Made by a program: the position numbers and the translations under genes. Under the pieces are notes generated by a model. It ran no database searches. It had not been told where the DNA came from and saw nothing but the letters and a program-made list of their open reading frames with translations. This document shows, piece after piece, positions 1 through 64,000 of a DNA stretch of 64,000 nt. How positions within the stretch are numbered: the stretch's first letter is position 1; each line of letters opens with the position of its first letter. This DNA is from Marasmius tenuissimus (taxonomy: Eukaryota > Basidiomycota > Agaricomycetes > Agaricales > Marasmiaceae), in contig JAQOTA010000047.1 of the NCBI GenBank assembly GCA_029532415.1, positions 248,001 to 312,000 on the forward strand. Direction: 5' to 3'.

Positions 1-3000
1 TTCCCCTTCTCCAACATTCTCACAGCCGCGATTTATCACGAATCGTCACGGCCATAGTCTCTCACTCGCGCAGCCCCCGACTCACTTGGGTGTCCACCCC
101 AATCCCAATCCGTTTGGTCCAAACGCCACTCTGGGGTCAGACGCAAACACAACTGTGGGTAGTAGTCCAAGGTTCTCACCTGCACCGGAATCGACGCGGA
201 GTGACGGGATTATTGCTCCTCAGGGTAGAGCACCGGTCGTTATGTCTTCACTGGTTCCCCCTCCACTTTCTGCCGTCCGCCGGGAAAGCAACCCCGACTT
301 CTCTCGGGGTTTCGGCTTAGATATCCCCGAAGAGGAAGAAGAAGAGGAGGAGGAGGCATTGGAAGGGCAACAAAGGCAAGATGACGCGGAAGGCGAACCG
401 AGTGGCGCGGTTCAAGAAGCTGAATTGCCTACCGTTGAGATGGACCAGGTTGATGAAGATGCTATCGGGAACCCGGAGAGTGACAAGGAGAATGATGAGA
501 ACGAGGTTGCAGATGGCTTGTTAACTGCAACCAACAGTCAGGACCATTCAAGACATGTTTCCCGTTTGTCAGCAGCGCTGTCGCTACGTTCTTTCGGTGG
601 GTTGGTTGCTGAAGGTCTGGGCGAGAGGATCAACACGCTGAGGGAAGAATCAGGTACTCCACGTCAGGATGTAGAATTGGAATCTGGAGTAGAGGAATGG
701 ACGGGTTCTGAGGATGCTGATGGCTACGCGGGTGGTAATGGATCGGAAGATGGCGATGATGATGAGGTACGTGAACCTCCTTTATTAAGGGTTCAATCGC
801 TGAAGATCTTTACAGAGTATCGGTGAATGGTCAAATCCCTCAGACGAAGAGAGGGCTCGTCAACAGCGTGCTGAACGCCGCCGCCGGGGTACCGCTGAAA
901 GCGAACAACCCAGGCGGCTACCCAAATTCCCAAGGCCGCCGGAAACCACAGCCTATCACTTCATGCACCAACAGGCTGGTGATGAAGACGAAATCATTTC
1001 CAACCCCAGTGAAGAAGGCCAACACGAGTATCTGAACGTCCATGGTCATTATCAACAACATCCTCCGTCCAGCTCTACCCGATCGCCTCGTCCACTACCT
1101 CCTTTACCTCACTCACGGGGCCCTTCAGGCCAGCTCTCGGTTCACGACCCGGCCCTCGCTCACTCAAGGCAGCCTTCTGATGTCTCCGTAGGCGCTTCCC
1201 GACCTTCACAATCAGTCTCAGCGAACTTGAACCCATTGGCGAAACCGTTCGTCTTTGGGGCCCCGGTCCCACGAGAATCCAATAATCCCAGCTGGCCCCC
1301 TCAGCCTCCGTCGATAACCCATTCTCGCATCTCTTCGATAAGTGCAAAACCACTCAATGCAGCTGCCATAGAGTTCAAACCTGGTTTCACCTTCACGTTC
1401 CCTGCTCCAGTTCCCAATTTCCCAGTGCCCGAAACGTCGTCAAGTTCTATGTTCCCGCTTGCGATGCCGGAACCAAGACCACTACCGATTCTTCCTCCGG
1501 AGGAATACGAGTCATCGCCTTTCAAGGTCCAGGGAAGAGAGAAGCGCCAACGCACTGGATCAGATGCGTCGGTGCAAGAGGGCGACAGTATGGCATCGTT
1601 TAGGTTCCCCGCCACTGGTTCTGTGGATTCCCCAATGCATGCTGCGAACATCAAGAGAGTCATTTCTCCTCTACCTCCATTGCAACTGAATCCTGCCGCA
1701 GAACCCTTCACATTCGCCGGGTTCTCAGCAGCTGCAACGCTGCCTAATATCCTCAACAACATCGGCATCAGTCACAGCCCTGAAGACGATACCCTACTTC
1801 AGGAAAGCAATAAGGAGAACGAGAAGGGCGACGACCAGGACGTTGACCAGGAAGGGTTCACTCTACCTTCCCTTGCAGTTGGAAGCGCCAAGACCAAGCG
1901 TGCTCCGATTCCTCTGGACTTCAAACATCCTGTGTCACAAAACACGGTCCCGGCTGGACTATTCAAAGCACTGGTCAACAACGGTGAAGAGAGGACGAGG
2001 AGGACTGTTCGGTCGCGGTTGAGTTCGAGGGAGATATTCGAACACATACACCGACCATCGTTGGACGACCTAGATATGCCCTCGATATCACACAAGGTCT
2101 CGAGGACCCGTCTCGTTACCGATCCTGGGAACAGTGGACCCATCTCTCCTGTGGACGATGATGTGTTTGGTCCTGCGCTTTCCCATGCCAGGAGAAGGTC
2201 GTCACTTCCGGACAACATGACCTTCTCGCAGTCGCCGTCGGACGGAATGTCGATGTCGGAATCCTCGCCTATACGTGCGCCCCCAGGAGATTTGACTACG
2301 AGGTTAGAGATGAGGAGATACGAGGATAGGTTGGAGAAGCTGCTGGATGACAGGTTTGCAGCCTTGAAGAGGGATATAGCGAGGAGCTCGCCTCAGGGAT
2401 TGACGCCCAAAGCAGAGGAGATGATCTCGGATGTAGTGTCGCTCTTCAGGAGCCAGCTAAACGAGTCCGCTGCCAGGTCTCTTGACGACAGTCAGATGGA
2501 TGCCAGAGGCGAGCTTGACTTTGAGTTGATCAGGGGTGTGCTCGAGAGAGGACATGAGAAGATGTTGGGCTTGATGAGAAAGGAGCTTGGGGATATCACA
2601 ACAACGATTGCCAACAAGTCGTTCGAAGTTGGCAACACTTCTGCTACAGGGGTTCCCGGGGCAGATGTTATCCACGCTCTGGAGAGATACAACGGCAGGA
2701 CGATCAACGCGGTCGTCGAAGCCATTTCGGAAATGTCCAACAGACTGGAGACCATCACCAGCAACGCGCCAGCGCGTCACCAGGACACGACCGTCAACGC
2801 GATTGTGTCTGCACTCAACCCGGTCCTCAGTTCACTTCAACCGGACATCGTGGATTACGATTACCTCACCACCAAACTCACTCAGGCCGTCAAGCCTCAC
2901 ATCTCCCAAATTATCGACTTGGCGTCGGACAAGCGCGAAACGGCGGGTCTCATCGTCGACAGACTGCTTCCCGTTCTTTCCAACTTGATTCCGCAGACTC

Positions 3001-5054
3001 CGCCTATCGATACAGATGCGATTGCAGTACAGCTCACGACGGAAGTACGAAGAGCAATTGCTCCCATCGACGCATTCGAGATCAAGGAGCAGGTCGCCGA
3101 TTTGGTCGTCGAACGATTAGACTCGAGGCTCGCAGTGAGGGACAAGTCCTTCAACATCGACACTGTCACCGGGAAAGTCACCGAGAACGTTTCACGTCTG
3201 GTCGAGCCTTTCGGTGACTTTGGTATCACGCTCTCGAACTTGATGGAAGGTCAAAAGTCGTTGGCTGCACAACAGTCCGACTTGTCGGCTGCGAACCACC
3301 ATGTGGCGGAAGTTGTGACCGAGCTGCCTGCTCGCCTCACGTCGATCCTGGAGGAGCTCAAGTCGGTTGAGAAAGGTGCAGGACCACGTGGAGTTACAGA
3401 CGAAGCGTTGGCCGAGTTGAAGGGAGCACTGAAAGGGGTCAGTGATGTCCAACAGTCGCTGGCTCAGAATAGCAACCAAGTCCTTCAACTCTCGCAAGAT
3501 TTGCTGTCGAAGATGGTTGTCCTCCCTGAAACTATTTCTTCGGTGACGAATACTCTCCAGACCGCGCACGCCGACTTCATGATTTCCCGAGACGTCACCA
3601 AACGCGAGATGGAAGAACTCCGGAAGACCAATACCGATTACCAAGTTCAGGTTGCGAAGGCGCGTGGTGCCCATGGCCAGGTCAGAGTCGAGAAGGATAT
3701 GCTTAACGAGAAACTGGGCATCGTCGAAGCAGATCGTGATAGGCTGAAGGCACAGGTCAAGGAGCTGCAAACCGCCAATGCTTCGAAGACTGTGGACGCA
3801 GCATCGACCAATACAAAGATCTCCGACTTGGAAGATGCGCTTTCGAAGGCCCTCGCGCGTCTTCAAGCTTCCGATGTAGCTTCTCAGGCTAGTCAAGAGC
3901 GTATCGTTCAGTTGGAGAAGGCCAACCAAGAGCTTCTGGCAGAGAAACAGGGTCTCAAGAGCAAGGTTAGTATTGTGCCAGTTAGACACTAAGATCGTCA
4001 CTGACTCGCAATCCTTGATAGGCTGACACGCTCGAGATTAAAGTCAACTTCGCTAACAGGGACAAAGAAGCTGCAGAACGTGCGACTGCCAATCTTCAGC
4101 AGCAGTATGACAATCTTGCTACGCAGCAGAGCAACTGGGATACCCTTCGGGATACTTCCGAGCAGATCCAACACCTTGCAACTCTCATTTCCCAGGCTGA
4201 CAACGACGAGTTGAAAGAGCTTAGGAGGCTCGCTGACAAGTACAAGTTCATGGAAGGAGAACATTCCGCGCTCAAAAGTCGATACAAGGAACTTGAAAGC
4301 CGGAGTTCACAGAGTGATAAGGCCGCGTCCGCCGCGAAGCAGAGTCTCACACAGGCTCAGCAACGATCGTCAGAATGGGAGAAACAGTCGAAGGAGTACG
4401 CTGCAAAGTTGGAGATCACACAGACGAATCTAGAGCAAACACAACAGATATTGTCCCAACTCGAGGCCGATCATTCATTAGTGAAGATGCAATTGGAAGA
4501 GCAGGAGGCTGACGCCAGACTGGTTAAGGTGAGATTGTTCATTACCTCGCATTTCTTCAGCATACTCAATTGATGTCGAACAGGACCGCGAGAACACTCT
4601 TCGTATTCAAGTCTCTGATCTTGAAGGCAAAGTATCGCGTCTCCAGTCCGATTTGGACAGCGCCCAAGCCAAGGCTAACAAAACGCCCAAGTTGGCACCG
4701 GCGAAACCTCACAAAGTCACCAACGGCAATAGTCATCACCCTCGATCAGACTCGAGAGCAAGCACTGTCCTCGTCAGCATCAGCCGGTCAGCCACGCCAA
4801 ACGGACGGCCTAGCAGTGATCGCAGTGCGACGCCGCCCACCTCAGTCTGGGATTCGATGCACGCGCCTCGACCCAATAGCTACTATCAGGCACCGACGCC
4901 CGTATACCCCTCAACGACTCGGTATCCCAGTAATCTTGGGTACGGTGCACCCCGTGCATCGCGCAAACCTACCGAGCCACCGAGATCTGCTCCGTCCCCA
5001 ACCCCTAGCGCAGTATCGGCAGTCACCCTAGATGAGGAAGGCTGGTATTCATAG
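1..5054 (+). CDS. Large coiled-coil protein, 5' end outside the window
   Basis: I do not recognise a named family. Frame 2 is open from the first base, so the start lies upstream. Four exons join without frame conflict: up to 766, 816-3965, 4022-4528 and 4584-5054, giving about 1,629 visible residues. The introns are 49-56 bp with GT-AG ends. The first part is rich in Ser, Pro and acidic residues, including a run of Glu near 330-355. From about 2300 onward the sequence becomes heptad-like, Leu/Glu/Lys/Gln-rich and strongly predicted to form coiled coils. The tail is a Ser/Pro/Tyr-rich disordered region ending DEEGWYS. Such an architecture suits a cytoskeletal or scaffold protein, but that is inference only. 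The next gene starts 398 bp downstream on the same strand. Confidence 0.75.
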
Positions 5055-5452
5055 TCGTGCGCACCGGAGCGAACATCTTACTCAGTTTTTGTCTATCTTG
5101 TGTCTTTTGTGTCTTGGATCCATCGTATGCTCATTGCTCATCAACCTGCATCTCTCTCCGTGCTACTTTTCCACTAGTCGCAGTTGCAAAACCATTCTAC
5201 CCACAATCGTTTTTTTCTTTCGGAATTGAATGGGCTTTTCGTGCTCCTGGCGCAGTTACTTTCTTCTGCGGTATAATAAATTTAGATCTTTCTTGCTGTC
5301 CATATACATACCCATCTTCTTTAAAAGTTTTTGTCGCATAGGAATTCCAAATATCAAAGGTCTTCAACCCTTGAAGCTTGAGAGTCCAGTATGAGCAATA
5401 CATTGCAGAGATAAAAGCGCGCCTAAGTACGTTGAACTCGAACTCTCACACT
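5055..5452. other. Intergenic region, 3' UTR plus promoter
   Basis: This 398-bp stretch separates two genes on the same strand. It is T-rich in its first half, as expected for a 3' UTR, with an ATAATAAA-like stretch near 5273. I see no gene in it. Confidence 0.5.
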
Positions 5453-6709
5453 ATGTCCTACTCCAGAAAGCGAAAACACTCTCCGCCTCCAACGACCGGA
5501 CCTTCATCCGACCCTAATCTCTTCGTCCAAGCTCACGAAGCAGACATAGTTCACGGTCCACAAGGAGAACTTGCTGCCCAATCCCTCGAAGTCAGAGGCG
5601 CAAACAACATCGGCAACGCGTTGATTCGCCTGTTCGGAGACGAGCAACAGAGCTCCAAGTTTATCAGAGACGATGAGGAGAGCCTATATGGCTTTGCAAC
5701 GGACTCAAGGACTCGTACGGACGAGATATGGGTAGATAGGTATGCATTGAACGTTAATTACTTGCTCGAACAATGTCGATGGAACACCTCCAACACACTC
5801 ATTTTCCTCCAACTAACGCTTCAGTTTTAGAAAGCCGATCACCCATGATTAAAGTCCTTTCCTCGCTCTTCTTGACCTCATCGACGTGTCCTAATGATCT
5901 CGATCTCTCCCTTTGTTCACAGGTACGACGCACGACTACTCCTAGATCGCGAAGAATTCGGTGCACTGCGACAAGTACAACAAGATACCACTAGCACCAG
6001 CATCCGGGCTTCTTCTCCAGACGGCTGGTCCGATCTTCCTTCAGACACCGAAGACACGTTCTTCTTCACTCCAGAAGAAACAGACGATTACCGGCGTGAC
6101 AAACGACGACGATTGCTTGAAGAAACGCGAGAACGGCGATTGAAGGCTAGGATGCTCGAAGACGGCGATACACCGGGAGATAATCAAGAGGAACCTTGGG
6201 GTGGAAGCGACGAGGAGGTAAGGACGCTCTTCAAATTCCATGAATACACGCCCCAACTTTTTTTACTATACTCACAGCCCGACGAAGCCCAAAAACAAAT
6301 AATGCACCGAACAGCTAAACACATCGCTACCTCCCCCAACCCATCCCAACTAGAAATGAGAATCCTAGCCAATCACGGCAATGACAAACGATTCGCATTT
6401 CTCCGGGGGAGGTGGAGTCGGGCCTGGCAAATCGAGAAGGGCAGAGCCCGGATCGAAAATGAGAAGGGAAAGAAGCCCGCTCTGTTGGGAACACTCGCCG
6501 ATTATGGTGATAGCAGTGGTGACGAGGACGACTCGATTAGAGGCGCTTCGGGGGAACCTGCTGTGGACGCATTAGCAGGCAGTGACCATGAAATTCCGCC
6601 ACCGGCGGAGCAGGTCCAATCCGAGCCAGGTGGAGGTGATGATTCGGTGGCAATGGAAGCTCGGAGAGCACGAGCTAAAGAATGGATAGCCAAACGAAGA
6701 GCTGCCTGA
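5453..6709 (+). CDS. SURP (SWAP) domain protein, probable splicing factor
   Basis: Three exons (5453-5739, 5923-6217, 6278-6709) give 337 residues. The start chosen is the ATG of MSYSRKRKHS, because the open frame upstream of it contains no conserved sequence. The N-terminal half has a DRYDARLLLD segment like the N-terminal region of Suppressor-of-White-Apricot proteins. Exon 3 encodes a SURP module: MHRTAKHIATS, followed by NDKRFAFLRG and RWSRAWQIEK, which is the usual helix, F-x-F-L and aromatic-K arrangement. The family binds SF1 and pre-mRNA in the nucleus and modulates splice-site choice. The tail is acidic and ends in a short Arg/Lys-rich stretch. The first intron (183 bp) is unusually long for this window, so an extra exon or alternative splicing there is possible. 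Confidence 0.75.
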
Positions 6710-7012
6710 CGCCCCATCTACACGCACGGCTGCCCTGTTCGTCACTAGCACAGGCTGGATAGAACACGCAAGGATTTCAGGTAGAGGCCCCATCTGCACA
6801 ACGCAGTCCCTTCCGGGCAAAGGGCTGGAACTCATCACTGCTCCGAGCTGTCTCTGCGATCAACAAGCAGCGATCCAATTATAATATACGCACATCCGTA
6901 GCACATGTAAAATAATACACCTTCACTAACGTATAGCAATGGAACCTATGTATGATGTATGAGATAGGAAAAGCAGACCAACGGCAACCAGGCCATTCCT
7001 ATTAATCCCCAT
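6710..7012. other. Convergent intergenic region
   Basis: This 303-bp segment lies between the stop codons of the SURP gene and the oppositely oriented oxysterol-binding gene. It is A/T-rich around 6880-6960, consistent with two facing 3' UTRs. No gene is visible. Confidence 0.5.
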
Positions 7013-8977
7013 CTAACCTTTCGAAGCCGGTGCCGGGGCTGGGGGCGCAGATGTCGTTGTAGTCGTAGAGGACGCAGACCAAATCCACTCTCGGACAGTC
7101 TTCGTCGCTTCCTCTGGATCCGTAGGAATCCTAGGTCAGATATTCGTCGTCAGATCCACAAAGGGGGGGAAAAGAGAAGAGGCAACACTCACTTCAACTT
7201 GGGCTCCCACCTTCCATCTCTCAACTCGAAGAATCTCGGGACGTGTTTCTTCCCACTCTCTTCCATCTTCCGACGCTGCTCACGCTGTGCATCCTCGACA
7301 GCCGACTTGGCCTCCGTTGCCGCTTCCATATCTTTCGTGGCTATAGCCTGGGTAAGTTTGAGCCAGAGTCTATAGAAAGGAAATGTATCAGCAACAAGTA
7401 TCAAACGAACCGCAGTGCAAAGCGCAGCAGTATGAATCGACAATGAATGTGCGTCCATCCAGGGACGTCGGAACGCCTCGCAGCAGGAACAAATAAACGC
7501 GCAGCAGAGAGCATACGATACTCACCTCCGTGATTCATTTGGCTCCTGCTCTTCCTCCGGGGCAACCCACTTTGGACAAATGTTCTGCCCGTCCTTGACG
7601 GCATCAAATAGCACTCGTTTCTGGCCGGACTACGAGGAACAAGCATAGCCTAGTAAGACCCCAGAGCAGAGTAATCGAACGGTCATAACTCACCTTGTTA
7701 TTCCGATAGTCCATGATGTGACTCCACCGACCAGTGACCTCACCAACGTCCGTTGACTGGCGTTTGACCCGTCCCGCAATAGCGTTGTATGTACCAGAGA
7801 AGAAGCCCTGTATGAAGAAACAACCAAAAAGATCGATTAGTTACCATCTTGATTCGAGAAAGCCAGGAATCAGAACGTCACCTTTGTCTTAAACTCCAAA
7901 TCACAAGAGATCCCGTGCGTCTCATTCTTTGCTATACACGTATCACCCAACTCGAGAACCATCTTTCCGAATAAAATCCCTCTTGCGTACATGTTCGGCA
8001 TCGTGATCACGTATTCTGATTGAGAGGGACCAACGTGTGTAGAAGAAGGGGGGGAGGTAGACAGTTAGGAACAAATCACATGAAACAGTGAGATCGAAAC
8101 GTACCACCGTCCTCTGGCTTGCCTAGTAATGTGACCCTATTCTCCCCCTCCATCGTCGTCGAGACGCTGTTCCCAAGGAATCTTGACTTGGGCCTGAGCT
8201 CACCGAGGATCGAGACACGATTTGCGGGTGAAATGTAGAAAAAGGCGGATACTGGTGGGTGGTGGGAGACTTGTTCGGCGATGTAGAAACCTTGTGTGCC
8301 GTTCTGGTAGTCATATCGACAGCGGAAGAATTCTCCTAGGACGGGATTATATCTGAACGTTATTCGTGAGATGGTCCGACGACGTTCGAAAGGGGGCCCG
8401 AACGCACGGTTTCTTCACACCCTTGGGCTTTATATGCCAACCGGCGAGATAATACTGTAGCACTCTCAAGAATCTCTCTTCTGGATCATCGAACTCTTCA
8501 GCACTATAGAGCATTTGAATGCACTTGAGTGAGCTGATGGCCATGGTCATCGAGCAAGACAATGACGCACCCAAAAATGAGATCGGGATGGGACATAAAG
8601 TCGGTAATTCTCTCCAGCATGCTCCTCGGTTCCAGGACAAACGTCGGGAAAGTGACTCTCGAGAGATCCATTCCTACCCTGTGAGGAAAATTGAGCACAA
8701 CAACGAAACGGCCCTCAAAAATCCCCTAGGACGCACCTCAGTTGGGAGATCAAGGAGGCGATAACCGAGCCTTCGTTCTCATCTCTGTGCGAACAACGTT
8801 TGTCAACATCTGAAGAACCCATGGATGGTTGAGTGAGAGTAGAGAAATGACGGACAAGATGGAGGTATCGTCTGGCTCTGTGTCGGAAGGGGCCTTTTCC
8901 TCTTCACGAGGCGCCGCGGCCTTTGAGCCAGTGACTCCCCGGAGATGGGACCCGGCATGGCTGAATAGGCCCATCAT
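7013..8977 (-). CDS. Oxysterol-binding protein (OSBP/ORP family)
   Basis: This is a multi-exon gene on the minus strand. The family fingerprint EQVSHHPP is present at about 8255-8285, preceded by GFYIA. PYNPVLGE-like residues just upstream (about 8330-8400) form part of the sterol/phospholipid-binding barrel. The C-terminal section has the typical [14 protein letters not shown] and [15 protein letters not shown] motifs. No PH or ankyrin domain is visible, so this is a short, lipid-exchange-type ORP of the yeast Osh4-Osh7 class. These proteins move sterol, PI4P or phosphatidylserine between the ER and other membranes at contact sites. The protein ends in a Thr/Ala/Pro-rich tail. Either of two adjacent ATGs (8977 or 8974) could be the start. 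The splice junctions near 8780-8860 are uncertain, because the N-terminal frames do not join obviously. Confidence 0.85.
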
Positions 8978-9195
8978 TATTATTTACTTGGTGCTGAGCA
9001 AGTGAACGTGGCTTCAACGAGGATAGAGGCAAGCCTTGTCACCGAGGAATTCCTGTGATGGGATGGTGGTGGTCGCGAGTCAAGTCCAATTCAGTCAGGA
9101 GAGCCCGGACAACCCGAATCGGTGGGCCAACGGTTGGCGCTCAACAGCTTTACTTATGACGATGCACCACTAAATTCTATACAGTTCTACAGGTA

Positions 9196-11446
9196 TCAGA
9201 ATACAATCTTCTTGCGTGTAGTAACAGGTACGTCGTCTCTGAAGAACGCTCCATAGGCGCTGTGTTCCTTTTTCTTGATAGTCATTGGGAACTTTTGTAG
9301 CCCAGGACAGTCAAATCCGCCGTCTTTCAGCACTCTTGACAGTTCTCCTGCAAGGCCCCTCTCCTGATTTTCGCCGGTAAAGAAAGTGATTGACTTTCCG
9401 TGCTTACCACCTCGGCCTCAACAAATCCGAATGTCAGCATCATTATCCCACTCTCGAGTCAAGCTACATTACTCACCCGTTCGGCCTATGCGATGAATGT
9501 AGTCATCGATTGTCAACGGAAAAGTGTAATTGATGACCGCTTTGACGTTCGGGATATCCAGTCCTCGAGCCGCTACATCTGTAGCAACAAGAATGCTGCT
9601 CACCCCGGTCTTAAAGTCCTCCAACGCTTGAAGCCGCTGGCTCTGGTTCTTGTCACCATGCAGCGAACTCGTTGCGTAGCCCGCCCTGATCAGAGTTTGC
9701 TCTACACGAGACGCTTCTGGTTTGTAAAGCGCAAACACGATGATCCGGGATTCCTCAGAGCCCTTGCCAGTCGGTCGTTTTTGATGTCCTAGGTTACGTA
9801 GGTGGTTTAGAAGACGAGAGCTGTACAAAATAGAATGGAGAGTCAGACGGTGCCGAGGTTACGGGGTACTGATACGCACTCTTTCTGGCGGCTATCATCT
9901 AATACTTCCACCATTTGCTCTACACGGCTGTTCGCTGTGAGGTCGTCACTGCCGACGGTAACCCGGATAGGTTTATTTTGGAAGGTGCTGGCAAGTCGTC
10001 TAACGGCCTCTGGCCATGTAGCACTGACTAAGAAACAATAAAAAGGCGGTGAGCGCTCGAAACAAGGACCTCGGTCTGGGTGCCCTCCCGCGACTTACAC
10101 ATCAACGTCTGCCTTTCCTTTGCAGGTTTCGTCGCCGCAATGATCTTTCTAATGTCATTCTCGAATCCTTTGTCCAACATACGGTCGGCTTCGTCCAGAA
10201 CGAGGAAATTAACACTACCAAACCAAAACCCGTTCAATGGAATACGGGTAAACACACTCGAATAGGAAAACGTACCCGCTCAAATCGCAAACCCCTTCAC
10301 TCATCAAGTCTAATATCCTCCCGGGGGTTCCAACAATAACTCTCGTCGTTAACCCGGTCTTATTGAGGTTCTTCAACATCTTCACCTGAGGCTCCTTCGG
10401 GACACCGCCAAAAACAGCAACGCTCGCGATCCCCAACGGCTCGCCGAGACTCGTCATAGTCTCGTGTGTTTGTAAAGCCAACTCTCGAGTTGGGGCGAGC
10501 ACCAAAGTCGTCACCGTCGATGTACCACGACCAGTTGTCGATGGTGGGGACCTGACCAGTCGCGAAAGAGCGGGTATACCGAACGCAAGGGTTTTACCGC
10601 TAGAAATGTCCATACCATTAGTAAAAATAAAAATAATCGTTGTACAAACGAACAGAATAAAACTGACCTTCCTGTTTCCGCAATCCCAACAACATCCTTC
10701 CCGATCAACATAGGCGGCCACACACACGCCTGAATAGGTGAAGGTTCCTTGAAGTCGGCAGAGAACGAACGCAAACTGTCGGGTATATCCAGTTGAGAAA
10801 AGGCCAGGATCGGTGTGACTTCCTCGTCCCCCGGGGGCACGTGTATCGATACACTATTTTTCTCCAGGAATTCAGCGACCTCGGATGCCGATGGTTTTGG
10901 GAGAACTTGTTGAGAGGGACCTGCTATCGAAGTTTCCGAATCTTTCTCGTTTTTCTTCTCCTTCTTCTCCTTTTTATCCCTCTTCTCCTTCTTGTCTTTT
11001 TTCTCCCTCTTCTCTTTCTTCTCCTTGCGTTTCTCTTTCTCCTCATCAGACTTGGGCGTCTCCTCTGGGACCTGCATTTCTACGTCTTCATCCGTAGCTT
11101 TAGGTTCCTCCTTCTCCTCCGTACGCTGCTTCTTCTTCTTTTTCTTCTTCTCAGTCACTTCACAAAAAAGAGCGATATCTCAATACCACATCCATCGAAT
11201 ACCTCGACACGAAAAACTCACCATCGGGAACCTCTACTTCCTCCTGCTCCTGTTCTACCTTATCCCGTTTCCGTTTCTTATCCTTCTTCTCCTTCTTCTT
11301 CTGGGACTTGTCGATAGCGGCAGTCGTATCGTTTTTCTTCTTGTCCTTGGTCTTGGTCTCTACATTGCTTTCTACTTGGACGATCAAAAAACAATCAGAC
11401 AGCATTTCAAAAATAATATCAGACCTTTTGGTATCGACACAGTCAT
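9196..11446 (-). CDS. DBP3: DEAD-box ATP-dependent RNA helicase, DBP3 type
   Basis: The gene has several exons on the minus strand. A short first exon (MTVSIPK) splices to a Lys/Glu-rich N-terminal region with long K/E runs, typical of nucleolar helicases. The helicase core follows in order: Q-motif region [12 protein letters not shown], Walker A AETGSGKT (split by an intron), [28 protein letters not shown], and the C-terminal motifs [11 protein letters not shown] and HRIGRTGRGGKHG. It ends in a DBP3-like tail in which [12 protein letters not shown] is the recognisable part, ending KKIVF. DBP3 acts in the nucleolus in pre-rRNA cleavage at site A3 for 60S subunit maturation. Assignment to DBP3 rather than DBP2/DED1 rests on the Lys-rich N-terminus and the tail. 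Confidence 0.88.
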
Positions 11447-12379
11447 GATGGGGAAGAAAGCCGAGGGTGAACGTGAACGTCGCCTGTAGACCAGGTGTGG
11501 GGAAGTAAGCGCCCGAGGAAAATTTTGACCGGGAAATGATTGGCGCCCACGAATGCGCCAGTGGCGCGAGGTATAATGAGGTACAGTACCTACCGACTGG
11601 CATTTTGTCGGAGACAACCCTCGGGTATGAGTGTACTTGGTATATTATAGGTTGCAGGGTGTTATTTAATTCAGGCCTCATGCCTGCATGCTCTGGACGC
11701 AGTCGCGACTATCTGTACACCACGCGCGGCGCCTGAGCTGTGGTTGAGACCTGACAGCGCTCATCCGCTTGATCCGAACGAATTCTCAGCTGAGATCAAA
11801 CCAAGCACGGGTTGAGGGGTCAATCCCACTCAGAATCAACTCACCCACTACGCAACTCGATTCTGAGAGACTGGCTGCCACCTGACTGTCCGCGGGTTCT
11901 TGTACCTTTTCTCCCTTTTTTAACCCTTTCGGATGCCAAAATTATTCGGGACGCAAATGCAATACATAATCAATGAACACTGTATTCAAATTTCAAACTG
12001 CAGGAAAATACAAATGAGAAAGCACTACTATTCATGAATAATAATACTGTAGACAAGGGTATGAAAACCATCTCTTGGTACTCGTGTGCTAGCCCTATGA
12101 AGTCTGAACATCAGAACCAATTGGTTGCGCAAGCCTCTCGAAGGTGTTACTCATCTCCATGAATTTCTGTAAGTGTAACCCATGCAAAATCTGAACGGTG
12201 CGGAAGTCAGAATGCGGACATTCGTGAGGGAAAAAGGAACCTCATACCGTTGTTCTGGAGGCAGAAAAAGGTTGCAGTAACAGAGCAAAACCAGACCAGA
12301 ATTGCTAGCAGATAGACAAAGCCGAGCCAGGAGTATCAGAGCTTATGAGAGCCAGCCAACCAGATGAGATTTCAACAGA
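11447..12379. other. Gene-poor intergenic region
   Basis: This region lies upstream of DBP3 and holds its presumed promoter. Open frames here are short and lack codon or domain signal. I see no gene. The 728-bp inverted-repeat element begins at its right end. Confidence 0.5.
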
Positions 12380-12475
12380 CCATGTAAGGTCATTATAATG
12401 AGTTCTTGTCTAACAGGGCGGACACGTTATAATGTTTGGCAGGGCTTGCAAGAGCCCAGCTTCATTATAATGACC
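12380..12475 (+). repeat. Left 96-bp terminal inverted repeat
   Basis: It pairs with the reverse complement of 13012-13107 over its whole length with scattered mismatches. It contains CATTATAATG at 12391-12400 and again at 12463-12472, and CGTTATAATG between them. Confidence 0.75.
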
Positions 12476-12558
12476 ATGTGGCGGCCAAGATTTTGACATT
12501 ATAATGCGGTGCCACCTGTCAAAAAAAAAATGGAATATAAGTAGTGATGGCAGCAACA

Positions 12559-12622
12559 GGGATTGAACTTACAGCCTCTCGACTTCATTACAGTTATTGA
12601 TGGCAACAATCCAACTGAGCCA
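12559..12622 (-). promoter_or_regulatory. tRNA-like Pol III A-box/B-box pair, minus strand
   Basis: On the minus strand, TGGCTCAGTTGGA (12610-12622) matches the tRNA A-box consensus. AGTTCAATCCC (12559-12569) matches the B-box with one or two changes. The spacing is tRNA-like to SINE-like. No complete cloverleaf is apparent, so I call this a tRNA-derived internal promoter rather than a functional tRNA. Confidence 0.55.
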
Positions 12623-12679
12623 TAATACCATAATAGATCTAAATGAGGTTTAGGCTATACTACCTCAAATGATTTGACT

Positions 12680-12812
12680 GGGGGGTCTGGGGGGGGGAAC
12701 GCCCCCAGTTTAGGGGTTAGGGTTAGGGTATGGGGTGAGAGAATGATAATAGCGGGGGTCTGGGGGGGCACCCCCCAGGTTAGGGGTTAGGTTTAGGGTT
12801 GGGGCTTGGGTA
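12680..12812 (+). repeat. G-rich direct repeat with TTAGGG-like telomeric motifs
   Basis: The same unit occurs twice. Each is GGGGGTCTGGGGGGG followed by a C-rich complement that can fold back, and then TTAGGGGTTAGG-type repeats (12710-12735 and 12780-12812). The TTAGGG motif equals the usual filamentous-fungal telomere repeat, but here it is internal and imperfect. Confidence 0.6.
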
Positions 12813-12850
12813 TAACAGATGTTCATAGCAGGGGATAATATATGGTCCTA

Positions 12851-12916
12851 TGGCTCAGCTGGAAGTCTCTCTCATTACAATAGTCAGTTCTAACCAAGAC
12901 TCTTGGGTTCAATTCC
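12851..12916 (+). promoter_or_regulatory. tRNA-like Pol III A-box/B-box pair, plus strand
   Basis: TGGCTCAGCTGG (12851-12862) fits the A-box consensus exactly and GGTTCAATTCC (12906-12916) fits the B-box with one change. It faces away from the minus-strand pair at the other end of the element, giving the element a mirror-image layout. Confidence 0.6.
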
Positions 12917-13011
12917 CTCAGTTGTCATGAAGTAAGTTTTATTTATTTAATCTTGGTGCCCAGGCAGTCATTATAATGGGTCATTGCAATAGGGCTAGGC
13001 TGTTGCAAGTG

Positions 13012-13107
13012 GGTCATTACAATGGGGCTGGGCTCTTGTAAGCCCTGCCAAACATTATAACGCCTCTGCCCTGTTGGACAAGGGCTCATTATAATAACCT
13101 TACATGG
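13012..13107 (-). repeat. Right 96-bp terminal inverted repeat
   Basis: It is the inverted partner of 12380-12475. It is preceded at about 12965-13010 by further copies of the CATTATAATG-like palindrome and short repeats of GGTCATTNCAAT. The arm pair may therefore have been extended by local duplication. Confidence 0.75.
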
Positions 13108-13877
13108 ACTCCTCGAGATTTCGACAAGATTCAGAGGGCAGTGACAGGGCACAAGACAGCGAGCGGTAGAGCGAAGGGCTAGGGAGACGAGGCATGAAAA
13201 ACAATTGGCGTCAACGCTAATCAAGAAAGACAGTATCGTGGGCCACGCACCTTGCACACATCTGCTTCATCTGGATATCCCTTTCACTGCAAACTGTCCA
13301 TGACGTGCAATCGTGTGTGAGTGGTCCTTTTCAATGATCATGGGGAGATGAGGGAGAGAAAGGAACTTAAAGGAAAAAGAACGCGCGGCAGAAACTCAAG
13401 TTCAACATCACCTGACCGCTCTGAAGAAGGACTCTTTGACCGACGCCGAATTGAGTCCGGACTGAGCCGAGAAAGAGAGGTTGACAGCACTCTCAAGATT
13501 GGCTCGTACAGGCCTCAGAAATTACTCCGCTTGGCCCCCTCGGCTGCCAAACCAATTGACAATATCAGTTGAGCTCCGCGCCCAATTGGTGGTGTAGTTG
13601 GCTACATGTCCAATCTCATTCCCAAGCTCCGGGTTGCACACTCAAGTCCATTATCAAACTTCACTTCAGCTCGTCTACGCAAATGGGAGCTTCTAGAGGA
13701 TCTAGCCGAGAACGAGGGGAAGAGCTGATCAGCTCTCTACCAGGGGCCCGGGTTACGTTCAATCCTCCAACTCATTGCATGATGATTACACGAATGTTAA
13801 TTTAAACCATGCTCAATGCTCATGTACAAAATATACTTTGAAGATAATAAGAAAGTGCTCTTCAACAATGCCGCCCT
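13108..13877. other. Intergenic region, no gene seen
   Basis: Only short open frames without domain signal are present between the inverted-repeat element and the stop codon of the next minus-strand gene. The segment at 13800-13877 is presumably that gene's 3' UTR. Confidence 0.5.
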
Positions 13878-16800
13878 CTAACCTACCAACCGAAATCGTA
13901 CAACAGTCCTCTGGCCAGGGATGAAGGTATGCGAGTCCGCAGGCACGACGACCACTTCCAACTCCCCTCTCATACTCTTCAAGTACGCTTTCTGTTGAGG
14001 TACGGGAACGGGCAACGAAATCGGGACTTGATTCTGGCAGGCATACCGGGTTAGTAGCCCGCCATAGGCTACTGTGGTCACGCGAGTAGAGGGACTTGGA
14101 AAATCGATAAGAGGCAGTCATGAAACAAGGGAGTAGAAAACGTACTCGAATTTGAGACGCGCAAGCCGCTCGATCTCATGGCGTACATTGTTGACAATTG
14201 CAGCCACTTCTTTCTCTCGCCTTAGAACACTGAAGTCTGGAGCCACCATGGAGTATTCTCCGTCAAAACTAAACTTCGCTATCCTCCGTCCTCGAGCAAG
14301 GTCATTTTGAGCTTCGCTCATAGATAGATAGTACGATTGGGCTTGCAGAAAGTGGGCAAAGAGTTCTTGAAAGCGTGCCAAGAGGCGCGAAAGTGACAGA
14401 TATTCTGGGTAAGGAGCGACAGCACGAGTCTGAAACGCAGAATGTTAGCATCAACTTCGTTAAAGAGTACGACGGAACTCGAGTTACCTTCTCGGGAAGG
14501 CGGGGGTACGGATTGGAAGGGGACTTTTGTCGAGAAGACTGAGTCTCTCCAGCCTCTTCCCCGTCGTTCGTTTGCGACTTCGAAGGCACGACCAGAACCA
14601 GATCATGGAGCTCTACAGGATTAGCCTTCCGCTCTTCCGAGGACATTTTCCTCCAGCTACACTGACTGCACTCAGCAAAGCCATCCTCGTCTCTCTCCGT
14701 GTCTTTCTCCAAGCGTACTCCACAGTCGAGATTGGGACATCTGCCCTTCGAGATAAGGTTCAGATCCGGCAGGAGAGGCGGTAACGCGCCCTCAACACCA
14801 AAACATCAGAAGGTACTTGGAGAAAAAAGTCGCAGAAATACCTACCACGTCGTCATCGATGGCTGACGGGTCGAATAACCCTCTACTTGCAGCCTTGATC
14901 TGCCGGATCCTTCTGGTTCGTGTAGTCCTCTCCCGACAAGGATGGCACATTTTCCACTTGTAATCATCGGGACCGGGAAGAATATGCTTACACGACCTGA
15001 TAGTGCACAATCTCGCCCCAGAAACAAGAAGGTTGTGCATATCAATGATCGTATTATCCGGACCTCGGACAGCGAAATTGCGAAGGGACGTAGGCTCAAA
15101 AACGCTAACCGGTGTCGTAGGCGTCTCTGGCTCTGTAGTCGTAGGTGAACTTGAACGCGATTTCTTCTTCGACTCCGAGAGGGAAGGGGACTTCAGTCTT
15201 TTGGACGACTTGGACGAAACGCTGGAAGATTTGATGCGATCGTACTCGTTTCCAACGTAGCGCTCCGAGCACCCAAGTCGTTTGCGCTGATACTCACGGT
15301 GGTGAGTACGACATGGAGGACAACATTTCCATGTATAACCCGCAGGAAGTGCTCTGCGGCACTTCCGGATTGCACACTTTCGGCCAGAAGGATCTGGCTC
15401 GTAGGTTATTGCGGGTTCGGCAGGAGTGGTAGAGGAGGCAGATGGGCTGGGGGGTCTTGTGGAAGTGGGAGTCGGTGAAGAGGAGGTGATGAGAGTCGAA
15501 GACGATGAAGACGAAGAGGGTGAAGACGAAGACGATGATGATACACTAGAGGATGCTTTGAGGTTAGATAATTGAGATAATGATATCCTAATACGAGGCA
15601 AAGAAGTCGGTTTACGTTCCGGCTCCGGTGAAGTCTTGGAGGTTGGTATCGTGGGCAAAACTGTCTCCGGCGGTGGGGAGCCTGACTGATGAGGTGTCAG
15701 GATCAATGACGTTGAATTAGCAGACTCTTCTGCAGTGGAAGTGGGCACACTCGGTGAGGAGGGGGATGTGAAACCGATGGGTGGTTCTGTTGTTTCATTC
15801 GTTGGTATTACCGACGTCTCCGACTCGACTATAGTAGGCCCAGGGGCGTCCAGTGATAATGTTAATGAAGAAGAGTCAGAGTTGGTAGGACAGTCTGTTG
15901 TTTCGTTGGAGACAGAGGCAGTCTCGTCAACGATAGTAGCAGGATCTGAAGTGCTTGGGAGAACACGAGGCCGCGCAGGAAGTCGAATTTTCAAGCCGCT
16001 AGGGAGGGAAATGATAGGTGGTACATCGGTATCATCGCTTGGAGCATCAGACTCGTCTTCCTCAGACTCGTCTTCCTCGGATTCTTCGGAAGAACTCAAG
16101 TCAGTCAGATCACTATCCCAGCCAGGTATATCGCCGCCTTCACGCAGCATATCCTCTTCAATTGCTTGACGCTCCTCGTCCCCCATGTCCTCCTCGTCAG
16201 ATTTCCATCCGTCAGCCCATGTTACGCTCTTCCGTGGTCCGCTCGCCTTCTCCGAACGTTTGAGGAGCGATGTTAGTCCAGAGGGTGTGGGGCTTGGGCT
16301 CGGCGCGTTCGTAGACGTAGTAGTCGGCCGGGGCAGAAAAGCTGGTTTGCGTGCTTTCCAACTTGACATGACACACTTGTAACATCTCTTCGACGTACTC
16401 TCCCCTTTGATAAGTCCAGCGCACCCCATTGTCGAACATGCTCGCAGTGCGGGGACGAAGTCTGCACGATGACGAGAACCGGGTATCGGAAGGAGAATCG
16501 GTGGAGGTCTTGCCTGCGCATGGGCGTGTCTGGATTGGAAGTCTGTAGACGGAGGTGTTGGAAGTCCGTGGGACCTAGAGCTGCTCGCTATAGCGGAGCT
16601 CTGGTTGGCATGGGCAGAAGGCCGGGTGGTTTTCTTCGTTAGTGATTGTGGACCTGAGATTGCCATATCCTTATCGGGGATGACGGGATAAGGGTTGGAA
16701 GGTCGAAGCTGGGTGAAACCATGCGGCTGCTCTTCCGGGGGATAAACCAACTCTAGTCCACTAAGGTCGATGGTGGATAGTGCGTCCTACAGAATTAAGG

Positions 16801-18604
16801 TGAGGAGACACGACGATGCAGTAAAACGCAAAGGCCGACGTACATGAATGGCAGTGCCAACAGCAGCCACAAGATCCATTCCTGACCGCAACCCTGGCTC
16901 CTTTTTTGGTTCTTTCACATCCACGTTCATGTTTTCTTGCCACCCAAAAACCCGTACACCCGCGACTGGAGAGGGAAGAGGCTCTGACACAGCGCGTAAC
17001 GAATGTCGTCTCTTGAGTCCCTCTTTCTCTGAGCTAGACCCTCCCTGCCCACGCTTCCTCTTACCCAAAAGAGTGGTGCGCTCGACATCACCCTCTGAGG
17101 AACGGTAGGTTGGGAGGGGCAGAGAGCTGGCACGGTGGTGAGTCTTAAGAGCACCACTACCACCCTCGCCTCCGAGCTGCTGGGAGCCGGGAATTGGAGC
17201 AGGAGTAGAAGCGACACGTCGCCGGGACTCGCCAGCGTCGACAGCCTCCAGAGGTTGAGTGGTGTAAAGAGGCGATACCATGGGGACATTGTGAGGCGCA
17301 AGACCCTTCATTGGCATACCACCTGCCGGAAGTCGCCGATCTGGAGTGTATATAGTCCTGCCATACGCGTCTCCTGCGAAAGGAAAGGGCTTGCCTATGG
17401 AAGTCGCTTTGACAGGAGGCTTGCGAGGATACTGGGGAATCGATGCTGATTCACGTTCTTTACCCAGAATAGGAGGGTTAGATGATGCTCTCTTTTGGGC
17501 AGAGTCGTTAATCCTACGAAGAGGGGGTACAGTGATGGTCAACGCTCTCGTGCGCTCAGAATTTTGAGCTGGACGTCGATTTGATGTTGCAGTTTCCATT
17601 GACTGAGGGGGCAGATTCTCCATAGGTCCATCATTGGGAATCACAGGTCTCGTAGGAGGCGTGGGGCGTGGTCGATGAATGTTCGGTAGAATCGGTATTT
17701 GTCGGTGTGAAGGCGAAAACGAAGCTCCATCCGACTGCGCAAGGAGTGACCTCTGGAGGGCAGTTAGTGCGTGTAGCTGATGCTGGGGTTGGCCATCCAT
17801 GTCAACCTGCTGAAGCGCCTTCCCAAAAGTAATGGAAGAAGGTAAGGCTATCGGTATCGAAGCAGACCTTCCGCTGCCAGCGCCTGTGTCCCGTTCTCGC
17901 TCCTTTCCATGTCGCGAAGTCCGGACCTCTGGATACGGATTGATTCTCCTCGGCATTCTATGCGAAGACAAGGAGCTTTGCGACATGAAATGCTGCTGCT
18001 GACGCTGTTGGGATGACTGAGAATCTGGGTATGGATTCACTTTGCTCGCCATCTCAACTTCGACCCTATGTCTCTGGCACAAAGGACCCTCTCCATGGCG
18101 TGTCAAGACCACACCACATTGATACACACTGCACACGCGTATCGGGAACTTGGATTGGGGTGGGTGATACACCAACGCCTGCATTTGCGAATGATGGTCT
18201 TTGTGAACATTTGGTTTTTTCTCGCTGGACCGATTACGCGCGTTCTGCGATGGGGCTGAAGATGGACCTGCCTGTGGTACTTTCTGCTGTCATGAAGGTA
18301 AGAAAAATACCATTAGAAGGGGTATTTCGATTCAAGCGATAGAGAACACACCCTGACCCCTGGCCCGACGTTCGAGACAGCGATTGGGGTCGACATCGTC
18401 GTCTATGAGGCATCGTAAGCGTCTGGCACGAGCGATATTATATACCACGCACTGGAGATATACGCCCTGTTGCCTGACGATCTCCTCGTGTTCGACTCTG
18501 CGCCCCTCCTGAGCAGCAGAAAGAATTTCACGAGAAAAAAAAAATACGTGCAGCAGATCAGCTTGACAGAGACAGGTCAAATACGTGGAAATTATGAGTT
18601 CCAC
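13878..18604 (-). CDS. Long protein with five repeated Cys (zinc-finger-like) modules
   Basis: I do not recognise this family. Several open segments join through GT-AG introns into one minus-strand gene of roughly 1,300 residues. The main junctions are at about 18290, 16842/16785, 14842/14786, 14489/14430 and 14151/14101. The 5' end (18604) is tentative. A Cys pattern recurs five times: VCSVYQC...LCQRH, ACSTMGC...RCYKC, CAIRKC...KCCPPC, CTIRSC...KMCHPC and CPNLDC...ECSQC. Each is C-x4-C followed about 15-20 residues later by a second Cys pair or Cys/His pair, usually with Arg/Lys-rich residues after it. This suggests small zinc-binding modules. Between them lie long Ser/Pro/Thr-rich disordered stretches and an acidic SEESEEDESEEDES run. 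The recurring S/I-NPYP motif appears at least four times. A nuclear nucleic-acid or chromatin role is inference only. Confidence 0.7.
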
Positions 18605-18973
18605 TATGAATGTATCGCCGAGAACAAGAAACGGAGGGTCGTTAGACCGCTAGGTGACTGCGTCGCGAGAAAAAAAGAAAAAATTTCATAGAGGCGCGAA
18701 TGGTAATGGACATGACTTGCCGTAAATAGAAGGGAGACACTAACCCTTTCGGGGAACGCGGTTGGCGCGTCTACTTGCCGAAAAAAATCACTACAGCGAG
18801 AATGGTACATATGTTCATTGCGTTTATTGGCGTGTTTGAGCAATTCGTACATATCGTAGTTCGTGTATGACATAGAGCGGTGAAGGGAATGAAGAGAAAC
18901 GACTTTTACATCCCCAGTGTACCCCAAAACAACCTCCGCAACGATTGAAAGTCTAAAAGGTCCCGACCCTGCC
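18605..18973. other. Intergenic region, no gene seen
   Basis: This spans the upstream region of the Cys-module gene and the 3' UTR of the Ca2+/H+ exchanger. It contains short A-runs and no supported open frame. Confidence 0.45.
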
Positions 18974-20920
18974 TTAGGTACAGGACAAAGGCTGGCCCTG
19001 CAGGGTCCTTACTGTGACGGGGAAGTTCCAAAACGACAACGCAATCAACACATACACCGCGATCAACACAATCCCACTCATCCAATGAGACTTTCCGTCC
19101 TCGATAGAGAACTTGACCAGAATCACCGAAAGGAAGAGAACCAACGTCTCGACCTCGTCGAACAACAAGGTCAACGGTTTTCCCATTCCCCAAGCGACCA
19201 TCACCAATAGCGGAATGACGAACAACGCGATTTGAATGCAGCTACCGACCGCGACGCTCATCGCAAGGTCAAATTTACCCTTGTGAGCAACGACGACAGC
19301 GGTGGTATGCTCGGCGGCGTTCGAGATGACGGGGATGACGATTAGGGTCAACCACTCCTTCGAGATCCCAGGATTTGCCTCGGTAAGTCCCTTCAATGAT
19401 TCGACGAGACACTCGGCGGTTTCGTACGCCAGTGCTGTAATCACGACCAAAGCGATAATGGCTACAGGTGTGTTCAGTTTCGCGTACTCCGACTCTGAGT
19501 CTGACGAGTGCGATGACGAGGATTCGACGTCACGAACACTGGGGCGTAGGGTGTCATTGAAGGAGGAGACCGATGAGCGAGGCGAGGATTGAACCGTGTC
19601 CAGGAAAAGGTGGTTGTGGGAGTAGAACTGGAAGAAGAGATACGCGAAGTAACTGGAAAGATGGAGGTTTGAGATGCTTTGCCTGAGGCTGAAAGTTGTG
19701 TACTTACATCAACATGAGGATGACGGCACTTCCTCGACTCAGTTGTAAGAGGACAGGAACCTCCTCACCTTGAGGAAGTCTATCTCCAAGAAATTCGTGC
19801 TAAAAATTACGGTTAGCCGGGAAGGATGCGAAGGAAGAGGTAGGGACTTACGAAAGCAGCGGGAACAATCAATGCAATGACCGCTACAGTCATCAACGAA
19901 GAGTTGAGCTGAGCGACCATAGGCTGGAACTCTTGCTGATGGAAACGATATCCACCGACCAGGAAAGCCATTCCAAGGACAAGGAGAAGGTTACTTAGAA
20001 GTCCCCCAAGTAAAGAACTTTGGACTAGTTCCAAATCACACTGTGAAGTTCAAATTAGAATTTGACCTGGAACGAATATGGCGAGACTCGGTACACACCT
20101 GTTTCAAAGCAATCCCAGCGATGATCATTTCGACCACATTACCGAGCGTGGCATTGAGCAGACCACCGACGGTACTGCTAGTCCTCAACGCAATCTGTTC
20201 GGTACCAAAACCAAGCAACGCTGCCAATGGGATGATGCCCAAGCACGAAAAGACGAATATAATCGTGTCATTCTGGTGGGTGAAGTGCAGGGCCCACGAG
20301 ACTGGAATGAAAAGCAGGCAGATATTGAGAGGCGTATACCGGACGAGCGCCACAAACGATTGTTTGTAGGTTGGTTCCGGCCCGACAAGTGGTTTTTGTG
20401 GCGTGAAAAGAGCCAGGAATCGAGAAGGCTTGGCTGGGCGTTGAACGTAAACCGGCGCGTCTGGCACGGTTGGGGCTTCCTTCTCCTTCGACTTTGATGT
20501 ATCGAAAGAGATTCCCGTGCCAGTGCGACGAACCATTACGCTGCCCTCCCCGTTGGCGGGTGAGCCGGGCACGACATGATTAACAGCGGCCTCAGGGACG
20601 CGCACCGGGTTGTTCACCACTACGGGTGAACGCGTGTGCTCGGCATGGTGACTGTGGGTGCTACCACGCCTAGATGGAGGTTGACGCATTCCAGGAGCTT
20701 GCATCCGCGCCTTCACTTGTAATGAGGGCTGTGCAACCGGGGTAGGGAGTGTGGAGGAACGCTGAGGACGCGCTCTACGGTGACCTTGGGACTGATTTTG
20801 GGGACTACTAGGGGGTTCATCCTCGTCCTCAGAGATGGGAGACTGAATGGAACGGTGGCCATTGGTGTTGGTAGAAGATATATTGGCGTTGACATTGCTG
20901 ACAGACTGGTGTTCGTTCAT
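18974..20920 (-). CDS. Ca2+/H+ antiporter (CAX/VCX1 type)
   Basis: A minus-strand multi-exon gene. A disordered N-terminal region (about 170 residues) is followed by hydrophobic membrane segments. The two diagnostic alpha-repeat motifs of the cation/Ca2+ exchanger family are present: GNVVEMIIAGIAL in the first half and SNAAEHTTAVVVA in the second. A Ser/acidic loop lies between the halves (SSSSHSSDSESE), as in vacuolar CAX proteins. The family exchanges cytosolic Ca2+ for vacuolar H+ and lowers cytosolic Ca2+. An upstream ATG at 20920 (MNEHQSVSN) starts the only long frame. The long N-terminal extension could be autoinhibitory, as in plant CAX1, but that is an analogy. Confidence 0.88.
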
Positions 20921-21709
20921 TCAGTTGCTCGATGAGTGCTGTACGGGCGCTTGACACTGAGAAAATGCAGGTGGGGAGTCAAGGGACTTGGAAACAGGAA
21001 TGGCCTCTTGGCCTCCCTTTATACCAAGAGTCTTGGCCCGGACGTCAGCCCGCAGTAGCCGATACATTTCCTGAAATGGGGCTTCCGGATGCTGTTCGGT
21101 CACAGGGAGGCCGGTGAAGCCAGGGCCGCCGGCATCGAAGCGTCATACCCCCACAGCCACTGCACTGCATAACGGTATCTTCCCCAGATTTTCTGCCGAC
21201 GAACGTTCTGTAGCCTCCAGAGTTTTCTATCTGCTGTCGACTGCAAGCCCAGTCAACACGAAGAAAACAATGAAGAGCCGCGGTTGAGCTCTCACTAAAG
21301 CAAATGCGCACTACATCCCGTCAATACCCGCCGCTTTCATTCCGGCAATCCCTCATGCATCCCCCTGCGCGTAGTAGGACGGTTGACGTCGTTGTGGTGC
21401 AAGTCTGTGGCGAAGTTAGACTTGAATTACGGCAAACTTGCGGAGTTTGCTGTAATTAGTCTACCAAAGAAGCCAAAGGCAGTACTTACACCGGAATCAG
21501 ACGAGCGAAAGACTCTGGTAAACCTCAACTCACTCCTACTTCTGAGGGCAGTACGAACAAAACGGCATCGCGAGATCGGTGGAGTGTATGGAGCTTATCA
21601 ATTTCGAACAACCATGGCATAGAATCGGCATCTTCGATCTGATTTATGGTTTAGGTTCCAATCAGCTCAAAAGCAGCAAGATTAAAACACAATAGTTACA
21701 AGGTTCTTC
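20921..21709. other. Intergenic region, no gene seen
   Basis: The region lies between the start of the Ca2+/H+ exchanger gene and the stop of the amidase gene. Small open frames exist but none has domain signal or credible splice partners. A short inverted motif around 21420-21455 (AATTACGGCAAACTTG and CAAGTTTGC-like) could be a transcription terminator or chance. Confidence 0.45.
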
Positions 21710-24105
21710 TCAGTCTACCAGCCCCAGCACCCGATACCTCCCCACATTCCTCTTCCTAAACCCAGGCCCACCTTCGGGCCCGAATATCTGATTCGGAGGC
21801 ACAGGAGGATTCTCATCTCTCAACGTCCCCCACACTTCATCCCGCACCCATCCATCATTCTTGGTCGCAGCATCCCGGAAGTACGTCTCACCCCTCCCGT
21901 CCACGTATGCAAAGGTTTGTTCGGTGGTACCGGATCCACTGATGGCGTGCCGTAGCCCAGGCCAATCATCCATGTTCACCCAGCCTTGTGCGTCCTGCAC
22001 AGATCTAATGGCACGATAGTCAGCTGTGGGTGGTTGGAGAGCACGGATGTGGGACTGGTGTATTTCGGAGCCGTAACCACCTGGGGAAGTACCTTAGCTT
22101 AGGGGAGAAAAGGGTTAGAGCATGGAGAAGGTCTCACCAAATTGCTGCGTGAAAAGCGAGTAGTTGGAGGCGACTTGAAGGGGATACGTGAATGCGTCGC
22201 TGAGAACCTTATTGCTGCCATGAATAGAAGTCACAGTCCCAGTGGTCGTCTGGTTAACCGACTACGTTCGTTCACGTTAGCTCCACAACCCCGAGAATAA
22301 AGTGATATAGAAGACAAACCTGTAGCCATCCTTCATCGGCATACTGTGCTTCGTTGATATAGTTCAGCGACTGTGTGAAACTCACAGTCACCTCCCCTTC
22401 GTCCGTATTCAGCTTGCTTTCAATCTCCAAGTTACGTTGAGCGGTAATTTTGGTCCAAACTGTACTATTACCCTCCGATGCCCCCCCTGTAGTCGAGACT
22501 TGTGCCTCCGGTACACTGTAGTTCGTAATCTGGCCAGTGACTTTGGAGGTTCCAGTCCGCACATGCACGCTCCCCGAGACAAACCAGTTCGAGTTGATCG
22601 TAGGGTTGACTCCCTGCCCGATGACCTTTAACGTAACGTTATGAACGGTCTCTTCCTCGAGAAGAACCGGGAGGAACGGCGTGATGTCAATCCAATACGT
22701 GGGAGCGTCATAAGTACCGTACGCAGTCAATGGACGCCAATTTGTTGGGGTCACACCACCAGTGTAGATCACTGCGTATGGCCAAACGACTCCAGCGAGT
22801 TGACCATCAATAAGTAGCTGTACTTCCCGGAACGACCCCTTGCCAATCAATCCAGTGGATTCTGGGAAGGCATCCAAAAATTCGTCTGGAGTATCTGAGA
22901 AGCAATGTTCGTGAGTCGTGACGGGTTTCTGAGGATAGCACAAGTCGACATACTGGTATACCAGAATTCTTCAGCCGAGTTACCTGAGCAGAAAATTTCG
23001 ACAAAGGCTTGCTGCGTCGTCTCAGGTATGGTAATTTGCGTGGTTCCTCCGACATCGTTGTCGATAGTGAAAAAGTTTGAAGTATTGGGCGAGAGATTGG
23101 ATAGTGGTAAAATCAAATCGGAGGTTCTCAGAGTCTCGAAGGATTCGGTCGGTGCATAGTAAGTCGCAGTCAAGACGACTAACATCTGTAAGTCAGATAT
23201 CGAGCGAGTCGATAGATTTGAGGTACATACCGTCGAAAACGCCGTCCAGCAATCTGGTGTCAACATTTAGTTCGACTGAGCCCGGGATAAAAATGACACC
23301 TTACAAGTCTGCTGCGATAATATTGCTGAAGTCCATGAGAAGCTCTCCTTCTTTTGCAAACAAAGGCGTGAAATGTGTCACATCCTTGATACTGGAAAGT
23401 AAGGAATCAGATTTGAGGAGAGGAGAGTACAATCAACGAAGGTGCGAACGTGTTCCATATAGTACCGGTCTTCGTGGGCTCGGCACTTGAAGTTCTCCAA
23501 ACTAAATAACGAGGTTAGAGGGAACGTGAAGAGAGAAATCCCGATCGTACTTTCGACATGGGAGAGGTATATCGACTGTCAAACACGATGATGACACGTC
23601 AATAGGACAAATAGGTTCAGAGAACGAAGTCTGCCTACACCAAGTCGATCATATTGAGTTCCGGTGCTGTTCGAAGTCATGATACATTAGAGAATTGTCG
23701 AGAATGATTCCATAAGTACGAGACGTACCACGAAACCGACAAGTTCAAACTGATAGCAGCCCACTGTCCAGCTTCTCCGCAATCTTCCGCCGTCGGTGGA
23801 CTGTAAGGTACAACAGTAGGATTGCCGAAGGATCCGTCACCGAAACTATGCTTCAACAACTCCACCTGGCAACTCTTTCCTCCTTTTGGCACAACTGGAG
23901 GAGCAAAAATCTGCAAATCAACCAACGGAGCAACCGTCGGATCGTCCGTCATCAAGGGCACCCGTTTTTCGAGTTGAACATCACGGCTCGGTCTGTGAGC
24001 CAGTCCCGATAGAAGAGGCTCGAGCTGAGCAGGAGATACTTGAGCAAGAACCGACGGAACTGAAATGAGGAGCGACAGTCGACTGAAAACACTGAAGAGC
24101 ATCAT
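21710..24105 (-). CDS. Secreted peptide N-glycanase A-like amidase
   Basis: The minus-strand gene has several exons. Residues 1-21 (MMLFSVFSRLSLLISVPSVLA) form a signal peptide. The protein then follows the peptide-N4-(N-acetyl-beta-glucosaminyl)asparagine amidase A family. It has a CQVELLKHSFG-like segment and GTQYDRLGIVYLSHVE, which holds the family's Y-D-R and V-E positions. TGGVTPTNWRPLTAYGTYD-like residues lie in the middle, followed by WFVSGSVHV. Several N-x-S/T sites are visible. In plants and some fungi this family removes N-glycans from glycopeptides. In fungi the biochemical role is less certain, so the substrate is inferred. Splice sites around 23490-23680 are approximate because the exons there are very short. 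Confidence 0.8.
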
Positions 24106-25277
24106 TGCTGTAGCTCTTCAAGAGCTGGGAAAGAACAAGCGTGGTCATCGCCAGCTTTGTTCATCGTGGGTCAATTGGAGCATGTGGAAGGAAAGAGCAC
24201 GAGAGCCGTGCTGAACCGTATGACCACCGTAAGATAATTGAGGTTTTTGCTCAACCTGGAGGATGATAGTGTGCTGAAAGTGGAAGCAGAAGAAGGCTAG
24301 ATGGATTTCTGGCAAGCTCATGGACGCTCGTTCCAAGCCGAATCTACCACCATGATCCAGGGCGGCAAATTGAAAGATAAGATTAACACGCGCGCTAGGC
24401 AGTCTCAGGGTGGCGGCAGTTCATGCTTGTAACCACAACCACCGCGGACAATCTTAGCCTCGAAAAACTGGTGCAATCGTCAAAAGCCATGACCTCTCCA
24501 AGATCCCTTTCTCACCAATATTCACACTTATCTACGTACGCTTATACGGCAAGTCTGGTTACATCTACCTAGCTGCCAGCAACAACATTTGGAGGGATAG
24601 CCCATATTCTTTCGAGGGTTCCAGGTGCACTGATCTCAATGTATGTCTAAATTGCGTCTTCTACGATCATGCTAATAGTCTCTCGGGTGCTTAAACACAG
24701 GCACGAGACGAGAGGAACAACATTCTCCTCACCATGTTGTGATCGGCACAATTGCGCAACAGGGTGCAACCATCACAATATCGGGCCTCGACCTCCTGTA
24801 ACTCGACCTCATTGGAGCACAGCTCGGACGCAGCTCGGAGAAGAATTCTGAATAGGCATTACCCGTGAAGAGTCTCTCGCAACGTCCTCGGATGATGGTG
24901 GACCGTACCAAGACAAAGCTGGAAAAATGCTCGGAAAATAAACTCATTAATTGTCAAAGCCGAGTGCATGTTCGACTGCAAATGACCTGATACCAAGACA
25001 ATGACAAGAGTTATCGTATCGAGGTGCGACACTTTTGGGGCAGTCACAAGGACTCGGAACTGGATCGTCGCCCGCCAACCTCCGCCAGCTCCCTCCACAT
25101 GCCGGTGCGGAAACTTCAAGCGTGTACCAGTCGTCTTTGGTAATATAACTCACTTAGCCTTGGAGATGAGGGAACGCTGAACGTGAAGCCGCACCGGCGG
25201 ACCGTTGTCTAGAACATCCCGGATCGTTGAAGGGATTAACTTTGGATTAACTTCAACGATAGTTGATGTTTGAGAGG
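24106..25277. other. Intergenic region between divergent secreted-enzyme genes
   Basis: About 1.2 kb separates the divergently transcribed amidase and pectate lyase genes, so it holds two promoters. I saw no supported gene. It is the largest single-copy gap with no repeat in the left half. Confidence 0.5.
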
Positions 25278-25284
25278 TATAAAA
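25278..25284 (+). promoter_or_regulatory. TATA box of the pectate lyase gene
   Basis: TATAAAA lies 58 bp before the predicted ATG, an appropriate distance for a fungal TATA element once a short CT-rich leader (25306-25335) is allowed for. A strong TATA box fits a highly inducible secreted enzyme. Confidence 0.6.
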
Positions 25285-25341
25285 GGATGGTCTACGTCGA
25301 CGAGGAGAGGTCAGACTCGGTCTCTCACTCTCTCTGGAATA

Positions 25342-26744
25342 ATGAAGTGGTTCTCGTCCATCGTTGCTCTTATCGCTGTCGTTTCGGTATGTCAGCCTGG
25401 TGCTTTGGCAGATTCATAGCTTATTGACGGTTCTACCCAAACTAGGCCTCCCCGCTCGAAAAACGTGCTGGTGTAAATGACGTTGCTAACGTCGGCTATG
25501 CCACCTTCAACGGCGGGTATGTAGCCTCCGTATAATCACTTCTGCGCGTACTCGTCCAACACCTTCATTTACAGTACCTCCGGTGGATCTGGCGGAACAG
25601 TGACGACCGTCACCTCCTTGTCTGCTCTTCAAAGCGCAGTTTCAGGTGACGCTAAGAAGGTTGTCATCATCTCCGGTATGCTCTTGCACCTCCGCTACTC
25701 GTCCGCATGCTAGACTCGTTTCCCCCGACATAGGCACTATCTCCGGTAACACCGTCGTTCGCGTTGGATCCAACACCTCTGTTCTCGGTGCCAAGGGCTC
25801 TGCGCTCAATGGCGTTGGTCTTCGAGCAATTGACGTGAAGAACGTCATCATCAGAAACGTGAAGATCTCTAAGGTCCTCGCGGACGCTGGAGACGCCATT
25901 GGTGTTCAGGCGGCCAGTCAAGTTTGGATCGACCATGTGGATCTGTCGAGTGACAAGGACCACGACAAGGTATGCTATTTCGTCTATTCTATCCGAAAAT
26001 GAAAATAATGAAGATGTTTATTCCGTGTTCAGGACTAGTAAGACGTTCGCCTTTTCCGACCAGACTTCTTTAGTGACATGCTTGGTCTCTCCTTGTCAAG
26101 CTACGATGGTCTTCTGGATATCACCCATGGTGTTACTGGTATCACTGTCTCGAACAGCAAGCTCTACAACCACTACAAGGTGCGTTGAATTTCGTCGCAT
26201 CCGTGTTCGCTATCTAATGGTTGTCTCGTTAGGGCTCCCTCGTTGGTCACTCTGACAGCAACAGCTCTGAGGACACCAAGATAACTGTCACCTACGTCGG
26301 CAACCACTGGAGGAACATCGGTTCTAGGACTCCTTCCTTCCGATTCGGTGAGTACACGTTGAAAGGATTGCTCTTTCTGCGTAGCTAAAGTAATGTTAGG
26401 TCGGGGTCACCTTTACAACAACTACTTCGAGAGCTGCGAAGACGGAATCAACACCCGTGTTGGTGCTCAATTGCTCGTCGAGAACAACGTTTGGACTTGT
26501 ACGTCTCCCGATAGCTGGCTTACTGTCTACTCCTTACTCATGATCTTTCCCCTTAGCTCCCAAGAAGCCCCTCTACTCTACCGACGGTGGATTCGCAGTC
26601 GCACGCGGCAATGACTTCGGTGGAGGATCCAACACTGCTCCCGCTGGAAACTTCAACACCGCACCCTACCAGTACAGCTTGCTCGCTGTAGGAAGCGTGA
26701 AATCCTCGGTTACGTCCAACGCTGGCCAGACCTTGACTTTCTAA
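25342..26744 (+). CDS. Secreted pectate lyase (polysaccharide lyase family 1)
   Basis: Nine exons give 312 residues. Exons are 25342-25386, 25446-25516, 25575-25675, 25734-25969, 26033-26037, 26101-26179, 26233-26347, 26400-26498 and 26557-26744, and the sum stays in frame. The first 15 residues plus the next few form a signal peptide, followed by a Kex2-like LEKR site. PL1 hallmarks are present: VWIDHVDLS, the Ca2+-site Asp cluster KDYYDGLLDITHG, and RTPSFR with the catalytic Arg. The enzyme cleaves de-esterified pectin by beta-elimination outside the cell, using Ca2+. The fifth exon is only five nucleotides (GACTA). Without it the conserved DYYDG is not encoded. A TATA box lies 58 bp upstream. 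Confidence 0.9.
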
Positions 26745-27041
26745 ATGCTGCATCGTTAGGAAGTAGTTTCCCGCACTCGATATGTATCAGCAATGTATGT
26801 CGGAATGCACTGTAGATGCTGAAAATCATTAATGAATGGTGGATATCGAAATTCAATTAAGTCGAAGGAACTCGAGGGATAATTGAGTCGTCGGCATGTG
26901 GGTCGGAATTTGAGACGAAAAACTCCGAAGAGAACAAAGCCTGAAATTGGAAACCGGCTGTTACTTTCACGCACACTTCCATTTACCACGGTCGACCACT
27001 TGACCGCCAAAGTGCTCCGTTGGTACTTTTCGGGAACCTTC
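26745..27041. other. Intergenic region with presumed F-box gene promoter
   Basis: This 297-bp region follows the pectate lyase stop. Its last bases, CCTTCATGG, resemble those before the starts of the three other F-box copies. Confidence 0.5.
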
Positions 27042-27071
27042 ATGGATTTGCAAAGCCCGTTCGAGAAATAT
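27042..27071 (+). pseudogene. 5' fragment of an F-box gene split by the mobile element
   Basis: The ten codons MDLQSPFEKY match the start of the paralogues MKLQSPFEKY, MRLQSPFERY and MDLQSPFKKY elsewhere in the window. Immediately after codon 10 the element begins, and the reading frame closes two codons later (RV then a stop). The rest of the gene resumes in the same frame at 49580, beginning LDTGH where the intact paralogue has LDTGY. The break is therefore a clean insertion without loss of coding sequence. Confidence 0.9.
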
Positions 27072-27080
27072 AGAGTATAA
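27065..27080 (+). other. Left host-element junction (attL-like)
   Basis: Host sequence GAAATAT (to 27071) meets element sequence AGAGTATAA. The dinucleotide AT at 27070-27071 is shared with the element's other end, so the exact crossover point is ambiguous by two bases. No longer target-site duplication is present. Confidence 0.8.
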
Positions 27081-27451
27081 TACACACCCTACTATAGGCG
27101 TGGGCATGGTCATGGGCACGGCCAAATGGCCCATGGTTACATGGGCACTTACACCTAGGATATTCAGGGTAAACGGAGACAAGCGTCTTTTGTAGTAGCC
27201 AGATGCCTCTACCCGAACGAACTAAGCGTGACTGTTTGCAACTCGAGATCGAAATGGCCCTCGAAAAGGTGCTCAGCGTGTCTCTCTCCGTTCTCTCTCA
27301 TCTCAGCCGAAGCAGTCGCAAAAAAAACCACACAAGCACAGCAAAATTTATCAAAGGAGTCATATTCGCAACACTACATACTCAGAGATACAAGGTCTGA
27401 CATTTCGAATGGATTGTTAGGCTTGGAATTAACGCGAGACGGCTAGGAACA
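27072..27451 (+). other. Left end of element copy A, recombinase leader
   Basis: The 380 bp before the recombinase ATG contain GC-rich nested repeats of ATGGGCAC and GGCCC near 27099-27150, with GGGCATGGTCATGGGC. These could be recombinase-binding arms. Short upstream frames here look non-coding. A poly-A stretch lies at 27318-27325. Confidence 0.5.
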
Positions 27452-30400
27452 ATGGCACGGTCGGATGCATTAGACTCGCCAAAGAGACGCCGTCATGTCC
27501 TCAGGTCGCCTCATTCGACGGCGCCAGATCGCGTACGCGCCGCTAAACGCTCCTCGGTTCCTCGTGCTCGTAGAGAAACCATCGCGTCTGGACCCTGTCC
27601 TCCAGCTCCGTCACTAAGTCAGCCAGTCAACCCTTTCTCAATCTCCATAGAGACCACGATATTCAGTCTTCCGCCGCCTTCCATGTCTTCTATTCCTCGC
27701 GAAAGGCTGCAGGATCTCCTGACTCCCCAGACTGCTGGCCTTGTGTCACCGGCGTCTGAGAGCGGATCTGTGGGCGGGAGTTCAACTTTCCGCGAAACTA
27801 TCGAAGCCGAAACGCAAGCACAACGGGCTCGCCGCCAGGAGGAGAAAGATGAGATGGGCGGCACTGCGGATTTATATGGCAAGTGGTGGAACGAGTATAA
27901 GACTTGGTGGTGGTCGACAGTGGCGCCTCGGATAGAATCGAACGGGTGGGACCATGAGCAACCACTACCCGTCACCGCTGCGAAAGCGGCTCTGTTCCTG
28001 GATTATACCATGACCCGAAACAAGGTGAGCCATCAGGGACAGGATCACGGTGTGTCGCTCATATAATCATAGCGAGACAGCAGAGGAGTAGAAATTCCTA
28101 ACTCAAGCCTCGGTGTGCACAGCATCAAGAGCTGTATTAACTCCCTCGAAAACCTCCGGCAGAGAACCGAGCACGAACACAGGGGCGATCCGGAGGCTCA
28201 GAGACCTCTGAGGGATGATAGCCGGATCAAGAAGATCGAGGAGGCTGCTCAAGCGAACGAAAGAACTCGCGAAGACGAGGCGAAGAGGCTCAAGGCCGCG
28301 GGGACATCTGCAGGTAAGTGGTCAGCATATGTTAATACGCTCGCGAACCACAAAAGTGAATAATCGTGATACAGATACTTACACAACGGAGCAAATCAGG
28401 AAGGCTGCACGCTCATGCATTGATGGCGAATTTTCTGGAAACACCGAGGTTCATCTCGGTGTCAGGAACCGCTGCATGTTCCTCCTCACCGCGCACTCTT
28501 TAGTCCGAGGAGACAACACCAGGAGATTGTGCTGGTCTGATTTCTTCTTCAGATATACGCCGAATCCTGCGCTGGACGCCATGGACCTTTACGGTAGCAT
28601 GAGCCACAAACACGACATCCTAGTGAGCTGATTCTTACTCCGGGGATATCATATGGCTGACAAAACCTAGTCCGTGGCCTTCCTGTCAAACATGGGGAAG
28701 AATAATCACGTTGGCCGACGGGATGAGCATGGGCTCATCCGCCACCGTGTTGTTGACATGTGTGGGATCGGAGCCCTCGCCATGTACTTGTTCAGCTGCT
28801 TCCACATTCTAAATAGGACGGTCCCCGACTTTGCTCCCGATTTTGAGCATCCCAACGCCGGGGAGTTTGGCTATCGTGAATGGTACGGCTTTTGCCTGTT
28901 TCCGGGTGGTAAAAACCAAAGCGAGCCGCTCGGGTACGCAGGTAAGCTGTTCAGCCCGACTTTCCCAATACAAAGTCTGAAAAAATATTCATTTAGCCCA
29001 CGCCAACGTCATACACGCTATTCATACAAAGAACGACATACATGTGTCAAAGGCTACTCATATGGGTCGCGTACAAGGTGCCTTCAACGCTCGCTTGTAC
29101 GGAGCATCCGAAGCTGCCACGAAGGCGCTTGGCGGCTGGAACGAGCAGGGCTCATTCAAGCAGTGCTACGATCTTCGGCTTCCTCTGGAAGCGATGCTAG
29201 GGGCTGCATTTTTCCTCGCCAATCACCCGGAACGACATGCTCTTCCCCGGGGGCAGATAGGTATGATCTCCATTTCTGTTCATCTTGAATATCCTGCATG
29301 AGCTGACTTGACGCCGCAGTTGTGCCGGCATGGCTCCTTGGGCAAATTTGGCCATGGATAGAGGAGGAGATGCAGAAATATGAGGAACGCCGCAAGGAAC
29401 ATGGGAGAAAGGCACTCGACCTCGCGCTCGTAAATTTCCTGAACCTGCTTGGGAAGCTTCGGGAGGTCCTTTGCCAGGATCTCGCTATGCTCTACGCTGA
29501 AAATCCTTCGTATGTTGTCTTCAGCTATGCTCCCTTCAACGCCCTTGAGTTCCGTTCGTTCGCCACTGACGCAGCCAATGCCGTCAAAGCTGCCGTTGCA
29601 ACCGCGAGCGCGAGCCTCCAGAAGTATCCGGAAGATATGGCTCGCGCGCTGGAGGGTATCACCCTCGCAAGTGAGGCACGGGTGGAGGCAATTCAGCTGG
29701 AACATAAGACTCAGATGGAGGATGTGAAGGCTGAAATACGAGGACTTACAGATGCTGTGAAGTTCAGCACGTTCTTTCCGCCAGCGAAGCGGATGCGTTT
29801 GGAACCTAGCTCGTTGACTCGATCCGTTCCAGGCCACTCTGAGAAACCAGCGAAGTCGAGGAGCACGAGGAACAGAAAGACATCTCGTCTCCCTTTGGCT
29901 CTCCATTTACCAACACCATCTTCCACTCCCACAGCTTCTCCTGCCACATCTCCACCGCCTTCATCACCTCCCGCCACACCTCAACCCCTGTCATCTCCTG
30001 CCGCAGAGGGAGTACAGACGCCTCCAGCCGAGGGGGATGTGTCCATACCCGAGCCTCATGAGGACATTTCTAGTACGACTAATCCTCAGGCTACGGCACC
30101 ACAGGCACTAGGGAGGTACTACATGCGTAGAGGGGATCTCATTGTGGAACTGGCTCGAGGGCAGCTCGACGAGAAGCAGGAACTAGCCATGGGGGAGATA
30201 GAGACCCGGATCGGACGAGAGAAGGCATCTCTCCATGTCTGGGAATGGGTAGTGTATGGTTCTCGACGCCCGGACGAATGGCTACCACGCTACGCTCTGC
30301 GAAACGTGGTGACTCGCGAGGACATGTGGTGTGAGTACTCGGAGGGATTTGACGGCTGTATGTCGTTGCAGCAATTGGAAAACGATTTCCCGAGGTGGAG

Positions 30401-30647
30401 GGCCAAAAACACAGGCCTTGGGACCGAAATGTCGCGCCGAGGGAAGTTTTGGGGGCTGATTCGGGAGCTAGCAGGAAGGGAGGGGTGGAGCCAGTCGTTG
30501 GCGTTCAGATTCCTGGAGGCCAAGTACCCGCAAAACCCTGCCGGGCACACATCATTCCGTACGGCGGGAAATTTTGCTCGCTGGTTGCAGGAGGATAAGG
30601 GTAGGAACTACCGCGAAGTTATAGCGCAGGCATCGTCGTATCTGTAG
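27452..30647 (+). CDS. Tyrosine recombinase with Ndc10-like core and GCR1_C-like tail (copy A)
   Basis: Six exons (27452-28024, 28130-28313, 28375-28622, 28671-28941, 28997-29260, 29320-30647) give 955 residues in one frame. The N-terminal 190 residues are Arg/Ser/Pro-rich. The core holds a full set of tyrosine-recombinase residues: R297 in HSLVRGDNTRR, K345 in SNMGKNN, the H447-x-x-R450 pair in KATHMGRVQG, W473 in LGGWNEQ and the nucleophile Y483 in FKQCYDL. RHRVVDMCGIGALAMYLF is the conserved segment shared with Ndc10/CBF3 domain 2 and fungal Crypton recombinases. A Pro-rich linker follows. The last about 70 residues (GKFWGLIRELAGREGW onward) resemble the GCR1_C DNA-binding domain. It should cut and join the element ends. 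Exon 2's acceptor (CAAG) is the least certain junction. Copy B encodes the same protein. Confidence 0.88.
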
Positions 30648-31026
30648 CTAAAAGGTCAGTCTTTTTGCTCAGACTCGATGAGTGTGAACCTTACCTGTTG
30701 GTTCATTATAGGTTATTCGAAACTTTCGGGCATTGCCCCCGTTTTCTTGGTTGAGGTCCCAGCCTGGGTGACAAGTAGAGTCAACATTCTATTCTGAGGG
30801 TTCTCGGGTGCAGACAACAACAAGGAGACGAGGCTGAGGCGTACGCTGGCCTTCAGCGAGCGTAACACTCCTCGCTTTTTGTTTTAGTCTCCCTCAATTT
30901 TTGTACTTGTCAATACTAATTCTTAGTCTAGTTAATGCTTAATTCTCATTGTACGAGCAATAGTAAATAGATTTCTACGTTAACTGTGCTAAGATATACC
31001 TGAAAGAGAGTGTCGAGACGTACCAA
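30648..31026. other. Recombinase 3' region, copy A
   Basis: No gene is supported in these 379 bp. The second half is A/T-rich with poly(T) and TAGTCTAG-type motifs, consistent with a 3' UTR. The perfect palindrome starts at its right end. Confidence 0.45.
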
Positions 31027-31276
31027 GGGCGTTGATGGTGGTGGTTGGGTTGAGGGTCCAGAAAGAATTCACACGGTTGACGCGTGTCGGATGACCAGCG
31101 CTCAGAAAGGCCTGAGGACGAGAATGGAAGGTGGGCGCTCGGACAATCCGCACCGTGTACCAAAGCGCCCACCTTCCATTCTCGTCCTCAGGCCTTTCTG
31201 AGCGCTGGTCATCCGACACGCGTCAACCGTGTGAATTCTTTCTGGACCCTCAACCCAACCACCACCATCAACGCCC
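31027..31276. repeat. Perfect 113-bp inverted repeat with invertible 24-bp spacer (copy A)
   Basis: Arms 31027-31139 and 31164-31276 are exact reverse complements over 113 bp. The spacer 31140-31163 begins CGGACAATCC and ends GTGTACCAA. In copy B the same arms flank the reverse complement of this spacer, while the sequence outside the arms is in the same orientation in both copies. The palindrome lies between the recombinase 3' end and the Spt5-like gene's 5' end. Roles as a recombination site, replication origin, hairpin end or hairpin-RNA source are all open. Confidence 0.95.
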
Positions 31277-31385
31277 GTCGTTGAGCATGTCGGTAAGTTA
31301 CCTACAATCCATTTCATACAGTAGTTTTAGAATACAAAATACAACTCGTATACAACGAAAGTGGGTGGGGTGGCCAAAAGGCAAA

Positions 31386-34300
31386 ATGAGTGAAATTATG
31401 AAACGAAAACCGAATGCGATCCCCGTTTCGACGCGAAAAAAAAAAGTGTAAATACATCAAAGAGCTGATCAGCCTTTTTCCAGAAAGTTTTCTAGGCAGA
31501 ACGCTGCACGAAGGCCCTGCAGATCGTCTCAAGTAACCCCAAAAACCTTGTAGGATGGTAGGTGTGTATTCCCTCGCTCATGAAGCCCAATCTCATCCAG
31601 TTTTAGTCCCGATTCCTCGACATTGAAGCCGAGCTAAGCAGTGAGAATGAATACGACGACGAAGAAGAAAAGGAATTGATTGCTCGAGATGACGATGGTA
31701 AGTTTTATGGTTTTCGATCCGCGGTCAACATCCTAATGCATTATCAGATTTCATCGACGATACGATACAGAAGGACGCTAAGCTGGTACTCCCTCCGCGC
31801 TTGCCTGCGTTGGAAGCCTCCATTCCAGATAGCTGGATGATTACTCCTCGTTCTCGTTCTCTCGAGGATGAATCTAAAGATCTGGAGGGAGATTTCCAAT
31901 CCCAATTGATGCAAATTCTACAACGCACCGACCCAGAGCTCCTCCGTCCCAACAATACTCGGGTACGCGTTCCTTCAAGCGTAAACGAGAGCTATTCCCA
32001 CTTCTTACGGCCTAACCACGTCCTCGAACCCGAACCATCGATACCCTACTCGTTTAGTACAACGCCAAAGCCCGAGGAGGAGGCAAGGAAGCGTAAACTC
32101 CTCATACAGAAAACCTGTTCCCCCTCGTTTCCATCTCCATCTCCGTCCTCTACTCCGATTCCAATCCTCGAGCCCTCATCTATATCCCCATCTTCCAAGA
32201 AGAGGAAGACCCTAGCGGATGTTTCAGCCAGTTCTGCGCCGTTCGGGACTTTCATTCCGAGAAAACCGCCCTCAGATGCGAGGGAAAAATGGTCGAAATG
32301 GGTTGCGGGGCACCCTGAGGCGCCTGATTCGAGTGTCCGAAGGCGAGAACTTGCTCCTGGTGAATGGGTGGAGGTGAAAGCAGGGCTATATAAGGGCGAC
32401 GCTGGGATGGTGTGGAGACCTGATACTACGAGGTCAGGCACTTATGGATACTTCGTGCTGCTTGTTCCTCGGCTGTCCCGTCCTAAACAGCCCAAACCAG
32501 CAGATTCTGGTATCGAACCCCACAGTCGCGCCATCCCCGTGTCAACGCCACGAGAACGTCCACCACCTCGCCTCTTCTCCCCCGAAGATTTTGACCGGGG
32601 AGTAGAACGTGAGAGTGACCACATATTCCGCTTCCGTCGCCAAACCTTCAGCCACGGTCTTGTTGTCAAATTTTTCAGGGAAACATCAGTCGCGCCTTCC
32701 CGAGTCGTTCCCCCCAATCTGGGCGAGCTCTTCCTATACTCTAAACACCCGTTTGTCGTGAACTTCCCTCTCCCCCTTCCGCAATACTTTGTCTTCCAAA
32801 TCGGGGACAGAGTACTTCCTTCTGGAGAGAGCCGAACCGGCATTATTGATGAGCTCAGCGATAATGCATGCGTAGTCAACTTTGGGGATTTGGACAACGA
32901 AAAACATCCCTATGCACTGGCGAGCATCGAGAAGGTCGTAACACCTGGAGATACAATACGAGTTCTGGGTGGCGAGCATCTGGGGAAAGAGGGTCTTGTC
33001 TCCGAACGACACGGCTCTACTCTTTGTGTGCTTGCGAGGGAGGATAGACATACGAAAACCGTACGTACAAAGGTGGCTCTCTTTTGTGAAACGAAAGGTT
33101 CCCTCACGCGTTAATCATAGAACTTCTTTGTGAACATCAACTCGGTAAAAGTCGAAACCCTCAGCTTCGACCAGCATGAAGATATGCCGTGGCTCAACCT
33201 CGAGGTGATCATCAACCGGGGAAGATATTGCGACATGAGGGCTGTCGTGAAAAGTGTGAGGCTGACTCCACTTCGCGATTGCCTCAGGTTATTGCTTTTT
33301 GTTACTGAGCTTGCGTGCTCGGTGGAGCTGGAGCTTGACGCGGTGGTTGAAGTGATGTGAGTAACCCAGGAACTGAACGAGCGCTAATCTAACCCGATGT
33401 GTCAATTGGCAGTACGAAAAAAAATCCCCTCGATTACCAGCCTCTCAGACCGTCTCAAAAGGCCAGGTTCGGAATCGATGAACTCATGGCCAAGATGCGC
33501 ACAGGCAGAGTACCTTGGGTTGGTATGCGAGTTCAGGTCACCGGGGGTGCTCACAAGGGCAAGGGAGGTATCGTCAGGGATGTCGATCGTTCGACTCGAG
33601 ATACCTCACACAGCGGACTTGACGTTTCTGTCGAGCTACAGGTGATCTCTCCAAACATGAGTCACCGAGTCGAAAAAATCGATTACGCCCATATCCGTGA
33701 GGTTGACAGCCGTCTAGAGCTTGCGAAATGCATGCCTCTTACACGCGCGCAAGATTTCTACAGACCTTGGGTCGGCACGAAGCAGGGAGAATTGAAGAAA
33801 CTGCGGCATGGGGTTGAGATCACAGAGAACCCTTCAGTGTCGTCGATCTCATCCTCCAGTGCTACTCCAATTCATGTATCAGAGTACGAAGGCCTCGATT
33901 GGGATGACACTGCTAACCCCTGGAATCCTCACTCCCTCTCGCCAACAATATGGTCGTCTCCGGACTTCGACCTTCTTTCATCTCCTACCTCTCCCATCCC
34001 TGACACTGTGCTTGCTTCTCCTCGCCCTCGCCCTTCCCGTCGTCCACCACCCCCGTCACCGCCTTCTACCCACTGGATTCTCCACCCCCGGTTGCTCGGC
34101 ATCCCAATCCGTGTGACAATCACCGGTGGTAAATGGAAAAGAAAAAGTGCCTATGTCACTTCAACAAGCAGTGACCAAGGCCCGTTTATCGCGTTCCACC
34201 TGAAGGATGACACACATGCAATCGACGGACAGTGGATACGGAAACACACTGAACGACCCAAGCCCAACTCCGAGCAGGCTCTTATGGTGGTCACCGCTGG

Positions 34301-34619
34301 TGAGGAGCAACACATTGGCAAGTTCGCACGTCGCATCTCCTACTTCTTCAATGAGAGCCGATCAGACAATACTCGCTGGCTCATTGTTGGTGTCGTGGAT
34401 CGTACGGGAAGGCAGGATTGTCTCACAAATGAACTTTTGGAGCTTCCGCCGACTCACTTGGATGTTGTTGAAGAGAGCAAGGAAGACAGGGAGGCTGGTA
34501 ATGCATTGTTCGAGGGGGTGCGATACGCGGCCAAAGTTGGGAAGCCAGAGATAAGGCGACCCGGGGAAGGTGATTTGAGCAGCCTACGCAATGCTTGCAG
34601 TTCGGCCCTTATATTATAA
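31386..34619 (+). CDS. Spt5-like KOW-domain protein (copy A cargo)
   Basis: Five exons (31386-31445, 31607-31697, 31748-33060, 33121-33356, 33413-34619) give 968 residues in one frame. The start MSEIMKRKPN is chosen because its basic stretch splices in frame to SRFLDIEAELSSENEYDDEE, the basic-then-acidic opening seen in Spt5-like proteins of mushrooms. An ATG at 31555 is an alternative start. KOW-type segments occur near residues 253 (PGEWVEVKAGLYKGDAGMV), 400 (QIGDRVLPSGESRTGII), 448 (PGDTIRVLGGEHLGKEGLV), 600 (PWVGMRVQVTGGAHKGKG) and 793 (IPIRVTITGGKWKRK). I see no clear NGN domain. Spt5 travels with RNA polymerase II as an elongation factor. A mobile copy might alter transcription or silencing of the element, but that is inference. 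Confidence 0.8.
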
Positions 34620-34787
34620 TCGACTTCTTGTATTGTTAGAATGCTGCCTCTTCCTGTCTTTCACGCTGATGTCGTATGAACTGTTTGTACTCGTAGGCGA
34701 CAATGTATGTTTGTGGTACCACATGACAAGCGCACAGACTGAGACAACGGATCCTGTAGCCTTGACTTCCACCTCCACTCTTCCTCA

Positions 34788-35989
34788 ATGGGCAGCAAAG
34801 TATCGTGGTCGGAACGAGCAGTCGCAAAGGATACTCGATCCCTGAACGAGTTCTGTTTGACTGAAGGATTTCGGAAGAATCACCGAGAACAACGCTCGCT
34901 TATTCTCGGCGTCCACGCTAAGTACTGTCCACACCGCTCTCGGCGCTCTGGGGTCTAATTCTATGCTTTTCAGCGATCTTTTAGACAGTCTGAAGGCGGA
35001 CTCTCATCCTTACATTCACGCCGAGCCTCCAGTGAAGACTTTCTTCGGCATCTTGTCAAAATACAGCGAAGCCGCCGCCGTTTTTCTCTTTGTGTTTGAC
35101 AGTTCAACATCCCGAAAGTATACCTGCCGTGACAAGGGCCTCTACCACGACGCAAGGTGCCTTATACTCAACTTTGGCTACTATTTCATCGAGGTGAGTT
35201 GACGTGTTACTAGCTTGTCAACCATACTAATCATACATACATATCACTCAGGCGGAGGGGGAAGCAGTTTCTTTACTCGCTTCCCTCTCCCGTTCACATG
35301 CTATAGATGGAGTTATTTCGGAAGACAACTACCTTACGGCACTCAATGTTGGAGTACTCCTTCGTATTTCCCGGTAAGTCTCAAACGGCTGCGTTTAGAT
35401 CCTCACTCATATACCAGAATACAAAGGGAACAATCTCCAAATAGCCTCGTCTATGACATCGCGACCGAAGGAGATCATATCAACATGACTCCGTCCCTAC
35501 CGCAAGCCTACACGGAGCAACTAAGCGTAATTTTGAAGCCCAGACTGCCGGATATTGCACGGCTCGCTTCGTTTTGCCAGGAACAATGGCATTGGTCGAA
35601 TTCACAGATTGTGGAGTGCTTTTCAACGTCTCTCCTGAAGGGAGTCATCTTCAGAATGCTGCACTCAGTATGTACATACTAAGCTTTCATGTTCGCCATC
35701 TAAAGGTCCTCAGCCTCTAGTCCTGTTTGACGAAAGCCGGCACATATTTCGCGAAAGATTCTGGAGGATGGACTCAATTCGAGAGGACTCCAACCACGTC
35801 ACCGAGAACGCCATTGAATACGTTCGGGTTACGTTTTCGGTCAGTGGTATACTTGCGGTGGCTGCCTTGACCACCCCGCGGCCAATCGAGCAAACGGTTT
35901 GGGTACCACTGCCGGTTCTCCTCGTTGCGAAACTACCTCGAAACCTGTCGCAGGTGAGCTGGATCCTCCTTCTACTTCCCTCCTGGTAA
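34788..35989 (+). CDS. XPG/PIN-like nuclease relative with altered catalytic residues (copy A cargo)
   Basis: Five exons (34788-34921, 34974-35193, 35252-35373, 35418-35667, 35714-35989) give 333 residues. SLNEFCLTEGF...LILGVHAND corresponds to the XPG N-region, FLFVFDSST to its conserved F-V-F-D strand, and NFGYYFIEAEGEAVSLL...IDGVISEDNYLTALNVGVLLR to the I-region. Active XPG/FEN1 enzymes have Asp in the first motif, E-A-E in the second and D-x-D in the third. Here these read His, E-A-V and D-N-Y, so metal binding is probably lost or changed. Mushroom genomes carry many such PIN-like proteins. This one is short compared with the usual several hundred further residues. The last junction (35668-35713) is tentative. 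Confidence 0.65.
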
Positions 35990-36181
35990 TCCCCGTACTC
36001 AATGCGAAGCATTTAGCGGCGCTTCGACCTCGCAGCCTCAGGTGTGGTCAGTCGTGAGAGTCCGGACGGCGAGGATTAGTGCAAGTCCACCGGTAGTACA
36101 CTCTATACACGCTGCCATTTGTTTACATCTACTGTATGCTACTCTGGAAATTTGTACTTGTAGAAAGCTCGAATAATAGAT

Positions 36182-37745
36182 CTACTCGACAAAACTTTGT
36201 AGGAACTTCATTAAAACTTTTGAGCCTCCCGGTGGGTCTTCAGTCTTCTCGATCTCATCCATAACTTGTTGAACTCCTCTCTCTTTGTAGTTTTCAACGA
36301 GTCGGTATGCGGAGATTGCACTCTTCAACGTGGTCGAGGAGGAGAATCCCAGGGCCCGAGCAAGTTCTTCCAGCGTAGGAAACCGCGACTTCTGTCAAAT
36401 GGTAAGTGAATGTTATTAGCGAATGTTATTCTGAAGAATGCTGACCAGTGAAGAATTAGGTCGCTTCCTTTTGTACTCATTCGCAAACTCGGCCATGAAA
36501 CGCCAACGATTGACTATCTCCGGGTTCTGGAGGGCATGATGGCGGGTGACCTTGAATTCCTCGTAACCTGGCCGATTGTGAAGCTCGCGCTGAAGCCAGT
36601 CGACAACCTCGGTTCTCGCTTTGGCCACAGTACGGTTTGTATTGCTGGGTTCGCGAGGACCCTGAATTGATGACGAAGGTTTTACCGGATCAGGCTCATC
36701 AGAATCCTGGCAAAATATGAGGGCCAATGCTACAAGAGAAACACGGCCGGCACCAACCTCGGGACGGTCATCGACGTCAAGGAAAAGGTGGCCTCTCGGC
36801 GGAAAGTCCAGCATTTCGGGGCTATACACAGTCTTCTCCACATCAGCGGGATCGAAGGCCGTTGCAAAGGTGACCTCGTATTCAGCGAACTGAGAGTGTT
36901 GCTGACTGACAGTCACTGTTTTGCAGCCTTCACGACAGCCTCAGACCAAGCTGTCTTAACCACGGAGCAAGTGGGAATAGACGTACCGCGTATCGCAGCA
37001 TTGGTTTTCTGGAGCTCCCGCATAACGTCCTTCGCCGAAACGAACAGGGGTAATACAGGGAGGCTGGTGCCGAGTACGCAAGGAACTCGTATATTCGCTA
37101 CTTGGCCCCGGCTCTTCCCAACAGATCTCGAGTCGCGGACAAACACAGTGAGCGCCGTTATCTGCAGTGTAAGAAGTGAGTATGATTGACAAGAATGACT
37201 GGCATCGAAGCTGACCCCGCTTTCAGGAGCAACTGGCGGAGGAACGGGCTCTGTTGCCGGAGAGTTGGGGGCATTCAGGGTCAGGTTGGACTGGGGTGTG
37301 GATGGCGAGTAGGGTGACTGCCGAGGTTCACAGGTTGTGAACCCGTTGTCCTTGTCCAGTAGCCCTGCTATCAGAGCATCTTTGTTGGTGTCGCGTTTGA
37401 TGGTTGTGCTAGTGACCCTTTTCCCTTGAGATGCTGGCCAAAAGTCGATTTGTCTCAATACCAGACTTGCGATTTGAGTCTTATTCAGACCGCTGGGAGG
37501 GATTGAGTGAGTCTTTGAGAAAGAAAGAAAAGACGAGCTATTCAAACACACTGGAGGTCAGCTTGCTCGTAGGGCCGTGGCGGTAAAGAAACAGCCAGAT
37601 TGGGAGACGGGGAAGCAGCCAACGCCGAAGCAGGAGTTGGCTCGAGCGGCACTGGAGTGGAAGTTTGGGTGTTCATTGGAGAGGGATGCAGGGACGGGCC
37701 GAGGTCCAGAGACCTCGGAATTAAATGATAAGGCAACTGGGTCAT
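36182..37745 (-). CDS. Unrecognised element-encoded protein (copy A)
   Basis: I do not recognise a family. Minus-strand exons join through short introns near 37492-37551, a 57-bp segment near 37167-37223, 36950-36995 and 36398-36447, giving roughly 450 residues. The N-terminus is Pro-rich. A segment SGLNKTQIASLVLRQIDFW...NKDALIAGLLDKDNGF looks like a small helical SAP-like module. The middle contains ITALTVFVRDSR and a VPTL-type strand pattern. The C-terminal part has FPTLEELARALGFSSS...LKSAISAYRLVENY, which could be a helix-turn-helix. It faces the three other element genes and converges with the XPG-like gene. A DNA-binding accessory protein is one possibility. Confidence 0.6.
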
Positions 37746-38325
37746 TTGACCCCTACGTGTTGTCTATCTGGACGTCGGACGATCGACGAAAAGGTAGTCG
37801 GGCAATTGGCTCAATGTGCATTTGCATCCGTGAACGCAGCCAATCCGTGCGGATTGAGGCCTTGACGTAAGGGGAGCGGTGTTGTAGCGGTTCCTCAGAG
37901 GTTTGGGGGGATTGTGTCGCACAGATGGGTGACAGAGAGTGCACTTCGAGGCTGTGAAGCGTCGGAGCTGGCTCGAATTGGAGGAGGGAGACTCGCGAGC
38001 ATGCCCGGGGAGGCTGTTTGGGGTACTTCCGGCGGAAATTCAGTCGATTGAGATCCACGCGAGGGTGATTGCCCTCCAAACACTCTAATTCAAACTTTGT
38101 CCTTATTTTACATTCTAAATGGGGCCCTCGAGACAAGAGGGGGACGATTACCGAGACATTAACTTCGAGATCCGCGCGAACTACCGTGCAAGCGCCTGGA
38201 AGCGCCCATGACGTCGTGGGCATGGGGTCACCCGGGTAGGGTTATCGACCGGGTAACCGGGGGGTAACCGCGGCTTACGTCAAGGTTAACCATGCCCCGA
38301 GGGCAGGAGTACGCTGCTGATACAT
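37746..38325. other. Right end of element copy A
   Basis: No supported gene lies here. A minus-strand open frame at 37753-38223 has no domain signal and a composition unlike a protein. The last 110 bp are GC-rich with two GGGTAACC blocks and a GGTTAACC, all built on palindromic cores, plus the 11-bp repeat CGTGGGCATGG shared with the left end. These are candidate recombinase-binding sites. Confidence 0.5.
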
Positions 38326-38333
38326 AGAGTATA
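38318..38333 (+). other. Element-element junction (circle-junction-like)
   Basis: The end of copy A (TGATACAT) is fused directly to the start of copy B (AGAGTATA) with no host base between them. The sequence is what the joined ends of a circular form would look like, so it also predicts the attachment site of the free circle. Confidence 0.85.
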
Positions 38334-38705
38334 ATACACACCCTACTATAGGCGTGGGCATGGTCATGGGCACGGCCAAATGGCCCATGGTTACATGGGC
38401 ACTTACACCTAGGATATTCAGGGTAAACGGAGACAAGCGTCTTTTGTAGTAGCCAGATGCCTCTACCCGAACGAACTAAGCGTGACTGTTTGCAACTCGA
38501 GATCGAAATGGCCCTCGAAAAGGTGCTCAGCGTGTCTCTCTCCGTTCTCTCTCATCTCAGCCGAAGCAGTCGCAAAAAAAACCACACAAGCACAGCAAAA
38601 TTTATCAAAGGAGTCATATTCGCAACACTACATACTCAGAGATACAAGGTCTGACATTTCGAATGGATTGTTAGGCTTGGAATTAACGCGAGACGGCTAG
38701 GAACA

Positions 38706-41700
38706 ATGGCACGGTCGGATGCATTAGACTCGCCAAAGAGACGCCGTCATGTCCTCAGGTCGCCTCATTCGACGGCGCCAGATCGCGTACGCGCCGCTAA
38801 ACGCTCCTCGGTTCCTCGTGCTCGTAGAGAAACCATCGCGTCTGGACCCTGTCCTCCAGCTCCGTCACTAAGTCAGCCAGTCAACCCTTTCTCAATCTCC
38901 ATAGAGACCACGATATTCAGTCTTCCGCCGCCTTCCATGTCTTCTATTCCTCGCGAAAGGCTGCAGGATCTCCTGACTCCCCAGACTGCTGGCCTTGTGT
39001 CACCGGCGTCTGAGAGCGGATCTGTGGGCGGGAGTTCAACTTTCCGCGAAACTATCGAAGCCGAAACGCAAGCACAACGGGCTCGCCGCCAGGAGGAGAA
39101 AGATGAGATGGGCGGCACTGCGGATTTATATGGCAAGTGGTGGAACGAGTATAAGACTTGGTGGTGGTCGACAGTGGCGCCTCGGATAGAATCGAACGGG
39201 TGGGACCATGAGCAACCACTACCCGTCACCGCTGCGAAAGCGGCTCTGTTCCTGGATTATACCATGACCCGAAACAAGGTGAGCCATCAGGGACAGGATC
39301 ACGGTGTGTCGCTCATATAATCATAGCGAGACAGCAGAGGAGTAGAAATTCCTAACTCAAGCCTCGGTGTGCACAGCATCAAGAGCTGTATTAACTCCCT
39401 CGAAAACCTCCGGCAGAGAACCGAGCACGAACACAGGGGCGATCCGGAGGCTCAGAGACCTCTGAGGGATGATAGCCGGATCAAGAAGATCGAGGAGGCT
39501 GCTCAAGCGAACGAAAGAACTCGCGAAGACGAGGCGAAGAGGCTCAAGGCCGCGGGGACATCTGCAGGTAAGTGGTCAGCATATGTTAATACGCTCGCGA
39601 ACCACAAAAGTGAATAATCGTGATACAGATACTTACACAACGGAGCAAATCAGGAAGGCTGCACGCTCATGCATTGATGGCGAATTTTCTGGAAACACCG
39701 AGGTTCATCTCGGTGTCAGGAACCGCTGCATGTTCCTCCTCACCGCGCACTCTTTAGTCCGAGGAGACAACACCAGGAGATTGTGCTGGTCTGATTTCTT
39801 CTTCAGATATACGCCGAATCCTGCGCTGGACGCCATGGACCTTTACGGTAGCATGAGCCACAAACACGACATCCTAGTGAGCTGATTCTTACTCCGGGGA
39901 TATCATATGGCTGACAAAACCTAGTCCGTGGCCTTCCTGTCAAACATGGGGAAGAATAATCACGTTGGCCGACGGGATGAGCATGGGCTCATCCGCCACC
40001 GTGTTGTTGACATGTGTGGGATCGGAGCCCTCGCCATGTACTTGTTCAGCTGCTTCCACATTCTAAATAGGACGGTCCCCGACTTTGCTCCCGATTTTGA
40101 GCATCCCAACGCCGGGGAGTTTGGCTATCGTGAATGGTACGGCTTTTGCCTGTTTCCGGGTGGTAAAAACCAAAGCGAGCCGCTCGGGTACGCAGGTAAG
40201 CTGTTCAGCCCGACTTTCCCAATACAAAGTCTGAAAAAATATTCATTTAGCCCACGCCAACGTCATACACGCTATTCATACAAAGAACGACATACATGTG
40301 TCAAAGGCTACTCATATGGGTCGCGTACAAGGTGCCTTCAACGCTCGCTTGTACGGAGCATCCGAAGCTGCCACGAAGGCGCTTGGCGGCTGGAACGAGC
40401 AGGGCTCATTCAAGCAGTGCTACGATCTTCGGCTTCCTCTGGAAGCGATGCTAGGGGCTGCATTTTTCCTCGCCAATCACCCGGAACGACATGCTCTTCC
40501 CCGGGGGCAGATAGGTATGATCTCCATTTCTGTTCATCTTGAATATCCTGCATGAGCTGACTTGACGCCGCAGTTGTGCCGGCATGGCTCCTTGGGCAAA
40601 TTTGGCCATGGATAGAGGAGGAGATGCAGAAATATGAGGAACGCCGCAAGGAACATGGGAGAAAGGCACTCGACCTCGCGCTCGTAAATTTCCTGAACCT
40701 GCTTGGGAAGCTTCGGGAGGTCCTTTGCCAGGATCTCGCTATGCTCTACGCTGAAAATCCTTCGTATGTTGTCTTCAGCTATGCTCCCTTCAACGCCCTT
40801 GAGTTCCGTTCGTTCGCCACTGACGCAGCCAATGCCGTCAAAGCTGCCGTTGCAACCGCGAGCGCGAGCCTCCAGAAGTATCCGGAAGATATGGCTCGCG
40901 CGCTGGAGGGTATCACCCTCGCAAGTGAGGCACGGGTGGAGGCAATTCAGCTGGAACATAAGACTCAGATGGAGGATGTGAAGGCTGAAATACGAGGACT
41001 TACAGATGCTGTGAAGTTCAGCACGTTCTTTCCGCCAGCGAAGCGGATGCGTTTGGAACCTAGCTCGTTGACTCGATCCGTTCCAGGCCACTCTGAGAAA
41101 CCAGCGAAGTCGAGGAGCACGAGGAACAGAAAGACATCTCGTCTCCCTTTGGCTCTCCATTTACCAACACCATCTTCCACTCCCACAGCTTCTCCTGCCA
41201 CATCTCCACCGCCTTCATCACCTCCCGCCACACCTCAACCCCTGTCATCTCCTGCCGCAGAGGGAGTACAGACGCCTCCAGCCGAGGGGGATGTGTCCAT
41301 ACCCGAGCCTCATGAGGACATTTCTAGTACGACTAATCCTCAGGCTACGGCACCACAGGCACTAGGGAGGTACTACATGCGTAGAGGGGATCTCATTGTG
41401 GAACTGGCTCGAGGGCAGCTCGACGAGAAGCAGGAACTAGCCATGGGGGAGATAGAGACCCGGATCGGACGAGAGAAGGCATCTCTCCATGTCTGGGAAT
41501 GGGTAGTGTATGGTTCTCGACGCCCGGACGAATGGCTACCACGCTACGCTCTGCGAAACGTGGTGACTCGCGAGGACATGTGGTGTGAGTACTCGGAGGG
41601 ATTTGACGGCTGTATGTCGTTGCAGCAATTGGAAAACGATTTCCCGAGGTGGAGGGCCAAAAACACAGGCCTTGGGACCGAAATGTCGCGCCGAGGGAAG

Positions 41701-41901
41701 TTTTGGGGGCTGATTCGGGAGCTAGCAGGAAGGGAGGGGTGGAGCCAGTCGTTGGCGTTCAGATTCCTGGAGGCCAAGTACCCGCAAAACCCTGCCGGGC
41801 ACACATCATTCCGTACGGCGGGAAATTTTGCTCGCTGGTTGCAGGAGGATAAGGGTAGGAACTACCGCGAAGTTATAGCGCAGGCATCGTCGTATCTGTA
41901 G
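38706..41901 (+). CDS. Tyrosine recombinase with Ndc10-like core and GCR1_C-like tail (copy B)
   Basis: It has the same six-exon structure and the same 955-residue product as copy A, with R297, K345, H447, R450, W473 and Y483 all intact. Two potentially active recombinase genes are therefore present. Exons lie 11,254 bp downstream of those of copy A. Confidence 0.88.
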
Positions 41902-42280
41902 CTAAAAGGTCAGTCTTTTTGCTCAGACTCGATGAGTGTGAACCTTACCTGTTGGTTCATTATAGGTTATTCGAAACTTTCGGGCATTGCCCCCGTTTTC
42001 TTGGTTGAGGTCCCAGCCTGGGTGACAAGTAGAGTCAACATTCTATTCTGAGGGTTCTCGGGTGCAGACAACAACAAGGAGACGAGGCTGAGGCGTACGC
42101 TGGCCTTCAGCGAGCGTAACACTCCTCGCTTTTTGTTTTAGTCTCCCTCAATTTTTGTACTTGTCAATACTAATTCTTAGTCTAGTTAATGCTTAATTCT
42201 CATTGTACGAGCAATAGTAAATAGATTTCTACGTTAACTGTGCTAAGATATACCTGAAAGAGAGTGTCGAGACGTACCAA

Positions 42281-42530
42281 GGGCGTTGATGGTGGTGGTT
42301 GGGTTGAGGGTCCAGAAAGAATTCACACGGTTGACGCGTGTCGGATGACCAGCGCTCAGAAAGGCCTGAGGACGAGAATGGAAGGTGGGCGCTTTGGTAC
42401 ACGGTGCGGATTGTCCGAGCGCCCACCTTCCATTCTCGTCCTCAGGCCTTTCTGAGCGCTGGTCATCCGACACGCGTCAACCGTGTGAATTCTTTCTGGA
42501 CCCTCAACCCAACCACCACCATCAACGCCC
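42281..42530. repeat. Perfect 113-bp inverted repeat with inverted spacer (copy B)
   Basis: Arms 42281-42393 and 42418-42530 match those of copy A. The spacer 42394-42417 starts TTGGTACACGG and ends GATTGTCCG, the exact reverse complement of the copy A spacer. Confidence 0.95.
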
Positions 42531-42639
42531 GTCGTTGAGCATGTCGGTAAGTTACCTACAATCCATTTCATACAGTAGTTTTAGAATACAAAATACAACT
42601 CGTATACAACGAAAGTGGGTGGGGTGGCCAAAAGGCAAA

Positions 42640-45600
42640 ATGAGTGAAATTATGAAACGAAAACCGAATGCGATCCCCGTTTCGACGCGAAAAAAAAAAG
42701 TGTAAATACATCAAAGAGCTGATCAGCCTTTTTCCAGAAAGTTTTCTAGGCAGAACGCTGCACGAAGGCCCTGCAGATCGTCTCAAGTAACCCCAAAAAC
42801 CTTGTAGGATGGTAGGTGTGTATTCCCTCGCTCATGAAGCCCAATCTCATCCAGTTTTAGTCCCGATTCCTCGACATTGAAGCCGAGCTAAGCAGTGAGA
42901 ATGAATACGACGACGAAGAAGAAAAGGAATTGATTGCTCGAGATGACGATGGTAAGTTTTATGGTTTTCGATCCGCGGTCAACATCCTAATGCATTATCA
43001 GATTTCATCGACGATACGATACAGAAGGACGCTAAGCTGGTACTCCCTCCGCGCTTGCCTGCGTTGGAAGCCTCCATTCCAGATAGCTGGATGATTACTC
43101 CTCGTTCTCGTTCTCTCGAGGATGAATCTAAAGATCTGGAGGGAGATTTCCAATCCCAATTGATGCAAATTCTACAACGCACCGACCCAGAGCTCCTCCG
43201 TCCCAACAATACTCGGGTACGCGTTCCTTCAAGCGTAAACGAGAGCTATTCCCACTTCTTACGGCCTAACCACGTCCTCGAACCCGAACCATCGATACCC
43301 TACTCGTTTAGTACAACGCCAAAGCCCGAGGAGGAGGCAAGGAAGCGTAAACTCCTCATACAGAAAACCTGTTCCCCCTCGTTTCCATCTCCATCTCCGT
43401 CCTCTACTCCGATTCCAATCCTCGAGCCCTCATCTATATCCCCATCTTCCAAGAAGAGGAAGACCCTAGCGGATGTTTCAGCCAGTTCTGCGCCGTTCGG
43501 GACTTTCATTCCGAGAAAACCGCCCTCAGATGCGAGGGAAAAATGGTCGAAATGGGTTGCGGGGCACCCTGAGGCGCCTGATTCGAGTGTCCGAAGGCGA
43601 GAACTTGCTCCTGGTGAATGGGTGGAGGTGAAAGCAGGGCTATATAAGGGCGACGCTGGGATGGTGTGGAGACCTGATACTACGAGGTCAGGCACTTATG
43701 GATACTTCGTGCTGCTTGTTCCTCGGCTGTCCCGTCCTAAACAGCCCAAACCAGCAGATTCTGGTATCGAACCCCACAGTCGCGCCATCCCCGTGTCAAC
43801 GCCACGAGAACGTCCACCACCTCGCCTCTTCTCCCCCGAAGATTTTGACCGGGGAGTAGAACGTGAGAGTGACCACATATTCCGCTTCCGTCGCCAAACC
43901 TTCAGCCACGGTCTTGTTGTCAAATTTTTCAGGGAAACATCAGTCGCGCCTTCCCGAGTCGTTCCCCCCAATCTGGGCGAGCTCTTCCTATACTCTAAAC
44001 ACCCGTTTGTCGTGAACTTCCCTCTCCCCCTTCCGCAATACTTTGTCTTCCAAATCGGGGACAGAGTACTTCCTTCTGGAGAGAGCCGAACCGGCATTAT
44101 TGATGAGCTCAGCGATAATGCATGCGTAGTCAACTTTGGGGATTTGGACAACGAAAAACATCCCTATGCACTGGCGAGCATCGAGAAGGTCGTAACACCT
44201 GGAGATACAATACGAGTTCTGGGTGGCGAGCATCTGGGGAAAGAGGGTCTTGTCTCCGAACGACACGGCTCTACTCTTTGTGTGCTTGCGAGGGAGGATA
44301 GACATACGAAAACCGTACGTACAAAGGTGGCTCTCTTTTGTGAAACGAAAGGTTCCCTCACGCGTTAATCATAGAACTTCTTTGTGAACATCAACTCGGT
44401 AAAAGTCGAAACCCTCAGCTTCGACCAGCATGAAGATATGCCGTGGCTCAACCTCGAGGTGATCATCAACCGGGGAAGATATTGCGACATGAGGGCTGTC
44501 GTGAAAAGTGTGAGGCTGACTCCACTTCGCGATTGCCTCAGGTTATTGCTTTTTGTTACTGAGCTTGCGTGCTCGGTGGAGCTGGAGCTTGACGCGGTGG
44601 TTGAAGTGATGTGAGTAACCCAGGAACTGAACGAGCGCTAATCTAACCCGATGTGTCAATTGGCAGTACGAAAAAAAATCCCCTCGATTACCAGCCTCTC
44701 AGACCGTCTCAAAAGGCCAGGTTCGGAATCGATGAACTCATGGCCAAGATGCGCACAGGCAGAGTACCTTGGGTTGGTATGCGAGTTCAGGTCACCGGGG
44801 GTGCTCACAAGGGCAAGGGAGGTATCGTCAGGGATGTCGATCGTTCGACTCGAGATACCTCACACAGCGGACTTGACGTTTCTGTCGAGCTACAGGTGAT
44901 CTCTCCAAACATGAGTCACCGAGTCGAAAAAATCGATTACGCCCATATCCGTGAGGTTGACAGCCGTCTAGAGCTTGCGAAATGCATGCCTCTTACACGC
45001 GCGCAAGATTTCTACAGACCTTGGGTCGGCACGAAGCAGGGAGAATTGAAGAAACTGCGGCATGGGGTTGAGATCACAGAGAACCCTTCAGTGTCGTCGA
45101 TCTCATCCTCCAGTGCTACTCCAATTCATGTATCAGAGTACGAAGGCCTCGATTGGGATGACACTGCTAACCCCTGGAATCCTCACTCCCTCTCGCCAAC
45201 AATATGGTCGTCTCCGGACTTCGACCTTCTTTCATCTCCTACCTCTCCCATCCCTGACACTGTGCTTGCTTCTCCTCGCCCTCGCCCTTCCCGTCGTCCA
45301 CCACCCCCGTCACCGCCTTCTACCCACTGGATTCTCCACCCCCGGTTGCTCGGCATCCCAATCCGTGTGACAATCACCGGTGGTAAATGGAAAAGAAAAA
45401 GTGCCTATGTCACTTCAACAAGCAGTGACCAAGGCCCGTTTATCGCGTTCCACCTGAAGGATGACACACATGCAATCGACGGACAGTGGATACGGAAACA
45501 CACTGAACGACCCAAGCCCAACTCCGAGCAGGCTCTTATGGTGGTCACCGCTGGTGAGGAGCAACACATTGGCAAGTTCGCACGTCGCATCTCCTACTTC

Positions 45601-45873
45601 TTCAATGAGAGCCGATCAGACAATACTCGCTGGCTCATTGTTGGTGTCGTGGATCGTACGGGAAGGCAGGATTGTCTCACAAATGAACTTTTGGAGCTTC
45701 CGCCGACTCACTTGGATGTTGTTGAAGAGAGCAAGGAAGACAGGGAGGCTGGTAATGCATTGTTCGAGGGGGTGCGATACGCGGCCAAAGTTGGGAAGCC
45801 AGAGATAAGGCGACCCGGGGAAGGTGATTTGAGCAGCCTACGCAATGCTTGCAGTTCGGCCCTTATATTATAA
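42640..45873 (+). CDS. Spt5-like KOW-domain protein (copy B cargo)
   Basis: The protein and exon structure are identical to those of copy A (968 residues, five KOW-type segments, acidic N-terminus). Because the palindrome with the flipped spacer lies just upstream, the two copies might differ in leader structure, though not in protein. Confidence 0.8.
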
Positions 45874-46041
45874 TCGACTTCTTGTATTGTTAGAATGCTG
45901 CCTCTTCCTGTCTTTCACGCTGATGTCGTATGAACTGTTTGTACTCGTAGGCGACAATGTATGTTTGTGGTACCACATGACAAGCGCACAGACTGAGACA
46001 ACGGATCCTGTAGCCTTGACTTCCACCTCCACTCTTCCTCA

Positions 46042-47243
46042 ATGGGCAGCAAAGTATCGTGGTCGGAACGAGCAGTCGCAAAGGATACTCGATCCCTGAA
46101 CGAGTTCTGTTTGACTGAAGGATTTCGGAAGAATCACCGAGAACAACGCTCGCTTATTCTCGGCGTCCACGCTAAGTACTGTCCACACCGCTCTCGGCGC
46201 TCTGGGGTCTAATTCTATGCTTTTCAGCGATCTTTTAGACAGTCTGAAGGCGGACTCTCATCCTTACATTCACGCCGAGCCTCCAGTGAAGACTTTCTTC
46301 GGCATCTTGTCAAAATACAGCGAAGCCGCCGCCGTTTTTCTCTTTGTGTTTGACAGTTCAACATCCCGAAAGTATACCTGCCGTGACAAGGGCCTCTACC
46401 ACGACGCAAGGTGCCTTATACTCAACTTTGGCTACTATTTCATCGAGGTGAGTTGACGTGTTACTAGCTTGTCAACCATACTAATCATACATACATATCA
46501 CTCAGGCGGAGGGGGAAGCAGTTTCTTTACTCGCTTCCCTCTCCCGTTCACATGCTATAGATGGAGTTATTTCGGAAGACAACTACCTTACGGCACTCAA
46601 TGTTGGAGTACTCCTTCGTATTTCCCGGTAAGTCTCAAACGGCTGCGTTTAGATCCTCACTCATATACCAGAATACAAAGGGAACAATCTCCAAATAGCC
46701 TCGTCTATGACATCGCGACCGAAGGAGATCATATCAACATGACTCCGTCCCTACCGCAAGCCTACACGGAGCAACTAAGCGTAATTTTGAAGCCCAGACT
46801 GCCGGATATTGCACGGCTCGCTTCGTTTTGCCAGGAACAATGGCATTGGTCGAATTCACAGATTGTGGAGTGCTTTTCAACGTCTCTCCTGAAGGGAGTC
46901 ATCTTCAGAATGCTGCACTCAGTATGTACATACTAAGCTTTCATGTTCGCCATCTAAAGGTCCTCAGCCTCTAGTCCTGTTTGACGAAAGCCGGCACATA
47001 TTTCGCGAAAGATTCTGGAGGATGGACTCAATTCGAGAGGACTCCAACCACGTCACCGAGAACGCCATTGAATATGTTCGGGTTACGTTTTCGGTCAGTG
47101 GTATACTTGCGGTGGCTGCCTTGACCACCCCGCGGCCAATCGAGCAAACGGTTTGGGTACCACTGCCGGTTCTCCTCGTTGCGAAACTACCTCGAAACCT
47201 GTCGCAGGTGAGCTGGATCCTCCTTCTACTTCCCTCCTGGTAA
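46042..47243 (+). CDS. XPG/PIN-like nuclease relative (copy B cargo)
   Basis: It matches copy A except for one synonymous change in a Tyr codon (47075). The same catalytic-position substitutions are present, so they predate the duplication. Confidence 0.65.
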
Positions 47244-47435
47244 TCCCCGTACTCAATGCGAAGCATTTAGCGGCGCTTCGACCTCGCAGCCTCAGGTGTG
47301 GTCAGTCGTGAGAGTCCGGACGGCGAGGATTAGTGCAAGTCCACCGGTAGTACACTCTATACACGCTGCCATTTGTTTACATCTACTGTATGCTACTCTG
47401 GAAATTTGTACTTGTAGAAAGCTCGAATAATAGAT

Positions 47436-48999
47436 CTACTCGACAAAACTTTGTAGGAACTTCATTAAAACTTTTGAGCCTCCCGGTGGGTCTTCAGTCT
47501 TCTCGATCTCATCCATAACTTGTTGAACTCCTCTCTCTTTGTAGTTTTCAACGAGTCGGTATGCGGAGATTGCACTCTTCAACGTGGTCGAGGAGGAGAA
47601 TCCCAGGGCCCGAGCAAGTTCTTCCAGCGTAGGAAACCGCGACTTCTGTCAAATGGTAAGTGAATGTTATTAGCGAATGTTATTCTGAAGAATGCTGACC
47701 AGTGAAGAATTAGGTCGCTTCCTTTTGTACTCATTCGCAAACTCGGCCATGAAACGCCAACGATTGACTATCTCCGGGTTCTGGAGGGCATGATGGCGGG
47801 TGACCTTGAATTCCTCGTAACCTGGCCGATTGTGAAGCTCGCGCTGAAGCCAGTCGACAACCTCGGTTCTCGCTTTGGCCACAGTACGGTTTGTATTGCT
47901 GGGTTCGCGAGGACCCTGAATTGATGACGAAGGTTTTACCGGATCAGGCTCATCAGAATCCTGGCAAAATATGAGGGCCAATGCTACAAGAGAAACACGG
48001 CCGGCACCAACCTCGGGACGGTCATCGACGTCAAGGAAAAGGTGGCCTCTCGGCGGAAAGTCCAGCATTTCGGGGCTATACACAGTCTTCTCCACATCAG
48101 CGGGATCGAAGGCCGTTGCAAAGGTGACCTCGTATTCAGCGAACTGAGAGTGTTGCTGACTGACAGTCACTGTTTTGCAGCCTTCACGACAGCCTCAGAC
48201 CAAGCTGTCTTAACCACGGAGCAAGTGGGAATAGACGTACCGCGTATCGCAGCATTGGTTTTCTGGAGCTCCCGCATAACGTCCTTCGCCGAAACGAACA
48301 GGGGTAATACAGGGAGGCTGGTGCCGAGTACGCAAGGAACTCGTATATTCGCTACTTGGCCCCGGCTCTTCCCAACAGATCTCGAGTCGCGGACAAACAC
48401 AGTGAGCGCCGTTATCTGCAGTGTAAGAAGTGAGTATGATTGACAAGAATGACTGGCATCGAAGCTGACCCCGCTTTCAGGAGCAACTGGCGGAGGAACG
48501 GGCTCTGTTGCCGGAGAGTTGGGGGCATTCAGGGTCAGGTTGGACTGGGGTGTGGATGGCGAGTAGGGTGACTGCCGAGGTTCACAGGTTGTGAACCCGT
48601 TGTCCTTGTCCAGTAGCCCTGCTATCAGAGCATCTTTGTTGGTGTCGCGTTTGATGGTTGTGCTAGTGACCCTTTTCCCTTGAGATGCTGGCCAAAAGTC
48701 GATTTGTCTCAATACCAGACTTGCGATTTGAGTCTTATTCAGACCGCTGGGAGGGATTGAGTGAGTCTTTGAGAAAGAAAGAAAAGACGAGCTATTCAAA
48801 CACACTGGAGGTCAGCTTGCTCGTAGGGCCGTGGCGGTAAAGAAACAGCCAGATTGGGAGACGGGGAAGCAGCCAACGCCGAAGCAGGAGTTGGCTCGAG
48901 CGGCACTGGAGTGGAAGTTTGGGTGTTCATTGGAGAGGGATGCAGGGACGGGCCGAGGTCCAGAGACCTCGGAATTAAATGATAAGGCAACTGGGTCAT
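47436..48999 (-). CDS. Unrecognised element-encoded protein (copy B)
   Basis: Identical open segments and splice pattern to the copy A gene, with a SAP-like N-terminal segment and a possible C-terminal helix-turn-helix. No function can be assigned. Confidence 0.6.
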
Positions 49000-49579
49000 T
49001 TGACCCCTACGTGTTGTCTATCTGGACGTCGGACGATCGACGAAAAGGTAGTCGGGCAATTGGCTCAATGTGCATTTGCATCCGTGAACGCAGCCAATCC
49101 GTGCGGATTGAGGCCTTGACGTAAGGGGAGCGGTGTTGTAGCGGTTCCTCAGAGGTTTGGGGGGATTGTGTCGCACAGATGGGTGACAGAGAGTGCACTT
49201 CGAGGCTGTGAAGCGTCGGAGCTGGCTCGAATTGGAGGAGGGAGACTCGCGAGCATGCCCGGGGAGGCTGTTTGGGGTACTTCCGGCGGAAATTCAGTCG
49301 ATTGAGATCCACGCGAGGGTGATTGCCCTCCAAACACTCTAATTCAAACTTTGTCCTTATTTTACATTCTAAATGGGGCCCTCGAGACAAGAGGGGGACG
49401 ATTACCGAGACATTTACTTCGAGATCCGCGCGAACTACCGTGCAAGCGCCTGGAAGCGCCCATGACGTCGTGGGCATGGGGTCACCCGGGTAGGGTTATC
49501 GACCGGGTAACCGGGGGGTAACCGCGGCTTACGTCAAGGTTAACCATGCCCCGAGGGCAGGAGTACGCTGCTGATACAT
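49000..49579. other. Right end of element copy B
   Basis: As in copy A, it contains the GGGTAACC blocks and the 11-bp CGTGGGCATGG repeat and no supported gene. It carries the A-to-T difference at 49415. Confidence 0.5.
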
Positions 49580-49587
49580 CTAGATAC
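49572..49587 (+). other. Right element-host junction (attR-like)
   Basis: Element end TGATACAT meets host CTAGATACC, the continuation of the F-box gene. Together with the left junction it implies an empty site GAAATATCTAGATACC. Confidence 0.8.
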
Positions 49588-51439
49588 CGGACACATCCCG
49601 TCTCACCAAGAGACACGCGAAATTCACAACTTCCTTGCCGACAAACTCTCCCTTCTATCTCAGTTGAACTACCAAATAACGCGTCTAATCGAGCAAAGAG
49701 ATGCTCTCCAAGCCTTTGTCAATCGTCACAAAGCCCTCATCTCGCCCATTCATCAGCTTCCAGCAGAAGTTCTCTCGGAAATATTCCTTCATTGCCTTCC
49801 AAGCGATGGCTTACAGGTCCGTAGAGTCGACCAAGCACCACTACTTTCGACCCGGATTTGCAAGCGATGGAGAGACATAGCAATCTCGACGTCTCGATTG
49901 TGGTCTGGCCTCCACATCTATATCCTTCCAAGGTCCCCCATTCCAACAATCTCTTACGAGAAGTTCCTAGCAATTCGTGCTCAGGAAATCAAGTTATGGT
50001 TGAACAGGGCTTTTCCACGCCCAATCACTTTGTCGGTGGAAATGGACACTCCGTTCGATTACTTGATCAGAGATTCCGACAACATCTTGAAAAGCTGCTA
50101 TGAAGAGCTATTTCTTTCGTTCACCTGCGCTGACGTGGTTGAACGATGGAAAGATGTCAGGTTCAACATTGCCCCGCTGGTGGCAGTGGTTCTCGACGAG
50201 ATTATGGAAGAGCGAGAAATTTGCGGTGTACGGTTTGGTCAGGCGGCCCAGTTGCAGGTATTGAAGATCGAACTAAAGCCCCCGACGATACCGAGAGCTG
50301 TTTGGGGCCTACGGCCAAACCATTTAGATCAGTTTCCATCTGAGGTCCCCCTTTCATGCCTTATACGCTCAGCATCGCTTCGAACTCTCTCTTATACTGG
50401 ATGGACGCAGCCTAGTGAGCTCATGCTATACAGCATGTCCTGGATGAACCTTACCCATCTGGAGCTTACCCATCATGGACGCCGGGCGGTAGATGAGCCT
50501 TTCGGTTCCCTCGACATTATGGATGTGCTGAGCGAGACCTGTTCAACCCTTCAATCCTTTACCCTCAAGGATTCGTACCTTTTGGAAGAGGATTCCGGCG
50601 ACCCTGGCCTCAGCATCGGTTTCATCACTCTCCCTCATCTGCACACGCTCTCTATGATCTTTTGCCAACAGACAACTGAATATAGTTTGGCTACTATCTT
50701 CAACCACATTGTTGCCTCCTCATTACTCGACCTGCATGTTGAGTTTTGGATTCAGGCCACGCCTGATGCATCGTTCTCCCTCCCGGACTTTCTCTCGCGT
50801 TCGGATTGTCATCTTCGACGTTTGAATGTTGGATTACGAGAGGGTATTCTTCGATGCGACCATACAGAAAATCACATCATAGAATGCCTTGAAGCTCAGC
50901 CAGGATTAGTTGACCTACAGGTCAGTAGCTCGACATGGTTCGAATGGTCCGGAATCGAGAGCCTTGTCAGTCGCTTGACGTTGGAGGGATCCTCGGAGCC
51001 ATTGTGCCCTGACCTTCAGGCGATCAAGTTTTCTCATTGCTTGGATCTCAAGGAGGAGTCTGTCAGAAAACTTGTAACCTTGGCACGCTCGCGATCCTCC
51101 CTGTCGGCACGAAACGCGGAGAATAGTACCCCGGGGACAGTGTTGCAGGCTCTCCACGCTAGGTTCCCATTGCATACCTTGGGTCCCAACAGGACCTATT
51201 GGGAAGAAAATGTGTTTCCTTTATTTGATGAATTGACAAAGGCTGGAACGGAGTTCCAGTTGATCTACCAGAGGAACCATTACCGGCTGACCTCCCAGAA
51301 ATACTGCGAAGGGCGACGGAGTAATGACAGGCAGTGTTCACAGGAAATTCAAAGATGTCCCTCTCCCTCACTTCGTGTATCTATATTCGTACTTGCTTCA
51401 CATATCTTCTTAATATGGCGACTTCTATCCCCATCCTGA
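49580..51439 (+). pseudogene. 3' part of the split F-box gene
   Basis: Coding sequence resumes exactly in the frame interrupted at 27071 and stays open for 619 further residues. LVSPIH-like residues followed by QLPAEVLSEIFLHCLPSD form the F-box-like helix pair that would recruit Skp1 of an SCF ubiquitin ligase. After it come ICKRWRDIAISTSRLWSGLHI and leucine-rich repeats. Near the C-terminus the paralogues read FQLILPDEP or FQLILPEEP. Here one base is missing after FQLI (about 51263), so the natural tail is replaced by a different-frame extension that ends in a hydrophobic stretch. The fragment could be expressed from an internal Met (49664), but with the F-box promoter 22.5 kb away this is doubtful. 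Confidence 0.85.
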
Positions 51440-51734
51440 TGAGAATGAGCTAGGGCTTCACTGTCGATAATCACGCACGATTTGACGAATCATTGCTTTT
51501 ATGTCAATTCGCCACTTCAGCTAGCCTTTCCGCTCCGACGTAGCTCTGTACAGCTCAGTGACAGCGGCACAAGTAGCTGCGGATTGAGATGCTGTTACGA
51601 AGGTGTAAAGCCCTCGAAACTTAAAGGCATCTGGCAGCTGGACATCGTGGCAGTAATAAATCTGGAGAAAGTGCTTAGTCATCACGGCGACATTACCCTC
51701 AGCAGCGATCACAGCTTGGCTCAGTACGACAATC
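51440..51734. other. Intergenic region before SEC4
   Basis: These 295 bp contain the SEC4 promoter and leader. No gene is visible. Confidence 0.45.
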
Positions 51735-52645
<911 letters not shown>

Positions 52646-52934
52646 GTTGTGTGTACTCTCGTATGGGGGGTATGTATCTACGTGTACGTTGTACATATAG
52701 GCTGATACACATCCATCGGTGCTTTGGTTCATCGTTTCTTCGTTTACATTATTCTAGGATTTCAGTTTCCACTACATATTGTAATAAAACCAAGTACATC
52801 GCACCCTAGTAACTAAGTGCTTCACTCAGATCACTGGCCTCAGTGTCCATGTGCAGGGGCGTCTGTTTTGACGCCCAACATCTGCGCGTCAAAGTTTGAC
52901 TTTCATTCTCAATGTTGCCTTGTCCTGAACGTCC
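52646..52934. other. Intergenic region between SEC4 and ARP5
   Basis: It contains a T-rich 3' UTR with an AATAAAA-like signal near 52780 and the ARP5 promoter. Nothing else is seen. Confidence 0.45.
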
Positions 52935-55906
52935 ATGAACTCGACTGAAGTGTTCCGAGTACCGACGCCTGCACCTCCCTCTGTACCACCACCTTCAACA
53001 GACTCCTACGACAACCATCGAGACCAATATACACCGCTAATCATCGATAATGGCTCGACTACTCTTCGCTGGGGATTCGCTACATCGTCAGACCCAGCAT
53101 CGGGTACCAATATCATCGCAAAGTACAAGGATCGCAAAAGCAACAGACCTCTAACCCTATTTGGAGACGCAGTTGATGTTGAAGGAGGTGCAAAAGCACA
53201 GGGACGGACACCTTGGGAAGGCGATGTGTTGTTGAACTTTGACGCCCTGGTGCGTTCGATTCTCTGAGGACTCTCGGTTTCGTCGTGGCAAACGTTATGC
53301 CTTGTTTTGACCTTGGAGTTATAGGAAAATGCTTTGGATTACGCGTTTATAAACCTCGGAATCGATGCAGAGACCGTGAACCACCCCGTGGCCATGACAG
53401 AACGTCTGTGCTCGCCTCTCCATTCTAGATGCTGTATGTCGTACACTATATGTTCTGGCCATTCTGTGTCCTGATAACTTTGACAGTGACATCCGAACTC
53501 ATGTTTGAGCAATACTGCGTGCCCTCGCTAACTTACTGTGTCGACGGAGTAATGTCCTTCTACAGCAACAACCTGCCACCCACAAACAGCCCATTCACGT
53601 CCGATGGAATAGTCATATCATTCAACACGGCATCCACCTCTGTCATTCCGATCTTACACGGGAAGGGATTGATGAGCTACGCAAAGAGGTGCGGAAACGT
53701 CCTACGCGAGGAACACACACGCACACATTAACCCTCCGTCAGAATACCATGGGGAACCCAACAGTCATCAGAATATCTCTTGAAACTGATCCAGCTAAAG
53801 TACGCCAACTTCCCCACTCGAGTCACATCTCCCCAAGCCAATGTACGTCCGACTATCTCCCCCAAAGCTATTTTTGACCTGACCTTCTCGCAGTGGATGC
53901 TCCGAAACTTCTGTGAGGTGGCTGAAGATTACACCTCCCTCTTCCGTTCCTTCAACGACCCGAACGTCCTCCGTGCACACGAGAAAATAATCCAATTCCC
54001 GTTTTCGCTGCCCGTGATGGATGAGAAAACCGAGGAGGAGTTGGCTAGAGCTGCTGAGAAGCGTAAGGAACAGGGCCGCAAGCTGCAGGAGATGGCAGCA
54101 AAGACGAGAATGGAAAAGGTGAGCCATACATCCTTGATCACGATAAGTTCTGTCATCTCATGGGAGTGACCGATAGTTGGCGCAAAAAGAGACGGACTAC
54201 CAGTATCTTCAGGAACTCAAAGAATCCAAGGGAGATCTAGGCAAGCGGGAATGGCAGGTACGACTTCTCGTTCGGTCAATCCCACTGGGATGTTGACCTA
54301 CGGCTCACTGTAGAACAAACTTTCCGCGGAAGGATTCGACGACGAATCGACTCTCGATGAGACATTGAAGAAATTGGATAGCGACTTGAAGAAAGCGAGA
54401 AAGAAGGAAGCTGGTCTCGCTGGTGACGACCCACCGGTACGACGTGTTCACTGAACCAACTTCGTTCACCCGAACTGACACCTCGACCCTGCTTCAGGAG
54501 GAAACGCCTTCGTTCCCGCTAGCTGACGTGCCCGATGATCAGGTATGTCGCGATATATTCTGTCTGAGTATTGACGTTCTGAATTATTGTGTGTTCAGCT
54601 CGATGAAGAAGGTCTGAAGGAGAAGAAGAAGCAGAAGCTTATGCGTGCAGGTTTCGAAGCGCGTGCACGTGCACGGAAAGAAAAGGAACGGGAAAGGGAG
54701 GAAAGAGAACGAGAAGAGAAGCGAGAGGAAGAGGAGAGGGAGGCAGATCCAGGTGCTTGGGCGAGGAAGATGAAGCAGGAACAAGAGGTACAGTGCCACG
54801 GTGCTCCTTCTCTGAACCCTCTCGTGATACTGATTTTGTGGTAGGCATTGATTACCCGGATAAAAGACAGACAAAAACGAAAAGCGGCGTTGAGCGATAG
54901 GAAGAGTGCGGCAGCACAGGCGAGGATGAAGAGTATCGCTAATTTAGCGTCTGATGAACGTGTACCGAAGAAGACTAAACGGAAAGGAGGAGGAGGTGCG
55001 TTCGTTGACTGGTTCCCTTCGAAAGCCAAATTGACGCGTTGACCCGAAGAGGATATGTTCGGCGCTGACGATGCTGACTGGGCCATCTATCGCAAAATTG
55101 TAGGTCCTCGTTCACACACTACCGTTCGAGGAGGCTTATGACGGCTTCAGAACACTGCCTCTGCTTCGTCAGATGAGGAGGACGATTTGAGCCAGCTACA
55201 AGCTGTCGAGCAAAAGTTACTACAATTCGACCCAAGCTTCACAAATCAACACACCTACGCACACATCAACTCTCAACGCTCGGCACTGTTAACCGCTTTT
55301 CGGCCTATTTATGAAGAGGGAGACGTTGAAGGTTGGTGATCCATTTCATGTCCGTGGCACACCTTTGACGAGGACGGGCATTCTAGGCAATTCTAGGATT
55401 CACCTCAACACGGAGCGTTGGCGTGTCCCCGAAACATGGTTCTCACCCGGAATTGCTGGCGTCGATTCGGCAGGATTGGGAGAAGTGCTTCAAAACATCC
55501 TTTCGCGGTTCGATGATACGCAGAAAGGACGGCTCGTCAAGGTAAGTTGTCTATTTCGTGCTGTGGTTTCACGCTCTCATCCGTGTGAAAGAACGTGGTG
55601 ATTACAGGCTCTCCGTCGTGCATTCCAGGCCTTGGACGTCGATTGTATGGCACTTTGCGACCCATACTACCGCCCGAAACGTCCATTGGGATAAGGACTG
55701 CCAGTGATCCGTCGAACGACGCTTGGAGAGGGATGGCCAAGTTTAGTCTTACGGAAGAATTTGCTAAGGTGGGTATCACCAAAGCAGAGTACGAGGAATA
55801 TGGAGGTGAGCGGGTGAAGAGATGGTGGGGTGGTAACTGGAACGGTTCTATCTCGTCAAATTCTTCCTCGAGTTCTGTTGGTGATGGTGATGTTGAGATG
55901 TCGTAG
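52935..55906 (+). CDS. ARP5: Actin-related protein 5 (INO80 complex subunit)
   Basis: A many-exon gene. The actin fold begins PLIIDNGSTTLRWGFA (phosphate-binding loop). It continues with NHPVAMTERLCSP and SELMFEQYCVPSLTYCVDG, then is interrupted by a long Lys/Glu-rich, coiled-coil insertion, which is the ARP5 hallmark. After the insertion the actin fold returns with WFSPGIAGVDSAGLGEVLQNIL and VITGSPSCIPGLGRRL, and ends with EYEEYGGERVKRWWGGNWN. ARP5 works with Ies6 in the INO80 remodeller to couple ATP hydrolysis to nucleosome sliding in the nucleus. At 54995-55047 an intron is needed to join KGGG to EDMFGADDADWAIY, although the sequence reads open there up to a stop at 55042. Confidence 0.9.
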
Positions 55907-56082
55907 CTATTCAGGACTGTGTAAACACAATATATAAACAAGTGTTACTTTGCCGGCGACGTAAGCTTGGTCCCTTTCAAGAAACGTTCAGGGATTCGAC
56001 TCGAAAGCCCCGCGTGGCCCATTAGTAACTTCTTCAACCACCATCATCACTACAGGTCCGCTTATTTACTCTGTGCGCCTTC

Positions 56083-57882
56083 ATGAAGCTGCAAAGTCCT
56101 TTCGAAAAATATCTGGACACAGGATACGTCGCGTCTCGCAAAGAAACGCACGAAATTCATGACTTTCTTGCCGACAAACTCTCCCTTTTATCTCGACTGA
56201 ACGACCAGATAACACGTCTAGTCGAGCAAAGAGATGCCCTTCAAGTCTTCGTAGATCGTCACAAAGCCCTCGTCTCTCCCATTCATCATATTCCAGCTGG
56301 GGTTCTCTCAGAGATCTTCTTCTATTGCCTTCCGAGCGACAGCCTACCAATTCGTCGAACTGACCAAGCGCCGCTGATTTTGACTGGAATTTGCAAGCGG
56401 TGGAGGGAGGTAGCGATTTCAACGCCTCGTCTGTGGTGCAGGCTGCACGTTTTTATCCCCCCAAGATCCCGTATCCCGACACTTTCGTACGCGGAATTCC
56501 TGAACGTTCGAGCCGACGGAATCGAGTTGTGGTTGAACAGGTCCTCACCCCTGCCAATAACCCTGTCAGTGGAGATGGAGACTGACTACGACTACATGGT
56601 AGAGTGTGACGACGACATGGTCAGCAGCAGCTACGAAGGCCTCTTCCTCTCGTTCGCCAACGCTGACACAGTTGAGCGATGGGGAAATGTACGGTTCGTC
56701 CTTGCCCCGATAGTGGCACATGAACTAGAGGATCTCATAATGGACAAGGAGCTTGTGGAAAGTGGCGTTCTGGTAGAACGATTGCGAACGTTGAGCATTG
56801 AGCTCAAGCCTCTCGTGAGGCCGAACGCCACTTGGTGGCAGTGGCCGGAAAACTCGGAATCGTTTGCGTTTGATGTTCCCTTTACATCCTTCATTATGAA
56901 CCGATGTCCCTCACTTCGGAGTCTTTCTCTCGTTGGATGGACGAAGCCTGACGAACTGGGGGAATATGATATCGCTTGGGAAAACCTCACGCATCTCGAG
57001 CTCACGCAGCATGAACGGGCGCACAGCGAGCCTTTCGATCCTTTTCATATTATCTCAGTGCTGGATAAAGCGTCTTCTAAGCTCCAATCCTTTATCCTCA
57101 AAGGTCGCTCCCGTCCTGACGTATACGATTACAACCCCAACCACACCTCTATCACTCTTCCTCAGCTTCATACGCTCCATGTCCATCTCAAGGGATCGAC
57201 GGCAACCGGAAGATTCAAGGCCATTTTCAACCACATCGTAGCCCCGTCCTTACTAGACCTATCCGTCCAATCCTTTGCTCTTACCGTGGATTATACATCC
57301 GGAGTGTGTTCCCTCGCCCGCTTTCTCTCGCGTTCAGCATGTCGGCTTAGGCAGCTGGATATACGACTGAATACCGCCCATTATACCCGTCTCTCGGACA
57401 AGCACATCACCGAATGTCTGAGAACCCAGCCAGGCTTGATCAACCTACAGGTCACAAGCCCAGTATGGTGGGACTGTACTGGGCAAACTCAGACCCTTGT
57501 CAACCGCCTCACCTTGGGGTCGCCAGAGTCGCTCTGCCCAAACCTCCAAGCGATTAAGTTTACTCGCTGCATCGACTATGACGAGGCGTATGTTGACGCT
57601 CTCGTGGCTCTGGCTCATTCACGATCCTCTTTGCCGTCGCAAAATGCGGGTGACGAACTGCATGTAGTACTAAGTACCACATTGAGGACCTTTCACGCCC
57701 TTTTCCCGTTGAAAGCTTTGGGTCCCGCTGGATGGTCATGTGAAAAGGCATCGTTCAACGAGCTGAGGGAGGCTGGTATCGACTTCCAGTTGATCCTCCC
57801 AGATGAACCCAGCCCTGCTGATCCCCCAGAGATTCGGGAACGTTTCGTGGAGGAGGAGGAGGAGGATATACACAGTTTGTGA
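56083..57882 (+). CDS. F-box-like protein, intact paralogue
   Basis: A single exon of 599 residues, the only intact member of the four-copy F-box group in this window. MKLQSPFEKYLDTGY opens the protein. A helical segment LSRLNDQITRLVEQRDALQ precedes the F-box-like domain SPIHHIPAGVLSEIFFYCLPSD (about residues 66-87). ICKRWREVAISTPRLWC follows, then degenerate leucine-rich repeats. The C-terminus reads FQLILPDEPSPADPPE followed by an acidic tail. These proteins are thought to present substrates to SCF ubiquitin ligases through Skp1. Targets are unknown. Confidence 0.88.
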   Translation: MKLQSPFEKYLDTGYVASRKETHEIHDFLADKLSLLSRLNDQITRLVEQRDALQVFVDRHKALVSPIHHIPAGVLSEIFFYCLPSDSLPIRRTDQAPLILTGICKRWREVAISTPRLWCRLHVFIPPRSRIPTLSYAEFLNVRADGIELWLNRSSPLPITLSVEMETDYDYMVECDDDMVSSSYEGLFLSFANADTVERWGNVRFVLAPIVAHELEDLIMDKELVESGVLVERLRTLSIELKPLVRPNATWWQWPENSESFAFDVPFTSFIMNRCPSLRSLSLVGWTKPDELGEYDIAWENLTHLELTQHERAHSEPFDPFHIISVLDKASSKLQSFILKGRSRPDVYDYNPNHTSITLPQLHTLHVHLKGSTATGRFKAIFNHIVAPSLLDLSVQSFALTVDYTSGVCSLARFLSRSACRLRQLDIRLNTAHYTRLSDKHITECLRTQPGLINLQVTSPVWWDCTGQTQTLVNRLTLGSPESLCPNLQAIKFTRCIDYDEAYVDALVALAHSRSSLPSQNAGDELHVVLSTTLRTFHALFPLKALGPAGWSCEKASFNELREAGIDFQLILPDEPSPADPPEIRERFVEEEEEDIHSL

Positions 57883-58086
57883 AGACGTGGTTCTCTCTTA
57901 TACTCGCAATATTAGTCGATGAAGGATGCACCCATATCATTTTGCAACCACTCCATATCTATGCTTATCTCGTTGGTATCGGAATGTATGTGTGAAGGAC
58001 CTCGACACACAAGAAACTATGAAGTACGATCACGGACGAGCAAAAAGAGAAGAGAAGTATATATTTACATTTCCTATGCGCACTAC

Positions 58087-59886
58087 CTAACACCACCACC
58101 CCGATTGCCGCTCCCGTATTTCTGGAGGATCGTCCGGTACTGGCTCTTCTGGTAAAATCAACTGAAAATCCATCTCAGCCTTTGTCAACTCGTCGAACAA
58201 GAGATACACGTTCTCTTCCCAAGAGGATCTATGGGGCCCCAAGGCGTACGATGGGGACCTAGCGTGGAGAGTCTGCAGGAATGTCTCTGGTATACCACTG
58301 TTGTCCGCGTTGTGCATCGCCAGGGAGGACCGCGAACGCGCCAAAGCTACAGGTTTTCTGACAAATTCCTCCTTAAGATCCAAACACTGAGAAAAGATGA
58401 TCGCTTTGAAGTCCGGGCACAGTGACTCCGGGGATTTCCCCAAGGTCAAGTGACTGACAATGCTCTCGGGAGCACCAGGACACCCGAAGGACATTGAACT
58501 TCTGAGTTGCAGATCAGCCAGTTCGGGCTGATTTTTCAGGCACTCGGTGATGTGATCCTCTGCGTGTTGACGGTGAGAAAGCCCTCTCTTATGCCAACAG
58601 CCAGGCGCCAGTGAAGGCGACATTGCGAACGCAAGAGGAAGTTCGAAAGGAAAGGGGTTTCGGATATGCCATCGATCCAAACGTCAAAGTGTAGATCGAG
58701 CAATGACAGGGCAACGATGTGGTCAAAGATGAGGGCCAGGCTACGACCGGTTGTCTTCTGGCTGAAATGCACGTAGAGCGTGTGCAAGTGAGGGAGAGTG
58801 ATGGAGTCGGTGCTGAAGTCCGAGCCATCAGAATCCGAGTCGTCGGGATCTTCTTCTAAGAGGTAGTAACCCTTGAGATTGAAAGATTGGAGGGTAGAGG
58901 AAGTCCCATTCAGCACCTCCATGATGTCGGGAGAGCTGAAAGGCTCCTCTGATACACGACGTCGATGCTGAGTGAGCTCGAGGTGTAAGGTTTACCCAGG
59001 AGATACCGCACGTCACCAAATTACCAGGTCGCGTCCATCCAGTGTAAGAAAGAATTCGAGGTGAGGTCAGGTGTTTTGTGATCCATGATGAGAAGGGGAT
59101 CTTGGATGGAAATTACTCCGAAGGGTTTGGCCGTGGGCTCCAGACAGCTTTCGGCATCGTCATGACCCACTTTAGATCGATCCTCAATGTCTGTAACTGT
59201 GCTGCTCCAGTCAGTAACTTCCTCTCCTTCACGAAACCCTCGAGTTCACTCGCCACCAATGGCGAGAGGAAGAACTTGACATCTTTCCATCGTTCGACCG
59301 CGTCGACGGAGGCAAACGAAAGGAAAAGCTCTTCATAACAACTTCTCAGAGTGTCCTCGGAAAATTTGATCAAGTAATCGAACGGAGTGTCCATTTCCAC
59401 CGACAAAGTGAATGGGTGTGGATGAGATCTGTTCAGCCATAACTTTGTTCCCTTAACACGCATTGTTAGGAAATTTTTGTGCGAAACAGTTGGAAGCGGG
59501 GATCTTGGGGGTATGTAGACATGGAGGCCACTCCACAGTCCAGGCGTCGATATCGCTACTTCCCTCCATCGCCTGGAAATGCAGGCCAAAAGCACTGGTG
59601 CTCGATCGGTTCTCCGGACTGGTAAGGTATCGCTAGGTAGGCAGCGAAGGAATATTTCTGAGAGAACTTCGGTTGGAATATGATGAATGGGAGAAACGAG
59701 GGCTTTATGACGGTCGACAAAGACTTGGAGAGCATCCCTTTGCTCGATTGGACGCGATATTTGGTGGTTCAATTGAGATAGAAGGGAGAGTTTGTCGGCG
59801 AGGAAGTCGTAAATTTCGCATGTCTCTTGGTGAGACGCGATGTATCCGGTATCCAGATACCTCTCAAACGGGCTTTGCAGTCTCAT
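58087..59886 (-). pseudogene. F-box-like paralogue, decayed, inverted
   Basis: The start MRLQSPFERYLDTGY lies at 59886 on the minus strand, and the F-box region SPIHHIPTEVLSEIFLRCLPSD is intact. At least three lesions break the frame relative to the paralogues. There is an in-frame stop at about 59113, a 2-bp loss near 58990 where LTHLEL is expected, and a single-base shift near 58580. The remaining C-terminal frame ends FQLILPEEPVPDDPPEI. It stands head-to-head with the next F-box copy, 146 bp away. Confidence 0.8.
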
Positions 59887-60032
59887 GATGAAGGTACTTG
59901 GAGAGGCTGTGATGACGCGGCTCAGACGGGCCGACGAGGGAAGACGGGATCTCAACTGAACTTCAAGTTTTCGAACTTTAGCCTCAACCACCACCACAAG
60001 GCTGCTTCGTGGATACTTTCCAGAGGCTCTTC

Positions 60033-62125
60033 ATGGATCTTCAAAGCCCGTTTAAAAAATATTTGGACACCACGTCGCATCTCGCGAAGAAACGCGCGAA
60101 ATTCATGGCTTCCTTACTGACAAACTCTCCCTTCTATCTCAATGGAACCACCAAATTGCGCGGCTAGTTGAGCAAAGAGATGCTCTCCAAGCCTTTGTCG
60201 ACCGTCATAAAGCCCTCGTTTCTCCCATTCATCATATTCCAACCGAAGTTCTCTCAGAAATCTGTTGGTATTGCCTTCCAAGCGATCGCCTACCAATTCG
60301 CAGAACTAACCAGGCGCCGCTGCTTTTGACTGGAATATGTAAGCGGTGGAGGGACGTAGCAATCTCAACACCTCGATTGTGGTGTGGCCTCCACATCTAC
60401 ATACCTCCAAGATCACCCCTTCCAGCATTGTCGTACAAGGAATCCCTGAAGATGCGGGCCGACGCAATCGAGCTGTGGTTGGACAGGTCCTCCCCTCTGC
60501 CAATCACTCTGTCCGTGGACATGGTCACTTGTTTCGACTACATGGTAGAGTGGGACGAGGATGAAATCACCCCCTTGGACACCTACGAGGATCTTTTCCT
60601 CTTGTTCGCCAACTATGGCATAGCCGAGCGATGGGAGGATGTACGGTTCATCCTTGCCCCGATAGTGGCGCACGGGTTGGAGAAACTCATGGAGGAGAAC
60701 AAGATTTTGTACGAAGCAGAAAAGCTGCGGACATTGAGCGTTGAGCTCAAGCCTATTGTGAAGCCGAAAGCCAATTGGTTGTCGCGGACAGAATCCTCGG
60801 GACCGTTTGCGTTCGAGGTTCCCTTTGGATCCTTCATAGCCCAATGTTCTTCCCTTCAAAATCTTTCCTTCGTCGGATGGACAAGGCCCGGCGAGCTGAA
60901 GAAGCATGGTATTGCTTGGGGAAACCTCACGCATCTCGAGCTCACTCAGCATGAGCGAACAGAACTTAGCGATCCTTTCCTTCCACTCCATATCATCTTA
61001 GTACTGAGGGAAGCCTCCTCTACACTCCAATCCTTCACCCTCAAACACGGCGGGCTTTTTGATGTCCACTCGTGCTTTGTGTGGTGATGGCACCACAGTT
61101 GTCCAGTCATTGTCCAGTTGATTGTCCTCAAATTTTGGGTGAGGTTTACCCGGGTCCCCATTCAGTTCCCGAGTTGCAAACGACTGGACAACCCAGGTGC
61201 CATCACCACACAAAGTGCGGTTGGACATCAAGAATCCCGCCGTGAAATGTTGCTCCCTTTCTGATGTTGATGGTGGTGGCGGTGGTGGTGATGATGATGG
61301 TGGTGAGGAGGACAATGAGGAGGACAATGAGGAGGACGAGGACGAGGATGAGGACGATTTCAACCCCGATTGCGATTTCATCACTCTACCTCAGCTTCGT
61401 ACGCTCCATGTACATCTCAAGGCATGGACGGCTTACGAAAAGCTCAGGATCATTTTTGACCACATCACTGCCCCGTCCTTGCTTGACCTATCCATCCGTT
61501 TCCGGTCGCGGAATAGTGACCTGAATAACACACCCGAGCCATGCTCCCTAGCATGCTTTCTCTCGCGCTCAGAGTGTCGGCTTAGGCGGCTGGATGTGGG
61601 ACTAAACATCCCAGGCCCTCAGGCTGAACTCTCAGACCGGCACATCACGCAATGTCTTAGAATCCAGCCAGGTTTGATTGACCTCCAGGTTACAAGCCCG
61701 GTATGGTTCGACTATTCCGGGCAGACTCAGACTCTTGTCAACCGCCTCACCTTGGGGTCGCCAGAGTCGCTCTGCTCAGACCTCGAGACGATCAGGTTTA
61801 CTCGCTGTTTCGACTACGACGAGGCGTACCTTAACGTCCTCGTGGCCCTGGCCCGCTCACGATCCTCTCTCCCATTGCAAAATACGGTGACGGACGGCGC
61901 GCACCAAGCGTCCCTTTGAAGACCTTCCACGCTCGTTTCCCGTGGGAAGCTTTGGGTCCCCCTGGATTTTCATGGGACAAGGACCATCATTCGTTGTTTG
62001 ACGAGATAAGGAAAGCTGGCATCGACTTCCAGTTAACCTTCCCAGACGAACCTCAGCCTGCTGATCCCCCAGAAATTCAGGAATATTCAGTGGAGGAGGA
62101 GGATGAATTCGAGCTCTGGCTGTGA
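60033..62125 (+). pseudogene. F-box-like paralogue, decayed, with hairpin insertion
   Basis: It starts MDLQSPFKKYLDT, after which a small deletion shifts the frame. The F-box region (SPIHHIPTEVLSEICWYCLPSD) is readable only in another frame. About 200 bp of extra sequence at 61046-61244 forms an inverted repeat with a stop codon (61085-61087), followed by a GAT/GAG-rich acidic repeat. A further frame shift near 61900 separates the last part, which ends FQLTFPDEPQPADPPEI. With three or more lesions this copy cannot make the normal protein unless the insertion is spliced out. Confidence 0.78.
61046..61244. repeat. 63-bp imperfect inverted repeat inside an F-box pseudogene
   Basis: Arms 61046-61108 and 61182-61244 are reverse complements with about ten mismatches, around a 73-bp loop. 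The intact paralogue has no counterpart, so this is either a short foldback insertion or a local inverted duplication. It lies next to a triplet-rich acidic expansion (about 61260-61360). Confidence 0.75.
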
Positions 62126-62526
62126 AGGTTTAGCTCTCTCGTTTGCCCTCGCGCGTTCCGCGATAGTATTGGTCGATGAAGAGGACGTACTTTATATACT
62201 TATGTACCTACTACTTACTTATCTCCAACATGGTACCATTCCTACACTCTGGCCTGAATGAGACAAAGCCGCAGGATATACATCCAGGAACTGTGCACAA
62301 TTTGGCAGATATACCCAGTCGCTCAACCCACCTCAATTTATCAGTACCTATCGCAACACGGATAGCTGTGGCTCGGAATCCTGAATCTTTGATGTCCTGA
62401 GAGCTCCTTCGCAAATTACCCGGTAGCAGCAACTATATATCGGCGGAGATTATGTACATGTCTAATAAAAAGTAAATACCAGATAAAAATGTTCCCGTGT
62501 AGATAACACATACACCCAGTAAGTAA
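62126..62526. other. Intergenic region, no gene seen
   Basis: This 401-bp stretch separates the F-box pseudogene from the stop of the minus-strand dehydrogenase. It is A/T-rich around 62430-62500, as expected of a 3' UTR. Confidence 0.45.
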
Positions 62527-64000
62527 TCATGTCACGACCCTCACTACAACAGTCCCTCCTCCCTCCAAGCCTCCGTCGACTCGGAATACCTCGTGTGCTC
62601 TCTCAAAAGTGACGACTCTCCCGTCTCCAACGAATGGTCGAAGCTCACCGCTCCCTGTGCACTCCCCCAGAAGTTTAGCCAACCCTGCAGCAACATCACC
62701 GCCCTCGAAATCGACGTCCTGGTCGACACTGACCCAACTATAGGCCACTCTGCATGACCCATTACCATCGGCACCCTTCATGCTCCTCAGCGATGCCTTG
62801 AAGTGATCGGATGCAGAGGGCACAGGTCGTAGGGGAAAGTCTCCAACAATCGTCGTAAATTGCTTTACGCCATGAGAGTCAGACGCGGAATTTCCTCCTC
62901 GACTCAACAGCTTCTTCCCCAGCTCCCAGATACCTTTGCCCCCCACCGTGTCCAGTATTCCGTCAAACACTTCATTGTCCTCTATCATCTGCTGAACCGC
63001 TCCCGCGAGCCCTCCATCGACGTCACCGGCGTCAAAGATAACTTCATCTGCGCCCCAACTCGTGACTCGCTCCTTTATCCTCTCCATCTCTTCCTCCTCT
63101 TGCGTATGACTCCCGTTCCGCAACGGCGCGTGAACGCAGACACGCCATCCTCTATTAACGAGCATCTGAGTGGCCACAGCGCCAACACCGTCATGCCCTC
63201 TGATCACGAGGACTCTCCCCTTGGTGTGACTTCCCCACCCGGCCGGGTTTACAAACGTTCTGACAGCGCGGTAAGCTTGTACGCCACATGCTGGAAGTAG
63301 AGCGAGCTCCTCGAGCGTCAGCTGTGTCTTGGACGGTGATAGGGGCGTCTCCGGTGACAATACTCGTGTAGGCGTATACGCCGGATACCGGGAGTCGTGA
63401 GGTTCGTGTTCAAACCTCTCAGCCGGAAGCACAGGGGAAGGTGAAAAGGTTGATGTGGGGTCAATGAGTGCCGAAGGAGGGAGAGCTGGATGTGGGACTG
63501 AATGTATTCGATGTCGATCGACGACGACAAACTCCTGGAGCGCACCACACTACACCCGAAATTGAGATTGTGTGAGATTGGACAACGACAATGGAATGAA
63601 AAGTCTCATACCTTCCGCACATCAAGCAATCCAACCACCCACTCTCCCTTCTTCCTGGCACCTCCCTCATCACCAACTTCGATTATTCTCCCCACGAAAC
63701 TTCGTCCAGGGATAAAGCCGACCTCTGGTTGCTTCAGTTTCGAGGTCGAGGTTGCGGATGCAGACGAGTTACGTCTCGTGCCCCAGTTTCTCTTGACCGT
63801 TCCATCGTCACTATCCCGTCCACTCTCACTCAACGACCGTCGCTCGAGACTGACAACCTCCGTGAATATCCCGCTCAAACTAGCATCTACACCATCAACG
63901 CCCACCGCCCATATCTGGACCAATGCGTGTCCTTCGGGTACTTGTGTCGGAGGCTTACGATAACTCGTGAATGAGAACGGACTCTCCTGCCGACCCTTCC
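62527..64000 (-). CDS. Medium-chain dehydrogenase/reductase (quinone-oxidoreductase-like), 5' end outside the window
   Basis: The minus-strand gene runs off the right edge. The first visible residues SFTSYRKPPTQVPEGHALVQIWAVGVDGVD-type are the N-terminal strand of the zinc-independent MDR family. VGFIPGRSFVGRIIEVGDEG follows, which is the usual G-R-x-F-V-G-x-V-x-x-V-G motif. After an intron comes LALLPACGVQAYRAV and a Rossmann loop VIRGHDGVGAVATQM (a variant of GxxxG(V)G). The acidic loop QEEEEMERIKE is an insertion. Catalytic zinc ligands are not evident. The substrate is unknown. Likely an NADPH-dependent enoyl or quinone reductase. Confidence 0.75.

Follow-up and report, generated by a model that had tools for sequence, protein, structure and literature searches.

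A candidate CryptonF-type, multi-gene transposon with an invertible palindrome, in tandem in the mushroom Marasmius tenuissimus

Between positions 27072 and 49579, the 64,000-nucleotide window analysed here from the genome of M. tenuissimus consists of two head-to-tail units of 11,254 bp, which differ by 18 mismatches when aligned with each other. This raises the questions of whether such a unit is a transposon, to which class it belongs, and why a long palindrome inside it occurs in two orientations. The reading favoured here, with a probability of roughly 0.78, is that the unit represents a CryptonF lineage of large transposons with multiple genes and a palindrome that would flip by template switching and may be one site of module exchange.

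Tandem units, termini and insertion sites

Unit 1 (27072 – 38325, forward strand) and unit 2 (38326 – 49579, forward strand) are complete elements, and the ends, AGAGTATA...TGATACAT, are exact in both, confirming the two head-to-tail copies and boundaries proposed in the initial annotation. Sixteen of the mismatches (unit positions 4069 – 4092) lie in the loop of the palindrome, the other two being single-nucleotide polymorphisms (SNPs; unit positions 8750 and 11090). The left end is preceded by the target ATAT (27068 – 27071, forward strand); indeed, AYAT was found at six of the six left junctions read in the genome, versus a background frequency of 0.66% of positions (one strand, window minus element). 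As the right end is ACAT, the pair AYAT/ACAT forms an imperfect 4-bp repeat. Inverted terminal repeats were not found (5 of 30 terminal positions match). The target is an F-box-like gene, the right part of which follows unit 2 (49580 – 51439, forward strand; PF12937, 2.6e-4, under its cut-off). Three paralogs read through the corresponding site (around 56.1 kb, at 59.7 – 59.9 kb on the minus strand, and at 60.0 kb), the joined flanks of the element being 79 – 90% identical to these uninterrupted genes across the junction. The empty target is predicted to have had the form ATAT/CTAGATACC, and target bases were neither gained nor lost visibly, save an ambiguous 2-bp AT.

Further copies were retrieved elsewhere in the genome (U, comprising U1 and U2, denotes the window units; C3b, C63, C68, C11, C3, and C5 denote other loci). 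The copy C3b (C3:2090043 – 2101295; 11,253 bp) lies at an unrelated site and differs from unit 1 by three SNPs and one indel in 11 kb, a near-identity that suggests recent movement; an empty site for this copy was looked for and none was found. Four more diverged copies (C63, C68, C11, and C3) have the left end in common with the window units; the ends are identical and the flanks different in C68, C11, and C3, and C63 has the left end only. The element measures 11.3 – 11.5 kb, the extra length of C11 and C68 being due to nested LTR retrotransposons. Hence, the element has fixed ends and occupies several unrelated insertion sites, with AYAT directly before its left end. The initial annotation had taken the unit to be a genuine basidiomycete element with a tyrosine recombinase; the agreement of boundaries among copies at different sites of the M. 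tenuissimus genome, the near-identical copy, the uninterrupted paralogs, and the co-occurrence of the four genes at other loci and partly in other species all bear this out.

Given a tyrosine recombinase and the presumed mode of Crypton movement, the recombinase would join the two ends into a circle with the joint GATACAT/AGAGTAT, which it would then recombine into an AYAT site. The unit-to-unit junction, GATACAT/AGAGTATA (38319 – 38333, forward strand), has the sequence predicted for the joined ends (attP-like) of such a putative circle, and the tandem joint is consistent with a circular intermediate. The tandem itself may have originated from unequal exchange or from a circle that integrated next to the terminus of a copy already in place.

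The recombinase and its three companion genes

The first gene encodes a tyrosine recombinase of 976 amino acids with NDC10_II and GCR1_C domains, in six exons (unit 1, 27452 – 30647, forward strand, a gene model made in this analysis; unit 2, 38706 – 41901, forward strand, the unit 1 model moved by 11,254). Comparison with Pfam gave NDC10_II at E = 1.5e-30 and GCR1_C at E = 5.5e-5 (23.8 bits, just above the cut-off of 23); GCR1_C was recovered in the proteins P0002 (1.3e-9) and P0015 (3.8e-10) as well. The residues R, K, HxxR, W, and Y are readable in the translation, in agreement with the complete recombinase of the Ndc10/GCR1_C type initially annotated. A motif scan found R, HxxR, W, and Y at U, C3b, C63, C68, C11, C3, and the diverged C5; the K pattern matched C5 only, K being read by eye at the other six loci in a shared KNNHVGR stretch. 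A search with the recombinase returned two relatives among 8000 candidates scored, none of 81 pattern matches was confirmed as a viral-contig relative, and the five matches to PDB sequences all had E values of at least 0.18, none being relevant.

The second gene codes for a protein of 949 amino acids (unit 1, 31555 – 34619; unit 2, 42809 – 45873; both forward strand) with three KOW stretches (Pfam, E = 4e-11), supporting its designation as Spt5-like. The model, made in this analysis and uncertain in its first exon, agrees with the annotated protein P0003 from residue 36 onward. The third gene (unit 1, 34788 – 36080; unit 2, 46042 – 47334; both forward strand; 3' end of the model uncertain) resembles the XPG/GEN1 family and is degenerate, an internal stretch present in its relatives being absent, and XPG_I matches weakly (E = 0.022, under its cut-off). 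A full-length relative from M. crinis-equi, P0025, has XPG_I at 5.4e-11 and, as its best PDB match, 5cnq/6grb, a 'Nuclease-like protein' (E about 1e-20) that is presumably Chaetomium GEN1. The likeness of P0025 links the gene to the GEN1/Yen1 Holliday-junction resolvases of the XPG family, which differ in that the XPG gene is here carried by a mobile element and has decayed in the window. Since it is degenerate in the three youngest copies, XPG is not needed in cis. The fourth gene (G4; unit 1, 36182 – 37676; unit 2, 47436 – 48930; both reverse strand) encodes an orphan protein of 436 amino acids, still unrecognised as no credible Pfam match was obtained (two at E 0.21 and 0.24).

Recombinase, KOW, XPG, and G4 genes were found in this order in C68, C11, and C3, and with a cut G4 in C63 (tblastn), so that the set recurs in all full-length copies (U1, U2, C3b, C68, C11, and C3); in the diverged copies, presence and order were scored from sequence matches and do not imply intact genes. 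In three other species, part of the gene order was recovered from gene models that are either fused or adjacent. The diverged C5 element contains the recombinase and XPG genes, and neither a palindrome of this kind nor a recognisable KOW match within the 9 kb read. Because the non-recombinase genes recur in the full-length copies, they form a fixed set and not variable cargo; the latter was rejected, the surplus of C11 and C68 being retrotransposon insertions, and the initial label 'cargo-bearing' did not hold in the Starship sense. The KOW, GEN1-like XPG, and G4 genes probably belonged to the element ancestrally instead of being passengers, with guessed roles in transcription for KOW and in junction processing for XPG.

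A palindrome between the recombinase and KOW genes

A palindrome of 231 – 250 bp lies between the recombinase and KOW genes in seven of the seven copies with the left part read. In unit 1 (31027 – 31276), perfect arms of 113 bp (31027 – 31139 and 31164 – 31276) enclose a 24-bp loop (31140 – 31163). In unit 2 (42281 – 42530), the loop is inverted; indeed, the 16 mismatches between the units are an exact reverse-complement swap of these 24 bp, and reverse-complementing the whole palindrome of unit 1 yields that of unit 2. Neither the palindrome nor its inversion figured in the initial annotation. Searching the genome with the arm sequence gave 14 matches, corresponding to seven palindromes, all inside elements; hairpin silencing of a host gene was dropped for this genome, as the arm sequence occurs only within elements. 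Processing of the palindrome by the element's own XPG protein was dropped too, the youngest copies having a degenerate XPG gene and C5 having XPG without such a palindrome.

The loop was most likely flipped when strands switched during replication; this process is known and would keep the palindrome near-perfect. Indeed, template switching homogenises arms and inverts spacers, according to the available part of PMC8604942. The inverted repeats of yeast described there resemble the present case in arm homogenisation and spacer inversion within short evolutionary time, but their arms are of at most 16 bp versus about 100 bp here, and the present palindrome is conserved between element subfamilies.

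The palindrome is the longest stretch seen to be alike among all diverged elements, with 84 – 97% identity in ten of ten pairs of five elements and 47 – 60% in its right flank. In two pairs, U – C63 and C11 – C3, identity drops from about 92% to 53 – 57% no more than a few bases from its right edge. Changepoints, fitted for those two pairs only and amounting to two module switches, a small number, fell at unit position 4204 (4201 – 4206; arm edge 4205) for U – C63 and 4157 (4155 – 4166; arm edge 4153 – 4156) for C11 – C3. The module trees conflict (support 0.999 – 1), and the palindrome tree has the topology of the recombinase tree, an indication that the palindrome moves for the most part together with the left module. 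The trees place another joint between the KOW and XPG regions; C11 and C3 are alike again (82 – 97%) from about unit position 9300, and U and C68 are 97% identical across the last 178 bp. Judged by its length and likeness, the palindrome is sufficient for homologous exchange between diverged elements, and we infer that it was one of the places where recombinase and KOW/XPG modules recombined.

Alternatively, and with appreciable but less than even credibility, the palindrome may be a gene-expression element, in which the right arm serves KOW as its 5' leader exon and the left arm is a mirror copy, acting as a bidirectional promoter or as a hairpin RNA limiting KOW expression, with selection keeping the likeness. 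A splice-donor-like GTAAGT stands directly beyond the right arm (31293 – 31298, forward strand), with GTRAGT present in five of five distinct element types (U, C63, C68, C11, and C3), and in the favoured reading, too, the right arm probably doubles as the KOW leader exon. In addition, GTAAGT is mirrored on the left in C11 and C3, and the palindrome accompanies KOW, neither being found in the 9 kb read of C5. However, U, C63, and C68 have a weak donor on the left, and of the seven matches to Rfam at E ≤ 1 between 26500 and 38400, all of which fall in the palindrome, none reaches its gathering score. Moreover, expression alone accounts neither for the flipping of the loop nor for the switching of modules at the arm edge in two pairs. 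Yet, as regards module exchange in the favoured reading, the island of likeness could be held by selection for a function as KOW leader or promoter, exchange simply following homology.

A stronger version of the exchange idea, which we consider rather doubtful, is that the palindrome is a dedicated joint kept by the element, a flipping sequence that retains its likeness from one subfamily to another and through which diverged elements can swap recombinase and KOW/XPG modules. If true, this would be a modular eukaryotic mobile-element lineage built much like mosaic phages, and four-way junctions, which the palindrome is able to form, would be cut by the GEN1-like resolvase encoded in the fuller members of the lineage.

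Less probable again is that assembling reads across the palindrome produced the loop inversion spuriously, and perhaps the tandem as well. Hairpin-forming stretches are error-prone in assemblies, and the analysis is based on assembled sequence. Both loop orientations, however, occur at separate loci (U1, C3b, and C63 versus C3), and two SNPs tell the units apart.

Relation to CryptonF and Starship elements

Cryptons are usually described as small, carrying little besides the recombinase. By domain match alone, the present recombinase is of the CryptonF type, known from fungi and oomycetes. As given in the excerpt available of PMC3212892, CryptonF elements have a tyrosine recombinase followed by a GCR1_C DNA-binding domain, lack terminal inverted repeats, and carry short terminal direct repeats (4 – 6 bp), the only extra parts named there being a mariner transposase fusion and a C48 peptidase. 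The window element is similar in its NDC10_II plus GCR1_C recombinase with catalytic residues and in the lack of inverted terminal repeats, and its 4-bp AYAT/ACAT pair may correspond to the short repeats, though it departs from them in being imperfect. It differs in its size, four genes, XPG/GEN1-like and KOW partners, and long palindrome. The initial view that it fits no known class neatly was, hence, too strong, as both CryptonF domains are present (PMC3212892, same excerpt). Among the open-access literature matches listed, as far as their accessible text goes, no description of the four-gene element or its palindrome was found. With its recurrent four-gene set, which includes an Spt5-like KOW protein and a relative of GEN1-type resolvases, the lineage broadens the range of tyrosine-recombinase transposons in mushrooms. 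As a natural system, it would allow the flipping of a palindrome, the exchange of modules driven by homology, and tandem integration by the recombinase to be measured together.

That the element is a Starship in a basidiomycete is very improbable. The element and Starships both occur in fungi and carry, at one end, a recombinase gene that is accompanied by more than one other gene, and Starships have been reported in the basidiomycete Tremella fuciformis (PMC13066641, in the part available), so that the initial premise of DUF3435-captained Starships as a feature of Pezizomycotina is no longer clean as an exclusive one. However, the window recombinase had no match to DUF3435, the captain domain, in Pfam at E ≤ 1, the gene set is recurrent, inverted terminal repeats are lacking, and 11.3 – 11.5 kb is below the Starship minimum of 15 kb given in the accessible portion of PMC12134995. 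Finally, a mere segmental duplication of host sequence, suggested by two direct copies that adjoin, is refuted by the left end being common to six unrelated loci and the right end to five of those six, by the uninterrupted target paralogs, and by the element's own recombinase.

Ends, copies and insertion sites of the element

The window contains the same 11,254-bp unit twice in direct orientation at 27072..49579 (U1, 27072..38325; U2, 38326..49579; together U), confirming the coordinates and ends of the tandem given in the initial annotation. A unit-to-unit comparison revealed 18 differing positions, two of which are ordinary SNPs, the remaining 16 lying inside the 24-bp loop of a palindrome between the genes for the tyrosine recombinase (YR) and an Spt5-like protein (KOW). 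In the 71-Mb genome of M. tenuissimus, related but diverged elements were retrieved on contigs C63, C68, C11 and C3, after which they are named. Element counts are lower bounds, as this search (18 of 20 candidates scored) listed neither the window copies nor C3b (C3:2090043-2101295), a third near-identical copy found via the palindrome arm. The latter is 11,253 bp long, differs from U1 by three SNPs and one indel, and has unrelated flanks.

The element starts with AGAGTATAATAC at each of the six left ends read (U, C63, C68, C11, C3, and C3b) and terminates in GATACAT at each of the six right ends read (U, C68, C11, C3, C3b, and C69). C63 possesses the left end only, as far as read, and C69:723218-724338 consists of a lone right end with part of the orphan gene 4; no left part was detected within the 18 kb read. 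Of eight exact matches to the left-end string in the genome, seven belong to the units described here; at the eighth, C3:2600489, no element was found by the searches used. The extra length of C68 and C11 is due to young nested LTR retrotransposons (LTR pairs 99.2% and 99.7% identical; L011-L014), the insert in C68 splitting gene 4; without these stretches, C68 and C11 measure 11,519 and 11,363 bp. An LTR pair (L010/L036) is also present downstream of the C63 remnant.

Once the flanks of U are joined, three F-box paralogs of the window run uninterrupted over the junction (79-90% identity), and the insertion is precise apart from an ambiguous 2-bp AT. The four-base motif AYAT, found at 0.66% of background positions, directly precedes the left end in all six junctions (U, C63, C68, C11, C3, and C3b). 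The joint between U1 and U2 is exactly the sequence expected from the joined ends of a circle. The element has fixed ends, occupies separate sites and inserts precisely; its YR probably makes a circle, which would then integrate. F-box-like paralogs, one of them the target of the element, occur in both orientations at 49580..60400 of the window, and a 96-bp inverted repeat (12380..12475 and 13012..13107; 89% complementary, 536 bp apart) is present as well.

By domains alone, as distinct from placement in a tree, the element corresponds to the definition of CryptonF in the available part of PMC3212892 (YR plus GCR1_C, with short terminal direct repeats listed), but its gene content exceeds that described there, where a mariner transposase and a C48 peptidase are the extra parts named. 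It also differs from Starships, which according to the available part of PMC12134995 have a DUF3435 captain as their leading gene and a length of at least 15 kb.

Gene content and related loci

The YR gene encodes 976 amino acids in six exons according to our gene model, with NDC10_II (1.5e-30) and GCR1_C (5.5e-5) domains. All six loci read and a diverged locus on C5 contain R, HxxR, W, and Y motifs, and the catalytic K was read by eye. Among 8000 candidates scored, the only YR relatives returned were P0001 (nameless) and P0002 (Lyophyllum shimeji). The KOW search (8000 candidates scored) returned 25 proteins, from named species of Marasmius, Lentinula, Paramarasmius, Moniliophthora, and Dendrothele. 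Some are from M. tenuissimus itself: P0003 (PM082_001521) is the C3b copy (100%), and P0005, P0008, and P0013 fit C11, C68, and C63, respectively. A KOW-like protein of Marasmius crinis-equi (P0026) carries a T5 Orf172 DNA-binding domain in its annotation. The XPG/GEN1-like gene (XPG) of the window displays a weak XPG_I match (0.022); a full-length relative from M. crinis-equi has its best PDB matches with 5cnq and 6grb (about 1e-20), which we take to be Chaetomium GEN1. An internal stretch of this gene is missing in the window copies and C3b and present in C63, C68, C11, and C3. Gene 4, on the strand opposite to the other genes, matched no Pfam family; its database search returned five proteins, four from Marasmius, own copy included, and a weak fifth from Auricularia (3.5e-5).

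The four-gene set that the initial annotation proposed to look for at other loci was recovered in its own genome, with order and strand conserved in C68, C11, and C3 and gene 4 cut in C63, but only partially in other species. There, linkage consists of annotation-based adjacencies, which brought all four genes together in no single species. YR and KOW are joined in single annotated proteins (P0015, M. crinis-equi; P0017, Marasmius sp. AFHP31), as are KOW and XPG (P0025, M. crinis-equi; P0020, Paramarasmius palmivorus). In Marasmius sp. AFHP31, KOW (PQX77_002239) and gene 4 (PQX77_002241) are two locus tags apart, on contigs of equal length (13,699).

In a second, diverged subfamily (C27:513238-522032 and C6:119794-128589), the order is again YR, XPG, and gene 4, the last as a weak match (1.7e-5 and 1.8e-4), and the YR parts of both copies are 99.5% identical over 3,255 bp. 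At the C5 locus, YR and XPG flank a middle region that has reading frames but did not match KOW. A further NDC10-type YR was found at C62:380020-380226, and a full-length-like KOW relative at C44:112037-114531, with no NDC10 match on C44. Chiefly through its C-terminal part, the KOW protein matched at least 34 other loci of the same genome (best pieces 32-42% identity; 48 of 112 candidates scored), for instance C12:377507, C33:133607, C36:177396, C9:329042, C60:1364, C52:1826, and C19:6480. Some have equal scores and some contain 1209-aa frames near contig starts; these loci represent other KOW-bearing repeats, perhaps subtelomeric.

The palindrome and module switches

The palindrome of the window units (U1, 31027..31276; U2, 42281..42530) consists of two perfect 113-bp arms and the 24-bp loop, the U2 loop being the exact reverse complement of the U1 loop. 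It is present in all seven copies with the left part read (U1, U2, C3b, C63, C68, C11, and C3); its arms measure 99-114 bp and are 96-100% complementary, and its loop spans 11-33 bp. The loop has inverted: it lies one way in U1, C3b, and C63 and the other way in U2 and C3, is partially converted to a mirror form in C11, and is dissimilar to the others in C68. Template switching, described for yeast inverted repeats with both flipping and arm-repair outcomes in the available part of PMC8604942, most likely accounts for loop flipping and arm repair. A GTRAGT donor lies right of the right arm in all five element types and no such palindrome was found in the 9 kb read of C5, suggesting that the right arm doubles as KOW leader exon.

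Across the ten pairs of U, C63, C68, C11, and C3, identity is 84-97% within the palindrome and 47-60% in the 300 bp to its right; in the 300 bp to its left, two pairs reach 91-92% and the other eight 54-62%. Single-changepoint fits over 1.2 kb placed the drop in identity at unit position 4204 (4201-4206) for U and C63 (0.92 to 0.57; right arm ending at 4205) and at 4157 (4155-4166) for C11 and C3 (0.93 to 0.53; right arm ending at 4153-4156). Were breakpoints even over 11 kb, the chance of both falling there would, as a rough estimate, be of the order of one in a million. As exchange is expected where homology lies, the changepoints locate the exchange without implying that the palindrome exists for it.

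Modules have switched between these five elements. The YR region groups U with C63 and C11 with C3, the KOW region C63 with C68 and U with C11, and the XPG region C63 with C68 and C11 with C3 (node support 0.999-1.0), the palindrome tree having the YR topology (0.925-0.975). These conflicting trees indicate that the modules recombined both at the palindrome and at one or more further joints between the KOW and XPG regions. Homologous recombination inside the palindrome probably brought about the exchange at this joint. Further to the right, similarity between C11 and C3 returns (82-97%) at about unit position 9300, and the final 178 bp are 97% identical in U and C68, which points to more joints or to constraint on the right side.
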